From the NCBI RefSeq assembly GCF_000473325.1, contig NZ_KI421513.1:1993217-2057216 (forward strand): DNA of 64,000 bases, in the 5' to 3' direction. The notes beneath the pieces were generated by a model that was not told where the DNA came from, made no database searches, and saw only the letters and a program-made list of their open reading frames with translations. Made by a program: the position numbers and the translations under genes. This DNA is from Leisingera caerulea DSM 24564 (lineage in GTDB: Bacteria > Pseudomonadota > Alphaproteobacteria > Rhodobacterales > Rhodobacteraceae). Below, piece after piece: positions 1 through 64,000 of this stretch (positions are counted from its first letter, which is position 1; every line of letters starts with the position of its first letter).

Positions 1-1128
<1,128 letters not shown>

Positions 1129-1293
1129 ATCCAGTAACAGACAGTGTTACTCGAACCAAATAAAGCAAACCATCCAAAACAAAAAACTTGGACAAACGTT
1201 GATTGTATTGCCTTCCGCTTGTGGAAACGTCCTGTGACGTAACTCAGGTGCGGCAACGCGCATTTGCTTTGCAAATACGCTGCCTGCCGCTAA

Positions 1294-1336
1294 CCGAGAA
1301 AAATCCACCTGCCGAAGGCATCTGGATTTTTCTCGG
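1294..1336 (+). other. rRNA spacer processing hairpin upstream of 5S
   Basis: A perfect 14-bp inverted repeat, CCGAGAAAAATCCA (1294-1307) and its complement (1323-1336), encloses a 15-nt loop directly before 5S rRNA. A second hairpin with GCG-ATTTGC arms lies at about 1258-1280. Such stems in rrn spacers are usual cleavage sites for the maturation nucleases that separate 23S from 5S. The processing role is inferred. Confidence 0.6.
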
Positions 1337-1452
1337 TTTGGTGGCCACAGCACAAGTGAAACACCCGGTCCCATCCCGAACCCGGAAGTTAAGCACTGTC
1401 GCGCCGATGGTACTTGGGCTCAAGCCCTGGGAGAGTAGGTCACCGCCAAACC
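1336..1452 (+). rRNA. rrf: 5S ribosomal RNA
   Basis: A 5S gene of about 117 nt: the terminal stem GTTTGGTGG pairs with CCGCCAAAC, and the conserved core CCCATCCCGAAC and the GGGAGAGTAGGTC loop E/3' part are present. It follows 23S by about 210 bp in the normal rrn order. Ends are placed from stem pairing and may be off by a few bases. Confidence 0.93.
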
Positions 1453-1497
1453 TAGTAAAATCCAAATAACTCTCTTAAACGGGTCAATAACACCTGT

Positions 1498-3219
<1,722 letters not shown>

Positions 3220-3244
3220 GGCGGTGTTCTCCGGTGGTTTGATG

Positions 3245-3424
3245 TTAACCGGGAGTTTTGCCGTCCCGGTGGTCGGCGCGGGCTGCCTCGCGGGCGAGGG
3301 CGCGCAGGAGTTCGTGAAGTGACGCGCGGGTGCTGGCGTCCTGCCGGCAGGAGCCGTTTTGCGGGCGGCCGGGTGTTTCCGGCGCCTGCTGGCATTCGGC
3401 ATGTCTCTTCCGGTCCCGTGCCAT
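3245..3424 (-). CDS. Small protein upstream of the serine recombinase
   Basis: A 59-aa ORF (starts MARDRKRHAECQQ, ends HRDGKTPG) reads in a different frame from the recombinase and stops 25 nt before its ATG. AGGAG lies about 10 nt before the ATG. The C-terminal half (HELLRALAREAARAD) is a plausible amphipathic helix; the N-terminus is basic. No known family is recognised. Its position, size and charge would fit a directionality factor or regulator co-expressed with the integrase, but that is only inference from context. Confidence 0.55.
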   Translation of the reverse strand: MARDRKRHAECQQAPETPGRPQNGSCRQDASTRASLHELLRALAREAARADHRDGKTPG

Positions 3425-3753
3425 TGGCCGAGGTCTCCTGTCTCCGGTGGGCGGTGGCCGCCCGCGTGTGCTGATGGAGACAGTTTACTGCGCCGGATTG
3501 GGTTGGAGCGACCCGGGTTGTAACCCTGCGGAGACGGAAATTGTGGATAAGGGCCTCGAAATACGGAACTTTCCCTCTGCAGAGGGAGCTGGGCAGGGAT
3601 GCGGGGCATAGACCGCTCCGGCGGGGCTTTGGGACAAAGTATTTCCGGAAGGGAATTATCCGGATTTTGGATCAACCGGAGCCTGCACCGCGGAAGTTTG
3701 CGCATAAGAATTGTGCAAACCTCGCGGCGGTGCGGCTTGGTTGGCGGGCGCAT
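3425..3753. other. Intergenic region with no gene
   Basis: No credible coding sequence is seen between the small ORF and the end of the AAA+/M41 gene. The only structure noted is the long inverted repeat at 3685-3733. Confidence 0.6.
3685..3733. repeat. Long interrupted inverted repeat downstream of the AAA+/M41 gene
   Basis: Outer arms GCACCGCGG and CGCGGCGGTGC (one bulge) and inner arms GTTTGC and GCAAAC enclose a 13-nt centre. On the minus strand it lies about 20 bp beyond the protease stop codon, so it may act as a transcription terminator or mRNA stabiliser. No U-run is visible, so a protein-binding role is equally possible. Confidence 0.45.
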
Positions 3754-5985
3754 CTACTGGTCCAGGACCGGGTCTGGGCCATTTTTGCGCGGCACATCGC
3801 GCAGCCAGGACCGGACCGCCTTGGTATCGAGCTCTCGCTCACGGACCAAAGCTTTAGCCATGTCCTGCAGCAGCTGCTGATGGGGGTACAGCAATGCACG
3901 GGCGTGGTCCTCGGCGTAGTCGAGCCGCTCCTGCAGGCGCTGGCGTTCGCAGGCCGTCAGGCGGGAGGGATCCTGCGGCCCAAACCAGCCGTTGCCGTAG
4001 GCGCCGAGTCCCAGCTCGTGGTCCACTGCCAACGCAATCCGCGCAGCCTGTGCCAAGTCGGACGTGGCGCCCCCGCCGGCCCCGGCAGAAACAGTATTGA
4101 AGACGAGCCGCTCCGCTGCCCGCCCTGACAAGTGGATATACAGCTGGCGTTCAAAGTCCGCCGGCAGACCTGCGTTCGGGGGAACATCCCGCTCAATTGT
4201 GCCGCCAGATGGAGACAGGCTGATCCTCGTGATCGTCTCGCCGTAGCTCCACGAGGTGATGGCGTGACCGACTTCATGAATGGCGATGCGGTACAAGAGG
4301 TCTTGGTTCTCCTCCTGCGCCATGACCCCGAGATGGCGGCGCAGAAGCTGCAGATCGAGCGCGCAGCCGCTGTGCCGGGCTTCACTGCGAGCAGAGCGCA
4401 CCGCGGCGTCCACGTCGGCGGCGGTCTTGCCAATGCAGTCCCGCGCCAGCTGCTGCAGATCCCCCTCTTGGATTGCGTCCTGCAGCCGCTCAGCAAGGAG
4501 GTGCTGCAGCATCGCCATGTTTGGCAGCGGCATCTCGATCTTGATGTCAAACCGCCCGGCTCTCAGCACCGCGGGGTCGATGTGCTGCGGGTGGTTGCAG
4601 GCACCAACCACCATGATCCCTTCCTCCAGACCGATGCGGTCCATCTGCTCCAGGAGACCAGCGATCACCTGCGATCCATATCTGCTGCCGTGGGTGTCGC
4701 CGCTGGTGCGCGAGCTGATCGCGTCGATCTCATCGATGAACAGGATACAAGGCGCATTCTTCCGGGCTTCATCGAAGCTTCTTCGCATCGCGAGCAGCAG
4801 GTTGCCCAAATGACCTGCGCTTTGCCATTCCGCGCAGCTTGTTTGGACGTAATTGACCCCGGCGCTCCGGCCCATCGCGCGGGCGAGATGGCTTTTGCCT
4901 GTGCCGGGTACGCCGTGCAACAGCAAAGAATGGGGGATCTGGTCCCAGGCAATGCTGCCTTCGGCCCACATGTGCAGGTCTGCAACCAGTTGCCGGGCGG
5001 TGTCATAGGACCGGCCAATGCCTGTGATCTCCTCCCTCGGCGCGTGGGCTTCGGGTGGTGAAGCGGCAGCGGCAGCAAGCGCCTGGGACAGGCGTTGCGC
5101 CATCTTCTTCGCTGTGGGCGCACGCAGGGCAAAAGAGAGTGCGGGGGTGGAGAGCTCTTGCAACTGGCCGTTCGGGGGCAGCGCGGCGCGGGCGGCGGCT
5201 TCATCAATGCGGCCCGTGCGGCTGTGGGTCCGACGCAGCAGGGCGATCAGAAAATCTGCGTCCACCTGTGGCACTGTCAGCTGATGGCAGTGCTCCGCCA
5301 CCAGCGGCGCCGGCAGTGCCATCTCATCCGGCAGGCAGATCCACAAAGGCTGGCTGTGCGCCAGACCCTTGATGATCAGATCCTGCAGCTCATCAATGTG
5401 TTGCTGTTCAATCGCACCATCGCGGGCACTGGGGACAGCGAGGGTCACGCGCTGAGGCAGCTGCACCTGGCGCCGGGCGTCATAGGCCTGCCAGCCCGGC
5501 GGCAGCAGGGCGTGGTTGAGGAGATTTTCCATGTTTGCAAAGTCGCGGGGAGGAATGTTGCGCAGGATCAGCACGGTGCCACGGGCAAGCTGCGCATCCA
5601 CTGCAGCCGGGGAGCCGAAGGTCGCGGCGATCCGCAGCAGCAGAAGCAGCTTGTCTGCCGGCAGGTCTGTGCCCGGCAGCCAGCGGCCCGTGTCATCACA
5701 GGCATATGGGTCGGCACCTTCCTGCTCCAGCGCTTCCCAGAGTTCCGGCGGCAGATGCCGCGCGTCCGGCTGCTCGCTCAGATGCTGCAGCAAAGAATGG
5801 GGGTGATCCGGTGCAGGGGGCACAAGGGGCTCCTCGGCGCCAGCACTGTCGTCTGGCGCGTCTTCTTTGAGTGTCTTGCGCCGAGTTTGCTGCAGCTCTC
5901 TGTGATAGAGATGATAGCGGCGGGCGCAGTCTTCGGCGAACTGCCACCAATCGGGGCGCGCGGGGGAGTGGTTGAATTGGTTCAT
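3754..5985 (-). CDS. AAA+ ATPase fused to FtsH-type (M41) metalloprotease, soluble
   Basis: A 743-aa protein. Residues 1-330 are a unique N-terminal region without recognised domain or membrane segments. Then comes an AAA+ module with Walker A GVPGTGKS (Lys364), Walker B FIDEID (Asp418-Asp421) and an arginine-bearing sensor region (VLRAGRFD). The C-terminus has the zinc-protease motif HEVGH (His570, Glu571, His574) and an FtsH-like third-ligand stretch (GGATSDLAQAARIA). FtsH is normally membrane anchored and has its protease directly after the AAA domain; this version lacks transmembrane helices and has a long N-terminal extension, probably for substrate choice. The start at 5985 is chosen because GGAGG lies 7 nt upstream. 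It is the last gene of a three-gene run on the recombinase island. Confidence 0.85.
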   Translation of the reverse strand: MNQFNHSPARPDWWQFAEDCARRYHLYHRELQQTRRKTLKEDAPDDSAGAEEPLVPPAPDHPHSLLQHLSEQPDARHLPPELWEALEQEGADPYACDDTGRWLPGTDLPADKLLLLLRIAATFGSPAAVDAQLARGTVLILRNIPPRDFANMENLLNHALLPPGWQAYDARRQVQLPQRVTLAVPSARDGAIEQQHIDELQDLIIKGLAHSQPLWICLPDEMALPAPLVAEHCHQLTVPQVDADFLIALLRRTHSRTGRIDEAAARAALPPNGQLQELSTPALSFALRAPTAKKMAQRLSQALAAAAASPPEAHAPREEITGIGRSYDTARQLVADLHMWAEGSIAWDQIPHSLLLHGVPGTGKSHLARAMGRSAGVNYVQTSCAEWQSAGHLGNLLLAMRRSFDEARKNAPCILFIDEIDAISSRTSGDTHGSRYGSQVIAGLLEQMDRIGLEEGIMVVGACNHPQHIDPAVLRAGRFDIKIEMPLPNMAMLQHLLAERLQDAIQEGDLQQLARDCIGKTAADVDAAVRSARSEARHSGCALDLQLLRRHLGVMAQEENQDLLYRIAIHEVGHAITSWSYGETITRISLSPSGGTIERDVPPNAGLPADFERQLYIHLSGRAAERLVFNTVSAGAGGGATSDLAQAARIALAVDHELGLGAYGNGWFGPQDPSRLTACERQRLQERLDYAEDHARALLYPHQQLLQDMAKALVRERELDTKAVRSWLRDVPRKNGPDPVLDQ

Positions 5986-6070
5986 GGCAAACCTCCAGTG
6001 AACAGGCAAAGAGGATCGGGCGCCTGGCAGAGCCGGGCGTGAAACAGTTCGGAAATTGAAGAGGGGGCGC

Positions 6071-6976
6071 TTAGCTGTCTTCTTCTGCCTCGATGGCGTC
6101 GAGCATCGCGAAGATCACCTGGGCCGCATCGGCGAAATAGACCTCACTTTTGACCCTCAATTCATGGGCGTAGAGGTCTGGCGGCGCGACGCTGTCGGGG
6201 TGCTCTGCCTTCAACCGCGCATGCAGGCCTTTTTCAATTTGCACAGCTGTGTGGCCGGAGCTGATGGGAACCGTCCGCAGGACCTGCGCTTCCGTCTCTT
6301 TGGTCTTCAAGAGCTGATGGTAAAGGCGGGAGACGGGATCGCGGCTGTAGCCGAGTTTGATCAGCTTGGCACCTTTGGCGAGTTTGAGCTGCATGACGTA
6401 GAGAAAGCTTGGCGCACTGCTCCAGCCCTCACTGCAATTGCTGCATTGAAACCGGCCAGTCTGCATGTTGGCTCGTGCGATCCGCTGAACATGGCCGCAG
6501 GACGCATGCCGGTACAGACGGTAGTTCTGGTTCCTGTTCGGATCCGGTCCAATCAGCTCCCAACCCTGCGCGGAGGCTTCTTCTTGCTCCTTATGCTGCT
6601 GGCAGAGTTCGCAGCGTACGTCGCAGACGCCTTCGGCGGCACGCTTCACCATCTCAAATTGCCGGCGCAAGTTATGGCCGCAGGGGGCGATATAGTGGGC
6701 ATAGTGACGGTCTTCCGGATCGCGGCCTGCCCACTTCAAACCTGCGGCCACAGCGTCGGCCTGCCACCGGTTTTGAATGCAGTGCGGGCACTGCGGCTGG
6801 CTGTTCATAAGAACAAAGATCTTGCTGGCATGTGCCCGTCGGCAGGTGTGGCAGGATAGGAGCAGGTGATAGCGGTCCTTGATGCGCTGCAGGATGCCGA
6901 AGCCCTTGGCTTCGGCGGCGGCGCGCCAATGGGGATGGACCGTTTGCGGGAAATGTTCGCAGGTTGAGTGGGGCAT
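6071..6976 (-). CDS. Zinc-ribbon repeat protein with C-terminal T5orf172/GIY-YIG-like domain
   Basis: A 301-aa protein starting at the ATG with GGAGG 7 nt upstream. The N-terminal two thirds carry three repeats of a C-x-x-C or C-G-H knuckle followed by CxxC (SCHTC...CPHC; PCGHN...CELC; SCGHV...CSNC), typical zinc ribbons. The C-terminal about 110 residues (FLYVMQ... IKLGYSRDPVSRLYHQ ... IEKGLHARL) look like the T5orf172/Mug113 branch of the GIY-YIG nuclease fold: a Y-V-M strand, K-L-G, an Arg, and a Glu in a later helix. Zinc ribbons plus a nuclease fold suggest DNA binding and cleavage. The gene lies 85 bp upstream of the AAA+/M41 gene. Nuclease activity is inferred from the fold only. Confidence 0.7.
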   Translation of the reverse strand: MPHSTCEHFPQTVHPHWRAAAEAKGFGILQRIKDRYHLLLSCHTCRRAHASKIFVLMNSQPQCPHCIQNRWQADAVAAGLKWAGRDPEDRHYAHYIAPCGHNLRRQFEMVKRAAEGVCDVRCELCQQHKEQEEASAQGWELIGPDPNRNQNYRLYRHASCGHVQRIARANMQTGRFQCSNCSEGWSSAPSFLYVMQLKLAKGAKLIKLGYSRDPVSRLYHQLLKTKETEAQVLRTVPISSGHTAVQIEKGLHARLKAEHPDSVAPPDLYAHELRVKSEVYFADAAQVIFAMLDAIEAEEDS

Positions 6977-7116
6977 GGCAGCCTCCGCATGGCAAAATTG
7001 GGCAGGGCAGGCGCCGGGACTGGCGCTTGCTGAAACTTCAGACATGGCATGGCTGAGCCGGGCGCAGCGGCGTGTCCGCCGCGGGCCGGGGTCAGAAGAA
7101 TGCTGGGATGGTGGGC

Positions 7117-7608
7117 TTAGTTGGGCAGGAAGTTCTGCGCTTCAGCCGCTAAGGAGAGTTCGACGAGTGCGTTCATCTGACGTGCGGCTGTCTGCAGCAG
7201 GGCCTGGCAATCACCATCTTCGACGGTGAACAGCTCCTGGTTCTCATGGAATAGCTGCTGAAATCTGAGAGCCTCTTCCGGCCCCGTGGACTCGATGAGG
7301 AAGTGCAGCAGCATGCTCATGCGCTGCATTGGCAAATCTTCGGCACTGACCACCGGCGCAGTCAGGATGTCACCGCTGAGTTTAAGGCAATCCTGCCATT
7401 TGGCTTCTACGGCCTCTTGGATATCGGTGGATGCCGGATCCCAGGACAGTGCGTGCGACAGATCACGCTCCAGTTCGAGGGCTTCGTCCACTGCCTTGGT
7501 CAGTGTGTCGAAGGTGCAGGTGATGAAGGTGGGGCTGTCATCTGCGGCTGATGCGGACCACAGGGCTTTTGCCGCGCCGGGGCGCGTGATAACGGGAGTG
7601 GTAGTCAT
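7117..7608 (-). CDS. Hypothetical protein (163 aa), first gene of the island cargo operon
   Basis: A 163-aa acidic, mostly helical protein (many Leu/Glu/Ala, no Cys pairs, no signal peptide). AGGAG sits 6-8 nt before the ATG at 7608, so it is probably a real gene. No family is recognised. It is the promoter-proximal gene of the minus-strand series 163-aa protein, zinc-ribbon/GIY-YIG-like protein, AAA+/M41 protease, and is divergent from a ribbon-helix-helix gene 120 bp away. Confidence 0.65.
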   Translation of the reverse strand: MTTTPVITRPGAAKALWSASAADDSPTFITCTFDTLTKAVDEALELERDLSHALSWDPASTDIQEAVEAKWQDCLKLSGDILTAPVVSAEDLPMQRMSMLLHFLIESTGPEEALRFQQLFHENQELFTVEDGDCQALLQTAARQMNALVELSLAAEAQNFLPN

Positions 7609-7698
7609 GCTGGTCTCCTAGTCGAGGTCAGTGTGGTTAGGGCGAGGTAAGAGGTTCCAGCTCTTGCCTCGCCTGAACAATGTGCGATAATGCCATCA

Positions 7699-7712
7699 TG
7701 ATGTCAACATCA
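7699..7712. promoter_or_regulatory. Inverted repeat, candidate operator between divergent genes
   Basis: TGATGT-CA-ACATCA, a perfect 6-bp dyad, lies between the minus-strand cargo operon and the plus-strand ribbon-helix-helix gene, 17 bp before the latter's ATG. Position and symmetry fit an autoregulatory operator for that small DNA-binding protein. This is inference. Confidence 0.5.
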
Positions 7713-7728
7713 AAATGGTAATATCGGA

Positions 7729-7887
7729 ATGGCCCCTCCCAAGAAAGACACAGAAGCGCTAACGCTCAGATTGCCGCGAGAACTCATAAATGCAATCGAT
7801 GACCGACGTCGTCTTGAACCTGATCTCCCAACCCGTCCGGAAATGATTAGGCGCGCATTGATTGACTGGCTGGAGAAAACAAGCTGA
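7729..7887 (+). CDS. Ribbon-helix-helix (CopG/Arc-type) DNA-binding protein
   Basis: A 52-aa ORF. The pattern is classic ribbon-helix-helix: a short beta-strand EALTLRLP, helix A (RELINAIDDRRRL), a loop (EPDLPTRPE) and helix B (MIRRALIDWLEK). No strong Shine-Dalgarno is visible. It is divergent from the island cargo operon with a dyad between them, so it probably represses itself and/or that operon. Plasmid copy-control proteins and antitoxins have the same size and fold, but no partner toxin gene is visible downstream. Confidence 0.75.
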   Translation: MAPPKKDTEALTLRLPRELINAIDDRRRLEPDLPTRPEMIRRALIDWLEKTS

Positions 7888-8424
7888 TCGGCAACAGGCT
7901 ACGGAAGCGAAACAACCTTCACCCCTTCCAGATTATCGAAAAACAACAAGTCATCCCAAGCCCCCGGCAGGGCGGGTCCAGCAAGCTGCTGGCCGCAGGA
8001 AGCATGTTTGGGCGGAGCCTGGACTGCGACCGAGGAGGGGATCGAAGGGTGTAGGGTAAGCATCGGACATTACAGGGTGGTGATTGCCCGCTCGCGCTAA
8101 GCTGTGCGGACGGGGTTGACTGACCGATTTCTATAGATCTGCAGGTTGCCGATCTCTATCTCCAAGCTTGTATGTATCCAAAGACCAGCAAATCTGTGAA
8201 GCCGCCGTTCGTCTTTTCTTCAGCATCCGTCGCTGCGAGCTCTGACCGGGCATTCGCCGTGCCAGGCGTGAATGACGGTAGACAGCCCAAGCACTAAATC
8301 GCTCCGCGATAGGGGTTCTGTGTGGCAGGCGTCGCGCTGAACCGGGATTTGTTTCGCGGTTTTCGATGTCGGGTGTGTGCTGTTGGTCGAGGTGATTTTA
8401 CCTCGATTGACAGAGGGTTTTGCC
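7888..8424. other. Intergenic region up to the IS91-like element
   Basis: No convincing gene is seen. The short ORFs here lack ribosome sites and protein-like composition. The left terminus of the IS91-like element probably lies in the second half, but IS91-type ends have no inverted repeats and I cannot place it. Confidence 0.5.
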
Positions 8425-9330
8425 ATGACCATTCAGCATCCTACACCGACGACACCGCTTCGTGGCCGCATGATCGCGGATATGTCCGCACGCAATCTCG
8501 GACCTGCGTCGCAGACCAGCCACCTGCGGGCCTGCAAGCGGTTTGCCTCCTGGCTCGGGCGATCTCCGGAGACAGCTTCACCGGATGACGTGAAGCATTT
8601 CCAGCTGCATCTGATCGAGAGCGGGACCAGTATCTGCACCCGCAACCAGACCATGACCGGGCTGAAGTTCCTGTTCCGGGTCACCCTGCGCCGGCATGAC
8701 CTTGCGGCCGAAGTGTTCCACCTCAAAAAGCCCGTGAAGGTTCCCCTCGTGCTGAGCCGCAACGAGGTCAAACGCGTTCTGGCCATGGCGCCCGGCCTGA
8801 AGGCGCGCGTAATGCTGTCACTCGCCTATGGATGCGGCCTGCGGGCAAGCGAGGTCGTCCGGCTGAAGGTCGGCGACATCGACGGGGAACAGAACATTAT
8901 CCGCATTGTGCAGTCGAAGGGACGCAAGGACCGCAACGTGATGCTGCCCGTTGATATTCTGAGCCTGTTGCGAGTCTGGTGGACCGAACGCCCGACCGTC
9001 AACGACAGGGGGGTGTCCGGGCCTGATCGCGCGCTCTTTCCCGGCTATTGCGGGCGGCATCTTTCGGCCAGACAGATCTCGCGGCTGTTCAAGCAGGCAG
9101 TGCTGGCCGCCGGGATCACCAAGCCGGTCACTCTGCACACCTTGCGTCACAGCTTCGCGACGCACCTGCTGGAACGCGGCGTGGATATCCGGATCATTCA
9201 GGCGCTGCTCGGGCATGCCAAACTCACCACGACGGCGCACTATGCCAGCGTTGCCACCGGCATGATCTCGGCGGTGGAGAGCCCGCTGGACGGCCTGACC
9301 GCGGCGAAGCGCAGGAAAGGCGCCTCATAG
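8425..9330 (+). CDS. Tyrosine recombinase of an IS91-like element
   Basis: A 301-aa phage-type integrase. It has an N-terminal SAM-like core-binding domain (about 20-105) and a catalytic domain with the Arg in GCGLRASEV, HTLRHSFATHLL, LLGHAKLTTTAHY (catalytic Tyr). The ATG at 8425 is preferred to the upstream GTG because the XerC-like domain begins soon after it. It is followed 6 bp later by the IS91 transposase; this two-gene layout is common in IS91 elements of proteobacteria, where the accessory recombinase accompanies the HUH transposase. Confidence 0.9.
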   Translation: MTIQHPTPTTPLRGRMIADMSARNLGPASQTSHLRACKRFASWLGRSPETASPDDVKHFQLHLIESGTSICTRNQTMTGLKFLFRVTLRRHDLAAEVFHLKKPVKVPLVLSRNEVKRVLAMAPGLKARVMLSLAYGCGLRASEVVRLKVGDIDGEQNIIRIVQSKGRKDRNVMLPVDILSLLRVWWTERPTVNDRGVSGPDRALFPGYCGRHLSARQISRLFKQAVLAAGITKPVTLHTLRHSFATHLLERGVDIRIIQALLGHAKLTTTAHYASVATGMISAVESPLDGLTAAKRRKGAS

Positions 9331-9336
9331 ACTGCG

Positions 9337-10545
9337 TTGTCCCGGCCGAAGCTGGAGGTTGCGGATATCTTCCGGGTCCATGGTTCTGCCTGGCGGGCGG
9401 CCAATGCAGGCCATATCAGCCTCGACCAGTTGAAAGTGATGCACGCCATCACGCGCTGCCGCACGGCAGCGCTCGGCGGCCATGCCGCGCGGTGTGAAGA
9501 CTGCGGGCATGAACACATCGCCTATAATTCCTGCCGCAATCGCCATTGTCCCAAATGTCAGGCGGGTGCGGCAAAGGTCTGGCTGGCGGCGCGCGAGGCC
9601 GAACTGCTGCCCGTGCGGTATTTCCATCTGGTCTTCACCCTACCGAAGCCGATCGCCGACATCGCGCGCACCAACAAGCGGGAGATCTACAACCTGCTTA
9701 TGCGGGCGAGCGCGGATACGGTGATCCGGGTCGCCGCCGACCCCAAGCACCTCGGCGCCCGGGTCGGCATCACGTCCGTGCTGCACACCTGGGGCTCAGC
9801 AATGACGCACCACCCGCATGTCCACATGATCGTGCCCGGCGGCGGCTTGTCTGCGGACGGGGCGCGGTGGATCGACTGCCGCAGGAACTTCTTTTTGTCC
9901 GTCCGGGTTCTGTCCCGCCTGTACCGGCGGCTTATTCTGGACGGACTTGCCCGGCTGCACGATGCCGGAACGCTTCAGTTCTTCGGCGATCACGCCGAGC
10001 TCGTCGATCGCGCGGTCTTCAACGCCTTCCTGCGACCGCTGCGCAAGATCGACTGGGTCGTCTATGCCAAGGAACCGTTCGCCGGGCCAAAAGCCGTGTT
10101 GGCGTACCTATCGCGCTACACGCACAGGATCGCGATCTCAAACAGCCGACTGATCCGGTTCGATGCACACAGCGTGACATTCAAGGTCAAGGATTACCGC
10201 GTCAACGGTCCCGGGAGGCATACCACCATTACCCTGAAGACCGGCGAGTTCATTCGGCGCTTCCTGATCCATGTCCTGCCCAAGGGGCAGCATCGCATCC
10301 GCCACTACGGCTTCTTCGGGAATGGCAACCGTGCGGCCAATATCGCCAGGATCAGGGAACTGCTCGGGAACGGACAGCCAGGTCCGGATCTCGGGCACGA
10401 CGGCACGGCCGGTGACACCGATGCACCCGCCCGCGTCCTCGCGCTGCCATGCCCCTGCTGTGGCGGGCGGTTGATCATCTCCGAAACCATTGCGCCAGAA
10501 CGGTACCCCAGAGCGCCGCCAGGAGCAGCGAGGGCCGCTGCATGA
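9337..10545 (+). CDS. IS91-family HUH transposase
   Basis: A 402-aa rolling-circle type transposase. The N-terminal zinc finger is CEDCGHEH...CRNRHCPKCQ; then comes the metal-binding HUH motif HPHVHMIVPGGG and the catalytic tyrosine region YLSRYTHRIAISN. A C-terminal CPCC motif is present. The start is a TTG at 9337, 6 bp after the stop of the recombinase gene; translational coupling is likely. The reading frame is intact, so the element may still be active. Confidence 0.93.
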   Translation: MSRPKLEVADIFRVHGSAWRAANAGHISLDQLKVMHAITRCRTAALGGHAARCEDCGHEHIAYNSCRNRHCPKCQAGAAKVWLAAREAELLPVRYFHLVFTLPKPIADIARTNKREIYNLLMRASADTVIRVAADPKHLGARVGITSVLHTWGSAMTHHPHVHMIVPGGGLSADGARWIDCRRNFFLSVRVLSRLYRRLILDGLARLHDAGTLQFFGDHAELVDRAVFNAFLRPLRKIDWVVYAKEPFAGPKAVLAYLSRYTHRIAISNSRLIRFDAHSVTFKVKDYRVNGPGRHTTITLKTGEFIRRFLIHVLPKGQHRIRHYGFFGNGNRAANIARIRELLGNGQPGPDLGHDGTAGDTDAPARVLALPCPCCGGRLIISETIAPERYPRAPPGAARAAA

Positions 10546-11119
10546 CACGCGCGCCAAAGACCGGAAGTCCAATTGCCGCTGCTCACGTTACCGCTTGCGG
10601 CCAAGCCGGAATGCCTGCAACCCGGATAGCAGTGGTGCGAAGGTTGTCGGCCCCCGCAAGACGCGGCGCATGCCCATCAAAGCTCGCAGAATCCGTACCG
10701 AAGCTGCCTGCAACGAGCGCGCTTGGGCCAACCTGCAGAGCAATAACCAAGGCAATCAACCCCTTCAAATCCCCATAGACCCAGCTGGTCTGCCCAATTC
10801 CAACACCGCGATTTCCCGCTTGCGCGCTTCTCCGACGCCAGGCAATGCCGCGCATCATTCAAACGTCGCGCGTGGCGTCCGAGAAACCTGCAGCAACACG
10901 GACTTAAGAAGATACCAAAGCAGCACTTGCAATGGATTGCGGCCGACAACGCAGCCGTAAGTTATCGGGCTTGAATGAAACAGTGTGCAATTACTGCTCC
11001 CGCGTTCAACGCTAATTCCTAATATATATCAGAGGCTTCGGTGTGTCATTCGGGGACTTCTCCGTCTTTGGGCCTGAAATGCACTGTCTGGATTGGTCCG
11101 ACGTATTGTTTAAGAAAGG
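10546..11119. other. Intergenic region downstream of IS91 transposase
   Basis: No credible gene. It should contain the right terminus of the IS91-like element and holds the right copy of the tRNA-tail repeat at 10994-11041. Confidence 0.5.
10994..11041 (+). repeat. Right copy of degenerate direct repeat (att-like)
   Basis: Direct, ungapped, 40/48 match to 1560-1607. Because the similarity runs past the tRNA end into sequence that encodes the recombinase C-terminus, this is either the right attachment site of the island or the scar of an older, related element that used the same tRNA. Confidence 0.65.
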
Positions 11120-11545
11120 GAAGGCCGAGAACACCTGGCGATCCGGGTGCTGCGCAAGCTGAACTTAACCGAGGTCATCGGCGCCCTGACCGACCTGTTC
11201 ATCCTGCGAGGACCCCAAAATATGTGCGAAGCGACAGCGGGTCTGAGTTCGCCGCTCAGGCGGTGCGGGATTGGATCGCGGCCGCCGGCGCCAAGACGGC
11301 CTGCATTGAACCAGGAAGTCCTTGGGAGAACGGCTATGTTGAGAGCTTTAACGCCCGGTTCCGCGACGAGTTGCTGAACCGTGAAATCTTCTACTCACTG
11401 CTTGAAGCACAGATCATCATCAAAGGCCGGAGAAAACACGACAATACCAAACGGCCCTCCCAGTGCCTTGGGCTGCCGACCATCGGCTCCGGAAGCCATC
11501 GTCTTGATGGACCACAGGCCTATCATGCACCAACTTTCAATTTGG
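11120..11545 (+). pseudogene. IS3-family transposase OrfB, 3' fragment, frameshifted
   Basis: The C-terminal half of an IS3 DDE integrase, spread over three frames: RKLNLTEVIGALTDLFILRG, then YVRSDSGSEFAAQAVRDW...WENGYVESFNARFRDELLN...NTKRP, then [16 protein letters not shown]. The second Asp region (RSDSGSEF) and the Glu (YVESFNAR) are visible; the first Asp and all of OrfA are missing. At least two frameshifts make it a dead remnant. It lies between the right att-like repeat and the aldehyde dehydrogenase. Confidence 0.85.
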
Positions 11546-11734
11546 ACCACTTAAGAGATGCTGCTCATTGTCAGGCTCCCGGCAAATGCAATCATGCCGG
11601 TTTTTACATGCCCAACTCTGCGGCTTTCCACATAAACCTGAAATCACGGTGGCCGGATCTTGCACAGCTGCGCCAGCCATTACAAAACAACAGGTTGCGC
11701 CCACAGCGTTTTCCTCCCCAACTCAGCGGCCGGC

Positions 11735-11779
11735 AGGGACTTTGGTCGAATACCGCGGCTTCTGCCGATGGGTTAAGCC
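11735..11779 (+). promoter_or_regulatory. Candidate PQQ-regulon promoter box E (aldehyde dehydrogenase)
   Basis: Box GACTTTGGTCGAATACCG (11738-11755), then 18 bp, then TAAGCC (11774-11779) as a possible -10. It is about 90 bp before the aldehyde dehydrogenase ATG. The same arrangement recurs before five other units of the alcohol-oxidation locus. Confidence 0.5.
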
Positions 11780-11870
11780 TTTAGGCAGCACCGGATCGAG
11801 TGCCTGCAATCGAAGGTGCATGGCTGCCAGTTCCGCTGCATTTCTTGGATCAATTCTTGGGAGGAATGGA

Positions 11871-13415
11871 ATGAACATCCACACGAAAGGGCTGGCCAAT
11901 TCGGCACTGGACACTGCGCATCTGGGCGTCGAATTTCCGTTCAAGCCCCGCTATGGCAACTTTATCAATGGCGAATTCATTGAGCCCCGCTCGGGCCTGT
12001 ATTTCGAGAATACAACCCCGATCACCGGCGATGTGATTTGCGAAATCGCCCGCTCAAACGCCGAGGATGTCGAGGCGGCCCTGGATGCCGCCCATGCGGC
12101 GTTTCCGTCCTGGGGCAGGACCTCGACCACCGAGCGCGCCAACATGCTGCTGAAGATCGCCGATATCATGGAGGCGAACACCCAGCTTCTGGCCGCGGCG
12201 GAGACGCTGGACAACGGCAAGCCGATCCGCGAGTCGATCGCCGCCGACCTGGCGCTGTGTGTCGATCACTGGCGCTATTTCGCGGGCTGCATCCGCGCCG
12301 AGGAAGGCCATATCTCCGAAATCGACGCGGACACCTATGCCTACCACACCCCGGAACCGCTGGGCGTGGTGGGGCAGATCATCCCGTGGAACTTCCCGCT
12401 GCTGATGGCGGTATGGAAGCTGGCGCCGGCGCTGGCGGCGGGCAACTGTGTGGTGCTGAAACCGGCGGAGCAGACCCCGGCCTCGATCATGGTGCTGGCG
12501 GAGCTGATCGCCGACGTGCTGCCGGCGGGTGTCTTGAACATCGTCAATGGTTTCGGGCTGGAGGCGGGCAAGCCTCTGGCGTCGTCCAGCCGGATCGCCA
12601 AGATCGCCTTTACCGGCGAGACTACCACCGGGCGGTTGATCATGCAGTATGCCAGCCAGAACCTGATCCCGGTGACGCTGGAACTGGGCGGCAAGTCGCC
12701 GAACATCTTCTTTAAGGATGTGATGGCCGCCGATGACGCCTATTTCGACAAATGCCTGGAAGGCTTCACCATGTTTGCCCTGAACCAGGGCGAGGTCTGC
12801 ACCTGCCCCAGCCGGGCGCTGATCCAGGAGTCGATCTACGACGACTTCATGGGCCGGGCCATCGAACGGGTGAAGGCGGTGAAGCAGGGCAACCCGCTGT
12901 CGATGGACACGATGATCGGCGCCCAAGCCTCGACCGAGCAGAAGGAGAAGATCGCCTCCTACCTGCAGCTGGGCAAGGATGAGGGCGCTGAGCTGCTGAC
13001 CGGCGGCAATGTCTCCTCCCTGGAGGGGCTGGAGGGCGGCAACTACATCGAGCCGACCGTGTTCAAGGGACACAACAAGATGCGGATCTTCCAGGAGGAA
13101 ATCTTCGGGCCGGTGCTGTCCGTCACCACCTTTAAGGACGACGCCGAGGCGCTGGAAATCGCCAATGACACGCTTTACGGCCTGGGCGCCGGGGTGTGGA
13201 CCCGCGACACCAACCGCGCCTTCCGCTTTGGCCGCGGCATTCAGGCAGGCCGGGTCTGGACCAACTGCTATCATGCCTATCCGGCGCACGCGGCCTTCGG
13301 CGGCTACAAGCAGTCGGGCATCGGCCGGGAGAACCACAAGATGATGCTGGATCACTACCGCCAGACCAAGAACCTGCTGGTGAGCTACAGCCCCAACGCG
13401 CTGGGGTTCTTCTAA
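11871..13415 (+). CDS. exaC: NAD+-dependent aldehyde dehydrogenase, PQQ-alcohol-oxidation associated
   Basis: A 514-aa ALDH with the class motifs: cofactor fold [10 protein letters not shown], general-base region ELGGKSPN, catalytic cysteine in [12 protein letters not shown], and EEIFGPV. It oxidises the aldehyde (acetaldehyde or similar) made in the periplasm by the quinoprotein alcohol dehydrogenase to the carboxylate in the cytoplasm. The start at 11871 has GGGAGG 7 nt upstream; the ORF extends 101 codons further with no support and into IS debris. It is followed by DUF779, its usual partner, after a strong hairpin. Confidence 0.93.
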
Positions 13416-13431
13416 GCAACCGCGTGACGGG

Positions 13432-13453
13432 CGGTCCCGGAATTCCGGGACCG
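13432..13453 (+). terminator. Hairpin/terminator between aldehyde dehydrogenase and DUF779 genes
   Basis: A perfect palindrome (CGGTCCCGG, AATT centre, mirror arm) is followed by TTTGCTTTT, the form of a rho-independent terminator. It is only 33 bp before the DUF779 ATG, so it probably lowers read-through into that gene or the gene has its own start. Confidence 0.7.
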
Positions 13454-13485
13454 TTTGCTTTTCCATTCAGCCTGGGGAGAGTGCA

Positions 13486-13833
13486 ATGACCGGAACAACC
13501 GGCATGACCGTGACAGCAACAGAGGCGGCGCTGGACCTGATCGGCGAACTGAAGTCGCGGTTCGGGGCGGATCTGCTGTTTCACCAGTCCGGCGGCTGCT
13601 GCGACGGGTCCGCGCCGATGTGCTTTCAGCAGGGCGATTACATCATCGGCGGCAGTGATGTGCTGGTTGGGGAGATCGGCGGGGTGCCGTTTTACATGAA
13701 TGCCGATCAGCATGCGCGCTGGCAGCACACCAGCCTGGTGATCGACGCCATCGACGGCATTGGCGGAATGTTCTCGCTGGAAAACGGCAGCGGCAAGCGG
13801 TTTCTGACCCGCTCGGACGTCTGCCAGCGCTGA
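13486..13833 (+). CDS. DUF779 protein
   Basis: A 115-aa protein with the DUF779 signature: HQSGGCCDGSAPMC near residue 40, then FQQGDY..GSDVLVGEI..VPFYM and DVCQR at the end. The Cys-Cys and later Cys could bind metal. The family is almost always found beside acetaldehyde-type aldehyde dehydrogenases, as here; its role is not established. It ends 17 bp from the convergent hybrid kinase. Confidence 0.88.
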   Translation: MTGTTGMTVTATEAALDLIGELKSRFGADLLFHQSGGCCDGSAPMCFQQGDYIIGGSDVLVGEIGGVPFYMNADQHARWQHTSLVIDAIDGIGGMFSLENGSGKRFLTRSDVCQR

Positions 13834-13850
13834 GGCGCACCGCGCCTTGC

Positions 13851-16052
13851 TCAGGTCAGCGCGCGCCCAAGGAAGCCGCGCAGCTCGCCGGTGTCAATCG
13901 GCTTGTGCAGCAGCACCGCGTTCAGCCTTGCGCAGGCTGCCGCCAGGTCCGGTGAGCGGTTGGCGGTTACCAGGCAGGCAGGTACTTGGCCGTGTTGCGC
14001 CCGGAGCGCAGCAATTGCATCGGTTCCCAGCGCGCCGTCGTCCAGCTGGTAATCGGCGATGATTGCGTCCGGGCCGATGTCGATTTCCTGCAGAAGCGAA
14101 CTTGCTTCGGCGCAGCTGGCGCAGGGCAGCACGTTCAGCCCCCAGCCGTCGAGCGTGTTCTCCAGCGCCGCCCTGAGGCCGGCATCGTTTTCGATCAGCA
14201 CCACAATCCGGTTTTTGAACGGCACCGCGGCGCCGTTACCGGGGGCGGGCAGCGGCGACGGCGCGCGCGCTGCGGTGCTCAGCGGCAGCTCCACCGAAAA
14301 GCAGGTGCCGCGCCCGACCTCTGAGGTGAGGTTCAGCGGATGTTTCAGCAGCCGACAGGCCCGCTCAACAATGGCGAGGCCCAGCCCCATGCCGTCCGAC
14401 GGGCTGGCCTTGGCGTTAAGCCGCTGAAACTCCTGAAATACCCTGTCCTGATGCTCCGTCGGGATGCCAGGGCCGGTGTCACGGACTTCCAGCAGCACCC
14501 GGCTGCGGCGTTGCCGCACCCCGATCAGAACCTTACCGCTATCAGTGTAGCGCACCGCGTTGGAGGCGAGATTCTGCAGGATGCGGCGGAGGTAAGCGGC
14601 GTCGCTTTCCACCACCGCGCCGCTGCGCACGACCCGGAATTCCAGCCCTTTGAGCCGGGCAACCGGTTCCAGCTCGTCCTTCAGCTGGTCCAGCATGCCG
14701 CTCAGGCTGATGGCGGTCCGGTCAATCGCAGCCAGGCCGGAGTCGAGCTTGGAGATGTCCAGAAGGGCGCCGAGGATACGCTCGACCGCGACAAGCGCGT
14801 TGCCGGCCTTGGCCGCCCGGTCCCTGAAGCCCGGATCCTGGAGATCATCCTCCAGCGAGCCGACATAAAGCTTGGCGGCGGACAGCGGTTGCAGCAGGTC
14901 GTGGCTGGCGGCGGCGACAAACCGCGATTTGGAGGCATTGGCGCGCTCCGCCTCCGACAGCGCGTCCTCCAGCTCCAGCGTCCGTTCGGCCACCCGCTGC
15001 TCCAGCGTTTCGTTGACCTGCGAAATAGTGCGGACCGCGGCGCGTTCGGCGGTGACATCGGTAAAGCTGATGACAAATCCCTTGTCGGGCATTTGCTGCG
15101 CAAAGACCGCGAGGATGCGGTCGCGGCCCATTCCGATCTCGAATGACAGGGGTGCCCGCTTGGCGCTGCTGGCCACCCAGGCCTCGATCTCCTCCAGCCG
15201 GGTGCCGCCCAGGATGCGGATGCTGCCGGCGGCCTGGCGGTAGAGGGTCGCGAAAAACATGCCCAGCTGGAACTTGCCCGCGGGCATCGACAGCAACTCT
15301 CCGGCGCGGCGGTTCCAGCCGACCAGGCGGTTTTGGGCATCGAAGATGCAGACACCCTGGTCGAGATGCTCCAGCGTTGCCTTGATGACGCGCGACTGAT
15401 CGTCCAGCAGCCGCTCGCGCTCCTGCCGCTCCAGCCGCATCATGTCGGTGATATCGGTCTGCAGGATCACGGTGCCGCCGTCGGAGGTGCGGTGCTCGCT
15501 GACCTGCAGCCAGCTGTTCCCGGCCATCATCACGTTGAACACCGCATGGTCGTCCTTGTGGCGGGCGATCCGGTAAGCTTCCCAGCCGGCGGCGGTCTCC
15601 CCCTCTGGCAGCGCCAGATGAGCGCTGGTCGCCACCAGGTTCACATAGTCGGCAAATTCCAGCCCCGGCCGCAGCAAGTGGTAGATATCGGCCAGGTGCT
15701 TGCCAAACCGGGTGTTGCACATGACGAGCACATCCTGTGCGTCAAACAGGGCAAAGCCTTCCTGCACCGTCTCAATCGCATTGGCCAGGTTGGCGCGGGC
15801 GGCCTCGGTTTCGGCATTTGCCAGCGCCAGTCTGGCGTTTGATTCATTGAGCAAGTCCAGCGCGTGCTCCAGCTCGCGGGTGCGCACGCGCACCTCCTCC
15901 TCCAGCATCACTGCGCGCTGGAACTGGGCATACGCCTCGCCGGAGGCATCCGAGCTTTGCTCGGCCCGGCGCATCAGGGTTTCGACGATTTTCAGAAGCT
16001 TCTGGTTCTGCCGTTCCGGCGGGTCACTGGGGTCGATCAGCTCATGCACCAT
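13851..16052 (-). CDS. Hybrid sensor histidine kinase (NahK/ErcS'-like)
   Basis: A 733-aa soluble kinase without membrane helices. An N-terminal coiled coil (about 10-100) is followed by two PAS-type domains (about 100-230 and 235-360, the latter with GVCIFDAQNRLVGWNRRA), a HisKA domain with His384 in ASHDLLQP, an ATPase domain (NLASNAVRYTD; DTGPGIP; GMGLGLAIV) and a C-terminal receiver with Asp667 (IIADYQLDD). It lies 3 nt after the FIST gene, as in Pseudomonas aeruginosa where the NO sensor NosP inhibits the adjacent kinase NahK/ErcS' within the ethanol-oxidation regulatory region. It probably controls the LuxR regulator of this locus; this is inference from synteny. Confidence 0.88.
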   Translation of the reverse strand: MVHELIDPSDPPERQNQKLLKIVETLMRRAEQSSDASGEAYAQFQRAVMLEEEVRVRTRELEHALDLLNESNARLALANAETEAARANLANAIETVQEGFALFDAQDVLVMCNTRFGKHLADIYHLLRPGLEFADYVNLVATSAHLALPEGETAAGWEAYRIARHKDDHAVFNVMMAGNSWLQVSEHRTSDGGTVILQTDITDMMRLERQERERLLDDQSRVIKATLEHLDQGVCIFDAQNRLVGWNRRAGELLSMPAGKFQLGMFFATLYRQAAGSIRILGGTRLEEIEAWVASSAKRAPLSFEIGMGRDRILAVFAQQMPDKGFVISFTDVTAERAAVRTISQVNETLEQRVAERTLELEDALSEAERANASKSRFVAAASHDLLQPLSAAKLYVGSLEDDLQDPGFRDRAAKAGNALVAVERILGALLDISKLDSGLAAIDRTAISLSGMLDQLKDELEPVARLKGLEFRVVRSGAVVESDAAYLRRILQNLASNAVRYTDSGKVLIGVRQRRSRVLLEVRDTGPGIPTEHQDRVFQEFQRLNAKASPSDGMGLGLAIVERACRLLKHPLNLTSEVGRGTCFSVELPLSTAARAPSPLPAPGNGAAVPFKNRIVVLIENDAGLRAALENTLDGWGLNVLPCASCAEASSLLQEIDIGPDAIIADYQLDDGALGTDAIAALRAQHGQVPACLVTANRSPDLAAACARLNAVLLHKPIDTGELRGFLGRALT

Positions 16053-16055
16053 TGC

Positions 16056-17225
16056 TCAGCCCTCGTCCGGCAGGTAGATCGCCACTCCGGTCAGGGTCTG
16101 GTTGACATGCATTGAATTAATCTGCTCGCCATAGGTCGAAAAGCCAACCACCCGGTTGTCGCGCAGGATGCGGGAAATGTCCTGCGAGACCTGTTTTTGC
16201 TGCGCTTCCAGCCGCCGCAGGATGCAGTCGCAGGCCAGGATGATCTCGGGGCGGCGCTTGGCGCTGAGGGCGGCCATCTCGCGCTCCAGGTGGGTCACCA
16301 TGTCCTCCGGCTCTGCCAGGGTCAGCACCACGCCCTCGTCAATGGCGGAGAAGAACACAAGCTCGTCATTGTCGGCGACGCGCTGGATGGCGCGCACGTG
16401 GTGCTGGTCGCCGAATTGCACGGCGACGGGGTGCGCGGCAAAGGTGAAGGCGGTCAGCTGCTCCGGGTCCTTGCCCAGCACCCGGGCGTATTCGCGGGCA
16501 GCGGGTTCAGCATTGATTTCATGCACCACCCGTCGGGCCGGGTCAGCCCCGGTCACCACCATGCGCTTTTCCGAGGGGATCAGGTGGTCAGTTTTAAACA
16601 CCTCGATCGGGCAGCGGCTGCGGATCTGGATCAGAATGGCGGCGTTGGAATGAGCCTGGCCGCCATGCAGCACAAAGGTTTTGCCAAAGTTGGTGCCGTC
16701 GCCCGCCGAGCCGCCGAAGAAGGCCACCGGCCCCAGCCCGACCGACAATTGCGAGGTCAGCGTGTCTTCCTTGGTGGAGAGCCCATCAACCAGCAGGAAG
16801 GTGAAGTCCGAGACCCAGTCCCCGGTGTTCTGCGCCATGTGATTGCGGTTGCGGATCATCCGTTCGATCACGCTGTGCGGATCGAAGCTGTCGAGGTCTT
16901 CGATCAGGATGGTGCGGGTCTGGAAATGCGACTGGGCAAAGCCGATGGCGACGATCTCGCCCTCAACATAGCCGGCTGCTGAAATTTCTCCTGCAGAGGT
17001 GCAGCCGACAACCTGCGCCGGGGCAAACCGGCGCTGGGCCTCGTCGATCAGCCGCGCAACGTCGGTGTCCGGAGACAGAAACAGAACCACCAGCGATAGG
17101 CCATTCGGGTTCAGCGCCTGTGCCAGTTGCTCGACAGCGTCCGCCGCCCGGCAGTCAACCGAGCCGGACCGGACAACCTGCGGTTTCGTCATGGTTGCAC
17201 CCGACGGACCATGGACAGGGCCCAT
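16056..17225 (-). CDS. FIST-domain sensor protein (NosP-like)
   Basis: A 389-aa protein with FIST_N (VVLFLSPDTDVARLIDEAQRRF...VVGCTSAGEI) and FIST_C (about 240-370, ending GFSTYGEQ). The GCTSAGE and STYGEQ motifs are typical. In P. aeruginosa the same family member NosP binds haem and NO and acts on the neighbouring hybrid kinase. The ATG at 17225 is preferred over an internal one because a strong GGGGAGGAG precedes it. Cotranscribed with the LuxR regulator upstream (33 bp) and the kinase downstream (3 bp). Confidence 0.87.
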   Translation of the reverse strand: MGPVHGPSGATMTKPQVVRSGSVDCRAADAVEQLAQALNPNGLSLVVLFLSPDTDVARLIDEAQRRFAPAQVVGCTSAGEISAAGYVEGEIVAIGFAQSHFQTRTILIEDLDSFDPHSVIERMIRNRNHMAQNTGDWVSDFTFLLVDGLSTKEDTLTSQLSVGLGPVAFFGGSAGDGTNFGKTFVLHGGQAHSNAAILIQIRSRCPIEVFKTDHLIPSEKRMVVTGADPARRVVHEINAEPAAREYARVLGKDPEQLTAFTFAAHPVAVQFGDQHHVRAIQRVADNDELVFFSAIDEGVVLTLAEPEDMVTHLEREMAALSAKRRPEIILACDCILRRLEAQQKQVSQDISRILRDNRVVGFSTYGEQINSMHVNQTLTGVAIYLPDEG

Positions 17226-17258
17226 CGCCTTTCTCCTCCCCGAATTTCGTCCGCCAGA

Positions 17259-17954
17259 CTAGGCGGACGGCGGCGTGTCTTGCAAGACGTTTGCAAAACT
17301 CGCCTGCTTGGCGGCCAGCACCGCCTGGGTGCGGCTTTGCACCCCCAGTTTGCGCATGATGGCTGTGATATGCGCCTTGACCGTGGTCTCGGCGATCGAC
17401 AGGTCATAGGCGATCTGCTTGTTCAGCTTGCCTTCGCAGATCAACTGCAGGATCCGGGCCTGCTGATTGGTCAGCTGCGACAGCCGTTGCAGCACGTCGT
17501 TGCTGCTGCCGCCGTTGTCTTCCAGCAATACGTATCCGTCGGGCAGGAACACCTTGCCCTGATTGATCGCCTCTACCGCCTTCTGAAACACGTCGCGCTG
17601 GCTGTGCTTGGGAATGAAGCCGTTGGCACCGGCATGGATCACGGAGCTGACAATCCGGTTGTCGGCCATCGAGGAGACGACCAGGATCGGGCAGTCCGTC
17701 ACCTTGCGCAGGCGCAGCAGCCCGTCCAATCCGTTGACGTCCGGCAGGTTCAGGTCCAGCACCACCAGGTCGATGCGGATACCCCCGCCGATCATGTCGA
17801 GCGCGGCCTGCAGGGCCGGCGCGGTGTGCATGCTGCTGATCGCGGTCACCGCCTGCAAGGTCATCGCCAGGGCGTCACAGAACAGCGGGTGGTCATCCAC
17901 CAGCAGCGCCGCATTGAACCTCGGAGTGGCCGGCGTGTCCGTGTGTGTTGGCAT
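17259..17954 (-). CDS. LuxR-family response regulator (ErbR/AgmR type)
   Basis: A 231-aa NarL-type regulator: receiver domain with acidic pair near LLVDDHP, phospho-acceptor Asp in LVVLDLNLPDV and Lys in FIPKHSQ; LuxR HTH at about 170-225 (LTNQQARILQLICEGKLNKQIAYDLSIAETTVKAHITAIMRKL, shortened here to its features). Family members ErbR/AgmR/ExaE activate quinoprotein alcohol dehydrogenase genes. The ATG at 17954 is chosen over a TTG at 17993 because the candidate -10 lies at 17984-17989. It probably reads the box found before the locus promoters, including its own. Confidence 0.88.
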   Translation of the reverse strand: MPTHTDTPATPRFNAALLVDDHPLFCDALAMTLQAVTAISSMHTAPALQAALDMIGGGIRIDLVVLDLNLPDVNGLDGLLRLRKVTDCPILVVSSMADNRIVSSVIHAGANGFIPKHSQRDVFQKAVEAINQGKVFLPDGYVLLEDNGGSSNDVLQRLSQLTNQQARILQLICEGKLNKQIAYDLSIAETTVKAHITAIMRKLGVQSRTQAVLAAKQASFANVLQDTPPSA

Positions 17955-17983
17955 ATCTGCACCAGAGCTGTTGTTTTCCTGCC

Positions 17984-18028
17984 AGCTTAGCAAGCGGGCA
18001 GCTGCAGGTGTATACGCCTAAAGTCGCA
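17984..18028 (-). promoter_or_regulatory. Candidate PQQ-regulon promoter box F (regulator operon)
   Basis: On the minus strand, GACTTTAGGCGTATACAC, 18 bp, then TAAGCT. It precedes the LuxR regulator ATG by 30 bp from the -10. It fits autoregulation of the regulator-sensor-kinase operon. Pattern found by eye. Confidence 0.45.
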
Positions 18029-18034
18029 TAAGGC

Positions 18035-18060
18035 AGGCGCGCCCCGCAGGAGGCGCGCCT
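18035..18060 (-). terminator. GC-rich hairpin after the quinoprotein dehydrogenase gene
   Basis: Perfect 9-bp arms AGGCGCGCC / GGCGCGCCT with an 8-nt loop, 34 bp beyond the alcohol dehydrogenase stop. No clear U-run follows, so it may be a weak terminator or a 3' stabiliser; it separates that gene from the regulator promoter. Confidence 0.55.
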
Positions 18061-18094
18061 GAGTTCGTGTAATGTGCCTTTGACCGGTGCGGGA

Positions 18095-19861
18095 TCAGTC
18101 TGCCTGAGCCAGTTGGCGGGGCAGGCGGAAGGTCCAGAGCATGCCGCCCTGGTTCAGGTAGTTGACCTTCTTGGCCACCTCGCCGCCCCACAGCGGCACC
18201 GCACCGCCCCAGCCGGAAATGACAGAGACATACTGCTCGCCGTTCTGTTCCCAGGTGATCGGCTGGCCGACAATGCCGGAGCCGGTCTGGAACGACCACA
18301 GTTCCTCGCCGGTTTCGTCGTCAAAGGCGATGAAGCGGCCCTCGGGGGTGCCGGTGAACACCAGGCCGCCCGCAGTGGTCATCACCCCGGCCCAGAGCGG
18401 TGCGTCGTTCTTGAATTCCCACTTGATCTCGCCGGTGTCCGGGTCGATCGCCTTGAGGCTGCCGATATGGTCCTCGTAGTTCGGCTTGATTGTGAAACCC
18501 GCGCCCAGATAGGCGGCGCCCTTCTTGTAGCTGATCGGCTCGTTCCAGATGTCCATGCCCCATTCGTTCGAGGGCACATAGAAGTTGCCGGTGTTCTGCG
18601 AGAACGCCATCGGCATCCAGTTCTTGCCGCCCAGGAACGACGGCGAGGCAAAGATCACCTCGCCCTTGTTGCCATCGGCTGCGTCCGCCGGGTTGCCGGG
18701 GCGGTTGTCCTCGTTGAACACCGGGCGGCCGGTGTCGTCGATGCGCTCAGCCCAGGTGATGTCCTTGACGAAGGGCGTTGCGCTGACGAATTTACCGTCC
18801 TCGCGGTTCAGAACATAGAAAAAGCCGTTGCGGTCGGCAGTGGCAAAGCGCTTGTTGCCGCTGCGGTCGGTGTAGGCGACCACCTCGTTCACGCCGTCAT
18901 AATCCCAGCCCTCGCGCGGGGTGGTCTGGAAGTGCCACTTGATCTCGCCGTTCGAAGGATCGATGCCGATGCGGCTGGCAGCGTAAAGGTTATCGCCCGC
19001 GTTGCCCTCGACCGGGGTGCCCGCGTTGCGCAGGTGGCTGTTCCAGGGCGCCGGGTTGCCGGCGCCGAAGACCAGCGTATCTGTCTCCGCATCATAGGAG
19101 CCGCCAAGCCAGGTGGCGCCGCCGCCGGTCTTCCACATGTCGCCCGGCCAGGTGGCGTTCAGGGTGCCGGTCATGGTGCTGTCCTCACCCTTGAAGGTGC
19201 CCATGTGGCCCTCGATCACCGGCCGGGTCCAGACCAGCTCGCCGGTTTCAGCGTCGCGCGCCTGCACCTCGCCGACGATGCCGAATTCGCCGCCGGAGTT
19301 GCCGGTGATCACCAGTCCGTTGACGATCAGCGGTGCCGCGGTCATCGAATAGCCGGCCTTGTAGTCGGCCACCTTTTTGCGCCATTTCACGTCACCAGTC
19401 TTCAGGTCCAGCGCCACGATGCGGGCGTCCAGCGTGCCGAAAAAGAAGGTGTCGCCATAGATAGCGCCGCCGCGGTTCACCACATCGCAGCAGGGCAGGA
19501 TGCCTTCGGGCAGCCGGGCGTCGTATTGCCAGATCTCCTGACCGGTCTCGACGTCGATGGCATAAACCCGGCTGTAGGAGCCAGTGATATACATGATGCC
19601 ATCATAGATCAGCGGCTGGGTTTCCTGGCCGCGCTGCTTCTCGCCGCCGAGGCTGAAGGCCCAGGCAGGCACCAGGTTTGCGACGTTGTCCTTGTTCAAA
19701 GTGTCCAGCGGGCTGTAGCGCTGCAGGTGCCGCCCCATCCCGTTGGTGACCACCTGCGTGGTGGTCGTCTGGTCGTTCTTGAGGTCGTCTTCGGTGACCC
19801 CGGCGTGGCTGACGCCCGCCATCATGGTCCCTGCGGCGACCGCCGTGATGAAGCGGTTCAT
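18095..19861 (-). CDS. PQQ-dependent alcohol dehydrogenase, periplasmic, lanthanide-type active site
   Basis: A 588-aa quinoprotein. An N-terminal signal peptide (about 20 residues, cleavage near SHA-G) is followed by an eight-bladed propeller with repeated tryptophan-docking segments ([26 protein letters not shown]). Adjacent cysteines Cys124-Cys125 form the vicinal disulphide over PQQ. The catalytic Asp is Asp320 in GWDYDG; residue 322 is also Asp. This extra Asp, two residues on, is the known marker of lanthanide-dependent enzymes (XoxF, PedH) and is Ala or Ser in calcium enzymes (MxaF, ExaA). No cytochrome domain, so it is the soluble type I class that passes electrons to cytochrome c550 (PedF, 24.4 kb). 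GGGAGGAG before the ATG. Confidence 0.93.
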
Positions 19862-19924
19862 GGGCTCCTCCCTTTCATTGGATCCTCAACAGCCACGGCC
19901 CGGTGCGGGCTGCCGGCCTGCCAC

Positions 19925-19969
19925 AGTATCCAAAGCGCACCGAAAGAGCGGTATTGCACAATGGTCGTA
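19925..19969 (-). promoter_or_regulatory. Candidate PQQ-regulon promoter box A (alcohol dehydrogenase)
   Basis: Minus strand: TAC + GACCATTGTGCAATACCG (full box 19949-19969), 18 bp, then GATACT as -10 (19925-19930). The -10 is 64 bp from the dehydrogenase ATG. Confidence 0.5.
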
Positions 19970-20066
19970 TGCGGGCGGCGGGAGGGGCAGGGCGCAACGC
20001 GGCAGAACCCGGCGCCTTGCAGCCCGGGTTTGCGGTGTAATTGCCCGCGATGCGGGCGAGGGCGGT

Positions 20067-20867
20067 TCAGCCCGGTTTCGCAGCCTTGCGGATCAGCCCG
20101 CGCGCCGGGTCGTAACCCCAGACCGCCAGCCCCAGCCAGACCAGCCCGGACAGCAGCACCCAGGCCAGCGCCGCAGTGTTCAGCTGCTGGTAAAGCGCAA
20201 AGCGGATCAGCTCGACCGCTTGGCTGAAGGGGTTCACGGCGCAAATGTCACGCAGCAGCGCCGAGCTTTCGGCCATCTTCCACAGCGGGTAGAGCGCGGT
20301 GGACAGAAAGAACATCGGGAAGATCACGAAATTCATCACCCCGGCGAAGTTCTCCAGCTGGCGGATCACGGAGGACAGCGCCAGCCCCAGCGCCCCCAGC
20401 ATCAGCCCGGCCGGGATCAGGGCGGGCAGCAGTGCGGCATAGCCGCCCCAGCTGAAGCGGATGCCGAACATCGCCGCCAGCGCCAGGAAAACATATACCT
20501 GAAGGATTGAGATCGCGGTGCTGGCAAGCAGGCGGCAGACCAGCAGCCACCAGCGCGGCAGCGGGCTGGTCAACAGCAGCCGCATCGAACCCATCTCCCG
20601 GTCATAGACCATCGACAACGAGCTTTGCATGCCATTGAACAGCAGGATCATGCCGCACAGCCCCGGCACTATATAGACCTCGTAGGTGGTGTAGGTGGCA
20701 TAAGGCGGGGTGATTGACAGGCCAAGCGCGGCGCGGAAGCCTGCGGCAAAGACAACCAGCCACAGCATCGGCCGTACCAGCGCCGCGACAAAGCGGCCGC
20801 GCTGACCGATGAACCGCAGCGCGTCGCGCTGGGTGATGGCCGTCAGGGCTGCCAGCCAGGCGGTCAT
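20067..20867 (-). CDS. ABC-2 type permease, PQQ-alcohol-catabolism system (PedC type)
   Basis: A 266-aa membrane protein with about six transmembrane helices and the ABC-2 pattern (MVYDREMGSMRLLLTSPLPRWWLL loop after TM2, described here by position about 90-115; FPMFFLSTALYPLW near TM5). It belongs to the permease family linked to PQQ-dependent alcohol oxidation. Overlaps the ATPase gene by 4 bp (ATGA). The cargo of this transporter family is not known. Confidence 0.85.
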   Translation of the reverse strand: MTAWLAALTAITQRDALRFIGQRGRFVAALVRPMLWLVVFAAGFRAALGLSITPPYATYTTYEVYIVPGLCGMILLFNGMQSSLSMVYDREMGSMRLLLTSPLPRWWLLVCRLLASTAISILQVYVFLALAAMFGIRFSWGGYAALLPALIPAGLMLGALGLALSSVIRQLENFAGVMNFVIFPMFFLSTALYPLWKMAESSALLRDICAVNPFSQAVELIRFALYQQLNTAALAWVLLSGLVWLGLAVWGYDPARGLIRKAAKPG

Positions 20868-21583
20868 GCCGCTTGACCCGTCAGCCTGAGAAAATGATCG
20901 GCCAGCCCCAGGCCGCCGCGCAGCTGGCGGGCGGTGCCGTCTTGCGCCAGCTTGCCGCGGTGCAGGATCAGCAACTGGTCGGCGTCTTCGACTTCGTCAG
21001 TCAGATGGGTCGCCCAAAGGACCGTCAGCCCCTTGTGCCGGGACAGGTCATGCACATGGGCGGTGATCGCGTGCCGGGTGGCCGCATCCAGCCCCACCGT
21101 CGGCTCGTCCAGCAGCAGCACCTTGGGATGGTGGATCAGGCTGCGGGCGATCTCCAGCCGGCGGCGGTGGCCGCCATTGAGGTCGCGCACCCGCTCGCCC
21201 AGCCGGCCGCGCATCTCCAGCCGCTCCAGCGCGGCCTCGATGCGGGCCTGCGCCCTGGCGCCGCGCAGCCCGTGCAGCGCGGCGAAATAGCTGAGGTTAC
21301 GCTGCACCGTCAGGTCCAGGTCCAGCGTCGGCTGCTGAAACACCACCCCCATCTGCCGCAGCGCCTTGCGCGGGGCGCGTGCCATGTCGTGGCCGGCAAC
21401 CTCAATTTTTCCCTGCGGCGCGGTGAACAGCCGGGTGAGCAGCGCAAACAGCGTCGACTTGCCAGCCCCGTTGGGGCCCAGCAGAGCGCAGAAAGTGCCG
21501 GGCTCAACCCGAAAGCCGACCCTGTCCAGAGCTTGCCGGGCGCCGTAGGTATAGCTCAGGTTTTCCACCCGCAGCCCGGTCAT
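20864..21583 (-). CDS. ABC transporter ATP-binding protein, PQQ-associated
   Basis: A 239-aa nucleotide-binding subunit: Walker A GPNGAGKST, Q-loop VVFQQPTLDLDLT, a signature loop that is NGGHRRRLE rather than LSGGQ, Walker B VLLLDEPT, and H-loop WATHLTDE. The weak signature is usual for the PQQ-linked family. ATGA overlaps tie it to the gene before (152-aa protein) and after (permease). Confidence 0.88.
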   Translation of the reverse strand: MTGLRVENLSYTYGARQALDRVGFRVEPGTFCALLGPNGAGKSTLFALLTRLFTAPQGKIEVAGHDMARAPRKALRQMGVVFQQPTLDLDLTVQRNLSYFAALHGLRGARAQARIEAALERLEMRGRLGERVRDLNGGHRRRLEIARSLIHHPKVLLLDEPTVGLDAATRHAITAHVHDLSRHKGLTVLWATHLTDEVEDADQLLILHRGKLAQDGTARQLRGGLGLADHFLRLTGQAA

Positions 21584-22038
21584 TGGATGGTGATCTCCAG
21601 CCGCTGGGTGTCGCCGGTGGAGCCGGGCACCTTGAGATGGTAATTCCCGGGCTTCAGAGCGATAAAACCGATCTCCATCTCGCCGGCCTCGTCGAACTCG
21701 ACGCTGTCGAGCCCCAACGGGCGGATCTCAAGGCCCTCCACGACAATCTCGTCAATCCACACCGCGCGGAAGAAATCGGAGCCGGTTAGGGCCAGCTCCT
21801 GACTGCCGTCGCCCTGGATTTCGAACTCGTAATAGGTGCCGGATTTCAGCAGCCACGGCGCATCGGTCAGCGGCATCCCCGCCGACAGGGTAATCGGCGG
21901 CAGGTCTTCCTTGTTGGCGGCGGACAGCAGCCCGGCGAGGCCGAGGCTGGCCTTGCCCGGATCATCATCGTCACCGGCCAGGGCGGCGGCGGGCAGCGCC
22001 AGGCACAGCGCCGCGGCAAAAAGGCGGGGTTTCAGCAT
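21580..22038 (-). CDS. Periplasmic protein of the PQQ-associated ABC module
   Basis: A 152-aa exported protein: signal peptide (residues 1-21, AALA-GDDDD) and a beta-rich mature part that looks like a small cupredoxin-type sandwich without metal-ligand residues. Located between the beta-propeller and ATPase genes, overlapping the latter. I recognise no named family beyond co-occurrence with PQQ alcohol oxidation clusters; its role is unknown. Confidence 0.7.
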   Translation of the reverse strand: MLKPRLFAAALCLALPAAALAGDDDDPGKASLGLAGLLSAANKEDLPPITLSAGMPLTDAPWLLKSGTYYEFEIQGDGSQELALTGSDFFRAVWIDEIVVEGLEIRPLGLDSVEFDEAGEMEIGFIALKPGNYHLKVPGSTGDTQRLEITIQ

Positions 22039-22087
22039 CTTGGATCCTCCTGTCAGGATGCGCCGCGCCGCCGGGGCGCGGCAGGTC

Positions 22088-23065
22088 TCAGGGGCGCAGC
22101 GCCGCGCCCCAGGGAAAACGGCCGACCTTGATCGATTTCAGCGCTTGGCGCTGGGCGGTGTCGATCACGGTCACATCGCCGGAAACGCCGTTGGTGGTGA
22201 ATAGCAGCGACTTGTCTGGCGAAAACGCCATGTGCCAGACCCGGCGGCCGACCAGGATGTAATCCTCCACCTCCAGCGTCTCAGCATTGACCACCGCCAC
22301 ATGGTTGGACGGCCCCAGCGCCACAAAGGCGGTCCTTTCATCGTCGGTGAAGGCAAAGCCCACCGGCTGCACCCTGTCAGGGTGCACCCCCTTGACCTCA
22401 AAGGCGATCTTGCCAGTCTCGGCTTGGGTGGCGGTGTCAAAGACCGTGATAGTGCCGCCGATCTCGGACGAGACCCACAGTGCGCTGCCGCCGGCAGTGA
22501 ATTCAGCGTGGCGCGGGCGGGAATCAACCAGCGTGTTGGCAAACAGCTGTTGCGTCTCCGTGTCGATCCAATGCGCCATGTTGGTGGTCTCGGAGGTGGT
22601 GATCGCGATCTTGCCATCAGGCGAGACCGCCATGCCCTCTGGCTCGATCCCGACATTAATCTGGGCGACCACCTTGCGGGTTTCGGTGTCGACCACCGTG
22701 GTCACGGCATCATCCTCGTTGGCGATATAAAGATGCCGGTCGTTGGGATGCAGCACGAACTGCTCGGGATCCTCGCCGGAGGGCAGCTCGTGCAGAACTT
22801 CCCCGGTAGCGGCGTCCAGAACCTGAACCGTGTCGCTGTCGGAGGCGCAGACATAGACCCGCGAGAAGTCCTTGGAGAAGGTGATGCCGCGCGGCCGCTC
22901 TCCTGTTGCGATGGTGCGGACCACCTCCAGCGTGGCGATGTCGATCACGCTGATGGTGTCGTCCTTCTCGTTGGTGACCCAGATTTCCGCGGCGCCAAGA
23001 GGCGTGGCGGCGGCCAGAAGTGCCGGAAAGGCCAGCGCGGCAAGAGGTTTAGCAGAAAATGTCAT
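22088..23065 (-). CDS. PQQ-catabolism-associated beta-propeller protein (YncE/YVTN type)
   Basis: A 325-aa secreted propeller: signal peptide (about 26 residues, GAA-EIW), then seven YVTN-like repeats (TISVIDIATLEVV, TVQVLDAATGEVL, AVTTVVDTETRKVV, TVTVIDTAQRQAL). Such proteins are regular members of the PQQ-associated ABC module. Overlaps the binding-protein gene by ATGA (23062-23065). Presumably periplasmic; ligand unknown. Confidence 0.85.
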   Translation of the reverse strand: MTFSAKPLAALAFPALLAAATPLGAAEIWVTNEKDDTISVIDIATLEVVRTIATGERPRGITFSKDFSRVYVCASDSDTVQVLDAATGEVLHELPSGEDPEQFVLHPNDRHLYIANEDDAVTTVVDTETRKVVAQINVGIEPEGMAVSPDGKIAITTSETTNMAHWIDTETQQLFANTLVDSRPRHAEFTAGGSALWVSSEIGGTITVFDTATQAETGKIAFEVKGVHPDRVQPVGFAFTDDERTAFVALGPSNHVAVVNAETLEVEDYILVGRRVWHMAFSPDKSLLFTTNGVSGDVTVIDTAQRQALKSIKVGRFPWGAALRP

Positions 23066-24225
23066 TGGAAGGCTCCGCAGCGGCTTTCGGGTTCATCAAG
23101 GCCCAGGGTGTCGAGTTCACTGTGCTGGTGCAGGAAGCCGGGCAAGGGCGCCTGCGCCGCCAGAGCGCGGGGAGTGGCAAGCGGGATCGGCTGGCGCAGC
23201 TGGCCGTTCCAGCTGCGGTAGCTGAGCGGACGGCCCTTGAAACCGGCCAGCTCGAACGCGTCCGACAGCAGGTATTGGCGCAAGACGCCCGCGTCGGCTG
23301 AGCCGGTGCGGGTCACAGCCTCTCCGATGCTGCGCACCGCGGCCCAGGCGGCGTAATCCCGTGCCAGCATTTTGCGCCCGGCAAGGTCCTGAAACCGCGA
23401 TTGCAGCTGCGCGGCGCCCCATTGTTCGACAACCGGCGCCCATGTGGTCGGCACCAGGCCTTCGGAGCCGGCAACCGGCCGCGGCAGCCAAGTGTTATAA
23501 GGAAGGTAGCGGGCGAAATCCTGCAGCTCATCGGCGACCAGCAGCAGATCGTGGCGGCCCAGCCCCTGCGACATCAGCGGCACCTCCTGGGCGGCGTTGC
23601 GGCGCATGTCGGCGCCATAGTCCCAGGTCCGTTCGGCAGTGATTTTTAGCCCGAACTTGGCGGCGCTTTGGCGCAAGGCAGCGGCAAACGCCTGATCCTG
23701 CGGGTGGCCGCCGGAGATCAGCGCCAGACCAGTCCAGCGCTTGGACAGCGCAAACTGCATCAGCGCATCGCTGCGCATCAGGTCCGAGGGCAGGGTGTGC
23801 AGCAGATTGCGGCGGCAGTCGCCGCTGCGCAGGCCGGTGTCCGGGCTGGCAGTGTTGAACAACAGCGCATCCTGTGCTTCCGGCAGGGCGGCGGCGGCCA
23901 GCAGCGCCGGTTTGGGCGCATCCAGTATCAGCAGCGTGCTGCGGCTCAAAGCCGCCCGCGCCGCCGCGGCAAAATCGCCGCCCGGCGGCACCGCCACCGT
24001 CTCCAGGCTGTAGTCGTGGCCAAGGAAGCTGCCTGTGGTCCGGTTGTCCGCCAGTCCCAGCCGGGCGCCGGTTTCGCCCAGGTCCGCGGGCGGCGGGTCG
24101 AGATTGGAGAGGGTGGGGGGCTGCCGCTCCTGCTGTTTCAGGTAGATGACCGGCACCTCAACCCCGTTGGCAGCGGCAAGGGCGGCGGGCAAAAGGGCTA
24201 TCAGAAGTGTGATCAGAAAACGCAT
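23062..24225 (-). CDS. Substrate-binding protein of PQQ-associated ABC module
   Basis: A 387-aa type I periplasmic-binding-like protein: signal peptide (MRFLITLLIALLPAALAAANG region) and a Leu/Ile/Val-receptor-like fold (ASPDTGLRSGDCRRNLLHTLPSD region resembles family members). It is the first gene of a five-gene operon (binding protein, propeller, 152-aa protein, ATPase, permease). The start at 24225 is placed at the signal peptide; the longer ORF would read back through the promoter. Confidence 0.85.
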   Translation of the reverse strand: MRFLITLLIALLPAALAAANGVEVPVIYLKQQERQPPTLSNLDPPPADLGETGARLGLADNRTTGSFLGHDYSLETVAVPPGGDFAAAARAALSRSTLLILDAPKPALLAAAALPEAQDALLFNTASPDTGLRSGDCRRNLLHTLPSDLMRSDALMQFALSKRWTGLALISGGHPQDQAFAAALRQSAAKFGLKITAERTWDYGADMRRNAAQEVPLMSQGLGRHDLLLVADELQDFARYLPYNTWLPRPVAGSEGLVPTTWAPVVEQWGAAQLQSRFQDLAGRKMLARDYAAWAAVRSIGEAVTRTGSADAGVLRQYLLSDAFELAGFKGRPLSYRSWNGQLRQPIPLATPRALAAQAPLPGFLHQHSELDTLGLDEPESRCGAFQ

Positions 24226-24255
24226 CAGGGCACCCTGTTCTGGCTGCATGGGCCG

Positions 24256-24301
24256 AGCGTACTGCCGCCCGCAGCCCTGCGGCCATTGGACCAAGGTCGT
24301 A
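24256..24301 (-). promoter_or_regulatory. Candidate PQQ-regulon promoter box B (ABC module)
   Basis: Minus strand: TAC + GACCTTGGTCCAATGGCC (full box 24281-24301), 19 bp, then TACGCT (24256-24261). The -10 is about 30 bp before the binding-protein ATG. The divergent pedF side has a weaker version (AACT..GTATC with TATGCT at 24359-24364). Confidence 0.5.
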
Positions 24302-24395
24302 GGCCGCCTGCGCTGTTCTCCAACTTAAGTCGCGTATCGGGGCAGGGGTCGGGCTGGCTATGCTTGCGGCAAGCTCAAACTTACGGGAGGAACTC

Positions 24396-25073
24396 ATGTT
24401 CAAATTGCCTCTTGCGGCCCTCGGGCTCGCGGCTCTTGCCACGGCGGCGCAGGCCCACGGAGACGTCGCGCCGCAGCCGGTGAATACCGATGCCCTGCCC
24501 GAAGTGGGCGAGGAATGGCTGACCGAAAACCCCTATCGCGGCCAGGAGACGGAGGTCTGGCAGGCGGCGATCGACATCGGCGGCAGCGGCTACAATCAGA
24601 ACTGCGCCCGCTGCCACGGGCTGGGCGGCGTCTCTGGCGGGCTGGCCCCGGACCTTCGTTACTTGGAGGCCGAGGAGATGGGCGACGAGTGGTTTGTCGA
24701 GCGATTCCGCACCGGGTATACTCAGAACGGCATCACCAAGATGCCCGCTTTCGGGGAGTTGCTGGGCCAGAAGGCCGCCTGGGCAATCCGCACCTATCTG
24801 GAAACCCGGCCTGATGACGGCGCGCTGGATGAGGCCACCGGCCGGCTGCTGGAGATCCGCGATGAGCTGACAACCTTGGCCAGCGGCGGCGGCGGTGATG
24901 CGGCGGCGCTGCGGGCGGAGCTTTCAAAAATCGCGGAAGGGGTCGAAACCGGGTCCGGCGCTCCGGTGGCCGACAGCGCGCCCTACCGGGCTGCCAGCCT
25001 GATCGGCGGCGCGCAGCCGGACTTTGCCGGGGCCGCGGAGGTCCTGACTGTCGGCCTCTCGGCGGCGCACTGA
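24396..25073 (+). CDS. pedF: Cytochrome c-550, PedF type (electron acceptor of the alcohol dehydrogenase)
   Basis: A 225-aa periplasmic c-type cytochrome: signal peptide (TAAQA-H), one haem site C70-A-R-C-H74 and an axial Met (GITKMPAF). After the cytochrome core (to about residue 150) comes a 70-residue helical tail. GGGAGGA before the ATG; the upstream ORF extension is unsupported. PedF/ExaB cytochromes take electrons from type I quinoprotein alcohol dehydrogenases. Confidence 0.9.
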   Translation: MFKLPLAALGLAALATAAQAHGDVAPQPVNTDALPEVGEEWLTENPYRGQETEVWQAAIDIGGSGYNQNCARCHGLGGVSGGLAPDLRYLEAEEMGDEWFVERFRTGYTQNGITKMPAFGELLGQKAAWAIRTYLETRPDDGALDEATGRLLEIRDELTTLASGGGGDAAALRAELSKIAEGVETGSGAPVADSAPYRAASLIGGAQPDFAGAAEVLTVGLSAAH

Positions 25074-25092
25074 GGCAGGGGGGCTGCGGCAC

Positions 25093-25995
25093 ATGAAACA
25101 GCAGCTGGCCGGATTTCTTGCGATTGCTGCGCTGGCCTGCGGCTGGGCGCAGCCCGGGCAGGCCCGCTGTGCGGATCACGTGCCGCAGCCCAAGCCGCAG
25201 AACGCCTCACGCGATATTGTCGGGCAGGACCTGGAAACCATCATCGAGCGGGGCTTCATCACCTTCGCGGCCTATGAGGAATTTCCCCCTTGGTCTTACG
25301 AGGAGGCGGGCCGCATCCAAGGCGCCGATATCGACCTCGCCCGGCTGATTGCCGCGGAGCTAGGGGTCGAGGCCCGCTTCACCCTGGTCGCGGCGGGCGA
25401 AAATCTGGACGCAGACCTGCGCAACTGGATCTGGAAGGGGCCGGTCGTGGGCGGCAGCGTCGCCAATGTCATGCTGCATGTGCCCTATGACAGCGAATTT
25501 GCCTGCCGGGTCGAACAGGTGGTGTTCACCGGCCAGTACCATGTGGAGGAAGTGGCGATTGCCTACCGCCGGGAGGCCTATACTGAAGACCCGCCGGTGC
25601 CGGCTTATTTCCGCTTCGACAGCGTCGCAGTGGAAAACGACTCGATTGCCGATTTCTACCTCTCGGCCTTTCCCGGCGGCCAGCTCAGCGGCAATATCCG
25701 CCGCTACCCGACGGCGGCGGACGCAATGGCGGGTTTGGATCGGGCAGAGACCAAGGCCGCAATGGGTCCGCTGGCGCAGCTGGAGGCCGGGCTGACTGAA
25801 CAGACTGCCGTCCATACGCCGCCGCTGCCCGGCTTCTCCGCAGGCACATGGACCGCCGGGATAGCGGTGCATTTCTCCTACCGCCCGCTGGCCTATGCGG
25901 TGGAGGATGCGATTGCCGCCGGGCTGCAGGATGGCCGGATTGCCGCAATTTTTGCAGCCCACGGCCTGAGTCACCGGCCGCCAGAGCTGCGCTGA
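25093..25995 (+). CDS. Quinoprotein-associated periplasmic binding protein (XoxJ/MoxJ-like)
   Basis: A 300-aa type II periplasmic-binding fold protein: signal peptide (about 1-24, GQA-RC), then the SBP_bac_3 pattern (GFITFAAYEEFPPWSYEE, GADIDLARLIAAELG). XoxJ/MoxJ relatives sit beside methanol/ethanol quinoprotein dehydrogenases and are thought to help activate or mature the enzyme rather than import a solute. Lies 19 bp after pedF, so cotranscribed. Confidence 0.82.
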   Translation: MKQQLAGFLAIAALACGWAQPGQARCADHVPQPKPQNASRDIVGQDLETIIERGFITFAAYEEFPPWSYEEAGRIQGADIDLARLIAAELGVEARFTLVAAGENLDADLRNWIWKGPVVGGSVANVMLHVPYDSEFACRVEQVVFTGQYHVEEVAIAYRREAYTEDPPVPAYFRFDSVAVENDSIADFYLSAFPGGQLSGNIRRYPTAADAMAGLDRAETKAAMGPLAQLEAGLTEQTAVHTPPLPGFSAGTWTAGIAVHFSYRPLAYAVEDAIAAGLQDGRIAAIFAAHGLSHRPPELR

Positions 25996-26001
25996 TCCAG
26001 T

Positions 26002-26904
26002 TTACCTCAGCAATTTCACGCTGCCATCCTGCGCCAGCAGGGTGGCATTGGTGCCTGCAGGGAGGCGCGCCAGCGCAGCGGTGATTTCACCTTCGCTCAT
26101 CAGGCAGAAGGCGGTGGAGGCCGCATCCGCCAGCGCGGCGCTTGCGGCCTCGGTGCTGACGGTGACCCATTTCGGCCGCCGGTCAAACGCGGGGTGCAGG
26201 ATGTGCGCCGCACCGTGCAACTGCAAGGCGCCGGGGCTCGAGGTTGCCACGGCCCTGTTTTTCAGGCTGCAGGCGGCGAAGATGCCGTGCTCCGGATCGG
26301 CCAACCCGATGCGGAACGGACCGCCGAGGGCGGCAAACTCCCCGGCATTGACCAAAACCCGCTCCAGCCCCATGCGGCCTAGCGCGGCGCGGACCATGTC
26401 GGTGGCATAGCCCTGGGCAATGCCGTTGAATGTCAGCGCCTGTCCTTGCGCCAGCCGGATTGTCTGTTCTGTCACGGACACCTTGTGCCAGCCTGCGAGG
26501 CGGGCGGCCTTTCTGATGCCCTCACTGCGCGCGGCGGCCTGCCAGAGCGGCTGGACCGAAGGGTCGAAGACCCCAGCCGTTGCCGCGTGCATCCGGGTGC
26601 AGAGCCGGGCCAGATCCAGAAACCGCGGCGGCGGGTTCCTCAGAACCCCGGTCCGGTTCAGCTGGGACAATGCGGAGGCCGGATCGTAGAGGCTGAACAG
26701 CTGTTCGGCCTGCCTCAGCTGTGATAGCACGGCCGCTATCGCTTGGTCTGCCAGCAGCGGCGGCGCGTGAATGGTCAGACGCGCCTCGGCGCCCAAGGCA
26801 AATCCCCGCCAGGTTACAGGTGCTGCTTGTAGCGCCGGGGCCGTGGCACCAAGGGCGGCGGCAGAGATGGCCAGGAACCGGCGGCGGGACAGTTTGGCGC
26901 TCAT
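26002..26904 (-). CDS. apbE: FAD:protein FMN transferase (ApbE)
   Basis: A 300-aa exported ApbE: a Tat-type N-terminus (SRRRFLAIS) and the conserved segments LFSLYDPASALSQLN, FDPSVQPLW, NGIAQGYATDMV, LVNAGEFAALGG and a Thr/Ser-Asp-Ala-type metal site region (ALADAASTAFCLM). It attaches FMN covalently to a Thr/Ser of a partner. The start codon overlaps the stop of the NosR-like gene (ATGA at 26901-26904), so that protein, which has an FMN-binding domain, is the obvious target. Confidence 0.9.
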   Translation of the reverse strand: MSAKLSRRRFLAISAAALGATAPALQAAPVTWRGFALGAEARLTIHAPPLLADQAIAAVLSQLRQAEQLFSLYDPASALSQLNRTGVLRNPPPRFLDLARLCTRMHAATAGVFDPSVQPLWQAAARSEGIRKAARLAGWHKVSVTEQTIRLAQGQALTFNGIAQGYATDMVRAALGRMGLERVLVNAGEFAALGGPFRIGLADPEHGIFAACSLKNRAVATSSPGALQLHGAAHILHPAFDRRPKWVTVSTEAASAALADAASTAFCLMSEGEITAALARLPAGTNATLLAQDGSVKLLR

Positions 26905-28985
26905 TCCGCAGCCTCCAGCTGTTGTTTCTTGCGCGCTGCCAGGATCAGCGGCACGCAGCGGGCCGCATCGTCGTGGATCGACACACAGTCGAGACAGCCG
27001 AAGCATTCGTCATAGCGGACCGCGCCGGATGTTTCGATCGCGCCATAGACGCATTTCACCCGGCACAGCTGGCAGGGGCTGCCGCAGGCGGCCCGCCGGG
27101 CGATCCAGTTGCGCCGCCGCAGCAGCCCGCCCGCCGCCATCGCCGCGCCCAGCGGGCACAGGTAGCGGCAGAAGGGCTTGAAAAACATCAGTGCTGCCGC
27201 CAGCCAGAAGACGGCATATGCAGTGAAATACCACTCGCGCAGGAAATAGGTGGTGATCGCGGTCTTGAAGGGCTCAACCTCCGCCGCGGTGTCCACATGC
27301 TCCGGCGCCACGAACACCAGCGAAACCAGCCCGGCCAGCACCCCGTATTTTAGATACCGGAGCCGCCCGTCCCAGGCTGGCGGAAGCGCTGTTTGCGGCA
27401 GACCCAGCTTGCGGCCCAGATGGTGCGCGAACTCCTGCAGCGCGCCGAACGGGCACAGCCAGCCGCAGAACAGGGCACGTCCCCACAGGACAAGCCCGAG
27501 GATGGCAAAGCCCCAAAGCAGCAGCGAAAACGGGTCATAGGCGAGAAAGGCAAAGCTGCTGCCCCCAACCGCCGTGCGCAGCACGCCCAGCACGGTGACG
27601 ATGGACAGCTGGCCCTGGCCCCACCAGCCGATGAACAGGGTGACAACCGCCAGCACCGACAGCCGCAGAGGTGTCAGCACCTTGCGGGCGGCGATCCGGC
27701 TCTGGGCCAGCAGCAGGGCGGCGGTCAGCGCGCTCAGCAGCAGCGTCAGAAGGATCAGATCCGTGCGGCGGCTGCGCAGTGCCTCGAGCCAGGGCGGCAC
27801 AGGCGCCGGGGCCGCGTCCCGCAGGAAGAAGCGTTCGGGGGTCTGGTGCGTGACCGGAAATTCCACGGTGCCGGTCTCGGGCTGGAACATGCCGTGCTCG
27901 CGCACCGCCTGGGCGTGCAGGGTCCACTCCTGCGCCGGGTCAAAGCCGAGGCGGCGGTCGGCCCGCAGGATCATCGCCGTGCCGTCGTGCAGAGGCTGGG
28001 GCAGGTCCGGCGATAGCTCCACCAGCAGATCGCTGTCCCGCAGTGCCACCGGAAGGCCGTTTTGCGTGGCAAACACCCGGTCCGGGGCGGTGTTGCGGAT
28101 GAACTCCGGGCTGACCAGCCCATGGCGGCCGGTCTCGATCAGCAAGAGCGGCTCATCATCAGGGGAGATCGCCAGGAAATCCTGCAACTCGCTGTAACCC
28201 TCGCGCGACAAAACTGCCTGCGCGATCGACGGCGGGCCGACGTCGATGATCCATAGATCCAGATAGGGCGCTTCGGGATGCTGTTGCGCCTCCGGATCGT
28301 CATCGGCCCAAAGGGTGCCGGCAAAGGCCGCGTCAACCTCCGCATTGGAGACGGTGGCTCGGGTGGCCAGCCACTGATCGACCAGCGCCGCCCAGTCCAG
28401 CGGCTCATTGTGGTCCGGGTCCGGCCAGGCCGGGGGCGCTGTAACAACACCGTGCATCTTCTCGCGCGCCACCGCCAGCGCGGCGGCCATCACCGAGTCA
28501 TGCGCGATCCGCACCGACGCGGTCGCCTTACTCACTCCGTCGAGGTAGACAAGAGATGAGCCGGAACCCGTCTCACCGTAAGGAGTGCCGACGGTGATCG
28601 CCGAGAAGACCGACAGGCCGGGATACTGCTCGAAGAACCTGTGGAACGGGGCCGGGCCAAGCCCGGAAACAAAGACCGGCTCGTTATGGCTGATCAGCCG
28701 GACATCCAGAAAGGTGCCGTCCAGATCCAGCAGCACCAGCACGTTGACCGGCGCGCCGGAAAACCCGGGCAGGGGGGCCAGCGGCTCGGTTTCAAAGGCA
28801 TAGCCCGCTTCCGCCCCGCCGGAGTTGAGCAGGGTATAGACACCCTTGCTGTTCACCGGCTCACCCAAAGAAAATGGCGGCATGATCAGGGCGCTGATCT
28901 CCTCGCGGGGCAATGGCGACGCCGCCAGCACGCCACCCGCAAACAGCCAGGCCTGAAGACAGAGTATGAACCGGGATACGCGCAT
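26901..28985 (-). CDS. NosR/NirI-like membrane flavo-iron-sulphur protein
   Basis: A 694-aa protein: signal peptide, periplasmic FMN-binding domain (about 60-200; likely attachment site in DGVSKATAS near residue 165), further periplasmic part to about 410, five to six transmembrane helices (about 420-660) with two CxxxCP-type motifs (CGWLCPFG; CRYLCPLG), and a C-terminal ferredoxin-like segment (CGSPCQLCRVKC; CFGCLDC). NosR drives electrons from quinol to periplasmic proteins in nitrous oxide reduction; no nos genes are present, so here it more likely serves the alcohol oxidation system. There is no clear ribosome site; see box D. Confidence 0.85.
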   Translation of the reverse strand: MRVSRFILCLQAWLFAGGVLAASPLPREEISALIMPPFSLGEPVNSKGVYTLLNSGGAEAGYAFETEPLAPLPGFSGAPVNVLVLLDLDGTFLDVRLISHNEPVFVSGLGPAPFHRFFEQYPGLSVFSAITVGTPYGETGSGSSLVYLDGVSKATASVRIAHDSVMAAALAVAREKMHGVVTAPPAWPDPDHNEPLDWAALVDQWLATRATVSNAEVDAAFAGTLWADDDPEAQQHPEAPYLDLWIIDVGPPSIAQAVLSREGYSELQDFLAISPDDEPLLLIETGRHGLVSPEFIRNTAPDRVFATQNGLPVALRDSDLLVELSPDLPQPLHDGTAMILRADRRLGFDPAQEWTLHAQAVREHGMFQPETGTVEFPVTHQTPERFFLRDAAPAPVPPWLEALRSRRTDLILLTLLLSALTAALLLAQSRIAARKVLTPLRLSVLAVVTLFIGWWGQGQLSIVTVLGVLRTAVGGSSFAFLAYDPFSLLLWGFAILGLVLWGRALFCGWLCPFGALQEFAHHLGRKLGLPQTALPPAWDGRLRYLKYGVLAGLVSLVFVAPEHVDTAAEVEPFKTAITTYFLREWYFTAYAVFWLAAALMFFKPFCRYLCPLGAAMAAGGLLRRRNWIARRAACGSPCQLCRVKCVYGAIETSGAVRYDECFGCLDCVSIHDDAARCVPLILAARKKQQLEAAE

Positions 28986-28992
28986 GGCTGGC

Positions 28993-29037
28993 AGTCTGCC
29001 GGGCCCAAACACCCCGTGCCATAGGACCAAAGTCTGA
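28993..29037 (-). promoter_or_regulatory. Candidate PQQ-regulon promoter box D (NosR-like/ApbE)
   Basis: Minus strand: GACTTTGGTCCTATGGCA (within 29017-29034), 18 bp, then CAGACT (28993-28998). The predicted transcription start would fall almost on the NosR-like ATG, implying a leaderless mRNA, in line with its lack of a Shine-Dalgarno. This is the weakest -10 of the set. Confidence 0.4.
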
Positions 29038-29046
29038 GACTGCCCC

Positions 29047-29091
29047 TACGACCAAAGGCCAATACCGGGGCCGGAGGCAGGTAGCTAGGCT
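29047..29091 (+). promoter_or_regulatory. Candidate PQQ-regulon promoter box C (pqqABCDE)
   Basis: Plus strand: TAC + GACCAAAGGCCAATACCG (full box 29047-29067), 18 bp, then TAGGCT (29086-29091). The pqqA ATG is 31 bp further. Boxes C and D are inverted and 9 bp apart, so one regulator array could drive both directions. Confidence 0.5.
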
Positions 29092-29122
29092 GAGGGGATT
29101 AAAGCCAGCAAAGGAGGATGAA

Positions 29123-29230
29123 ATGGCCTGGTCTGCCCCGAAACTGAAAGAAATCAACTGCGGCATGGAAATCAACATGTACTCCCCGTCCGAGGACGAG
29201 GGCCGCGAATACGAACCCGATCTGTTCTGA
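29123..29230 (+). CDS. pqqA: PQQ precursor peptide PqqA
   Basis: A 35-aa peptide with the Glu-x3-Tyr substrate motif: Glu16 and Tyr20 (in EINMY) are the two residues cross-linked and excised to make PQQ. AAGGAGGA precedes the ATG. Longer than the 22-24 aa of many bacteria, with an acidic 15-residue tail. First gene of pqqABCDE. Confidence 0.95.
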   Translation: MAWSAPKLKEINCGMEINMYSPSEDEGREYEPDLF

Positions 29231-29251
29231 TCGCAAGACAGGAAAACGGCC

Positions 29252-30136
29252 ATGCGGTTTCTGGTTCTTGGTGCAGCAGCGGGCGGTGGCCTGCCGCAGT
29301 GGAATTGCGGTTGCCGGAACTGCCGGGACGCACGTCTCGGCAGGATCGCTTCCGCCACCCAGTCCTCGCTTGCCGTGACACTGGACGGGCAGAACTGGGC
29401 GGTTCTGAACACCTCTCCCGATATCCGTGTTCAGTTGCAAAACTGCCCGTCCATGCACCCGCAATCGCTGCGCCACAGCCCGCTGCGCGCCGTGCTTCTG
29501 ACCAATGGTGACATTGATCACATCGCAGGTCTTCTGTCCTTGCGGGAACAGTCGCCTTTCACCCTGTTCGCCACTGCCGGCCTGCTGGATGTGCTGGAGG
29601 CCAACCCGGTCTTCAACGCGCTTCCGGCAGCTGTTGGCCGTCATCCGGTGCGGCTGAGCGAGGGCTTCGAGCTGCTGCCGGGCTTGCAGGCTACAGTCTT
29701 CGCGGTGCCCGGCAAGGTGCCGCTGTTCATGGAAGACAGGCAGGTGCAGACGGATCTGATGGGCGATCAAACAGTCGGCGTCCGGCTGAGCGACGGTGCG
29801 AAAACCGCCTATTACATCCCCGGCTGTTCCGGCGTCTCCGCAGAGCTGCTGGAGATTTTGGCAGACGCTGACCACATCTTCTTTGATGGCACGCTCTGGC
29901 ACGATCAGGAGATGATCCAGAGCGGAACCGGCACCAAGACCGGCCAGCGGATGGGGCATATCTCCATCAGCGGCCCCGAAGGATCCATTGCTGGTTTGCG
30001 GAGTGTGGACGCCGCCAAGACGTTCATTCACATCAACAACACCAACCCTGTCTGGCAGCCCGGCAGCGCCCAGCACGCGGAGGTTCTGGCCGCCGGATGG
30101 ACAATTGCAGCGGATGGAATGGAGATTGCGCTATGA
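29252..30136 (+). CDS. pqqB: PQQ biosynthesis protein PqqB
   Basis: A 294-aa metallo-beta-lactamase-fold protein. The family pattern is clear: N-terminal VLGAAAGGGLPQWNC with CxxC (CGCRNC), then TNGDIDHIAGLLSLRE and MGHISISG. PqqB acts as a hydroxylase on the cross-linked Glu-Tyr intermediate. Ends in an ATGA overlap with pqqC. Confidence 0.96.
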   Translation: MRFLVLGAAAGGGLPQWNCGCRNCRDARLGRIASATQSSLAVTLDGQNWAVLNTSPDIRVQLQNCPSMHPQSLRHSPLRAVLLTNGDIDHIAGLLSLREQSPFTLFATAGLLDVLEANPVFNALPAAVGRHPVRLSEGFELLPGLQATVFAVPGKVPLFMEDRQVQTDLMGDQTVGVRLSDGAKTAYYIPGCSGVSAELLEILADADHIFFDGTLWHDQEMIQSGTGTKTGQRMGHISISGPEGSIAGLRSVDAAKTFIHINNTNPVWQPGSAQHAEVLAAGWTIAADGMEIAL

Positions 30137-30885
30137 ATGTCCAACCCCGGGAAATGCCGGCCAGAGAGCCGCTTGAGGGCCGCTTGCGCGCCATCGGCGC
30201 GGTGCGCTACCACGACAAGCACCCGTTTCACCACAGGCTGCACGGCGGGGAGTGTTCTCCCGACGAGGTCCGCGCCTGGGTGATCAACCGCTGGGCCTAT
30301 CAGGCGGCGATCCCGATGAAGGACGCGGCCTTTCTGTCCCGCTGCACCGATCCTGCCATGCGCCGGGCCTGGCGCAGCCGGATTGAAGACCATGACGGCG
30401 GCGTCAGCGAAGGCGGCGGCATCCGCCGCTGGCTGCGGCTGGCCGAAGCGGTCGGGCTCGATCCGGACTACGTGGCCTCCGGCCGGGGCGTGCTGCCGGC
30501 CACTCAATTCGCTGTCGACGCTTATATCCGCTACGTCCGCGACATGCCGCTGCTGCAGGCGGTGGCCTCGTCGCTGACGGAACTGTTTGCGCCCTCTATT
30601 CACGAACGGCGGATCGAAGGCCTGCTGCAGCATTACGACTTCGCCAATGCCGCAAGCCTCTCATATTTCCGAAAGCGGCTGACCGAGGCGCCGAAGGACG
30701 TGAAATTCGGCTTGGCCTGGGTGCTGGAGAACGCCGGCACGCCGGACAAGGAAGACGCCGCCTGCGAGGCGCTGATCTTTAAAACCAATGTTCTTTGGGC
30801 GCAGCTGGATGCGCTCTGGGGGGCCTATGTGGAGCCGGGACGGATTCCGCCGGGCGCCTGGCAGCCGGGCGAGGGGCTGGCATGA
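30133..30885 (+). CDS. pqqC: Pyrroloquinoline-quinone synthase PqqC
   Basis: A 250-aa all-helical oxidase that performs the final ring closure and eight-electron oxidation to PQQ. Family segments: [47 protein letters not shown]. Overlaps pqqB and pqqD by ATGA. Confidence 0.96.
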
Positions 30886-31169
30886 CACTGGCGCTTGCCC
30901 TCTCGGACCGCCCCTATCTGCCGCGCGGGGTGCGGATGATCACGGACAACGTGCGGGGCGGCACGGTGCTGCTCTGCCCGGAAAAGGCCATCGCGCTCGA
31001 TGCCATAGGCGAGGCGATCCTGTCGCGGGTGGATAGCAGCGCTTCGTTCAAGGAAATCGTTGCCGGTCTCGCGGCGGCCTACGATGCCCCGGCGGAGCAG
31101 ATCGCCGGCGACGTGCAGCGCTTTCTGGCCGGGCTGCGGGCCCGCATGTACCTGGCGGTGCACCCATGA
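30882..31169 (+). CDS. pqqD: PQQ biosynthesis peptide chaperone PqqD
   Basis: A 95-aa RiPP recognition element: strand-rich start ([18 protein letters not shown]), then [27 protein letters not shown] winged-helix region. It binds PqqA and presents it to PqqE. ATGA overlaps at both ends; a longer upstream ORF is not supported. Confidence 0.94.
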
Positions 31170-32251
31170 CGGTGCCGCCGCCCATCGCGATGCTGGCCGA
31201 GCTGACGCACCGCTGTCCGCTGGCCTGCCCCTATTGCTCCAACCCGCAGGACCTGCTGGGCCGCGAGGCGGAGATGACAACCGGCGAATGGGCGGAGGCC
31301 TTCCGCCAGGCCGCGGAGCTGGGCGTCCTGCAATTGCACCTGTCCGGCGGCGAGCCCGCTGCGCGCCCCGATCTGGCGGACCTCACCGCGGCGGCACAGG
31401 GCTGCGGGCTCTATACCAACCTGATCACCAGCGGCATTGGACTGACTCCCAAGCGTCTGGATGCGCTGGAGGCGGCTGGGCTGGACCATATCCAGCTGTC
31501 GCTGCAGGGCACGAATGCGGAGCTTGCGGATTGGATCGGCGGCTACAAAGGCGGGTTTTACCGCAAGATGCAAATCGCGGCGGAGATCAAGGCCAGGGGA
31601 ATTCCCCTGACACTGAACGCCGTGATGCACCGGCACAATCTGGATGATCTGGAACGCACCATAGAAATGGCTGTCGAAATGGGCGCGCGCAGGCTTGAGG
31701 TCGCCTGCGTGCAGTTCCACGGGTGGGCGTCCCGCAACCGGGCGCAGCTTTTACCCACCCGCGCGCAGACAGAGGCGGCCAAGCGCATCGTCGCCGAGGC
31801 GGAACAGCGGCTGCGCGGGGTGCTGGCCTTTGATTTCGTGCCACCCGACTACTACGCGGATTACCCCAAGGCCTGCATGGGGGGCTGGGGCACAGCCGGG
31901 CTGAATATCGCGCCGGACGGTACTGTGCTGCCCTGCCATGCGGCCCAGACCATCCCGCATTTGGACTTCGACAATGTCCGCAGCAAACCGCTGGCGGCGA
32001 TCTGGTACGAAGGCGCGGCGTTCAATGCCTACCGCGGCACCGATTGGATGCCGCAGCCGTGCCGCAGCTGCGACCGCAAGGAGACCGATTTCGGTGGCTG
32101 CCGTTGCCAGGCGCTGGCTCTTGCCGGAGACGCAGGGGCAACCGATCCAGTGTGCCGGAAATCACCGCGGCACCAGACTGTGGTTGAGCTTCTAGAAACA
32201 GGCAGGAGCAATTCTGAAACTACTTTTGTCTACCGGCGCGCGGCTTGCTAG
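31166..32251 (+). CDS. pqqE: PqqA peptide cyclase PqqE (radical SAM)
   Basis: A 361-aa radical SAM/SPASM enzyme. The SAM cluster cysteines are Cys17, Cys21 and Cys24 (CPLACPYCS); the GGEP motif follows ([11 protein letters not shown]). The C-terminal SPASM part holds cysteines in [20 protein letters not shown] and GCRCQAL. It makes the Glu-Tyr carbon-carbon bond in PqqA. Last gene of the cluster; pqqF/G protease genes are not nearby, so the peptide must be trimmed by a protease encoded elsewhere. Confidence 0.95.
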
Positions 32252-32610
32252 GTAACGCCAGCCTTGACCTAGGTTTTCGGAGCATCCTCGTGATAGGCAT
32301 TCACCCTGGTTTGCGCGAAAAAAGCGCTGGGAAGCTGGCTGCTTCGAAACTGTGACAGGTCCATAGCTGGCAGACAGCTCTTGGCCAGTTTCTCTTCCGG
32401 AGCCAAGCGATAACCCTCCACAAGGCAACCGCATTGCAGTATGGTCATCACCTTGAAGTTGAGCAGCCCGGCGGCGAATACGATCCCGCGGGTCGGATAG
32501 TTCCGACTGTCCGCGTAGCAGACACGACGCGATCCGCTTCCATTGATTTGGCGCAATGCGGCGTCTTGTAACGCGGGTATCCTGATGGCGTTGGAATTCG
32601 AAAGCGAGCA
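32252..32610. other. Intergenic region after pqqE
   Basis: No convincing gene or hairpin. A minus-strand ORF ending at 32269 has a somewhat protein-like end (QFRSSQLPSAFFAQTRVNAY) but no ribosome site and runs antisense into the next gene. Confidence 0.5.
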
Positions 32611-33720
32611 ATGGCAAGGTTTCTTATCATTCTCATTGCGTTCCTGTCGGCGATGCCGGTCTGCGCGCAGGATGAATCGCGTGCCTTCATCTTCGGCGGC
32701 GACGCATTTCTTGCAGGGCGGTCGGTGACACACGACGCAGCCGGGTCCGACGATCTGTTCATGGCTGGCGAGCGGGTCGTTGGAAAGACGGCCATCACAG
32801 GATCGGCCCATCTTGCCGGCCGCGAGGTAACCATGGACGGCGGGATTGGAGGCGATGCCTACGCCGCGGGCGAGGAGATCGCCTTGCGGGGCGACGTCGT
32901 TGGTGATGCGACCCTGGCCGGCCGAAGTGTCTCCGTGGCCGGCGTTGGCGGTGACTTGCGGGTGGCCGGATCCGAACTTCGCCTTGGCGGCGCGATCGGG
33001 GGCACCGCGATGATCGCCGGTGAAGTAATTGCTTTTGATGCCGTCGTCTCCGGCGATGTCAGTCTCGCAGCCAAGCGGGTGGCCTGGGGTGAAACAGCTT
33101 CGATTGGTGGGAGACTCATCGTCTTTGAAGAAGAGCCGGGCGAAACGGATATTCCGGAGCGGGTCGTGCCGGCCGGTCGTGTCGAGCGGCGTGAAATCGA
33201 GGATTGGGACGGGCCAAAGCCGCCGAGTTGGGGCCGCGTGATTGTAAAGTTCCTTATGGGGGTGGTCGTGGTTGCGGCACTGGCCGCGCTTGTTGCAGCG
33301 CTGGTGCCTGAACGCCTCGCCGAAATGCGGCGGCAGGTCTTGGCGCGGCCATTCCACACGTTGTGGATTGGCTTCATGGCTCAGTCGGCCATCATCGGTG
33401 CAGGTGTCCTTTTCGCGCTGACCATTATCGGCCTGTTGATGACCCCGGCATTGGTGGTTCTGGCGATTGCCGCCGGCTTTGCCGGGTACGTGGTCGCCGC
33501 CTATGCGTTCGGCGTTGGCCTTCTCCTCGCCTTCGGCCGTCCCGATCCGGACAGCATTGCAGAACGGGCGCTGGCGGCGGGCGTCGGCGCACTCACGGCG
33601 GGGCTTATCGGGCTGATCCCGTTCCTGGGCTGGCTATTCGTTCTCGTGCTTGTCCTCTCCGGCATCGGGGCGATCACAGTGCGGACGATCCGGCCAGTAT
33701 TCTTTGCAGACACATACTGA
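32611..33720 (+). CDS. Exported bactofilin-like beta-helix protein with C-terminal membrane domain
   Basis: A 369-aa protein: signal peptide (1-19, VCA-QDE), then about 150 residues of short Gly/Ala/Val repeats (GDAFLAGRSV, GDDLFMAGERV, GDAYAAGEEIAL, GDVVGDATLAGRSV) as in polymer-forming (bactofilin-like) beta-helices, a proline-rich linker (about 185-210), and four hydrophobic helices (about 212-360). Bactofilins are usually cytosolic; this form would place the beta-helix in the periplasm and anchor it in the inner membrane. Function unknown. Not obviously linked to pqq genes. Confidence 0.7.
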   Translation: MARFLIILIAFLSAMPVCAQDESRAFIFGGDAFLAGRSVTHDAAGSDDLFMAGERVVGKTAITGSAHLAGREVTMDGGIGGDAYAAGEEIALRGDVVGDATLAGRSVSVAGVGGDLRVAGSELRLGGAIGGTAMIAGEVIAFDAVVSGDVSLAAKRVAWGETASIGGRLIVFEEEPGETDIPERVVPAGRVERREIEDWDGPKPPSWGRVIVKFLMGVVVVAALAALVAALVPERLAEMRRQVLARPFHTLWIGFMAQSAIIGAGVLFALTIIGLLMTPALVVLAIAAGFAGYVVAAYAFGVGLLLAFGRPDPDSIAERALAAGVGALTAGLIGLIPFLGWLFVLVLVLSGIGAITVRTIRPVFFADTY

Positions 33721-33879
33721 ACCTCAAGAAACGATCGGCAGCCTGCCGATCTATGAGCGCGAACAAACTGTTGATTTCTCGCTCGTGGCGAATGTTCAGT
33801 CTGGAGGCGCTGGACCGCAGTGCCGTTCTTGACAGCGAGAGTCCGGGTCGGTCCGTCCATGCAGAACGGCCGGTTTGGG
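33721..33879. other. Intergenic, no gene seen
   Basis: Short stretch between the bactofilin-like gene and an integrase remnant; nothing recognisable. Confidence 0.5.
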
Positions 33880-34038
33880 TCAGATCTCGAGCACCTCAGC
33901 TATTGCCAACGCGTTTTCCAGTTCAACGCCGGGATACCGTACGGTGATGTCCATCTTGGTGCGGCCCGGCAAGAGCTGAACCGCTCGCAGGTTTCCGGTC
34001 TTGCGGTTGATGTGTGCGACTTTGGTCCGGCGCATCAA
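33880..34038 (-). pseudogene. Tyrosine integrase C-terminal remnant
   Basis: About 52 residues matching the tail of phage-type integrases: RRTKVAHINRKTGNLRAVQLL, then PGRTKMDITVRYPGVELENALAIAE. In intact relatives the second segment reads L-GHTK...VRYLG; here the catalytic His is Arg and Leu is Pro, and everything N-terminal is absent. It is a dead fragment. Confidence 0.75.
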
Positions 34039-34099
34039 ATGCCTTGGCCTGTCGCGGTTTGCTGCCGCTCCTTTGATAGCACTTATTGCACCCAAGGAG

Positions 34100-34520
34100 A
34101 CGAGCTACGGGAACGAAACGTGCGGACGAATTGCGCGCTGTTGCGGTGCGGGTCGCGCTGACCAGCGGACTGACACGCAATCAGGTGGCGTCTGATCTGG
34201 GCGTTGGCGTATCGACGCTGAACAAGTGGATCACGGCGCATCCGCTGCCCGGCAGTGCATGTTTACATGCACGAGAAGGGCGATACGGAAGCGGTGCCGG
34301 AGAAAGACCTGGACTTTGCCCGTGAGAACGAGCGGCTTCGACGGGAGACCCGCATTCTCAAGGAGGAGAGGGACACCCTAAAAGAAGGCCACAGCCTTCT
34401 TCGCGAGACAAAAGCCATGAGGTTCAGGTTCATCGAAGAGCATTGCACAGAATTCCCTACAGCTCGTGTGTGCCATGTTATGGATGTCAGCTCACGAGGG
34501 TTATCGGCCCCGATTGATCA
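34100..34520 (+). pseudogene. IS3-family remnant: OrfA plus start of OrfB, frameshifted
   Basis: OrfA-like HTH (TKRADELRAVAVRVAL...VASDLGVGVSTLNKWITAH) in one frame, then a leucine-zipper part (ENERLRRETRILKEERDTLKE) in another, running directly into an OrfB start (MRFRFIEEH...VCHVMDVSSRGL) and stopping abruptly near 34515. Frameshift near 34250, truncated OrfB, no inverted repeats seen. Confidence 0.85.
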
Positions 34521-34589
34521 CGGTCATTGGAAGACTTTCGATGTCGGGTAATCTCCTAGGGGTGTCAAAGCCTGTCCGGAGGCAGAGCC

Positions 34590-35132
34590 ATGCCGATCTT
34601 TTTGGAACCTGCGGAGGTGATCGACGATCTGAAGGAATTTCGGTCCGTCCTGATCGTATCCTGTCCGATCTGCCCGCCGATGTGCGTCTCGATCCAACAA
34701 AAAAGCCCGTTCCTGCAACCGCTGAAGCATGGGCTTAAAACCCCGGCTTTCGAGGACTACATCGCCTCGATCAGAGAGGCGCTGGCCGGTCATGGCGTCC
34801 GCTCGGAAGCTTTCACCCTTCGCTTGCCCGTCCCGATGATGTGTCTTTGGACCGCGCGGCAACGCGCTCGGATCTTGAAGCGGGCGCAGGGCTTCGGTGC
34901 GGTGCTGGTTCTGGGATGCGACTCGGCGACATACACAGCGGCCGATGCGCTCAGAGGGACCGACTGCAAGGTTTTTCAGGGCATGGAGGTCAAGACGATC
35001 ACAAACGCAACCACTGCGCTTGGGCCGTCGGCGACCGTCACCCTCGATTGGCACCCGCTCCCGAAGACTCCGAAAAGCGGTCAGTTCAATGGTCCCGACT
35101 GGGGAGAAAAGAGTCAGTCGACACGTCGGTGA
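34590..35132 (+). CDS. Hypothetical protein with CPxCPPxC motif
   Basis: A 180-aa protein. Near residue 25 it has SCPICPPMC, followed later by LGCDSATYTAADAL, a segment that could be a Rossmann-type strand-loop. No signal peptide. The cysteine pattern suggests metal or cluster binding. I do not recognise the family. Next to a Met-rich small protein, an AhpD/CMD protein and a MetF/MTHFR_C pair, so a role in one-carbon or redox metabolism is possible but unproven. Confidence 0.6.
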   Translation: MPIFLEPAEVIDDLKEFRSVLIVSCPICPPMCVSIQQKSPFLQPLKHGLKTPAFEDYIASIREALAGHGVRSEAFTLRLPVPMMCLWTARQRARILKRAQGFGAVLVLGCDSATYTAADALRGTDCKVFQGMEVKTITNATTALGPSATVTLDWHPLPKTPKSGQFNGPDWGEKSQSTRR

Positions 35133-35171
35133 GCGATGCCGCCCGCAACGATTAAGTGAGAGGATACTCTG

Positions 35172-35471
35172 ATGAGTGTGATGGAACAGATGATGGGTCT
35201 GATGATGGGCCGGATGAGCAAGGAAGACAAAGAGGCCATGATGGACAGCATGATGGAGACGTTCTTTGCCGGCATCTCACCGGAGGAAAAGCAGAAGATG
35301 ATGACAGACATGATGCCCAAGATGATGCCACGCATGGAACCTGCACAGCGCCGCAATTCAGCAGAGGCAATAGTAGAAGCGCTTGTGGATGAAGGTTCCA
35401 AGGGCCTGTCCGCAGACGAGCGGCGCGCCTATCTCAACGCACTGTCCGACGTCCTCGAAACAGCGTCATGA
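35172..35471 (+). CDS. Methionine-rich small protein (99 aa)
   Basis: The first 55 residues hold about 17 Met, many in pairs (QMMGLMMGRMS, AMMDSMMETF, KMMTDMMPKMMPRM). The C-terminal half is an ordinary acidic helical segment. GAGAGGATA lies upstream of the ATG. No signal peptide, so Met-rich copper binding in the periplasm is unlikely; amphipathic Met faces may bind a hydrophobic partner. Cotranscribed with neighbours (40 and 16 bp gaps). Family not recognised. Confidence 0.65.
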   Translation: MSVMEQMMGLMMGRMSKEDKEAMMDSMMETFFAGISPEEKQKMMTDMMPKMMPRMEPAQRRNSAEAIVEALVDEGSKGLSADERRAYLNALSDVLETAS

Positions 35472-35486
35472 GAGGGAGGTGAGACC

Positions 35487-35855
35487 ATGGCTGCGGCAGG
35501 CAATGGCAATACTGACTTTCCCGCCAAGTACTGTGTCGTACAGCCGAATGCGCTGCGCCTCGGAAAGGCGCAGCCCGGGGTCATGACGGCGTTTAACGGC
35601 CTGCACGTCGCGGGAATGGCCGGTGGACCACTTGACCATAAAACTAAGGAACTCATGGCGCTTGCGATCAGTATCGTTGTGCGCTGCGACGATTGTATTG
35701 CCCATCACGTGCACGACGCGATCGAGGCGGGCGCGACCCGGGAAGAACTGGAGGACGCAATTGGCGTCGCGGTGCTGATGGGGGGCGGCCCCGGTATGAT
35801 CTACGCGACCCATGCTATCGAGGCAGTTCATCAGTTTCTCGATCGCCCAGGCTAG
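35487..35855 (+). CDS. Carboxymuconolactone decarboxylase/AhpD-family protein
   Basis: A 122-aa protein with the CMD core: LDHKTKELMALAISIVVRCDDCIAHHVHDAIEAGA. The CxxCxxHH motif (RCDDCIAHH) is the redox-active site of AhpD-like members. Likely a small peroxidase/disulphide reductase type enzyme. GAGGTGAGACC before the ATG; 16 bp from the Met-rich gene and 3 bp before the membrane protein. Confidence 0.88.
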   Translation: MAAAGNGNTDFPAKYCVVQPNALRLGKAQPGVMTAFNGLHVAGMAGGPLDHKTKELMALAISIVVRCDDCIAHHVHDAIEAGATREELEDAIGVAVLMGGGPGMIYATHAIEAVHQFLDRPG

Positions 35856-35858
35856 AAC

Positions 35859-36242
35859 ATGCCGTCCCGGCTTCTGCTGACCGCGTTCGCAACTCTCAAT
35901 ATAGCCGGTGGGTTGGCTTGCATTCTTGCGCCCGCGTTGATGCTTCGGTCCTTTGGAGTCGTCGTTCCGCCGATGGGTATCGTGATCTACCAGTTCTGGG
36001 GCGTCGCCGTGGCTGGCACCGGCGCGCTTCTCTGGCTTTTGCGGAACAGATGCGGCGACGGAATGCCGGTTCCCTTGGTGAGCATTCTGGTCGTGATGAA
36101 CACCTTGAATGCCGCCATCGCCGTTAGTGGGCAATTCTCAGGGGCGAACGCATCAGGATGGGCAATGGTCGCATTGTACGTCTTGTTTGCACTCGCGTTT
36201 CTTGCCGTCGCCATTGGAGCGATACGACGGAACGGGTGGTGA
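35859..36242 (+). CDS. Small integral membrane protein (127 aa)
   Basis: Four predicted transmembrane helices (about 5-25, 38-60, 70-92, 100-122), few charges except the ends. Starts 3 bp after the CMD gene. No family recognised; resembles small uncharacterised four-helix membrane proteins found beside AhpD-like genes. Confidence 0.65.
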   Translation: MPSRLLLTAFATLNIAGGLACILAPALMLRSFGVVVPPMGIVIYQFWGVAVAGTGALLWLLRNRCGDGMPVPLVSILVVMNTLNAAIAVSGQFSGANASGWAMVALYVLFALAFLAVAIGAIRRNGW

Positions 36243-36695
36243 GCGCGGCGCATCATCCCCTTCGATCCCACGCGGCGGAACCGGAATCCCTGGACTTCTA
36301 CGCCCGCCGGGCCGAAACTTGGCAGATCCCGTCGCAGGCACGAATAGTTACGCATCATGCAGCCAGTCCCTCTTGCGTGTTCAGGGTATGGTGGGAGTGG
36401 AACGTCGGGTACTCTCGAATCTCCGGCGCTTTCTTGAGGCAGCTGCTGTTTCCCACTCGCCCGCGTCAAGCAGGTAGCAGAAGTCCGGCCTCAGTCGCCA
36501 CCCGGCGCGATGTCTATGCATCCCGGCCAGGAAAACTCCGCTACGCTGAGATACCGCAGGAAGCAGTAAAGGCCGGAATGGGGATCGTCCCGCCAAGCGG
36601 GGGAGTGGAGAATGGCGATGACTCCTGCTTCCAAGTCTGGATGTCGCTTGGCGATGTCAGCAATGACCGTTCTGAAGGCTTCTGCGGACTGGCAT
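36243..36695. other. Intergenic region, no gene seen
   Basis: The plus-strand ORFs here are low-quality and lack ribosome sites. No repeat or hairpin of note. It separates convergent units (membrane protein and MetF). Confidence 0.5.
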
Positions 36696-37661
36696 TCATG
36701 CCCGCTTGCGGGAGGCTAATACGCCGGATTCCTGGATAATTTCAGAGACTTGATGTTCCTTGCGGTACGCCATGACATGCACCCCGGAAACACCGGCTAT
36801 GTCACGCATCTGCTGGATCAGCTCCACGCAGATCTTCTTGCCTTCCTGTCCGGGCTTTTCAGCCTTCTCCATACGGTCAATGACCGCATCCGGAATGTGG
36901 ATCCCCGGTACATTCGAGCGCATCCACCGTGCCGCCCGCGCCGAGGCCAGCGGGCCAACACCGGCAAGAATGTACACTTTCTTATCCAATCCCAAATCCC
37001 GTACCCGTGCCATGAACTTTTCGAACAGGGGAACGTCGTAGATGTAATTGGTCTGAATATATTCCGCCCCTGCCTCCACTTTCTTGGCCAGCCGTTCCGG
37101 GCGCCATTCATAGGGCGGAATGCAGGGGTTCTCAGCCGCCCCCAGAAACAGCAGCGGCGGGTTGGTGATGGTGCGCCCGGACAGGAATTTACGCTCATCC
37201 CGCATGGTCCTGATGGTGCGCAGCAGCGACAGCGAATCGAAATCGAACACCGGTTTTGCACCCGGCTGATCCCCGACGCCGACACCATCACCCGTCAGGC
37301 ACAGAACATTGCTGACCCCCATGGCAGCTGCCCCCAGCACATCGCCCTGAATGGCGATCCGGTTCCGGTCCCGGCAGGAGATCTGATAGACAGGGGAATA
37401 CCCGGCCCGGGTCAGCAGCGCGCTGATCCCTATGGAGGACATATGGCAATTCGCGCCCGAGGCATCCGTTGCATTTATGGCGTCGGCAACCTCCCCAAGC
37501 GGGCGCGCGGCGTCATAGACATCCGCAGGGTCCGCGCTGTCGGGCGGATTCAGCTCAGCCGTGATGGCAAAGCGGCCGGAGCGCAGCACCCGTTCCAGCC
37601 GGCTGTGCGAAACGTGGCCTTCGGGCGGCGGTGAATAGGGCTGGGGCAAACTGTGGTCCAT
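36696..37661 (-). CDS. metF: Methylenetetrahydrofolate reductase
   Basis: A 321-aa TIM-barrel reductase (ITAELNPPDSADPADVYDAA; GVSNVLCLTGDGVGVGDQPGAKPVFDFDS; AGAEYIQTNYIYD; AGVGPLAS). It converts 5,10-methylene-THF and 5-methyl-THF. The start at 37661 overlaps the stop of the upstream MTHFR_C gene by one base (TGATG). Typical MetF of E. coli pairs with NADH; this form paired with MTHFR_C is the type found in C1-oxidising or acetogen-like systems and could run in the oxidative direction, feeding methyl groups from demethylases. Confidence 0.88.
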   Translation of the reverse strand: MDHSLPQPYSPPPEGHVSHSRLERVLRSGRFAITAELNPPDSADPADVYDAARPLGEVADAINATDASGANCHMSSIGISALLTRAGYSPVYQISCRDRNRIAIQGDVLGAAAMGVSNVLCLTGDGVGVGDQPGAKPVFDFDSLSLLRTIRTMRDERKFLSGRTITNPPLLFLGAAENPCIPPYEWRPERLAKKVEAGAEYIQTNYIYDVPLFEKFMARVRDLGLDKKVYILAGVGPLASARAARWMRSNVPGIHIPDAVIDRMEKAEKPGQEGKKICVELIQQMRDIAGVSGVHVMAYRKEHQVSEIIQESGVLASRKRA

Positions 37662-38233
37662 CACTTTGCCCCTTTCTGAGCGCGCGCGGGTTCTTCCGCC
37701 AGCGGCGCGGCGGAGGGCTCATTTTTGCGGGCGCCGGGAAAGGCGTCGGCGATGGCCGTGCGGCGTTTTTCCCGGGCTTCACGCAGATGCGCTGCTTTCT
37801 CGCGGCTCACCCGCAGCCAGGATGACGACCCTTCGAGGTTGCGTTCGACCGGCGGCAGCACAGTTGCAATCTGTGCGCCGCCCTTCATCCGCGACGCACC
37901 GTCCCAGGCCAGCGCCCAAACGCATTTCATTTCCGGTTTGACCTCACAATACCCGCCGGGCCGCACCCCGCCGCACGGGCCGTTGCGCAGCTGCTTGGGG
38001 CAGTTCATCGGGCAGGACATGCCGGTCGAGGACAGCACGCACTGCCCGCACATCTGGCAGTCAAAAAGCACTGTCTTTACGCATTTCTCGACGAAAGCGA
38101 TGGGGCGCTCGACCCGGTCGTAGCCGATTTTTCTCAGGACTGGGTCCAGGGCGATCATGACCTGCTCCACCCGCTTGTATATCCACTCAAAGCTGCGTGA
38201 GTGACGAATGGCGAACAGGCGAATCCGGTACAT
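37661..38233 (-). CDS. MTHFR C-terminal-domain protein (MetV-like, Cys-rich)
   Basis: A 190-aa protein. The Cys-rich centre is CQMCGQCVLSSTGMSCPMNCPK followed by NGPCGGV and CVWA, as in the MTHFR_C (zinc-binding) family that forms a complex with MetF-type reductases. The ATG at 38233 has AAAGGGAAG upstream. Coupled to metF by overlap. Confidence 0.85.
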   Translation of the reverse strand: MYRIRLFAIRHSRSFEWIYKRVEQVMIALDPVLRKIGYDRVERPIAFVEKCVKTVLFDCQMCGQCVLSSTGMSCPMNCPKQLRNGPCGGVRPGGYCEVKPEMKCVWALAWDGASRMKGGAQIATVLPPVERNLEGSSSWLRVSREKAAHLREAREKRRTAIADAFPGARKNEPSAAPLAEEPARAQKGAK

Positions 38234-38690
38234 CAAGCTTCCCTTTCTCCAGGCACTTACATCGTCTTATCGTTTCCTTCGGCAGCGCTGGCGTTGAAAT
38301 AGCCTCTGCGCACCAGGTCTGCATGGTCTGTCCCGTCTCCGGGCTGACGGTACCCGCCGGACATTCCGGGTCCGGCCTGGTCCGCATCTGTGGTCCGAGC
38401 AGACCTTGCCCGGCGGCGCCGGGCGCATAGCGGCGCGGCCGAAGTCCGCGGATTGCACCAGTCCTGAGTGTACAGCCACATCGAAAAGGCTCAATGAATT
38501 GTTAGTGTATCATTGGCCTTGGGTCCATCGGCACGATGGGTTGAGCCGCCTCGGCTGGCCCGGCAAGCACCTTAATCTGCGGCAGCGTCAGAACTAACTC
38601 ATCGGGCTTGTGCCGGTGCGCAGCCATGCCGATCCGCCATTTTCTGGCCAGCGCGGTTGGCCTGAATAATCGGGTCAGGGCATCGCTCCG
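38234..38690. other. Divergent intergenic region between metF pair and liv operon
   Basis: No gene seen. The right edge carries the liv-operon promoter and palindrome; the left edge should hold the metF-pair promoter, which I cannot place. Confidence 0.5.
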
Positions 38691-38719
38691 TTGACATGAA
38701 TGTTGATTCATGTTTCATA
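38691..38719 (+). promoter_or_regulatory. Promoter with embedded TetR-type operator (liv/CoA operon)
   Basis: -35 TTGACA (38691-38696), 17-bp spacer, -10 TTCATA (38714-38719). The spacer is filled by the perfect palindrome ACATGAAT-GTTG-ATTCATGT (38694-38713), which overlaps the -35. A TetR-family repressor is encoded in the same operon (44348-44944), so this is its likely operator. The first ATG is at 38751 with AGGGAGGAG. Confidence 0.7.
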
Positions 38720-38750
38720 TTTGCCAGGGAGAAACCAGGGAGGAGCCCTC

Positions 38751-39926
38751 ATGCTGCGCTTGTTTGCGTTGACGGTTGCCGGTGCATTGATGTCGTCTGC
38801 AGCCTCTGCCGAAATCCGGATTGCCCATGTTTACGGTAAAACCGGCCCGTTTGAGGCCTATGCGGCCCAGTCGCACATTGGCCTGCAGCTGGGGCTGGAA
38901 TACGCCACCGGCGGTACCATGGAGATTGACGGCGAGAAGATCGTGGTGATCGAGAAGGACACGCAGCTGAAGCCCGATATCGGTCGTGCCCAGCTGGAAG
39001 AAGCTTTCGGCGATGATGACGCGCATATCGCTGTTGGCCCGGTAAGTTCAGGGGTGGCATTGGCCATGCTGCCGGTTGCCGAAGAGTATGAGCGCGTTCT
39101 GATCGTCGAACCCGCAGTTGCGGACTCGATCACCGGCGCGAATTGGAACCCCTACATTTTCCGCACCGGCCGCAACTCCTCGCAGGACGCAATTGCGAAT
39201 GCGGTGGCGCTGGGCGGGGAGGGCGTGACCATTGCGACCCTGGCGCAGGATTATGCCTTTGGCCGTGATGGTGTGGCGGCCTTCAAAGAAGCGCTGGAAG
39301 CCACAGGTGCTTCGATCGCCCACGAGGAGTATGTGCCGACCGACACCACCGATTTCACGGCGGCGGCTGAGCGGATTTTCACCAAGATGGGCGAGGTTGA
39401 GGGCGAGAAGAAGCTCTTCATCATCTGGGCCGGCGGCGGAAACCCGATGGGCAAGATCAATGCCATGGAGCCAGAGCGCTTTGGCATCGAGATCGCGACC
39501 GGCGGCAACATTTTGGCCGCGCTGAAGGCCTACAAAGAGCTTCCGGGCATGGAAGGCGCGACCTATTACTATTACGAAATCCCTCAGAACCCGGTGAACG
39601 AATGGCTGGTAAAAACCCATTTCGAGCGGTTTGACAGCCCGCCGGACTTCTTCACTGCCGGCGGGATGGCGTCCGGGCTTGCGATTGTCGAAGCGATCAA
39701 GAAGGCGGGGGGCGCAGAGGACACAGAAGCGCTGATCGAGGCGATGAAAGGCATGGCCTGGGAAACCCCGAAAGGCACAATGCAGTTCCGCGCCGAAGAC
39801 CACCAGGCCATGCAGGCCATGTATCACTTCCGCACCGAGATTCAGGACGGCAAAGACTACGGCGTGCCGGTTCTTGTGCGTGAGATAGGCATGGATGAAA
39901 TGAATATCCCGATCCGCAACCAGTAA
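38751..39926 (+). CDS. Branched-chain-type ABC transporter, substrate-binding protein
   Basis: A 391-aa LivJ-like periplasmic protein: signal peptide (1-20, ASA-EIRI), Peripla_BP_6 fold (HVYGKTGPFEAYAAQSHIGLQLGLEYATGG; GPVSSGVALAMLPVAEEY). Ligand unknown; family members of roseobacters bind aromatic acids, amides or amino acids. First gene of the operon, separated from the ATPase by a hairpin. Confidence 0.88.
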   Translation: MLRLFALTVAGALMSSAASAEIRIAHVYGKTGPFEAYAAQSHIGLQLGLEYATGGTMEIDGEKIVVIEKDTQLKPDIGRAQLEEAFGDDDAHIAVGPVSSGVALAMLPVAEEYERVLIVEPAVADSITGANWNPYIFRTGRNSSQDAIANAVALGGEGVTIATLAQDYAFGRDGVAAFKEALEATGASIAHEEYVPTDTTDFTAAAERIFTKMGEVEGEKKLFIIWAGGGNPMGKINAMEPERFGIEIATGGNILAALKAYKELPGMEGATYYYYEIPQNPVNEWLVKTHFERFDSPPDFFTAGGMASGLAIVEAIKKAGGAEDTEALIEAMKGMAWETPKGTMQFRAEDHQAMQAMYHFRTEIQDGKDYGVPVLVREIGMDEMNIPIRNQ

Positions 39927-39952
39927 GCTGCGGGATGTTTCCCGCCCATCCT

Positions 39953-39979
39953 CCGGGGCGGCCGCTGCGGCCGTCCCGG
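39953..39979 (+). terminator. Intra-operon hairpin after the binding-protein gene
   Basis: Stem CCGGGGCGGCCG / CGGCCGTCCCGG with a CTG loop, one G-U pair. Placed between the binding protein and the transporter ATPase; such hairpins usually protect the abundant binding-protein mRNA or partially terminate. No U-run. Confidence 0.55.
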
Positions 39980-39996
39980 GGCAGGGATAGAGATCA

Positions 39997-40761
39997 ATGA
40001 CCCAGACACTTCTTGAAACGGACGCGCTGACCGTGCGCTTTGGCGGCCATGTGGCTGTCGATGCGGTCTCCTGCAGCTTTCACGCGGGCGAGCTGACTGC
40101 CATCGTCGGGCCGAACGGCGCGGGCAAGACCACCTATTTCAATCTGATTTCGGGCCAGATCCCGGCCAGCTCCGGCACGGTCAGGCTGATGGGCGAGGAC
40201 ATCACCCGTCTTGGCGTGGCCAGCCGCTGCCGCCGCGGGCTGGGGCGGGCGTTTCAGCTCACCAATCTGTTTCCCAGCCTGACGGTGCTGGAAAACGTGC
40301 GCCTGGTGATCCAGTCGCGCCAGCACAAAGGGTTCGGGCTGTTTTCGATGGCGGACAGCCACACGGAACTGACCGTGACGGCAATGGCCATTCTGGAGCG
40401 GGTGCGGCTGGACACGCAGAAAGACCAGCTAGTGTCTGAGCTGCCGCACGGCGATCAGCGCAAACTGGAAGTGGCGCTGCTGATCGGCCTGGATCCGACG
40501 GTTTACATGTTCGACGAACCGACGGCGGGGATGAGCGTCGATGAAGCGCCGGTGATCCTGGACCTGATTGCGGAAATCAAGGCGGACCGGGAACGCACGG
40601 TTCTGCTGGTCGAGCACAAGCTGGACGTGATCCGCAGCCTCGCCGACCGCATCATCGTTTTGCATAATGGCGCGCTGGCTGCCGACGGCCCGCCTGCCGA
40701 GGTCATGGCCTCAGCCGTGGTGCAGGAGGCCTATATGGGCAAGGAGCTGGATCATGTCTGA
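39997..40761 (+). CDS. livG: Branched-chain-type ABC transporter ATPase (LivG)
   Basis: A 254-aa ATPase: Walker A GPNGAGKT, a LivG-type Q-loop (GRAFQLTNLFPSLTV), weak signature (SELPHGDQRKLEVALLI), Walker B YMFDEPTAGM. Overlaps livF by 8 bp. Confidence 0.93.
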   Translation: MTQTLLETDALTVRFGGHVAVDAVSCSFHAGELTAIVGPNGAGKTTYFNLISGQIPASSGTVRLMGEDITRLGVASRCRRGLGRAFQLTNLFPSLTVLENVRLVIQSRQHKGFGLFSMADSHTELTVTAMAILERVRLDTQKDQLVSELPHGDQRKLEVALLIGLDPTVYMFDEPTAGMSVDEAPVILDLIAEIKADRERTVLLVEHKLDVIRSLADRIIVLHNGALAADGPPAEVMASAVVQEAYMGKELDHV

Positions 40762-41476
40762 CCCGATCCTGTCGCTGCAAGCGGTGCATACCGACATCGC
40801 GCAGTATCATATCCTCCAAGGGGTAGATCTTGAGGTGCCGCGCGGCCAGGTGACCATGCTGCTGGGCCGGAACGGCGTTGGGAAGACCACGACGCTGAAA
40901 ACCATCATGGGTCAATGGGCCGCCAAGTCAGGCAATATTCTGTATGACGGCCAGGACATTACCCGTCTGCCCGTGTCAGCGCGCGCAAGGGGCGGTATCG
41001 GCTTTGTGCCGGAGGACATGGGGATCTTCAGCGACCTGACGGTGGAGGAGAACATGGTGCTGGGCTGTACCTCCGGGCCGCTGGATGGCGCACGCAAGGA
41101 ATGGCTGCTGGGTGCCTTTCCGGCCTTGGGCACCTTCTGGAACAGCGAGGCGGGCAACCTGTCAGGCGGGCAGAAGCAAATGCTGTCGATTGCCCGCGCC
41201 ATGGCCGAAGACCGCCAGCTGTATCTGATTGATGAGCCAACCAAGGGGCTTGCACCGGCGATCGTCTCGACCATGGCCCAGGCGCTGCGGGAGCTGAAAG
41301 GGCAGGGAGCGTCGATTTTGCTGGTGGAGCAGAATTTTTCGGTCGCCAGGGCGCTGGGCGATAGCGCCGCGGTCATGGATGACGGCCGGGTGATCTGGAC
41401 GGGACCGATGGCGGAGCTGGCAGAAAACAAGGACCTTCAGGAACGCCTGATGGGTCTCAGCATGGAGGCGCACTAA
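40754..41476 (+). CDS. livF: Branched-chain-type ABC transporter ATPase (LivF)
   Basis: A 240-aa ATPase: Walker A GRNGVGKTT, GFVPEDMGIFSDLTVEEN, signature LSGGQKQM, Walker B YLIDEPTKGL. Pairs with LivG. The ORF could begin upstream in livG but the ATG at 40754 matches the family start. Confidence 0.93.
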   Translation: MSDPILSLQAVHTDIAQYHILQGVDLEVPRGQVTMLLGRNGVGKTTTLKTIMGQWAAKSGNILYDGQDITRLPVSARARGGIGFVPEDMGIFSDLTVEENMVLGCTSGPLDGARKEWLLGAFPALGTFWNSEAGNLSGGQKQMLSIARAMAEDRQLYLIDEPTKGLAPAIVSTMAQALRELKGQGASILLVEQNFSVARALGDSAAVMDDGRVIWTGPMAELAENKDLQERLMGLSMEAH

Positions 41477-41477
41477 G

Positions 41478-42509
41478 ATGACCGCAGCCCCTGATCATAG
41501 ACCGACTTTTGCCAGCGTCAGCCTGGCAGAGCGGTTGGATGGCGCGTTGCCGGTATTGCTGGTCCCGGTACTGGTTGTTCTCGGCTTTTTCGCCATAGGC
41601 GTGCCCTCATCCTGGCTGACACTGACTGTCTCCGGTTTGGCCATGGGAATGATGATCTTCATCATGGCTTCGGGGCTGACCCTGGTTTTCGGCCTGATGG
41701 ACGTGATCAACTTCGGACACGGGGCCTTTATTTCGGTCGGTGCCTTTGTCGGGGTTTCCGTGCTCATTGCGCTGGGCGAGTGGACCGGGGCGGCATCGCT
41801 GCTTTTGAACATGTCCGCGGTCTTTCTTGCTGTGGTGGCCGCTATGGCCGTGACCGGCGCACTGGGCTGGGGATTTGAGCGGATTATCGTCAAGCCTGTT
41901 TACGGCGCGCATCTCAAGCAGATCCTTGTGACCGTTGGCGGCCTTATTGTGATCGAACAGCTGATCCATGTGGTCTGGGGCCCGGATGAGATCTTCTTCA
42001 ACCGCCCCGAAACCCTGAAGGGTGCTGTCACCTTTGCCGGGGCTGCGATGGAGAAATACCGCCTTCTGGCCGTGGGTGTCGGGCTGGTCCTGTTTATTGC
42101 CATGCGCATGGTTCTGCGCCGCACCAAGATCGGCCTGATCGTGCGGGCCGGGGTGGAGAACGGGCCGATGGTCGAAGCGCTCGGCTACCGGCTGCGCCTT
42201 GTGTTCGTCGGCGTTTTCATCGCCGGGTCCGCCTTGGCCGGGCTGGGCGGCGTGATGTGGGGCCTATATCAGGAGGTCATCACCGCCGGGATGGGCGAAA
42301 AGATGATGGTCCTGGTCTTCATCGTCGCAATCATTGGCGGGCTGGGGTCTGTCGAAGGCGCCTTTATCGGTGCGCTTCTGGTTGGGCTGATGCAGAACTA
42401 CGTGGCCTTTCTGGAGCCGAAGCTGGCGCTGGTGTCGAACATCGCGCTGATGACCGCAATTCTGATGTGGCGGCCGCAAGGCATGCTGCCAGTCGTGAAG
42501 GCGAAATAA
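41478..42509 (+). CDS. livH: Branched-chain-type ABC transporter permease (LivH)
   Basis: A 343-aa inner-membrane permease with about eight helices and the LivH pattern (GLTLVFGLMDVINFGHGAF; VRAGVENGPMVEALGYR; GLGGVMWGLYQEV). Starts 1 bp after livF. Confidence 0.93.
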   Translation: MTAAPDHRPTFASVSLAERLDGALPVLLVPVLVVLGFFAIGVPSSWLTLTVSGLAMGMMIFIMASGLTLVFGLMDVINFGHGAFISVGAFVGVSVLIALGEWTGAASLLLNMSAVFLAVVAAMAVTGALGWGFERIIVKPVYGAHLKQILVTVGGLIVIEQLIHVVWGPDEIFFNRPETLKGAVTFAGAAMEKYRLLAVGVGLVLFIAMRMVLRRTKIGLIVRAGVENGPMVEALGYRLRLVFVGVFIAGSALAGLGGVMWGLYQEVITAGMGEKMMVLVFIVAIIGGLGSVEGAFIGALLVGLMQNYVAFLEPKLALVSNIALMTAILMWRPQGMLPVVKAK

Positions 42510-42510
42510 G

Positions 42511-43569
42511 ATGATCGTTAAACTGCTCTCCGGCGATAAGCCGCGCTCTGCTGTTCTGACCGCCGTGCTGCTGGTGATCCTGATCTGCCTGGCCGGTGCG
42601 CCGTTCATCTTTGACGGCGTGCGCCCGCTGGATACAGCAGCACGGATCTGCATCTTCATCCTGCTGGTGGCAAGCTATGACCTTCTGCTGGGCTACGGGG
42701 GGATCGTCAGCTTTGCTCACACGATGTTTTTCGGCCTTGGCGCCTATGGGGTCGCGCTTGCATCAACGCATATGGGACGCGGATTTGATGCCCTTCTGGC
42801 CGGATCGTTCGCCGGTGCGCTGGCAGCCGTTGTCTTGGCGCTGCTGATCGGCCTGTTCAGCCTGCGGGTGCGGGCGATCTTCTTTGCCATGATCACGCTG
42901 GCCGTGGCGTCGGCTGTCGCGGTCCTTGTGTCGCAATTCTCTGCCATCACCGGCGGCGAGGACGGCCTGACCTACAAGATACCGCGGGTTCTGACCTCGG
43001 CCAACCGCATGGGCGAGTTTCTAGGCACACGGGTCAGCGGCAAGATCCTGAATTACTATCTGGTGTTCACCGCCTCGCTCCTCTTGTTCCTGCTGCTTCT
43101 GCGCATCGTGAACTCGCCGTTCGGCCGCGTGCTGCAGGCGATCCGCGAGAATGATTTCCGGGCCGAGGCGATCGGATACCGCGTGGTGTGGTACCGTACC
43201 GTTGCCACCTGCCTGTCGGCGGCTACGGCTGCGCTGGCGGGTAGCCTCTTTGCCATCTGGCTGCGCTATGTCGGGCCAGATACCACGCTCAGCTTCGAGA
43301 TCATGCTCGACATCCTCTTGATGGTCGTGATCGGCGGCATGGGAACGATGTATGGCGCGGTGATCGGGGCGACCCTGTTCATCCTGGCGCAAACCTATCT
43401 GCAAAACCTGATGGGCAGCGCCTCTGAGTCAACCGCCGCCCTGCCGCTGATCCCCGATCTGCTGGATCCGGACCGCTGGCTGATGTGGCTGGGCATCCTG
43501 TTCATTCTCAGTGTCTATTTCTTCCCGTCCGGTATTGTCGGCCGGTTGCGCGAACGGCGCGCGTCATGA
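42511..43569 (+). CDS. livM: Branched-chain-type ABC transporter permease (LivM)
   Basis: A 352-aa permease with the LivM pattern (YDLLLGYGGIVSFAHTMFFGLGAYG; GGEDGL; AIRENDFRAEAIGYRV; GGMGTMYGAVIGA). Overlaps the hydrolase gene by ATGA. Confidence 0.93.
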   Translation: MIVKLLSGDKPRSAVLTAVLLVILICLAGAPFIFDGVRPLDTAARICIFILLVASYDLLLGYGGIVSFAHTMFFGLGAYGVALASTHMGRGFDALLAGSFAGALAAVVLALLIGLFSLRVRAIFFAMITLAVASAVAVLVSQFSAITGGEDGLTYKIPRVLTSANRMGEFLGTRVSGKILNYYLVFTASLLLFLLLLRIVNSPFGRVLQAIRENDFRAEAIGYRVVWYRTVATCLSAATAALAGSLFAIWLRYVGPDTTLSFEIMLDILLMVVIGGMGTMYGAVIGATLFILAQTYLQNLMGSASESTAALPLIPDLLDPDRWLMWLGILFILSVYFFPSGIVGRLRERRAS

Positions 43570-44351
43570 CAATTCCTGTTCTCTTTCTCCATGGCTGGGC
43601 GATGAACGGGGCAAAGTTCAACGACACGGCAGAGCGGCTGGGGCCAGAGTTCGACTGCTATGCCCCCGATCTGCCGGGGCACGGCGGACGGCTGGGAGAC
43701 GAGGCGAGCCTTGACGCCTGCGCGGCCGTTGCAACGCAGTGGATCGAGAGTCTGGACCGGCCCATCCTGGCCGGCTGGTCCATGGGGGCAGGGGCCGCAT
43801 GGCGCCATGTGGCGAAGCATGGAACGGCGGGACTGCGCGCGCTGATCACCATCGACATGAGCCCCCGGATGCTGCCGGATGAGGATTGGGATCTGGGCCT
43901 GATCGGGCAAAGCGCCGAGGCCATTCTGGCAACCTCTGGAAAAATCGTACCGGAGTGGCCCCGCATGGCCAGCAGTATCGCGCGCAATATGTACGCCCTC
44001 TCCAGCGATCCGGTCCCAAGCCGCGAGGACATAATTGAACTGCTGCTGGCACAAGATCCTGCACGCCTGCGCCCGCTGTGGGACGATCTGGTTGCCATGG
44101 ATGAGCGGGAAACGATCGCAAAGATCGCCGTTCCCTACCTTGTCTGCTCTGGGTCGCAGAGCAGGCTATACAGCCAGGAAGCTGCGCAATGGATCGCGTC
44201 GCAGGCCAAGCACACCCGGGTGGAAAGTTTCGCGTTTTCAGGGCATTCGCCCCATCTGGAAGAGCCTGAGGCCTTTTGCGATGCCATCAGGCGCTTTGTT
44301 GCGGCAGAAGGGCTCGCGACACCAAATCAAGACCAAGAAGTGACCCGATGA
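43566..44351 (+). CDS. Alpha/beta hydrolase (BioH/esterase-like)
   Basis: A 261-aa hydrolase: oxyanion region LFLHGWAMNG, nucleophile Ser in GWSMGAG, acid near YLVCSGSQS and catalytic His in FSGHSPHLEEPEAF. It probably cleaves an ester or thioester of the imported substrate or its CoA product. ATGA overlaps on both sides. Confidence 0.85.
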   Translation: MTIPVLFLHGWAMNGAKFNDTAERLGPEFDCYAPDLPGHGGRLGDEASLDACAAVATQWIESLDRPILAGWSMGAGAAWRHVAKHGTAGLRALITIDMSPRMLPDEDWDLGLIGQSAEAILATSGKIVPEWPRMASSIARNMYALSSDPVPSREDIIELLLAQDPARLRPLWDDLVAMDERETIAKIAVPYLVCSGSQSRLYSQEAAQWIASQAKHTRVESFAFSGHSPHLEEPEAFCDAIRRFVAAEGLATPNQDQEVTR

Positions 44352-44944
44352 CCAAGCCGACAACCGCCAAACCCAAAACCAAACGCGGACAGGAACGCCG
44401 GGCCAAGATCCTGGCCGCAGCCGAACAGGTGATCGGCCAGAAGGGCTTTGCCGCAGCCTCCATCGCGGACATTACCCGAGCCGCCGAAACCGCGCTGGGC
44501 ACCTTCTACATCTATTTCTCGGGCAAGGACGAAGTCTTTCGGGAACTGGTTCAGGACATGGGCCACGCCACCCGGTCCCAGGCCGCAGAGCGGGTCGCCG
44601 GGGCTGCAAACCGGCTGGAGGCTGAGCGCGCAGGTTTGGAGGCCTATCTGACCGTGGTGCGCGACCGCCCCTTGCAATACCGCATTGTCGAGGAAGCCCG
44701 CTTTGTCGATCCGGAAGCCTACCGCGAATATTACACCGAGTTCGGCAAGGCATACGCGGATCAGCTGGATCAAGCAGCCGGAAACGGAGAGATTTCTCCG
44801 GGCGACGCCGAGGTGCGCGCCTGGGCTTTGATGGGAATCGCCAAGACCCTGGGTGAGCGGTTCGTTCTTTGGGAGGACGAGGCTGACATCGAACGGGTTG
44901 TTGCCGAGGCCCACAAGTTCATTTGCAACGGATTGGCGCCATGA
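44348..44944 (+). CDS. TetR-family transcriptional regulator
   Basis: A 198-aa repressor: N-terminal HTH (RRAKILAAAEQVIGQKGFAAASIADITRAAETALGTFYIYFSGKDEVF, residues about 18-62) and a ligand-binding C-terminal domain. It sits inside the operon by ATGA overlaps, so it is co-regulated with its probable target, the promoter at 38691-38719. A CoA-ester or the transported acid is the likely inducer. Confidence 0.88.
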   Translation: MTKPTTAKPKTKRGQERRAKILAAAEQVIGQKGFAAASIADITRAAETALGTFYIYFSGKDEVFRELVQDMGHATRSQAAERVAGAANRLEAERAGLEAYLTVVRDRPLQYRIVEEARFVDPEAYREYYTEFGKAYADQLDQAAGNGEISPGDAEVRAWALMGIAKTLGERFVLWEDEADIERVVAEAHKFICNGLAP

Positions 44945-45708
44945 GCGGATCAGTCTCCTGCGACGAGGTAGTTCTGCCAAACGGCGAACCTTGCTTCCGG
45001 ATCACGATGAAGGCTCCTCGCGCAAATGCGCTGGAACCCGGTCTTTTGCGGGACTTGCACCGTGCGTTCGACACAGTGGAGCAATCCGGCGCCCGAAAGG
45101 CTCTGATCACCGGCGGTCGCAACTTCTCAACCGGGGGCGATGTTCGCCGGTTTTTCGAGGCGGCACAGAATGGCCGCGCTGAGAGCTACGCTGATGAAGT
45201 GGTCCCGGTCCTGCAAAACCTGATCATGCGGATAATCGCAATGCCCGTGGTGATTGCGTCAGCGGTGCGCGGGGCCGCAACCGGCGGATCGGCTGGTATT
45301 CTGTTTGCATCCGACATCGCCGCCGCTGAGCAGGGCGCCTTTGTGCAACCCTATTACGGCGTCATGGGCTTTGCCCCGGATGGCGGGTGGACCGCGCTGC
45401 TGCCTGAGTTGATCGGTGCCAGACCGGCGCAGAGCTGGCTGATGGCAAACTGCCGCCGCGACGCAGCGGAATTACAGCGCCTCGGACTGGTTCAGGCGGT
45501 TGATGCAGATCCGGAAACCCGGGCGCTGGCGCTCTTGGCGGGCATTGACGCAGGCTCTGCGCTGGCAGCAAAGTCGATAATTTGGAACAGCCCGCGGCTG
45601 ACCGCTGTCCGGGCGGGGCTGGACGCGGAGACAGCCGCCTTCCGCAAGTTGATCGGGCGGCAGGAAACCCTGTTGCGCATGACAGATTTTCTTCACTCAA
45701 CCGGATAA
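44941..45708 (+). CDS. Enoyl-CoA hydratase/isomerase family protein
   Basis: A 255-aa crotonase: N-terminal ANALEPGLLRDL, oxyanion-hole GGRNFSTGGDVRRFFE and RGAATGGSAGILFASDIAAAE. The usual catalytic Glu in GxxPxxGG is replaced (GFAPDGGWTALLPELIG has Asp), so it may be an isomerase or a hydrolase-type member. ATGA overlap with tetR. Confidence 0.85.
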   Translation: MSGSVSCDEVVLPNGEPCFRITMKAPRANALEPGLLRDLHRAFDTVEQSGARKALITGGRNFSTGGDVRRFFEAAQNGRAESYADEVVPVLQNLIMRIIAMPVVIASAVRGAATGGSAGILFASDIAAAEQGAFVQPYYGVMGFAPDGGWTALLPELIGARPAQSWLMANCRRDAAELQRLGLVQAVDADPETRALALLAGIDAGSALAAKSIIWNSPRLTAVRAGLDAETAAFRKLIGRQETLLRMTDFLHSTG

Positions 45709-45713
45709 GCGTG

Positions 45714-47204
45714 ATGTTTGATTTAATCCCGGATATGGCCGCAAAACGGGCAGAGATTACGCCCGGTGAATTGGCTTTTCACGATACCACGACCGGACGC
45801 GGCTGGAGCTTTGCCCGGATAAATGATGCGGCGAATGCGGTCGCGGCGGGCTTCAGGGCGCGGGGCCTGGTTGAAGGCGACCGCGTCGCTATCATTTGCC
45901 AGACCCGGGTGGAGTTCTTTATTTCACTGTTCGCCTGCCAGAAAACCGGGGTCATTCTGTGTCCGCTGAACTGGCGGCAGCCGGCGCTGGAATTGGTGGA
46001 AATCCTGGCTCAGGCCGGGATCTCCTTGATGCTGACGGACGCGGAGTTTTTGGACACGGCCCGCGAAGCGGCGGCGGGTATGGGCGCGCCGGTCCTGACA
46101 ATAGAGGATGATCTTGCCGGCTGGATCAGAGACGGGGGGCCGGCACTGAAGGCTCCAGTGCCCTCTGAGCGTCCATGGTACCTGCTGTTCACCTCCGGCA
46201 CCACCGGCTTGCCCAAGGCGGTCATCCAAACGGCGCGCATGGCCTGGGCCAATACCGTCAATATCGGACAGGCCATTGATATTGCTTCAACGGACAGGGC
46301 GGTTTGTTTTCTGCCCCTGTTTCACACCGCTGGTATCAATCTGTACACTTTGCCGGTTTTTCTGACCGGCGGCAGTTCAACCATTCTGCCGAAATTCGAG
46401 GCCGAAGCGGTCCTGGGCCTGCTGGCATCCGGGCGGATCAATCAGTTCTTCGCTGTGCCGGCGGTTTACCAGGCCCTGTCGCTGATGCCGGGCATCGAAG
46501 ATTTGGATTGGTCTTCGATCCGCTGCGGCTGCGGCGGGGCGCCTCTGCCCGAACCGCTGATCCGCTTCTTTGGCGCGATGGGTGCCAATGTGCTGAACGG
46601 CATGGGGATGACCGAAACCGGCCCGACCGTTTTCCTGATGGATCCAGCTCATGCGGCGCAGAAAATCGGATCCGTCGGGAGACCTCAGAGCCTTGTCGAA
46701 GTGCGCCTGGACGGAGTGGCGGATGGTGCCGAAGGGGCGGGTGAACTGCAGGTTCGCGGACCAGGGGTCACACCCGGCTATTTCGGCAACCCGTACGCGA
46801 CGGAGAAGACACTTGCCGGGGACGGCTGGCTGGCCACCGGCGATGTCGCGCGGCGCGACGCGGATGGCTATTACTTTATCGTCGACCGTATCAAGGACAT
46901 GTTCATCTCGGGCGGCGAAAATGTTTACCCCGCCGAAGTCGAGAGGGTGCTGAATGCCCACCCTGCCATTCTGGAAACAGCGGTTGTGGGCGTGCCGGAC
47001 GAAAAGTGGGGCGAAGCAGGCGCGGCTTTCGTGATGCTCCGGCCGGATCACACGCTTGCACCGGAAACCCTGCGCCCGTGGTGCCGGGAGCGGCTTGCCG
47101 GGTACAAGGTGCCTGCACATGTGAGGATCGTTGAAGATTTTCCCCGCACGGCCGCCGGCAAAGTATGCAAACCCAAGCTGCGCGAGGCATTCAGCTATGA
47201 TTGA
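45714..47204 (+). CDS. AMP-forming acyl-CoA synthetase
   Basis: A 496-aa ligase with the ANL motifs LLFTSGTTGLPKAV, NGMGMTETGPT, GWLATGDVARRD, and C-terminal catalytic Lys in FPRTAAGKVCK. Activates a carboxylic acid to its CoA ester as entry to the pathway. ATG at 45714, 5 bp after the hydratase; overlaps the MaoC gene by 8 bp. Confidence 0.9.
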   Translation: MFDLIPDMAAKRAEITPGELAFHDTTTGRGWSFARINDAANAVAAGFRARGLVEGDRVAIICQTRVEFFISLFACQKTGVILCPLNWRQPALELVEILAQAGISLMLTDAEFLDTAREAAAGMGAPVLTIEDDLAGWIRDGGPALKAPVPSERPWYLLFTSGTTGLPKAVIQTARMAWANTVNIGQAIDIASTDRAVCFLPLFHTAGINLYTLPVFLTGGSSTILPKFEAEAVLGLLASGRINQFFAVPAVYQALSLMPGIEDLDWSSIRCGCGGAPLPEPLIRFFGAMGANVLNGMGMTETGPTVFLMDPAHAAQKIGSVGRPQSLVEVRLDGVADGAEGAGELQVRGPGVTPGYFGNPYATEKTLAGDGWLATGDVARRDADGYYFIVDRIKDMFISGGENVYPAEVERVLNAHPAILETAVVGVPDEKWGEAGAAFVMLRPDHTLAPETLRPWCRERLAGYKVPAHVRIVEDFPRTAAGKVCKPKLREAFSYD

Positions 47205-47553
47205 CCTTCAGGAATACTGGACCCCGGCGCAAGCAGAGTTCGACGCTTTTGCGGACGTTTCCGGCGATGACAACGCGATCCATGTGGACCCCGTGTTCTG
47301 TGCTTCCACGGCCTTTGGACGCACGGTGAGCCACGGGATGCTGATCTATTCCAAGCTTTGGGGGATGCTCAAGCGGCACGACGAAGATCTTGCTCAGGTC
47401 AGCCAGAGCCTGATGTTCCCGAACCCGGCTTTTGCGGGCGAGGAGCTTAGCTTGCGGATTGCGCAAGAAGCGCCGGGCCGCGTGAAGATGCTGGTCACGC
47501 GGGTGTCGGATGGCGCGGAATGCTTAGTCGGGGAGGCAGAGATCACATGCTGA
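47197..47553 (+). CDS. MaoC-like hot-dog hydratase
   Basis: A 118-aa hot-dog protein with the hydratase-2 motif FADVSGDDNAIHVDP...AFGRTVSHGML (Asp and His catalytic pair). Hydrates an enoyl-CoA. Overlaps the next gene by 7 bp. Confidence 0.85.
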   Translation: MIDLQEYWTPAQAEFDAFADVSGDDNAIHVDPVFCASTAFGRTVSHGMLIYSKLWGMLKRHDEDLAQVSQSLMFPNPAFAGEELSLRIAQEAPGRVKMLVTRVSDGAECLVGEAEITC

Positions 47554-47915
47554 CTGTAGGGCAATCGGCGCGGATCACACGCAGCTACACCCGGAAAGAC
47601 CTTGCGGCTTATGCGGCGTTGAGCGGTGCCAGTGCGGAAAGCGTGCCAGAGCCGCTGATCGCGGCCCTGTTCTCTTATCTTCTTGGGGTAGAGCTGCCGG
47701 GGTCGGGCACCAACTATCTGAAACAGGATCTGGCGTTTAAAGCCCCCGCACCGCTGAATACTGCGCTGGAGGCCAAAGTTGAAATCACCCGGCTGCGGCC
47801 GGAGAAACAACTTGTGGATCTTTGGGCCAGTTGCACCGCGCCGGATGGCACGGTCCTTTGCGAAGGACGCAGTCTGGTGAAGGCCAAGGACGTTCCGGGC
47901 GCCTTTCCCGCCTGA
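47547..47915 (+). CDS. MaoC-like hot-dog protein lacking the hydratase motif
   Basis: A 122-aa hot-dog fold protein (YTRKDLAAYAALSGASAESVPEPLIAALFSYLLGVELPGSGTNYLKQDLAF, described by its features). The Asp-x4-His site of active MaoC proteins is missing (SGASAESVPEPL), so it is either the inactive half of a heterodimer with the preceding gene or has another function. Last gene of the operon. Confidence 0.75.
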   Translation: MLTVGQSARITRSYTRKDLAAYAALSGASAESVPEPLIAALFSYLLGVELPGSGTNYLKQDLAFKAPAPLNTALEAKVEITRLRPEKQLVDLWASCTAPDGTVLCEGRSLVKAKDVPGAFPA

Positions 47916-48087
47916 AACACCAGGGAAGAGCCGTACTGGGCCGTTCGGCCCTGGCACTGAATTGCTGATCGTTGAGCGGCCCGCCAAGGGTGCGCTGTAC
48001 AAATCCCCGTCTCTTGCAACGGATGCTTATATGGCTGGTGGTCTGGATGCGGGCAGGCCGGAGCAGGCGCCGGACGTGCCTGTCCCG

Positions 48088-49722
48088 TTAGGACGTCAAC
48101 TCCCTTGCCTGCTCGCGCAGGGCGAATTTCTGGATCTTGCCGGTTGAGGTTCTGGGTATCGCCGTAAACACGAACCTGCCCGGAACCTTGTAGGGGGCAA
48201 GACGGGTGCGGCACCAGCTGCGCAAGACCTCCGCGTCAGCCTCCTGCCCATTGGCCAGCTCGACAAAGGCGCAGGGGGTTTCCCCCCATTTATCGTGCGG
48301 CATTGCCACCACAGCCGCCACCGCAACAGCCGGGTGGCAGTACAGCGCCTCTTCGACCTCGATCGAGGAGATGTTCTCGCCGCCGGAGATGATGATGTCC
48401 TTGGAGCGGTCCTTGAGCTGGATGTAGCCGTCAGGATGCATGACGCCCAGATCGCCAGAGTGGAACCAGCCGTCGGCAAAGGCTTCCTCTGTGGCCTTGG
48501 GGTTGCGGAAATAGCCCTTCATCACCACGTTGCCGCGGAACATCACTTCGCCCATGGTCTGGCCGTCGCGCGGCACCGGCTGCATCGTTTCCGGGTCCAG
48601 CACGTCCAACTGCTCCAGCGGCAGGTAGCGCACGCCCTGGCGCGCCTTCAACGCGGCCTGTTCGGCGGGCGGCAGATCCGACCAGCTGTGGTGCCAGTCA
48701 TTCACCACCGCAGGGCCGTAGGTTTCCGTCAGCCCGTAAAGATGGGTCACGTCGAAGCCTGCGGCCTTCATGTCTGCCAGCAGGCTTTCCGGCGGTGGCG
48801 CGGCGGCGGTGAAGAATTGCACGGTTCGGGCGAGATCGCGTTTGGTCTCTTGCGGTGCCGAGATCAGCAGCGACATCACGATGGGCGCGCCGCACAGGTG
48901 GGTCACGCCCTCATCCGCCAGGGCGTTCCAGATCGGTTCCGCCCGCACCTGCCGCAGGCACACATGGGTGCCGGCGATCGCGGACAGTGTCCAGGGGAAA
49001 CACCAGCCGTTGCAGTGGAACATCGGCAGAGTCCAGAGATACACCGCGTGTTTCTGCATCGAGGTGGTCAGCGCATTGCCCTGCGCCAGCAGATAGGCGC
49101 CGCGGTGGTGCGAGACCACGCCCTTGGGGTCGCCGGTGGTGCCGGAGGTGTAGTTGATCGAGATCGCATCCCATTCGTCCTCGGGCATGGCCCATGCGAA
49201 CTCCGGGTTGCCGCGGGTCAGGAACACCTCGTAGTCGGCGGCCTCCGATTCTGTTTGCGCGCCGTCATATTCCGCATCGTCGTACTGGATCAGCACCGGT
49301 GACACCGCGGCAAGCGCCAGCGCCTCCAGCATCAGCGGCATGAACTCCCGGTCCACGATCACCAGCTTCGACATCGCATGGTCGAGCTGGAACGCGATCA
49401 CAGCCGCATCCAGCCGTGTGTTGATCGAATGCAGCACCGCTCCGCACATCGGCACACCGTAGTGGCACTCCAGCATCGCCGGCGTGTTGGGCAGCAGCGC
49501 CGACACAGTGTCGCCGCGCCCGATCCCGTTTTTGGCCAGGGCCGAGGCAAGCCGCCGCGACCGCGCGTAGAACTCCGCATAGCTGCGCCGCAAGGACCCG
49601 TGCACGATTGCTGTACGGTCGGGAAAGACGCTCGCGGCGCGTTCGAGGAAGGTCAGCGGCGTCAGCGGCTGATAGTTCGCGGGAGTGCGGTCAAGACCGG
49701 TGTTGTACGGGTTCTCCGTCAT
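48088..49722 (-). CDS. AMP-forming acyl-CoA synthetase (FadD-like)
   Basis: A 544-aa ligase: NYTSGTTGDPKGVVSHHRG, MFHCNGWCFPW, YGLTETYGPA, GWFHSGDLGVMH, RTSTGKIQK (catalytic Lys). Substrate is probably a short or medium acid; relatives work on methylmercaptopropionate, but the sequence does not match the classical DmdB of Ruegeria closely enough to name it. It ends a four-gene minus-strand unit with the hydratase 4 bp upstream. Confidence 0.88.
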   Translation of the reverse strand: MTENPYNTGLDRTPANYQPLTPLTFLERAASVFPDRTAIVHGSLRRSYAEFYARSRRLASALAKNGIGRGDTVSALLPNTPAMLECHYGVPMCGAVLHSINTRLDAAVIAFQLDHAMSKLVIVDREFMPLMLEALALAAVSPVLIQYDDAEYDGAQTESEAADYEVFLTRGNPEFAWAMPEDEWDAISINYTSGTTGDPKGVVSHHRGAYLLAQGNALTTSMQKHAVYLWTLPMFHCNGWCFPWTLSAIAGTHVCLRQVRAEPIWNALADEGVTHLCGAPIVMSLLISAPQETKRDLARTVQFFTAAAPPPESLLADMKAAGFDVTHLYGLTETYGPAVVNDWHHSWSDLPPAEQAALKARQGVRYLPLEQLDVLDPETMQPVPRDGQTMGEVMFRGNVVMKGYFRNPKATEEAFADGWFHSGDLGVMHPDGYIQLKDRSKDIIISGGENISSIEVEEALYCHPAVAVAAVVAMPHDKWGETPCAFVELANGQEADAEVLRSWCRTRLAPYKVPGRFVFTAIPRTSTGKIQKFALREQARELTS

Positions 49723-49726
49723 GGTC

Positions 49727-50527
49727 TTAATGATCCTGCCATTGGGGGCTGCGTTTTTCGAGGAAGGCGCTGATGCCTTCCTGCGCGTCACGGGCCAGCA
49801 TGTTGTCGACCATCACGCCGGAAGCATAGGTATAGGCGTCGGCCAAGGGCATCTCCCGCTGCGCATAGAAGGCGCGTTTGCCGGTTGCCAGGGTCATCAT
49901 CGACTTGGAGGCGATCTTGCGGGCCATGTCCATCGTGGCCTCCCGCAGCTCTGCCGCCGGAACGGCCCGGTTTACCAGGCCGATCTCCTCTGCCCGGCGG
50001 GCCGGGGTCATGCCGCCGGTCAGCAGCATTTCCATCGCGTGTTTATTGGAGACATTTCGCGACAGGGCGACCATCGGCGTTGAGCAGAACAGGCCGATAT
50101 GAACCCCTGGCGTGCTGAACTGCGCGGTGTCCGCGGCGAGGGCGAGATCGCAGCTGGCCACCAGCTGGCAGCCCGCCGCGGTGGCGATCCCGGTGACCTC
50201 GGCAATCACCGGCTTGGGGCAGTTGACGATGGCCTGCATAGTGGCAGAGCACATCGCCATCACCTTGGCGAAATAGGCCCGCCCGCCGTCCGCAGCCGCA
50301 CGCCCGGCGGTCATCTCCTTCAGGTCGTGGCCTGCGCAAAAGGCAGGGCCGTTTGCGGCCAGGACAACGACGCGCACCTGCGGGTCTTCCCTGGCTTCCG
50401 CAAAGGCCTGGGCAAGCGCTGCCAGCATCGCCTCGGACAGGGCATTGCGCCGACCGGCATCGTTCAAGGTCAGGCGCAGGATGCCGGCGTCATCCAGATC
50501 GCGCAGCAGAATATCAGGCTGTTGCAC
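49727..50527 (-). CDS. Enoyl-CoA hydratase (GTG start)
   Basis: A 266-aa crotonase: RNALSEAMLAAL, FCAGHDLKEM (oxyanion hole), TGIATAAGCQLVASCDLALA. The start is GTG at 50527 because AAGGAG lies 7 nt upstream; the longer ORF begins before the ribosome site. The AGHDLKEM form is shared with DmdD-like and ECHDC3-like members. Confidence 0.87.
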   Translation of the reverse strand: MQQPDILLRDLDDAGILRLTLNDAGRRNALSEAMLAALAQAFAEAREDPQVRVVVLAANGPAFCAGHDLKEMTAGRAAADGGRAYFAKVMAMCSATMQAIVNCPKPVIAEVTGIATAAGCQLVASCDLALAADTAQFSTPGVHIGLFCSTPMVALSRNVSNKHAMEMLLTGGMTPARRAEEIGLVNRAVPAAELREATMDMARKIASKSMMTLATGKRAFYAQREMPLADAYTYASGVMVDNMLARDAQEGISAFLEKRSPQWQDH

Positions 50528-50549
50528 AGGACATCTCCTTTTCCGAGGC

Positions 50550-50999
50550 TTAACGGATGTTGATTTCAACGCTGTCAGCCAGCGTGTTGGCGATGAAGCA
50601 GTAGCGGTGGGCGCGGTCCTGCATCTCCTCCAGCTCCTTGCCGCTGACGGAGAATCCGGTGTCGAACCGCACCACCGGGTGCAGGTCGATGCGAGTCACT
50701 GACATCTGCCCCTTGGGGTTCTTTCCCAGATGCGCCTCGGCGTAGTCGTGGTAGGTGGCCACCGGCCAGCCGGCCTTGGCCGCCAGCGCCAGAAAGGTCA
50801 TCATGTGGCAGCTGGACAGAGCTGATGCCAGCGCCTGTTCCGGGTTGGTGTTGCCCGGATCTCCGCCCCAGTCGGGGGCGGAGTCCACTTGGACATCATA
50901 GCTGTTGTTGTACTGCACCGTGTGGGCATTCGAATACTGGCCGGATTGCAGCACAGGTTCGGCCCGTTGCCAGTGCAGCTGGATCGAAAGGTCTGACAT
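50550..50999 (-). CDS. OsmC-family protein
   Basis: A 149-aa OsmC/Ohr-type peroxidase-like protein with the two family cysteines in SSCHMMTFLALAAKAG and AHRYCFIANT, and the Glu/Arg partners (DPGNTNPEQALASAL). Reduces organic hydroperoxides through a reactive cysteine. The start at 50999 is supported by GAGGGAT; an in-frame ATG at 51014 is also possible. Its place inside the demethylase operon suggests protection against, or handling of, sulphur or peroxide intermediates. Confidence 0.85.
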   Translation of the reverse strand: MSDLSIQLHWQRAEPVLQSGQYSNAHTVQYNNSYDVQVDSAPDWGGDPGNTNPEQALASALSSCHMMTFLALAAKAGWPVATYHDYAEAHLGKNPKGQMSVTRIDLHPVVRFDTGFSVSGKELEEMQDRAHRYCFIANTLADSVEINIR

Positions 51000-51032
51000 C
51001 GTGGTATCCCTCATTGTCTCCGCCGCCTGCAC

Positions 51033-52175
51033 TCAGGCCGCAGCGAGAGTTTTTTTCGGGTCATAGAACGGCCGTTCCACGATGGTGGCACGGGCCGGGC
51101 CGGTGGCGGCCATGACTTCGACGGTTGCGCCGATGACGGCCTCTTCCGCGGAAACCATCGCCAGCGCGATATTCTGCTTCAGCCGCGGCGAGTAGACGGC
51201 GGATGTGACCTTGCCGATGGCAGCGCCATCTTTGCTGACCGGCCAGAAGGTGGTGTTGGGCCCGGACAGCGGGTCCCCCTCAAAGATCAGCCCAACCTGT
51301 TTGCGGCTGACGCCTCCGTCCTTGATACGGCGCAGAGCAGCTTTTCCGATGAACTCGGCCTCCATGTCCAGGTTCACCAGACGGTCAAAGCCCAGCTCAA
51401 ACGGGTTGGTGCTTATATCGGCGTCGGCGTGATAGGATAGCATGCCGCCCTCAATGCGGCGGATCGAGGAGGTGTGGCCGGGTTTCAGGCCGAAGGGTTT
51501 GCCCGCGGCCATGATCTTTTCCCACAGCTTATCGCCGCGCGATCCGTCCTGCAGATACAGCTCATAACCCAGCTCGCTGGACCAGCCGGTGCGCGACACG
51601 ATCAGCGGAATGCCGTCCAGAACCACCTCGCGCAGCCAGTAGTACTTCAGGTCCATAATGCTGTCGCCGAACAGCGCCCGCATGATCTCACCGGACTTCG
51701 GTCCCTGCAGCTGCAGCGGCGACACGTCGGGTTCGCAGATGGTGACGTCCATGCCGGAATGCACCGCCACACCCTGCGCCCACAGCAGGATGTCGCTGTC
51801 GGCCAGCGAGAACCAGAAGTGGTTTTCCGCCAGCCGCAGCAGGATCGGGTCGTTCAGGATGCCGCCGTCGGCATTGGTGATGAGCACGTATTTGCACTGT
51901 CCGACCGCCATTTTCGACAGGTCGCGCGGGGTCAGCATCTGCACGAACTTCGCCGCATCCGGGCCGGTGATCTCCACCTGGCGTTCAACCGCCACATCGC
52001 AAAGGATCGCGTCGTTCACCAGGTTCCAGAAATTCTGCTCCGGATCGCCGAAATCGCGCGGGATGTACATGTGGTTGTACACCGAAAATGCCTTGGCGCC
52101 CCAGCGGACGGTGGCGTCGAAATAGGGGGATTTGCGGATCTGCGTGCCGAACCCGAAACCGTCTGATTGCATCAT
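51033..52175 (-). CDS. DmdA-like tetrahydrofolate-dependent demethylase (GcvT family)
   Basis: A 380-aa GcvT-fold protein. Its overall pattern follows DMSP demethylase DmdA (YNHMYIP; DVAVERQVEITGPDA; TPRDLSKMAVGQCKY; NDPILLRLAENHFWFSLADSD; EPDVSPLQLQGPKS). It transfers a methyl group from an S-, N- or O-methyl substrate to THF. The segment SRTGWSSELGYELY differs from the SGWSKQGGYE-type stretch of DmdA and resembles aminomethyltransferases instead, so DMSP cannot be assumed. The ATG at 52175 has AAAGGGTG upstream. In an operon with OsmC, hydratase and CoA ligase, and in the same window as MetF/MTHFR_C. Confidence 0.75.
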   Translation of the reverse strand: MMQSDGFGFGTQIRKSPYFDATVRWGAKAFSVYNHMYIPRDFGDPEQNFWNLVNDAILCDVAVERQVEITGPDAAKFVQMLTPRDLSKMAVGQCKYVLITNADGGILNDPILLRLAENHFWFSLADSDILLWAQGVAVHSGMDVTICEPDVSPLQLQGPKSGEIMRALFGDSIMDLKYYWLREVVLDGIPLIVSRTGWSSELGYELYLQDGSRGDKLWEKIMAAGKPFGLKPGHTSSIRRIEGGMLSYHADADISTNPFELGFDRLVNLDMEAEFIGKAALRRIKDGGVSRKQVGLIFEGDPLSGPNTTFWPVSKDGAAIGKVTSAVYSPRLKQNIALAMVSAEEAVIGATVEVMAATGPARATIVERPFYDPKKTLAAA

Positions 52176-52336
52176 GTTTTTCACCCTTTGCACCGTCGGC
52201 CGGGCCGGCCGCGGACTGTTTCAACCGGGTGAAGAATTACCCGCAGATGCGGGCTGGGAGCGGACTGAAAACAGGCCGTGGACAGACCGGACGGACTGAT
52301 GTCAGGCAGGCTTGCAGACCGTTCAGGCGGAACCCG

Positions 52337-52828
52337 TCATTTGCCGGGTCTGGCGGCCAGCCTGGCAAGATTCGGCTGCGTGGATTTGACATGGCGCGTC
52401 ACGATGTAGGTCATGTAGCGGTCGACCCCCAGCTCATCCGCCAGCAGGCTGTCCATCAGATCCTGAAAGGCGGCCAGGCTGGGGGTGAAAACCTTGAGAA
52501 CATAATCCATGCCGCCGCCGGTGGCGATGCATTCGGTCACCTCGTCCAGGGTCCGGATATGGGCCTCGAAGCGGTCAAAGTCGGCTTTGCGGTGATGGGT
52601 GAGCGAGACCGTCACCACCACTTGGGTGAAATCGCAGACGCGGTCGAGCGCAATGTCGGCGTGATAACCGCGGATCAAACCGGACGCCTTGAGCCTGGCC
52701 AGACGGGCCCAGCAGGGGGTCGCTGACAAGTTGACGATTTCTGCCAGCTTGGTCTTGCTCAGCTGGCCATGCTTCTGGACTGCGCTGAGAATGCGGATGT
52801 CGGTCGCATCAAGGCTGAACTTGTCCAT
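52337..52828 (-). CDS. Lrp/AsnC-family transcriptional regulator
   Basis: A 163-aa Lrp-type regulator: N-terminal HTH (LDATDIRILSAVQKHGQLSKTKLAEIVNLSATPCWARLARL region, residues 6-48) and a RAM ligand-binding domain (FTQVVVTVSL...VTECIATGGGMDYVLKV). Same direction as the DmdA-like operon, 161 bp upstream of it; likely its regulator. Confidence 0.88.
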   Translation of the reverse strand: MDKFSLDATDIRILSAVQKHGQLSKTKLAEIVNLSATPCWARLARLKASGLIRGYHADIALDRVCDFTQVVVTVSLTHHRKADFDRFEAHIRTLDEVTECIATGGGMDYVLKVFTPSLAAFQDLMDSLLADELGVDRYMTYIVTRHVKSTQPNLARLAARPGK

Positions 52829-53298
52829 CCATCAGAGTCTTTCGTTGCAACAGCATCATGCCCCAATACAATCACCAGCAAAAACCCGGAAGCAACATCT
52901 TGCCCGGCAGGGCAGTTTTTCAGGCACCCCGGAACATCAGGTGTCATCCGGGCTTCCGCGGCACCAATTGCGTCCATCAGCCGGGATAAAGCGACGTCCC
53001 CGGGGTTATGTGCACTTCTCCGCTGCCTCCTCCGCATTTGTCGCCTTGGAGAGGTGGCTCTCAAAGGCGCCTCGTAAGGAGGCACTGCGAAACAGCTTGG
53101 GTGGATTTCTGATCATCCCATCCGCGGGTATTACGCCGTGAACAGCAGCGGCAATGACCTTCGCGGATTTAGCACGCGACTCATGTGCAGTTCTGCAAAT
53201 GTCACGGGGGATGGGTTGAAATCCTCATTTTCCCGGGGCCGGAAGTTTTTTGAAAAAACGCCTTGTTTCTCTGGTTTGCGGAACATATACGGGTCAGC
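52829..53298. other. Intergenic region between lrp and tRNA-Ser fragment
   Basis: No gene seen; ORFs here are short and lack ribosome sites. Confidence 0.5.
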
Positions 53299-53341
53299 GG
53301 AGACGTGGCCGAGTGGTCGAAGGCGCTCCCCTGCTAAGGGG
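53299..53341 (+). pseudogene. Truncated tRNA-Ser (GCT), 5' half only
   Basis: GGAGACG acceptor strand, the Ser-type D-arm (GCCGAGTGGTCGAAGGC) and the anticodon arm with GCT (CTCCCCTGCTAAGGG) match tRNA-Ser. After the anticodon loop the sequence stops matching: no variable arm, T-arm or 3' acceptor strand follows. The break lies in the anticodon stem, a usual crossover zone of tRNA-targeting integrases. The 3' half is not found elsewhere in the window. Confidence 0.8.
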
Positions 53342-53345
53342 CATG

Positions 53346-54182
53346 CACCCAACAGATAACACCTCTAAAACAATCGGAAAAACCAGACTACACGTACCCC
53401 TTTGCACGGATTTTGCACAGGTTTGCTCGCAGTAGGCCTACCGCACCCGGTCAGCGGATGTTCCCTGCTGGAAAGCCCATCAGTCTGTCCTGATCTTCTC
53501 ATTTGAGCATGCGGAGCTGCACTGGCTGACCTCATTCATCATCACGTTGGCAGTACGGCATTCACTCCATGAAGGGGAAAGGGCGGTACTTGTTGAGTTC
53601 TCTTACTTAATCCAATGACCGGGCTGAAGGTGGCCGGGCCCGAAATAGCTGGCTTGACCGGCACGTGCATTGGGGACGGGGGACGCCGGATAGGCGTGCG
53701 ACGGAGCTTCTTTTGAAGGACGTGGAAGAGCAAAAAATTAGTACTGGGGTGTGTTTTTCCGAAGCGGGTGATTTTCTGAACCATTGGCGCGGCGATGCTC
53801 AATGCGGAACCAGGATCCGGCATTTTTTGATGCGGGCAGACTGCAGGAACGTGCCGACCCGTCGGATGGAAGCTGCCGGGGAGATCAGAAACTAACTTTC
53901 ACCATCCCTGCCACAACTCACATCTGTGGAGGCCCCCTTTAATGCAAGTTGTTTTTTGAGCGTTTGGGAATGTGAACGGATGCGGTCATCTGTCAGGCCT
54001 GTTTATGCGGCGTTTCAGACGCCGCTGGCCGGTATGGAGATACGCGGTTCAGTTCCACATCACAGTGGCGGGTTGATTATCCCGGTGTGAGTTCCTGGTT
54101 TTACTGAACCCGATCTTTCCGATCATTTGCCCTTACACTCAAAGACCTCCTCACATTCCCGACGTACCGGCCATCGCAACGC
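53346..54182. other. 837-bp region without a recognisable gene
   Basis: Lower GC than its surroundings, ORFs under 95 codons with no ribosome sites or family resemblance. A 7-bp hairpin (GCGGCGT/ACGCCGC) lies at 54007-54025. Probably decayed mobile DNA; the left end of the IS110 element should fall near its right edge. Confidence 0.5.
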
Positions 54183-55211
54183 TTACGCGGCGGCGATAGC
54201 CGGGTCTCTGTAATCTTCGTGTTTCACCAACATGGCCCATAACCTGCGCGCCATCTTATTTGCGAGTGCAATTGCGACGACCATACGTGGTTTTCTTGCG
54301 AGCATCCTTTGGAGCCAAGATGCTTCAGGGGCACCCTTGTGAATCGCCATCCTCACTACGGACATGGCACCGATGACCAAGAGCCTGCGGATATCTCTCT
54401 GCCCCATCTTCGACGTTCGGCCCAATTTCTGCTTTCCCCCGGTCGAGTGTTGCTTCGGTACCAGCCCTACCCACGCAGAAAAATCCCGACCCCGACGAAA
54501 GATTTCCATAGGTGGGGCGAAGGCCGAGACAGCCATTGCAGTTATCGGACCGATGCCTGGCATGGTCTGGAGACGGCGTGCGTTATCGTCTCTTGTCGCT
54601 TCGATGCGTACCTGCTTTTCAAGCCTGCCTATTTGTTCTGTTAGTGTAGCGATCTGACCAAGGTAGATTGATCCAACATCTGTCACCACTTTTGGCAGAC
54701 CGTTCTCGGGATCTTCCAAGATTTCCCTCAGACTTTTGATATTTGTCGTCGTTTTTGGTGCCACCCGGCCAAACTCGGCGAGATGAGCCCGCAGGGCGTT
54801 GATCAGCTGCGTGCGTTGCCTCAAAAGCAGGTCACGTGTCCGGAACAAAACCGCCCGACTTTGCTGCTCATGTGTTTTCACGGCGACTGTTCGCATCGTT
54901 GGACGTGACGCAGCCTCGGCAATCGCTTCTGCATCAGCCGCATCATTCTTATGCCGTTTGACGAAAGGTTTCACATAGATGGGCGGTATCAATTTCACAT
55001 CATGGCCAAGTGCCTCGATCTGACGCCCCCAGTCATGCGCGGTTGCACAAGCTTCCATAGCAACTGTGCAATTCGGTTGTTGTACAAAAAATGCCAAAAC
55101 TTGCGCCCGAGACAGCTTTTTGCGGAACAGAACACTGCCGTCAGCCGCTGCCCCATGCACCTGAAAACTACGCTTTGCTAAATCTACTCCTATGATCGCA
55201 ACCATTTCCAT
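54183..55211 (-). CDS. IS110-family transposase
   Basis: A 342-aa DEDD transposase: IGVDLAKRSFQVHG (first Asp), VAMEACATAHDWGR (Glu), KNDAADAEAIAEA (Asp pair) in the N-terminal RuvC-like domain, and the C-terminal Tnp20 domain with TMPGIGPITAMAVSAF and FSAWVGLVPKQHSTGGK (the catalytic Ser lies in this domain). The ATG at 55211 follows GAGGAGG. Intact, so the insertion is probably recent. IS110 lacks inverted repeats; its edges, and any bridge-RNA sequence, lie in the flanking noncoding DNA. Confidence 0.92.
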   Translation of the reverse strand: MEMVAIIGVDLAKRSFQVHGAAADGSVLFRKKLSRAQVLAFFVQQPNCTVAMEACATAHDWGRQIEALGHDVKLIPPIYVKPFVKRHKNDAADAEAIAEAASRPTMRTVAVKTHEQQSRAVLFRTRDLLLRQRTQLINALRAHLAEFGRVAPKTTTNIKSLREILEDPENGLPKVVTDVGSIYLGQIATLTEQIGRLEKQVRIEATRDDNARRLQTMPGIGPITAMAVSAFAPPMEIFRRGRDFSAWVGLVPKQHSTGGKQKLGRTSKMGQRDIRRLLVIGAMSVVRMAIHKGAPEASWLQRMLARKPRMVVAIALANKMARRLWAMLVKHEDYRDPAIAAA

Positions 55212-55369
55212 TGTCGCCTCCTCTGTTTCTGGTCTGTTAAGACAGTACCAGCATGGCACATCACGATGCCGTCGGGAGGGGCATCCACTCCATCACAGTG
55301 CGGAACTTTGCAGCCGTTGCCTTTTCGGGTGTTTGCTGACGCAGCATTCGCTCGCAACCGCGGCACGCT

Positions 55370-55999
55370 CATCGCAGCTTTCCAGCCACTGCTGGTGATG
55401 TCGAAGAGGTCAGCCGGGCTCAGACCCTTTGGCTCAACCTCTGCTTCGTGCTCGGGTTCTCAACGATATTCATGGCACTCAGGGCTTCGGCAACGGCCCT
55501 GGGTCAGGCACTGTTGCGGTGGCGTTATGAACTCAACCTCGTTGGCGGTGGCATCGTGATTCTGTTCGGGCTGTTCATGATCGGCGCGGCGCGGATCGGC
55601 GCCATGGAACGGGATCTTCGGTTCCATCTCGACGTCCCCGGCGGCAGGCCGGCCGCGTCCTATGTTCTGGGCCTCGCGTTCGGCTTCGGCTGGACCCCCT
55701 GCATTGGCCCAATTCTCGGTGCGATCCTCACCGCCAGTGCGGCGAGCGCCATGGTTGGGCAAGGGGTCTTGCTACTGGCGATTTATTCTGCAGGCCTTGG
55801 CGTGCCGTTCCTGATTGTTGCGGGTTTCACCGATCGGCTTGTCGGCCGGTTGCAAGGCGCCAGACGGGTCGGGTGCCGCCTGCATCAGGCCGCGAGCGCG
55901 GTCATGGTCGTGATGGGGCTTGCGATGATGACCGGGCAGCTCACCGCGCTGTCCTACTGGCTGCTCGATGTCTTTCCGGTCCTCGGGCGGATCGGCTAG
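55370..55999 (+). pseudogene. ccdA: Cytochrome c biogenesis protein CcdA, N-terminally truncated
   Basis: From about FPATAGDVEEVSRA onward the frame matches the last five of six CcdA helices: VLGFSTIFMALRASATALGQ, LNLVGGGIVILFGLFM, AFGFGWTPCIGPILGAIL (second active-site Cys), GVPFLIVAGFTDRL. The first helix with the partner Cys-Pro is missing, so thiol transfer should not work. The lost N-terminus faces the IS110 element, which probably removed it. Confidence 0.8.
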
Positions 56000-56013
56000 C
56001 AGCCAAATGATTG

Positions 56014-56229
56014 TCAAACTCCTAGCACCGATCCTGGGATCAAACCTGTCTGTTCCACCACCGCGAGTACAAGGCCGGCACTAGAGTTGGATTCTATCTG
56101 CACGAGCCGGCAGTCGGCCGCCCAGTCGATCCTCGCGGTTGGATCCAGCGCATGAACGTTCCGGGCGAGTTGGCCGTAGTCCGCCTCGCCCGTATAAAAA
56201 GGGACATCAATGATCAGCTTCCGGTTCAT
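56014..56229 (-). CDS. HMA-fold-like small protein without CxxC
   Basis: A 71-aa protein starting MNRKLIIDVPF. The order of segments (strand, helix YGQLARNVHALDP, strand ARIDWAADCRLVQIES, helix SSAGLVLAVVEQTGL) is that of heavy-metal-associated domains, but the CxxC metal loop is absent (FYTGEADY in its place). A CueR-type promoter stands right before it, with little or no leader. It may be a metal-chaperone relative that lost or replaced its ligand site. Family assignment is tentative. Confidence 0.55.
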   Translation of the reverse strand: MNRKLIIDVPFYTGEADYGQLARNVHALDPTARIDWAADCRLVQIESNSSAGLVLAVVEQTGLIPGSVLGV

Positions 56230-56237
56230 TGACAGAC

Positions 56238-56268
56238 ACAATGCAGCTTTCCGGCGCTGGAGTGTCAA
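56238..56268 (-). promoter_or_regulatory. MerR/CueR-type promoter before the HMA-like gene
   Basis: Minus strand: TTGACA (56263-56268), 19-bp spacer containing the dyad CTCCAGC-GC-CGGAAAG, then CATTGT (56238-56243). A long spacer with a centred dyad is the form read by MerR-family metal regulators, and CTCCAGC..GGAAAG resembles copper (CueR) operators. Confidence 0.5.
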
Positions 56269-56627
56269 GACTTATCCGGTACGGTACAAGAGCTGCGCCA
56301 CGTCTATTACAACGGTCTGCGTGTCAATCGGCATGATGTCGGGACGCGTCATAGGCATTCAAAATGGCTCTGAATCGATTTTGGCACAACTACCCCGTCT
56401 CTAAGGTCAGAATACTTGAACGAGCCGTGACTTGAACACGCCGATATTCGCCCTGCCATCGAAGCCACCGCGTGGCGCAATGGGCCGAAATCTGCCATTC
56501 AACTTCTCTGTCAGAAACCTCCATGTGATGAACTGATCAGTTTTCCCTACCCACGGAGGCCTTGCCAGGTTGGGACAGTAAGCAAAAATAGCTCGGTCCA
56601 GAAATCTACGCTGGCCTCAGAAACCCC
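56269..56627. other. Intergenic region, no gene seen
   Basis: No credible ORF; the two MerR-type promoters lie at its ends. Confidence 0.5.
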
Positions 56628-56657
56628 TTGACCCTTTAGTAGCTGTAGCTCTTATCG
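56628..56657 (+). promoter_or_regulatory. MerR-type (Pb/Cd/Zn-like) promoter before L,D-transpeptidase
   Basis: TTGACC (56628-56633), then CTTTAGTAGCTGTAG within an 18-bp spacer, then TTATCG. It resembles PbrR/CadR/ZntR promoters (TTGACYCTWTAGTARCT...AG). About 50 bp before the L,D-transpeptidase ATG. Confidence 0.5.
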
Positions 56658-56706
56658 GAGTGGGGTAATTTGAAGCAATCAAAGGGCACAGGAGAAAATC
56701 TCAGAT

Positions 56707-57372
56707 ATGATTACGAGACGCCATTTTGTCGCAAGTTCGTCAGCACTGTTCTCTACTGCAATCGCAGAACCGGTGTGGGCCGGATCTTGGCCGACTGCCA
56801 CACAGAAGGCAAATTGGGACGCTCAAATCACACCGCCAAACTATGATCCGGCAACGTCTAATCCATGGGGGCTGCACCAACGTTTCCTTCCCACCCGGGT
56901 CGTTGCAAACGACGGGTTGGTGCCGGGGGACATCCATGTCGATGCCATTGCGAGATACCTTTACCACATTGAAGAGGGGGGAACTGCCATGCGCTATGGT
57001 GTGGCCATAGCCCGTGGCAATTTGTACGAACCTGGCACTTACACCATCCGGCGAAAAGTTGAGTGGCCGCATTGGACGCCTACTCAATCCATGATCGAAC
57101 GCGACCCGGAGGCCTATTCCCAGTATGCAGACGGGCAGGAACCAGGCCCCAAGAACGCGCTAGGTTCCCGCGCTCTCTATTTGTTTGTTGGAAACCGCGA
57201 TACCTACCTGCGTATTCATGGAACGCCTTGGCCGCGTTCGATCGGTGGCAGGGCGAGTTCAGGATGCGTCCGCATGGTTATGGCGCATATCAACGATCTC
57301 TACCCAAACGTGGAAACCGGCTCGACGGCCTATCTGTATGAGGCCGAAGACGGCATCACTTCACGGAGTTGA
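56707..57372 (+). CDS. L,D-transpeptidase (YkuD), Tat-exported
   Basis: A 221-aa periplasmic enzyme: Tat-like start (TRRHFVASSSALF), cleavage near VWA-G, YkuD core with His171 (IHGTPWP) and nucleophile Cys187 (SSGCVRM). It cross-links peptidoglycan or attaches proteins to it. AGGAGA before the ATG. The metal-type promoter upstream suggests induction by metal stress; wall cross-linking under copper or zinc stress is known for other bacteria. Confidence 0.88.
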   Translation: MITRRHFVASSSALFSTAIAEPVWAGSWPTATQKANWDAQITPPNYDPATSNPWGLHQRFLPTRVVANDGLVPGDIHVDAIARYLYHIEEGGTAMRYGVAIARGNLYEPGTYTIRRKVEWPHWTPTQSMIERDPEAYSQYADGQEPGPKNALGSRALYLFVGNRDTYLRIHGTPWPRSIGGRASSGCVRMVMAHINDLYPNVETGSTAYLYEAEDGITSRS

Positions 57373-57393
57373 GGGGGAGGTTGGTGACCTAAT

Positions 57394-57666
57394 CTATGCG
57401 TTTGGTTTCGAACAGATCGGGTTTCCCGCCGTTGTTCTAAGCGGCAGCAACGTGGTTTCAACTGGCCCGCTATGCTCATACCAGTAGCAGCCGTCTTCAG
57501 GCAGAAGCCGTGCAGACGCAAGATTTTGTCCCGGAGCCGCGAGATCAACGACGGCGTCAGGCACGTTTCCGACCCGCGTTGCGGCGTTGCCGGAGACACT
57601 AGTAGAGGAAGAACATCCTGCCAGAATTAGCATTGTGGCCACGATTGCCGCATTTCGTTTCTGCAT
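57394..57666 (-). CDS. Small lipoprotein
   Basis: A 90-aa protein with lipobox LAGC near residue 17 (MLILAGCSSS); mature part about 70 residues with two further Cys (EDGCYWYEHSG; NPICSKPNA) and a pattern (PEDGCYWYEHSGPVETTLLPL) seen in small periplasmic proteins. AGAGG before the ATG at 57666. Function unknown. Convergent with the L,D-transpeptidase gene. Confidence 0.7.
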   Translation of the reverse strand: MQKRNAAIVATMLILAGCSSSTSVSGNAATRVGNVPDAVVDLAAPGQNLASARLLPEDGCYWYEHSGPVETTLLPLRTTAGNPICSKPNA

Positions 57667-57799
57667 CTGAACCTCTGCCGTTTGCTTTTTTGTTTCCCGT
57701 CGGCAATCTGGCATACGGTATGTTTCGCCACAAGCCAGAGGTCGGACCCTCGCATTTACGGCGCATTTGAGCGTCTAGCGAAAAAACGCGTTTGACCAC

Positions 57800-57830
57800 T
57801 TGAAGCTCTAGGTGCTGTAGGAATTAGGTT
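57800..57830 (+). promoter_or_regulatory. MerR-type promoter before the P-type ATPase
   Basis: TTGAAG (57800-57805), exactly 19 bp containing CTCTAG-GTGC-TGTAGG, then TAGGTT (57825-57830). Overlong spacer with centred dyad, typical of CadR/ZntR/PbrR-controlled metal-export ATPases. 32 bp before the ATG. Confidence 0.6.
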
Positions 57831-57862
57831 CGAAGGATCTCGTCGAATCTGAAGGTCCGCCT

Positions 57863-60214
57863 ATGCCGCTCGAAACCCGCCGTAACGATGACAATAGCAC
57901 CTGCACGCAGGATCATGAATCTGCCTGCTGCGGCGGTGCTTCAACCTGCGGGGACATTGGTCCGGCAGGCCCGCCCCCTGCTAACGGGCGCAGTTTCCAG
58001 GTCTCCGGACTCGATTGCGCCGAAGAGGTGGCAATTCTGAACCGGGCCGTGGGTCCGAGTGTGGGCGGAACCGAGCACCTGGCGTTTGACGTGATCAACG
58101 GACGCATGACGATCCTTGATACCGCAATAGCACTATCCGACTCCGAGGTCACCAAGTTGGTCGCTAGTACCGGGATGAGTGCGAAGCCCTGGGACGTCAA
58201 GAACGCAGCGAAGGATCAGGCAGCGCATCTGGCACGTCAATGGCGCTTCACCGCGTTGAGTGGCGGATTTTGGGCAGCAGGTTTCCTCTACCACATCGTC
58301 GAGACCGGTATGAGCGGGGCTATAGGGCTGTTCGCTGGTCATGGGGAGGGACCGATGCCGATGGCCGAAGCCGGACTCTTCGCGGTTGCGATCCTCTTTG
58401 GCGTCTGGCTCGTCGCTCCCAAGGCGTGGTCCTCAGCGCGGCGGTTCTCGCCCGACATGAACCTCCTGATGGTCGTCGCCGTGGCCGGCGCCATCGGCCT
58501 TGGCGAATTCTTCGAGGCCGCGACGGTCGCCTTTTTCTTCTCGCTTTCGCTTTATCTCGAAAACTGGAGTGTCGGCCGGGCGAGGAACGCAGTTTCGGCG
58601 CTGCTGGACCTCGCGCCCCCCACGGCAAGGGTGCTTTATGACGATGGATCGGAAGCGGAGGTTCCAGCGTCCGCGGTAGCTGTAAATGCAAAATTCATTG
58701 TGCGCGGCGGCGACCGCATTCCGCTTGACGGTGAAGTCGTAGGGGGAGCGGGTGCTGTTGATCAGGCCCCCATTACCGGTGAAAGCGCTCTGGTGCCAAA
58801 GGAACCGGGCGACGAAGTCTATGCCGGCACCATCAACGGTGAAGGCACTCTTACTGTGCGGGCAACGAAGAAGGCATCGGACACAGTGCTTTCGAAAATC
58901 ATACGCATGGTTGGCGACGCGCATTCCCGCCGCGCTCCTGTGGAACAGTGGGTGGCGAAGTTCGCGCGGATATACACGCCGGTAGTCATGGCACTGGCAA
59001 TCGCTCTCGCGGTTCTTCCGCCACTTGCTGGCGGCGCATGGGGCTTCTGGTTCTACAATGCTCTGGTGCTCCTGGTCATCGCCTGCCCCTGTGCGCTGGT
59101 GATTTCGACGCCTGTCTCGATCGTTGCGGCGCTGGCCTCTTCGGCGCGGGCGGGCGTGCTGATCAAGGGCGGCGCCTATGTCGAGGCACCTGGCCGCACG
59201 ACGGCGCTGGCCTTGGACAAGACCGGAACGATCACCGAGGGCCGACCGGAGGTTGCGGCAATCCATCCGCTTGGAATGGTGGAGGCGCGGGACCTGCTTG
59301 CGCTGGCGTCTTCGCTGGAGATGCGCTCCTCGCACCCGCTAGCGCGCGCTATCCTCGAGCGCGCCGGGCGGGACGCCGTTTCAGTAGCCGCTGCGGAGGA
59401 TACCCGCACGGTGCCGGGGCGAGGGCTCGAAGGTCGCATGGGTGACCGGCCCGTCTGGCTTGGTTCTGACCGGTTCGCCGCGGAGAAAGGTTTTGGGGAT
59501 GCCATTCCTGATGAGTTGCGGGACCGGATCGAAGGGGCGGGGGCGACGCTGGTCGCGTTGGGCGACGAGACGGGCGTGTTGGGCGTTCTTGAACTGCGCG
59601 ACCGGATCAGGCCTGACGCCAAAGGCATCGTCTCTCGATTGCACGCACAGGGTGTCAACACCGTTGTCATGCTAACTGGCGACAACGAGCGCACGGCGCG
59701 CGCGGTAGCAGCCGAAGTCGGTATCGACGAGGTTCGCGCTGAACTGCTGCCAGAAGACAAGGTAACCGCCATCGAGGAACTGGTGGACAGCCATTCGGTT
59801 GTTGCCATGATTGGGGACGGCGTAAACGATGCCCCCGCCATGGCGCGGGCGCATTACGGCATCGCCATGGGCGCCGTAGGCTCGGACGCGGCCATCGAGA
59901 CGGCGGACATCGCGCTGATGACAGATGACATCGCCAAGGTGCCGTGGCTGATTGCCCATTCGCGCCGCACGATGAGCATCATCCGCCAGAATATCGGCCT
60001 TTCGTTAGCGACGAAAACCGCCTTTGTCGTGGCGACTGCATTCGGAATGGCCTCGATGTGGGGGGCCATTGCTGCGGACGCGGGTGTGTCGTTGCTGGTG
60101 GTGGCCAATGCGCTGCGGCTTCTGAACGCGGACGGCCGCCACAAGTCGCCGCCGGAAGGCGGCGAGCCAGCAGGTGAACAAATGGCGAAGGGCGCTTTGG
60201 CACATGGTCATTGA
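57863..60214 (+). CDS. Heavy-metal P-type ATPase (Zn/Cd/Pb exporter, ZntA/CadA type)
   Basis: A 783-aa P1B ATPase. The N-terminus is Cys-rich (CTQDHESACCGG), then a degenerate HMA domain with a single Cys (GLDCAEEV). Catalytic parts: CPC in TM6 (Cys408-Pro-Cys410), phosphorylation Asp452 in DKTGTI, HP motif SSHPLARAI, GDGVNDAPA (Asp652). The Cys-Pro-Cys motif and a C-terminal Asp (IAADAGVSLLVVANALRLL; DxGxxxxxxxNxxR) mark the Zn/Cd/Pb subgroup (P1B-2). Exports the metal from cytoplasm to periplasm. A MerR-type promoter lies upstream; the regulator itself is not in the window. Confidence 0.93.
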   Translation: MPLETRRNDDNSTCTQDHESACCGGASTCGDIGPAGPPPANGRSFQVSGLDCAEEVAILNRAVGPSVGGTEHLAFDVINGRMTILDTAIALSDSEVTKLVASTGMSAKPWDVKNAAKDQAAHLARQWRFTALSGGFWAAGFLYHIVETGMSGAIGLFAGHGEGPMPMAEAGLFAVAILFGVWLVAPKAWSSARRFSPDMNLLMVVAVAGAIGLGEFFEAATVAFFFSLSLYLENWSVGRARNAVSALLDLAPPTARVLYDDGSEAEVPASAVAVNAKFIVRGGDRIPLDGEVVGGAGAVDQAPITGESALVPKEPGDEVYAGTINGEGTLTVRATKKASDTVLSKIIRMVGDAHSRRAPVEQWVAKFARIYTPVVMALAIALAVLPPLAGGAWGFWFYNALVLLVIACPCALVISTPVSIVAALASSARAGVLIKGGAYVEAPGRTTALALDKTGTITEGRPEVAAIHPLGMVEARDLLALASSLEMRSSHPLARAILERAGRDAVSVAAAEDTRTVPGRGLEGRMGDRPVWLGSDRFAAEKGFGDAIPDELRDRIEGAGATLVALGDETGVLGVLELRDRIRPDAKGIVSRLHAQGVNTVVMLTGDNERTARAVAAEVGIDEVRAELLPEDKVTAIEELVDSHSVVAMIGDGVNDAPAMARAHYGIAMGAVGSDAAIETADIALMTDDIAKVPWLIAHSRRTMSIIRQNIGLSLATKTAFVVATAFGMASMWGAIAADAGVSLLVVANALRLLNADGRHKSPPEGGEPAGEQMAKGALAHGH

Positions 60215-60277
60215 TTTGGTGCCGGCCCTTCAACTAGGGTTGTGGTAACAAGCCGTCAATAATGGCACCGAGCAGCG

Positions 60278-60787
60278 ATGATCAACAGAATCCCGAGACG
60301 CAGAATTCTACTGGGCGGCATTGCCGTCCTCCTATCCGGCTGTGCAAGCAAGTTCCGTAGTTATACCGGGCCCGAAGTTACCCGTTTGCGGCTCTACAAA
60401 TCAGAACGTTTGCTTGTTCTGGATGGCGCTGAGGGTGTTTTGCGCACCTACCCGGTCGGGCTGGGGTTTGCACCGGAAGGTCATAAGCAATTTGAGGGGG
60501 ATGGACGAACACCCGAAGGCGCCTACCTCATTGACCGGCGCAATCCTGACAGTCTGTTCCACCTCTCCATCGGCATCTCTTATCCAAACGAGGCGGACAT
60601 CGCATTTGCAGCGGCGCAAGACAAATCTCCGGGTGGTGACATCTTCATCCATGGCGGGCCGCGACGGGGCATTGACCCAATGAACAAACGCGACTGGACC
60701 GCAGGCTGTATCTCTGTGTCCGACCGCCAGATCGAAGAGGTCTATGCAATGGTGCGGGACGGGACGCCCATCGAAATATATGCATAG
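60278..60787 (+). CDS. L,D-transpeptidase lipoprotein-like (YkuD)
   Basis: A 169-aa enzyme with an N-terminal membrane/lipoprotein signal (LLSGCAS lipobox) and a YkuD domain (LGFAPEGHKQFEGDGRTPEGAYLIDRRNP region; active site IHGGPRRG...DWTAGCISVSD). Second cell-wall cross-linking enzyme in this island, 63 bp after the ATPase, so possibly on the same transcript. Confidence 0.87.
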   Translation: MINRIPRRRILLGGIAVLLSGCASKFRSYTGPEVTRLRLYKSERLLVLDGAEGVLRTYPVGLGFAPEGHKQFEGDGRTPEGAYLIDRRNPDSLFHLSIGISYPNEADIAFAAAQDKSPGGDIFIHGGPRRGIDPMNKRDWTAGCISVSDRQIEEVYAMVRDGTPIEIYA

Positions 60788-61010
60788 ACCGCGCTCGACG
60801 GCGGGCAGTCACGCAAATGGTGCTTGAATTGCGGCATTGAAGGCCGAGATTGCAAACACCATCACGATCACCTCGCAGGCATCGGTATACTCCGTCCGTA
60901 GAAACGAAACCGGTCTGTGATCATCAAGTGATTTGGTTGCAAGGTAGCCTGAACGGCCAGGCGAACAGAGGAATACAGCTCCGTTCTCAGCCCGCGTGCA
61001 ATCGTGCTGA

Positions 61011-61466
61011 TCAGTTGCCGGGGTAACTGGCGTAGACTTCGGTCGAGCCGTCATTGTTGATAAGGAACACATCGTAAGCCTCTCGCCAGCTGCCCTGATC
61101 CATACCAGGCGATCCGAGCGGCATGCCGGGTACGGCAAGACCCACTGCGTCGGGACGCTCGGCAAGGAGCCTGCGAATGTCGGCCGCGGGCACATGCCCC
61201 TCAATTACGTAACCCTCGGTGAGACCTGTGTGGCAAGAAACCATGCGCTGCGGCACACCGTTGTCGAGTTTGAACCGCACGAGCAGCCCTGCGAACATGT
61301 TTTTTCCGCTTGGAACAAACACGCTTTCCCCCAGATGTTCCATCCAAGCGAGGCAGCAACCGCAGCCATTGGTCTTTTTAACCTCAATGGGCGTCGATTG
61401 GGCCAGCACCTGTGCGGCGGGGAGCAGGGCAAGAGCACATGCCAGGGCGGCGATCGGTCGTTTCAT
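61011..61466 (-). CDS. DUF411 periplasmic metal-binding protein
   Basis: A 151-aa exported protein: signal peptide (VLA-QST), then KKTNGCGCCLAWMEH (Cys-rich site), VSCHTG, EGHVPAADIRRLL and VGLAVPGMPLGSPGMD. DUF411 proteins accompany copper-resistance genes and likely bind copper. Start at 61466; its codons overlap or abut the M23 gene stop (TGA at 61469-61471). Last gene of a four-gene minus-strand operon. Confidence 0.9.
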   Translation of the reverse strand: MKRPIAALACALALLPAAQVLAQSTPIEVKKTNGCGCCLAWMEHLGESVFVPSGKNMFAGLLVRFKLDNGVPQRMVSCHTGLTEGYVIEGHVPAADIRRLLAERPDAVGLAVPGMPLGSPGMDQGSWREAYDVFLINNDGSTEVYASYPGN

Positions 61467-61468
61467 GG

Positions 61469-62842
61469 TCAAAGCCTTTCATTGGGGTTCTCGGCGATCA
61501 CGCTGGCAAGCTGCTCCTCCAGCCTGGCGCGTGCCGCCCTCAGGCGTGTAAGCGCCGCTGTGTCCGGTGTTGCACGCCTGGTGGCCTCGGCGAGCCGGTC
61601 ATCGGAGAGCGGGTCAGTGGGCCGGCCGTCTACGCGCACCTCGTAATGCAGATTGGGGCCGGTCGCAGTGCCCGTCGCGCCGATCCGGCCAATGGTATCC
61701 CCGGCCGACACGCGTTGACCCTCAGCAAGGCCTTCGGGCACGGCGCTGAGATGAGCATATCGGGTCAGTGTGTCCGCACCATGGGCAATCTCGACAACAC
61801 GGCCATAGCCACCGCGCCATCCAATAAACGCAATACTTCCGGGCGCAGTGGCGCGGACAGGCGTTCCACGCGCTGCAGCAAAGTCCACACCAGTGTGCAT
61901 GCGGACATTGCCAAAGACCGGGTGCTTGCGGCGGCCGAAGACGGAAGTTAGCCGCGCGCCCTCTACTGGCTGGGAAAAGACACGCAGCACTTCGCCGTCG
62001 AGATAGATTGTAGCCTTGCCGGTTCCATCCTCTGGCCAGGCGATTTCATAGAGAGCGTCTCCAAGGTCCAATGCAGCGAACGAAATTTCGGGCTGGCGGA
62101 CAGCCTTGTTCGCAACCCGCGCCTCGCGCCAGAGAAGGCGCAGCGTCTCGCCGCCGCTCAGTTCGCGCCGGAAATCCACTGTGCCGCCCAGCATTTGCGC
62201 CAGATCGACGGCGAACCGGGCTGGTATCCCGGCATCGTCCAGTGCCCCGAAGATCGAGGTTTCGATCCTGGTCTCGCCAGCAAGGGTCACGATTTCGGGT
62301 TCAGGGGCCACAACCCGGGTGGCGAGCTGCTCTCCAAATAATGCCTCGATCCGTATGCCCTCTTCGACAACAAGGGTCACATTGCGAGGGCTTCCATCTG
62401 TCGTGGATATGACAGTGATTGCGTGACCGGGGCGCAGTCGGCGGAGATCGTATTCTGCGTCAATCGCAAGGGCGATCTCTGCGCGGTCTGTGGCGGCAAG
62501 CCCGGCCTCGGCCAGAACCGCATCAAGCGTCTCGCCCGGAGCTATTTCGCGTGACCATGTGATGAGTGGCGGTTCTATGGCAGTCAGCGGAGCATCGTTC
62601 CTTACCACGGCCGGAAGGAACGGCGGACGAAAGTCCGGCGCACTTCCAGGCCGCGTGCGGGCAAGCCTGTAAGAGGGGCCTTCCACAAACCGAGGCGGTG
62701 TGAGAGGCGCAGGTTCCCAAACGCCAGCCTCGGCTAGGGTCGGCTGAACAGGCGTAGTTGAGTAGGATGTGGCGACCATTGCGACCGCCGCCGAAATCCC
62801 GCTCGTTACCGCCAGCCCGGCCATCAGGCACCTCAACCTCAT
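61469..62842 (-). CDS. M23 (LytM-type) peptidase/septal factor
   Basis: A 457-aa protein: signal anchor (1-25), a LysM/OapA-like region (EIAPGETLDAVLAEAGL, about 100-160), and a C-terminal M23 domain with HTGVDFAAARGTPVRA and HYEVRVDG zinc-site residues. Degrades peptidoglycan cross-bridges. Position between SCO1 and DUF411 genes with overlaps means it is part of the metal operon, which is unusual. Confidence 0.88.
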   Translation of the reverse strand: MRLRCLMAGLAVTSGISAAVAMVATSYSTTPVQPTLAEAGVWEPAPLTPPRFVEGPSYRLARTRPGSAPDFRPPFLPAVVRNDAPLTAIEPPLITWSREIAPGETLDAVLAEAGLAATDRAEIALAIDAEYDLRRLRPGHAITVISTTDGSPRNVTLVVEEGIRIEALFGEQLATRVVAPEPEIVTLAGETRIETSIFGALDDAGIPARFAVDLAQMLGGTVDFRRELSGGETLRLLWREARVANKAVRQPEISFAALDLGDALYEIAWPEDGTGKATIYLDGEVLRVFSQPVEGARLTSVFGRRKHPVFGNVRMHTGVDFAAARGTPVRATAPGSIAFIGWRGGYGRVVEIAHGADTLTRYAHLSAVPEGLAEGQRVSAGDTIGRIGATGTATGPNLHYEVRVDGRPTDPLSDDRLAEATRRATPDTAALTRLRAARARLEEQLASVIAENPNERL

Positions 62843-63465
62843 GTTGCTCCCTCCAGTCTAACTTTCATCGCGCGTCGGATTTTCGGAACTGCGAATTCTC
62901 TCGGTTCGTGGTAGTCGATAGTGCTGACGAAGCGTCCCTCGGCATCGAACAGAAAGACCTTCGCCGTATGGTTCATCGTGTATCTCCCATCTTCGCCAGT
63001 AACCTTCTCATAGGTCGCGCGAAGGCCCTCGATTGCACGCTTGATCTGCGCTTCTGGACCGGTCCAGCCGCGGATCGCCGAATGGAAGTAGCCGACATAC
63101 TCTGCCATAGCGTCGACAGTGTCGCGCTCGGGATCTACCGTGATAAAGATGGTGTTCAGCCGCTCGGCGTCCTCGCCCATCATGTCCAGCCAGCTTGAGA
63201 TGTCCGAGAGCGTCGTGGGGCAGACGTCAGGACAGTAGGTGAAGCCGAAGAATATCATCGACGGGCGCCCGACAAGCGTATCAGGGCCGACTGGCTGCCC
63301 TTTGTGGTCAGTCAGGCGGAAGTCCATCGCCGTAAGCGGCAAGGGCCGCTGGTCCATGGGCTCTGGTGCGCCGGGGCCGTCTACACGCCACCAGCCCAGC
63401 AAGAGTGTCAGGCCAATCGCACCAAATGCCGCCGCGCCATATCCGAGAGCTGAACGCCGCCGCAT
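62839..63465 (-). CDS. SCO1/SenC copper chaperone
   Basis: A 208-aa membrane-anchored thioredoxin-fold protein: N-terminal helix (1-26), copper site FTYCPDVCP (Cys78, Cys82) and His166 (YTMNHTAKV). Delivers copper to the CuA site of cytochrome oxidase or protects against copper stress. ATGA overlap with the M23 gene. Confidence 0.93.
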   Translation of the reverse strand: MRRRSALGYGAAAFGAIGLTLLLGWWRVDGPGAPEPMDQRPLPLTAMDFRLTDHKGQPVGPDTLVGRPSMIFFGFTYCPDVCPTTLSDISSWLDMMGEDAERLNTIFITVDPERDTVDAMAEYVGYFHSAIRGWTGPEAQIKRAIEGLRATYEKVTGEDGRYTMNHTAKVFLFDAEGRFVSTIDYHEPREFAVPKIRRAMKVRLEGAT

Positions 63466-63929
63466 CAGTTTCCCGGGCCGCGCGCTGCGATGCCAAGAAC
63501 CGGCACGTTGACCGTTACCCAGCCACCGTCCGAAAAAACAAGCGAAAGCGGAAAAGTCTCCCCTTCCTTCATCGGGCGCTGAAGTTTCATCAGCATGGCA
63601 TGCAGACCGCCGGGCTCCAGCGCGACGGTCTCTCCTGCCGCAATAGACACGTCACCCGCGGGAGCCATTGAACTGACGCCTTGTTCGTTCGTCGAACTCC
63701 GATGAATTTCAGGCATCATGGCAATATCAGTCTTGATACCTGTCAGTGTGACCGGCTCATCGCCTTCGTTCACTATCTCCATGTAGGCAGCTCCGGGACG
63801 GCTGGTGCCGATAGATGCCCGCGACCAGGCATTCTCGATGCTCACTTGGCCGGAACCGGCCAGCGCGGCGGAGGCGGCGCCGAGTGGCAGCACAAGTGCT
63901 GCAAGGGCAGCATGAAGTACCGGTTTCAT
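63465..63929 (-). CDS. Periplasmic copper chaperone PCuAC
   Basis: A 154-aa exported protein (signal peptide ASA-ALAG) with the H-M-x10-M-x21-H-x-M copper motif: MPEIHRS, SSMAPAG, and GGLHAMLMKL. Passes Cu(I) to SCO1, whose gene overlaps by one base. First gene of the operon within the window. Confidence 0.92.
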   Translation of the reverse strand: MKPVLHAALAALVLPLGAASAALAGSGQVSIENAWSRASIGTSRPGAAYMEIVNEGDEPVTLTGIKTDIAMMPEIHRSSTNEQGVSSMAPAGDVSIAAGETVALEPGGLHAMLMKLQRPMKEGETFPLSLVFSDGGWVTVNVPVLGIAARGPGN

Positions 63930-63956
63930 TTCGCCAGTTTCCTTTCAGATTGTCAC

Positions 63957-64000
63957 TCAGCTATTGGTTGCCGCGACTTCGGCTGCGACCAGCGCGCGCA
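63957..64000 (-). CDS. Possible 3' end of an upstream gene (partial)
   Basis: The minus-strand frame ending RALVAAEVAATNS-stop at 63957 stays open to the window edge, 27 bp before the PCuAC gene. Too short to identify. Confidence 0.3.
   Translation of the reverse strand, partial: RALVAAEVAATNS

Follow-up and report, generated by a model that had tools for sequence, protein, structure and literature searches.

Seven promoters of the PQQ alcohol-oxidation locus of Leisingera caerulea DSM 24564 share an inverted repeat with the consensus TACGACCWWGGTCSAAT. This box is a cousin of a known Pseudomonas acetate-use site, and its reader is very probably the cluster's own regulator. Computation establishes the boxes with their geometry and conservation, as well as the association between box and regulator. 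The locus lies in a window of 64,000 nucleotides, which is the whole stretch of DNA that was analyzed, and its boxes and genes are listed in Table 1. The genes for the regulator, a FIST protein and a histidine kinase make up a three-gene response regulator (RR)-FIST-kinase module. This module is widespread in Alphaproteobacteria; a literature search found no DNA target for it in that class, and a candidate target is now defined. Through the boxes, a single switch would control seven promoters of an alcohol oxidation system that is possibly lanthanide-dependent. The PQQ-dependent dehydrogenase of the locus carries WDYDG, a D-x-D.

Table 1. Boxes and genes of the alcohol-oxidation locus. Positions are those of the window; transcription starts are predicted.
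Feature	Position	Strand	Context	-10 hexamer	Predicted start
Box 1	11738..11755	+	before ExaC-type aldehyde dehydrogenase	TAAGCC 11774-11779	~11787
Box 2	18008..18025	-	before response-regulator gene (autoregulation)	TAAGCT 17984-17989	~17977
Box 3	19949..19966	-	before PQQ alcohol dehydrogenase	GATACT 19925-19930	~19918
Box 4	24281..24298	-	before ABC-module operon	TACGCT 24256-24261	~24249
Box 5 AACTTAAGTCGCGTATCG	24322..24339	+	before pedF	TATGCT 24359-24364	~24371
Box 6	29017..29034	-	before NosR-like gene	CAGACT 28993-28998	~28986
Box 7	29050..29067	+	before pqqA	TAGGCT 29086-29091	~29098
Acetaldehyde dehydrogenase ExaC	11871..13415	+	box-led; 902.4 bits, cut-off 900		
Hybrid histidine kinase, NahK/ErcS'-like	13851..16052	-	proposed partner kinase; below curated cut-offs		
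NosP-like FIST protein	16056..17225	-	proposed kinase modulator; 408.5 bits, cut-off 450		
Response regulator, NarL/LuxR type	17259..17954	-	proposed box reader; best NCBIfam match ErdR, 152 bits, cut-off 390		
PQQ-dependent methanol/ethanol-family dehydrogenase	18095..19861	-	box-led		
ABC module	20067..24225	-	one box-led presumed operon: substrate-binding protein, YVTN beta-propeller, hypothetical, ATPase, permease (in order TIGR03863, TIGR03866, no family, TIGR03864, TIGR03861)		
pedF cytochrome c550 and substrate-binding-like protein	24396..25995	+	box-led		
NosR-like membrane protein and FAD:protein FMN transferase	26002..28985	-	box-led; transferase named from L001 annotation		
pqqA-pqqB-pqqC-pqqD-pqqE	29123..32251	+	box-led at pqqA		

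Boxes and promoter geometry

The initial annotation listed six copies of an 18-mer, and all are present at the places and on the strands that it gave. Each hexamer that it listed, read directly, sits 18 or 19 bp past its 18-mer; the hexamers follow the order of the 18-mers, which is not that of the gene list. The weaker seventh copy that it described as facing pedF (Box 5) scores low, with 12.4 under a refined matrix and rank 47 under the ACTU matrix described below, but its aligned counterparts indicate that it is genuine: AACYTAAGTCKCGTAT is kept in L001, L046 and L047, and the same alignment columns hold a stronger box, AACCAAGGTCGAAT, in L002 and L053.

A -10-like hexamer lies 18-19 bp past each of the seven boxes. 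For Box 1, the script picked the next register, AAGCCT at 11775-11780, instead of TAAGCC at 11774-11779. The spacing of the TANNNT hexamer is fixed, with at least two of T1, A2 and T6 at offset 36 or 37 in 107 of 113 box sites. The start predicted for the NosR-like gene falls at its start codon, and a leaderless mRNA is predicted.

The pattern of the initial annotation, allowing up to two mismatches, has eight matches in the window against 1.99 expected and a maximum of six in 100 shuffles; the eight are the six boxes, the other strand of one box and one unrelated site. This pattern was derived from the sites themselves, and the independent test was a matrix built only from five published Pseudomonas fluorescens ACTU sites. 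In Pseudomonas, the response regulator CrbR/ErdR switches on acetate genes through ACTU; this motif is required for CrbR-dependent activation and is located at -52 to -36 (PMC5715377). Among 127,968 window positions, the ACTU-only matrix ranks the six boxes 1, 2, 3, 5, 6 and 8. Of 200 versions with permuted columns, 198 left the top 20 free of all six boxes, one put a single box there and one put two. In a leave-one-out analysis with the seventh box entered 2 bases off, at 24324, the other boxes rank 1 to 9 of 127,966. Box 4, TACGACCTTGGTCCAAT, is the strongest ACTU match, and being palindromic it scores on the + strand too, at 24289. The box centre is at the place of ACTU if transcription starts about 7 bases past the -10 hexamer, these starts being predicted. 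The palindrome, the ACTU match and the three-gene module are absent from the initial annotation.

The box could instead serve an alternative sigma factor as a promoter element, an unusually long -35 and no activator site, as its -35 position, the 18-19 bp spacer to the hexamer and a 3' half (A12, T13) more conserved than the 5' half would allow. We regard this as very improbable: the symmetry of the core spans 10 bp, ACTU, a closely similar site, functions in E. coli cells that are given CrbR (PMC5715377), and the presence of the box tracks the regulator (see below).

No enrichment was seen genome-wide, either with a 14-position core pattern (13 matches, 12 for the reversed control) or with a 17-position pattern allowing one mismatch (111 matches, 189 for the reversed control). 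Five of the 13 core-pattern matches are boxes of the locus, and the boxes before the alcohol dehydrogenase gene and pedF are missed by the pattern. Seven of the other eight are inside ORFs of at least 80 codons, one of them with a refined-matrix score of 19.7; in the stretch of the eighth nothing exceeds 5.8. A wider regulon in this genome was rejected on these grounds, and within the limits of the 14-position core pattern no box was found outside the locus. L130 was dropped, as it read as ORFs.

Conservation and association with the regulator

Conservation of the box in orthologous promoters, which the initial annotation had proposed as a check, was found before the first genes of transcription units. 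A window-only matrix (score at least 10 within 300 bp upstream) was run on 83 loci that had been selected by their regulator; by this measure the box precedes the alcohol dehydrogenase gene in 32/37, pedF in 32/37, the ABC operon in 22/34, the NosR-like gene in 12/14, pqqA in 7/13, the aldehyde dehydrogenase gene in 4/11 and the regulator gene in 14/82. With permuted matrices the mean is at most 1.23 in each of these families, and none of 278 presumed operon-internal genes of the same loci has a box by the window-only matrix. Kinase upstream regions reach the same score in 8 of 87 cases. Gene starts in these scans are estimates from tblastn and the nearest start codon. That a box precedes the regulator's gene in the window speaks for a reading by the locus regulator; that this autoregulatory box is present in just 14 of the 82 loci counts against it.

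The refined matrix was trained on 113 box sites, some of which may come from species that recur in later test sets; the window-only and ACTU-only figures are therefore quoted first. Rhodobacterales pedF promoters from a sample not chosen for the regulator carry the box in 77/95 (window-only), 85/95 (ACTU-only) and 75/95 (refined) cases, against permuted means of 1.46, 1.47 and 0.08, one of 96 stretches having been dropped because it held no start codon.

A regulator of at least 48% identity is found in 93 of 94 pedF-bearing genomes and in 4 of 20 genomes listed without pedF (Fisher P 6e-15, which ignores kinship; the 48% cut was picked after the values were seen, and the 20 genomes are those listed, not a random draw of 295). 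A further sample, based on the YVTN gene, took 56 loci of 58 places, leaving out the window's own and that of G028, whose pedF promoter has a box. At ped-type promoters of these loci, the window-only matrix finds the box in 8/13 where the genome has a regulator of at least 55% identity, in 4/25 where the stretch holds a 35-54% regulator and a FIST gene, and in 0/24 where neither condition applies. In this last class the genome has no regulator of at least 55%, and the stretch lacks a 35% regulator, FIST or both; some of these loci do carry one of the two. Other cluster types gave 0/3, 0/3 and 0/23 over the same three classes. Among seven alphaproteobacterial pedF genes, the box (window-only, at least 10) is present in 2/2 with the regulator and in 1/5 without it. 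The exception, L142, has a pedF promoter that scores (18.6 with ACTU) without a regulator ortholog, the regulators of its genome being 37-44% identical. In G754 (L378), pedF has a box and the regulator was not found; its pedF contig is 9.9 kb, and an assembly gap is possible.

These distributions bear on whether the palindrome is the operator of another response regulator in the genome, such as an ErdR/CrbR counterpart, while the locus regulator acts elsewhere. The motif is proven for ErdR/CrbR (PMC5715377), and transcripts of exaA, exaB and pqqA are lowered in a P. aeruginosa erdR mutant (PMC8546858). We consider this unlikely, since the genome's next-best regulator, at 33-34% identity, has a different recognition region, and since the box tracks the locus regulator even against genomes with an ErdR-like regulator only. 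One of these, G326, has in L211 a dehydrogenase 84%, a pedF 63% and a NosR-like protein 63% identical to those of the window; this locus has no regulator other than an ErdR-like one and lacks the box.

The proposed regulator and related systems

It is highly likely that the boxes serve the NarL/LuxR-type regulator of this cluster as its operator and form one regulon under class II activation. We infer binding by this regulator, activation over repression, phosphorylation by the neighboring kinase, and the signal. A dimer of the phosphorylated regulator would bind the inverted repeat TACGACC-WW-GGTCSAAT, with the operator centre about 44 bp before the transcription start and abutting the -35 region, and would recruit sigma-70 RNA polymerase at the seven promoters. 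The adjoining kinase and NosP-like FIST protein would feed the regulator, and the output would be the alcohol dehydrogenase, PQQ cofactor, cytochrome c550, ABC module, NosR-like protein, aldehyde dehydrogenase and the regulator itself.

A site that abuts the -35 region could act either way, and the related RfdRS of R. sphaeroides is described as a repressor (PMC4776306), so the regulator might block the promoters until a signal frees them. Such repression is distinctly unlikely: no conserved -35 hexamer stands beside the -10 in the box profile, as in activator-dependent promoters, and activation is what has been described for CrbR and AfdRS (PMC5715377, PMC4776306).

The regulator of the locus has a recognition region close to that of ErdR, a point in favor of its reading the boxes. 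In the tree, its clade is apart from those of ErdR and AgmR with 100/100 support, some long branches being flagged; that it belongs to neither is a point against the locus-regulator reading. It was rejected as a CrbR/ErdR ortholog because it lies in another clade and its match to ErdR, at 152 bits, falls short of the cut-off of 390. From one ErdR match of 436.5 bits, f178 appears Pseudomonas-like.

The gammaproteobacterial ACTU system (PMC5715377) resembles that of the locus in its inverted repeat, its distance to the -10, its NarL/LuxR-type regulator and its related carbon chemistry. It differs in that the boxes here are found in Alphaproteobacteria and precede genes of PQQ alcohol oxidation, the regulator comes from a separate clade, and a NahK/ErcS'-like kinase with a FIST partner stands in place of the SLC5-fused CrbS/MxtR of the ACTU system. 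Different sites published for related regulators count against the locus-regulator reading: the site of RpuR of Sinorhizobium is an imperfect direct repeat (PMC9100948), and EmaR, 53% identical to ErdR, has a different MEME motif (PMC9603970).

AfdR-AfdT-AfdS of Rhodobacter sphaeroides and FlhR-orf2-FlhS of Paracoccus denitrificans share with the locus an ORF between the regulator and kinase genes, a role in formaldehyde/alcohol metabolism and an origin in Rhodobacterales (PMC4776306), the named proteins being compared by description only. Paracoccus and Cereibacter regulators fall in the clade of the window's regulator, and afdT and orf2 would encode FIST proteins. Part of PMC8879981 covers FlhRS in general terms; PMC5934484 contains no regulator terms, and PMC9927547 has nothing on the site. 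The described target of AfdR/FlhR is adhI/flhA (PMC4776306). Were the locus regulator AfdR/FlhR and this box its site, promoters of adhC, the reported target, should carry it; none was found before 16 adhC genes in 14 genomes of the regulator clade, nor in this genome, among the top three of the two best sites per strand in each stretch, where the gene begins about 1,500 bases in. This absence was counted against the reading, and the adhI/flhA-type target, without a box in the relatives tested, sets AfdR/FlhR apart from the locus. An activator box at the -35 position read by the LuxR-type regulator, as first annotated, fits all comparative tests but that on adhC, which was negative.

AgmR/ErbR (PedR1) of the Pseudomonas ped/exa system resembles the proposed regulator as a local LuxR-type activator with a similar gene set, NosP and an ErcS'/NahK kinase (PMC12997753). 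It belongs to a separate clade, and ped/exa-type clusters carry TACTACCWWGGTASTA, not GACCWWGGTC.

A related operator in other ped clusters

The T-for-G operator TACTACCWWGGTASTA marks ped clusters of other proteobacteria. This pattern was found after the fact, from near-misses; in those stretches, control patterns match 1 and 4 times. Beside ACCWWGGT, the AfdR/FlhR-like clade has G in 115 of 144 half-sites and other-class ped loci have T in 14 of 14, the latter from seven sites that precede a single gene family. Acetate and alcohol regulation would be linked through one operator family, and a specificity question is raised by the G or T beside ACCWWGGT. Tentatively, and with somewhat less than an even chance of being right, ErdR, AgmR and the AfdR/FlhR-like regulators may share the core ACCWWGGT, with the flanking base pair distinguishing the clades, a few residues of the recognition helix and of the part following it (an 18-letter stretch against KAHVSAILRKLxVHNRVQ) setting the alcohol-oxidation regulon, and the NosP-like partner coupling it to nitric oxide.

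Two other scans of ped promoters of other classes were set aside. The ACTU matrix at a score of at least 11 gave 5/56 against a permuted mean of 1.3 and a maximum of 9, which is not significant, and the box matrix at a score of at least 12 gave only the pedF promoter of L207 (17) and a site upstream of a second-binding-protein gene in L230 (15). A looser core has 45 matches in the other-class stretches and 33 in the 83 loci.

Sequence, conservation and ACTU likeness of the box

The initial annotation had placed six copies of a promoter box before genes of the locus, all of which are exact in the window, and a seventh facing pedF, which is conserved across aligned relatives. The consensus of 113 sites from related loci is T-A-C-G-A-C-C-W-W-G-G-T-C-S-A-A-T. 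Its symmetry spans GACCWWGGTC, and the 3' AAT is better conserved than the 5' flank. A TANNNT-like hexamer begins 36 or 37 bases past the G of GAC. Of its three key bases, two or more occur at that offset in 107 of the 113 sites, and in 5 to 37 at 27 pairs of control offsets.

Judged by sequence, the boxes are ACTU-like operators. A matrix of the five published ACTU sites ranks the six boxes 1, 2, 3, 5, 6 and 8 among 127,968 positions, and 198 of 200 permuted ACTU matrices have none of the six in their top 20. ACTU is reported to work in E. coli once CrbR is supplied (PMC5715377), and ErdR (=CrbR) to shift the PP_0354, scpC and actP-I promoters and not acsA-I, the fragments of which are without the predicted motif (Henriquez and Jung, PMC8402216). 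In the open-access literature, outside of which most subscription journals lie, we found no description of this operator before alphaproteobacterial PQQ alcohol-oxidation genes, nor of its link to ACTU.

Conservation was counted in 83 loci selected via the regulator (the best 80 from a genome-contig scan and three plasmid loci), using a matrix of the window's own boxes (window-only) at a score of at least 10. The box precedes ADH in 32/37 cases, pedF in 32/37, the ABC operon in 22/34, the NosR-like gene in 12/14, pqqA in 7/13, ALDH in 4/11 and the regulator gene itself in 14/82. Among 278 genes presumed to lie inside operons (FIST, permease, ATPase, hypothetical, YVTN, second binding protein, FMN transferase, pqqC, D and E), none had it upstream. 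The counts are 8/87 for the kinase, 1/7 for DUF779 and 6/11 for pqqB, the last presumably because pqqA is very short. The pqqA promoter of two related loci, L002 and L053, carries TACGACCAAAGGAGCATT or TTAGACCAAAGAAGCATT in place of the full box.

A refined matrix of the 113 sites yields 200 sites at a score of at least 15 in the 83 loci, where palindromes may count on both strands. Forty lie outside the sought families, 18 of them intragenic by a crude ORF caller. Fifteen of the forty were inspected: nine precede CoxG-like genes (named by likeness to a gene annotated in L002), three Sel1-like genes and one a pseudoazurin-like gene (both named by eye), and these are leads. Downstream of the CoxG-like gene in L002, a (2Fe-2S) protein and xanthine dehydrogenase family subunits are annotated; a molybdenum aldehyde oxidase may therefore be part of the regulon in relatives.

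Genes of the locus and boxes before CoxG-like genes in related loci (zero-based box positions along the strand given)
Feature	Position	Strand	Remark
ExaC-type aldehyde dehydrogenase			locus gene
DUF779 gene			locus gene; name taken from related locus L001
Hybrid kinase, NahK/ErcS'-like			locus gene
FIST protein, NosP-like			locus gene
Response regulator, NarL/LuxR-type			locus gene
PQQ alcohol dehydrogenase	18095-19861		locus gene
PQQ-linked ABC module, five genes			locus genes
pedF			locus gene
NosR-like protein and FMN transferase			locus genes
pqqABCDE			locus genes
Box before CoxG-like gene	L079:14152	+
Box before CoxG-like gene	L096:14301	+
Box before CoxG-like gene	L111:14200	+
Box before CoxG-like gene	L002:24506	+
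Box before CoxG-like gene	L093	-
Box before CoxG-like gene	L053	-

Association of the box with the regulator

Binding of the box by the window's regulator is a proposal from sequence. In a tree of 131 regulators its clade is separate from the ErdR and AgmR clades (support 100/100, with a long-branch warning), yet its recognition region is close to that of ErdR in a 34-residue comparison.

Samples not selected via the regulator agree with the link, their counts (all four samples) being uncorrected for kinship. A YVTN-gene sample gave 56 loci, 53 of 349 genomes being positive. With the window-only matrix, ped-type promoters carry the box in 8/13 cases where the genome has a regulator of at least 55%, in 4/25 where the stretch has a 35-54% regulator and FIST, and in 0/24 where neither holds (refined matrix at 15: 9/13, 5/25 and 0/24); other cluster types in the same classes gave 0/3, 0/3 and 0/23 (window-only). 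Among Rhodobacterales pedF promoters, 77/95 (window-only), 85/95 (ACTU-only) and 75/95 (refined) have the box, against permuted-matrix means of 1.46, 1.47 and 0.08. A regulator of at least 48% is present in 93/94 pedF-bearing genomes versus 4/20 among genomes listed without pedF. A class-wide draw of 289 genomes gave seven other-genome pedF genes above the cut-off, with the box in 2/2 with the regulator and 1/5 without. Related locus L211 retains the cluster, its dehydrogenase being 84% identical; it has no regulator other than an ErdR-like one, and no boxes were found in that cluster.

PMC4776306 describes adhC as a gene that AfdRS activates in R. sphaeroides and FlhRS activates in P. denitrificans. 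No box was found at adhC in 14 genomes tested or in this genome; either the window's regulator is an AfdR/FlhR relative with different targets, or adhC is reached through another site. Different sites are reported for the related regulator EmaR (PMC9603970) and for RpuR of the alphaproteobacterium Sinorhizobium fredii, an imperfect direct repeat (PMC9100948); the latter organism also carries a CrbS/R homolog (PMC9100948).

Operators in ped loci of other classes

In twelve ped loci of other classes (444 kb of strand), TACTACCWWGGTASTA with at most two mismatches has 30 matches, or 19 places in 11 loci after palindromes found on both strands were merged by hand, and the box pattern has none. The 83 alphaproteobacterial loci (3.3 Mb of strand) have 3 matches to TACTACCWWGGTASTA and 94 to the box pattern. 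Two control patterns gave 1 and 4 matches in the other-class loci and none in the 83. Upstream of first genes, the base flanking a perfect ACCWWGGT core is G in 115/144 half-sites of the 83 loci, whereas in the other-class loci it is T in 14/14, from seven sites that all precede a binding-protein gene in related genomes. This tally suggests a single operator family whose outer base pair differs between clades.

Proposed working and setting of the locus

The kinase and FIST protein would set phosphorylation of the regulator, a dimer of which would occupy the palindrome adjoining the -35 and activate the seven promoters in step, its own among them. A nitric oxide signal might enter via the NosP-like protein. 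The ABC module resembles PedA1A2BC of P. putida, on which lanthanide-dependent growth reportedly relies. The alcohol dehydrogenase contains WDYDG, a D-x-D motif, which one paper treats as a diagnostic sign that a PQQ dehydrogenase uses lanthanides (PMC11996626). Together these features point to a possible role of the regulon in lanthanide-dependent alcohol oxidation.

The NosR-like start codon lies 49 bases from the box here (28985-29034) and 47-51 bases from it in 13/14 relatives. This codon coincides with the predicted transcription start, no clear Shine-Dalgarno sequence was seen before the window's gene, and the mRNA is predicted to be leaderless. The exception, L003, has 62 bases and GGGAGGA.

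The contig that contains the window is 3.5 Mb long, and the genome totals 5.3 Mb. The cluster looks accessory, because it is present or absent within one genus (pedF and the regulator were both found in genome G780 and neither in its congeners G742 and G884) and is plasmid-borne in Leisingera thetidis, the closest among plasmid records listed (DNA 84% identical across the queried cluster). Just before the cluster, at 8377-11560, are tyrosine-recombinase-like and transposase-like ORFs and an integrase-core transposase fragment, named by reading the ORFs.
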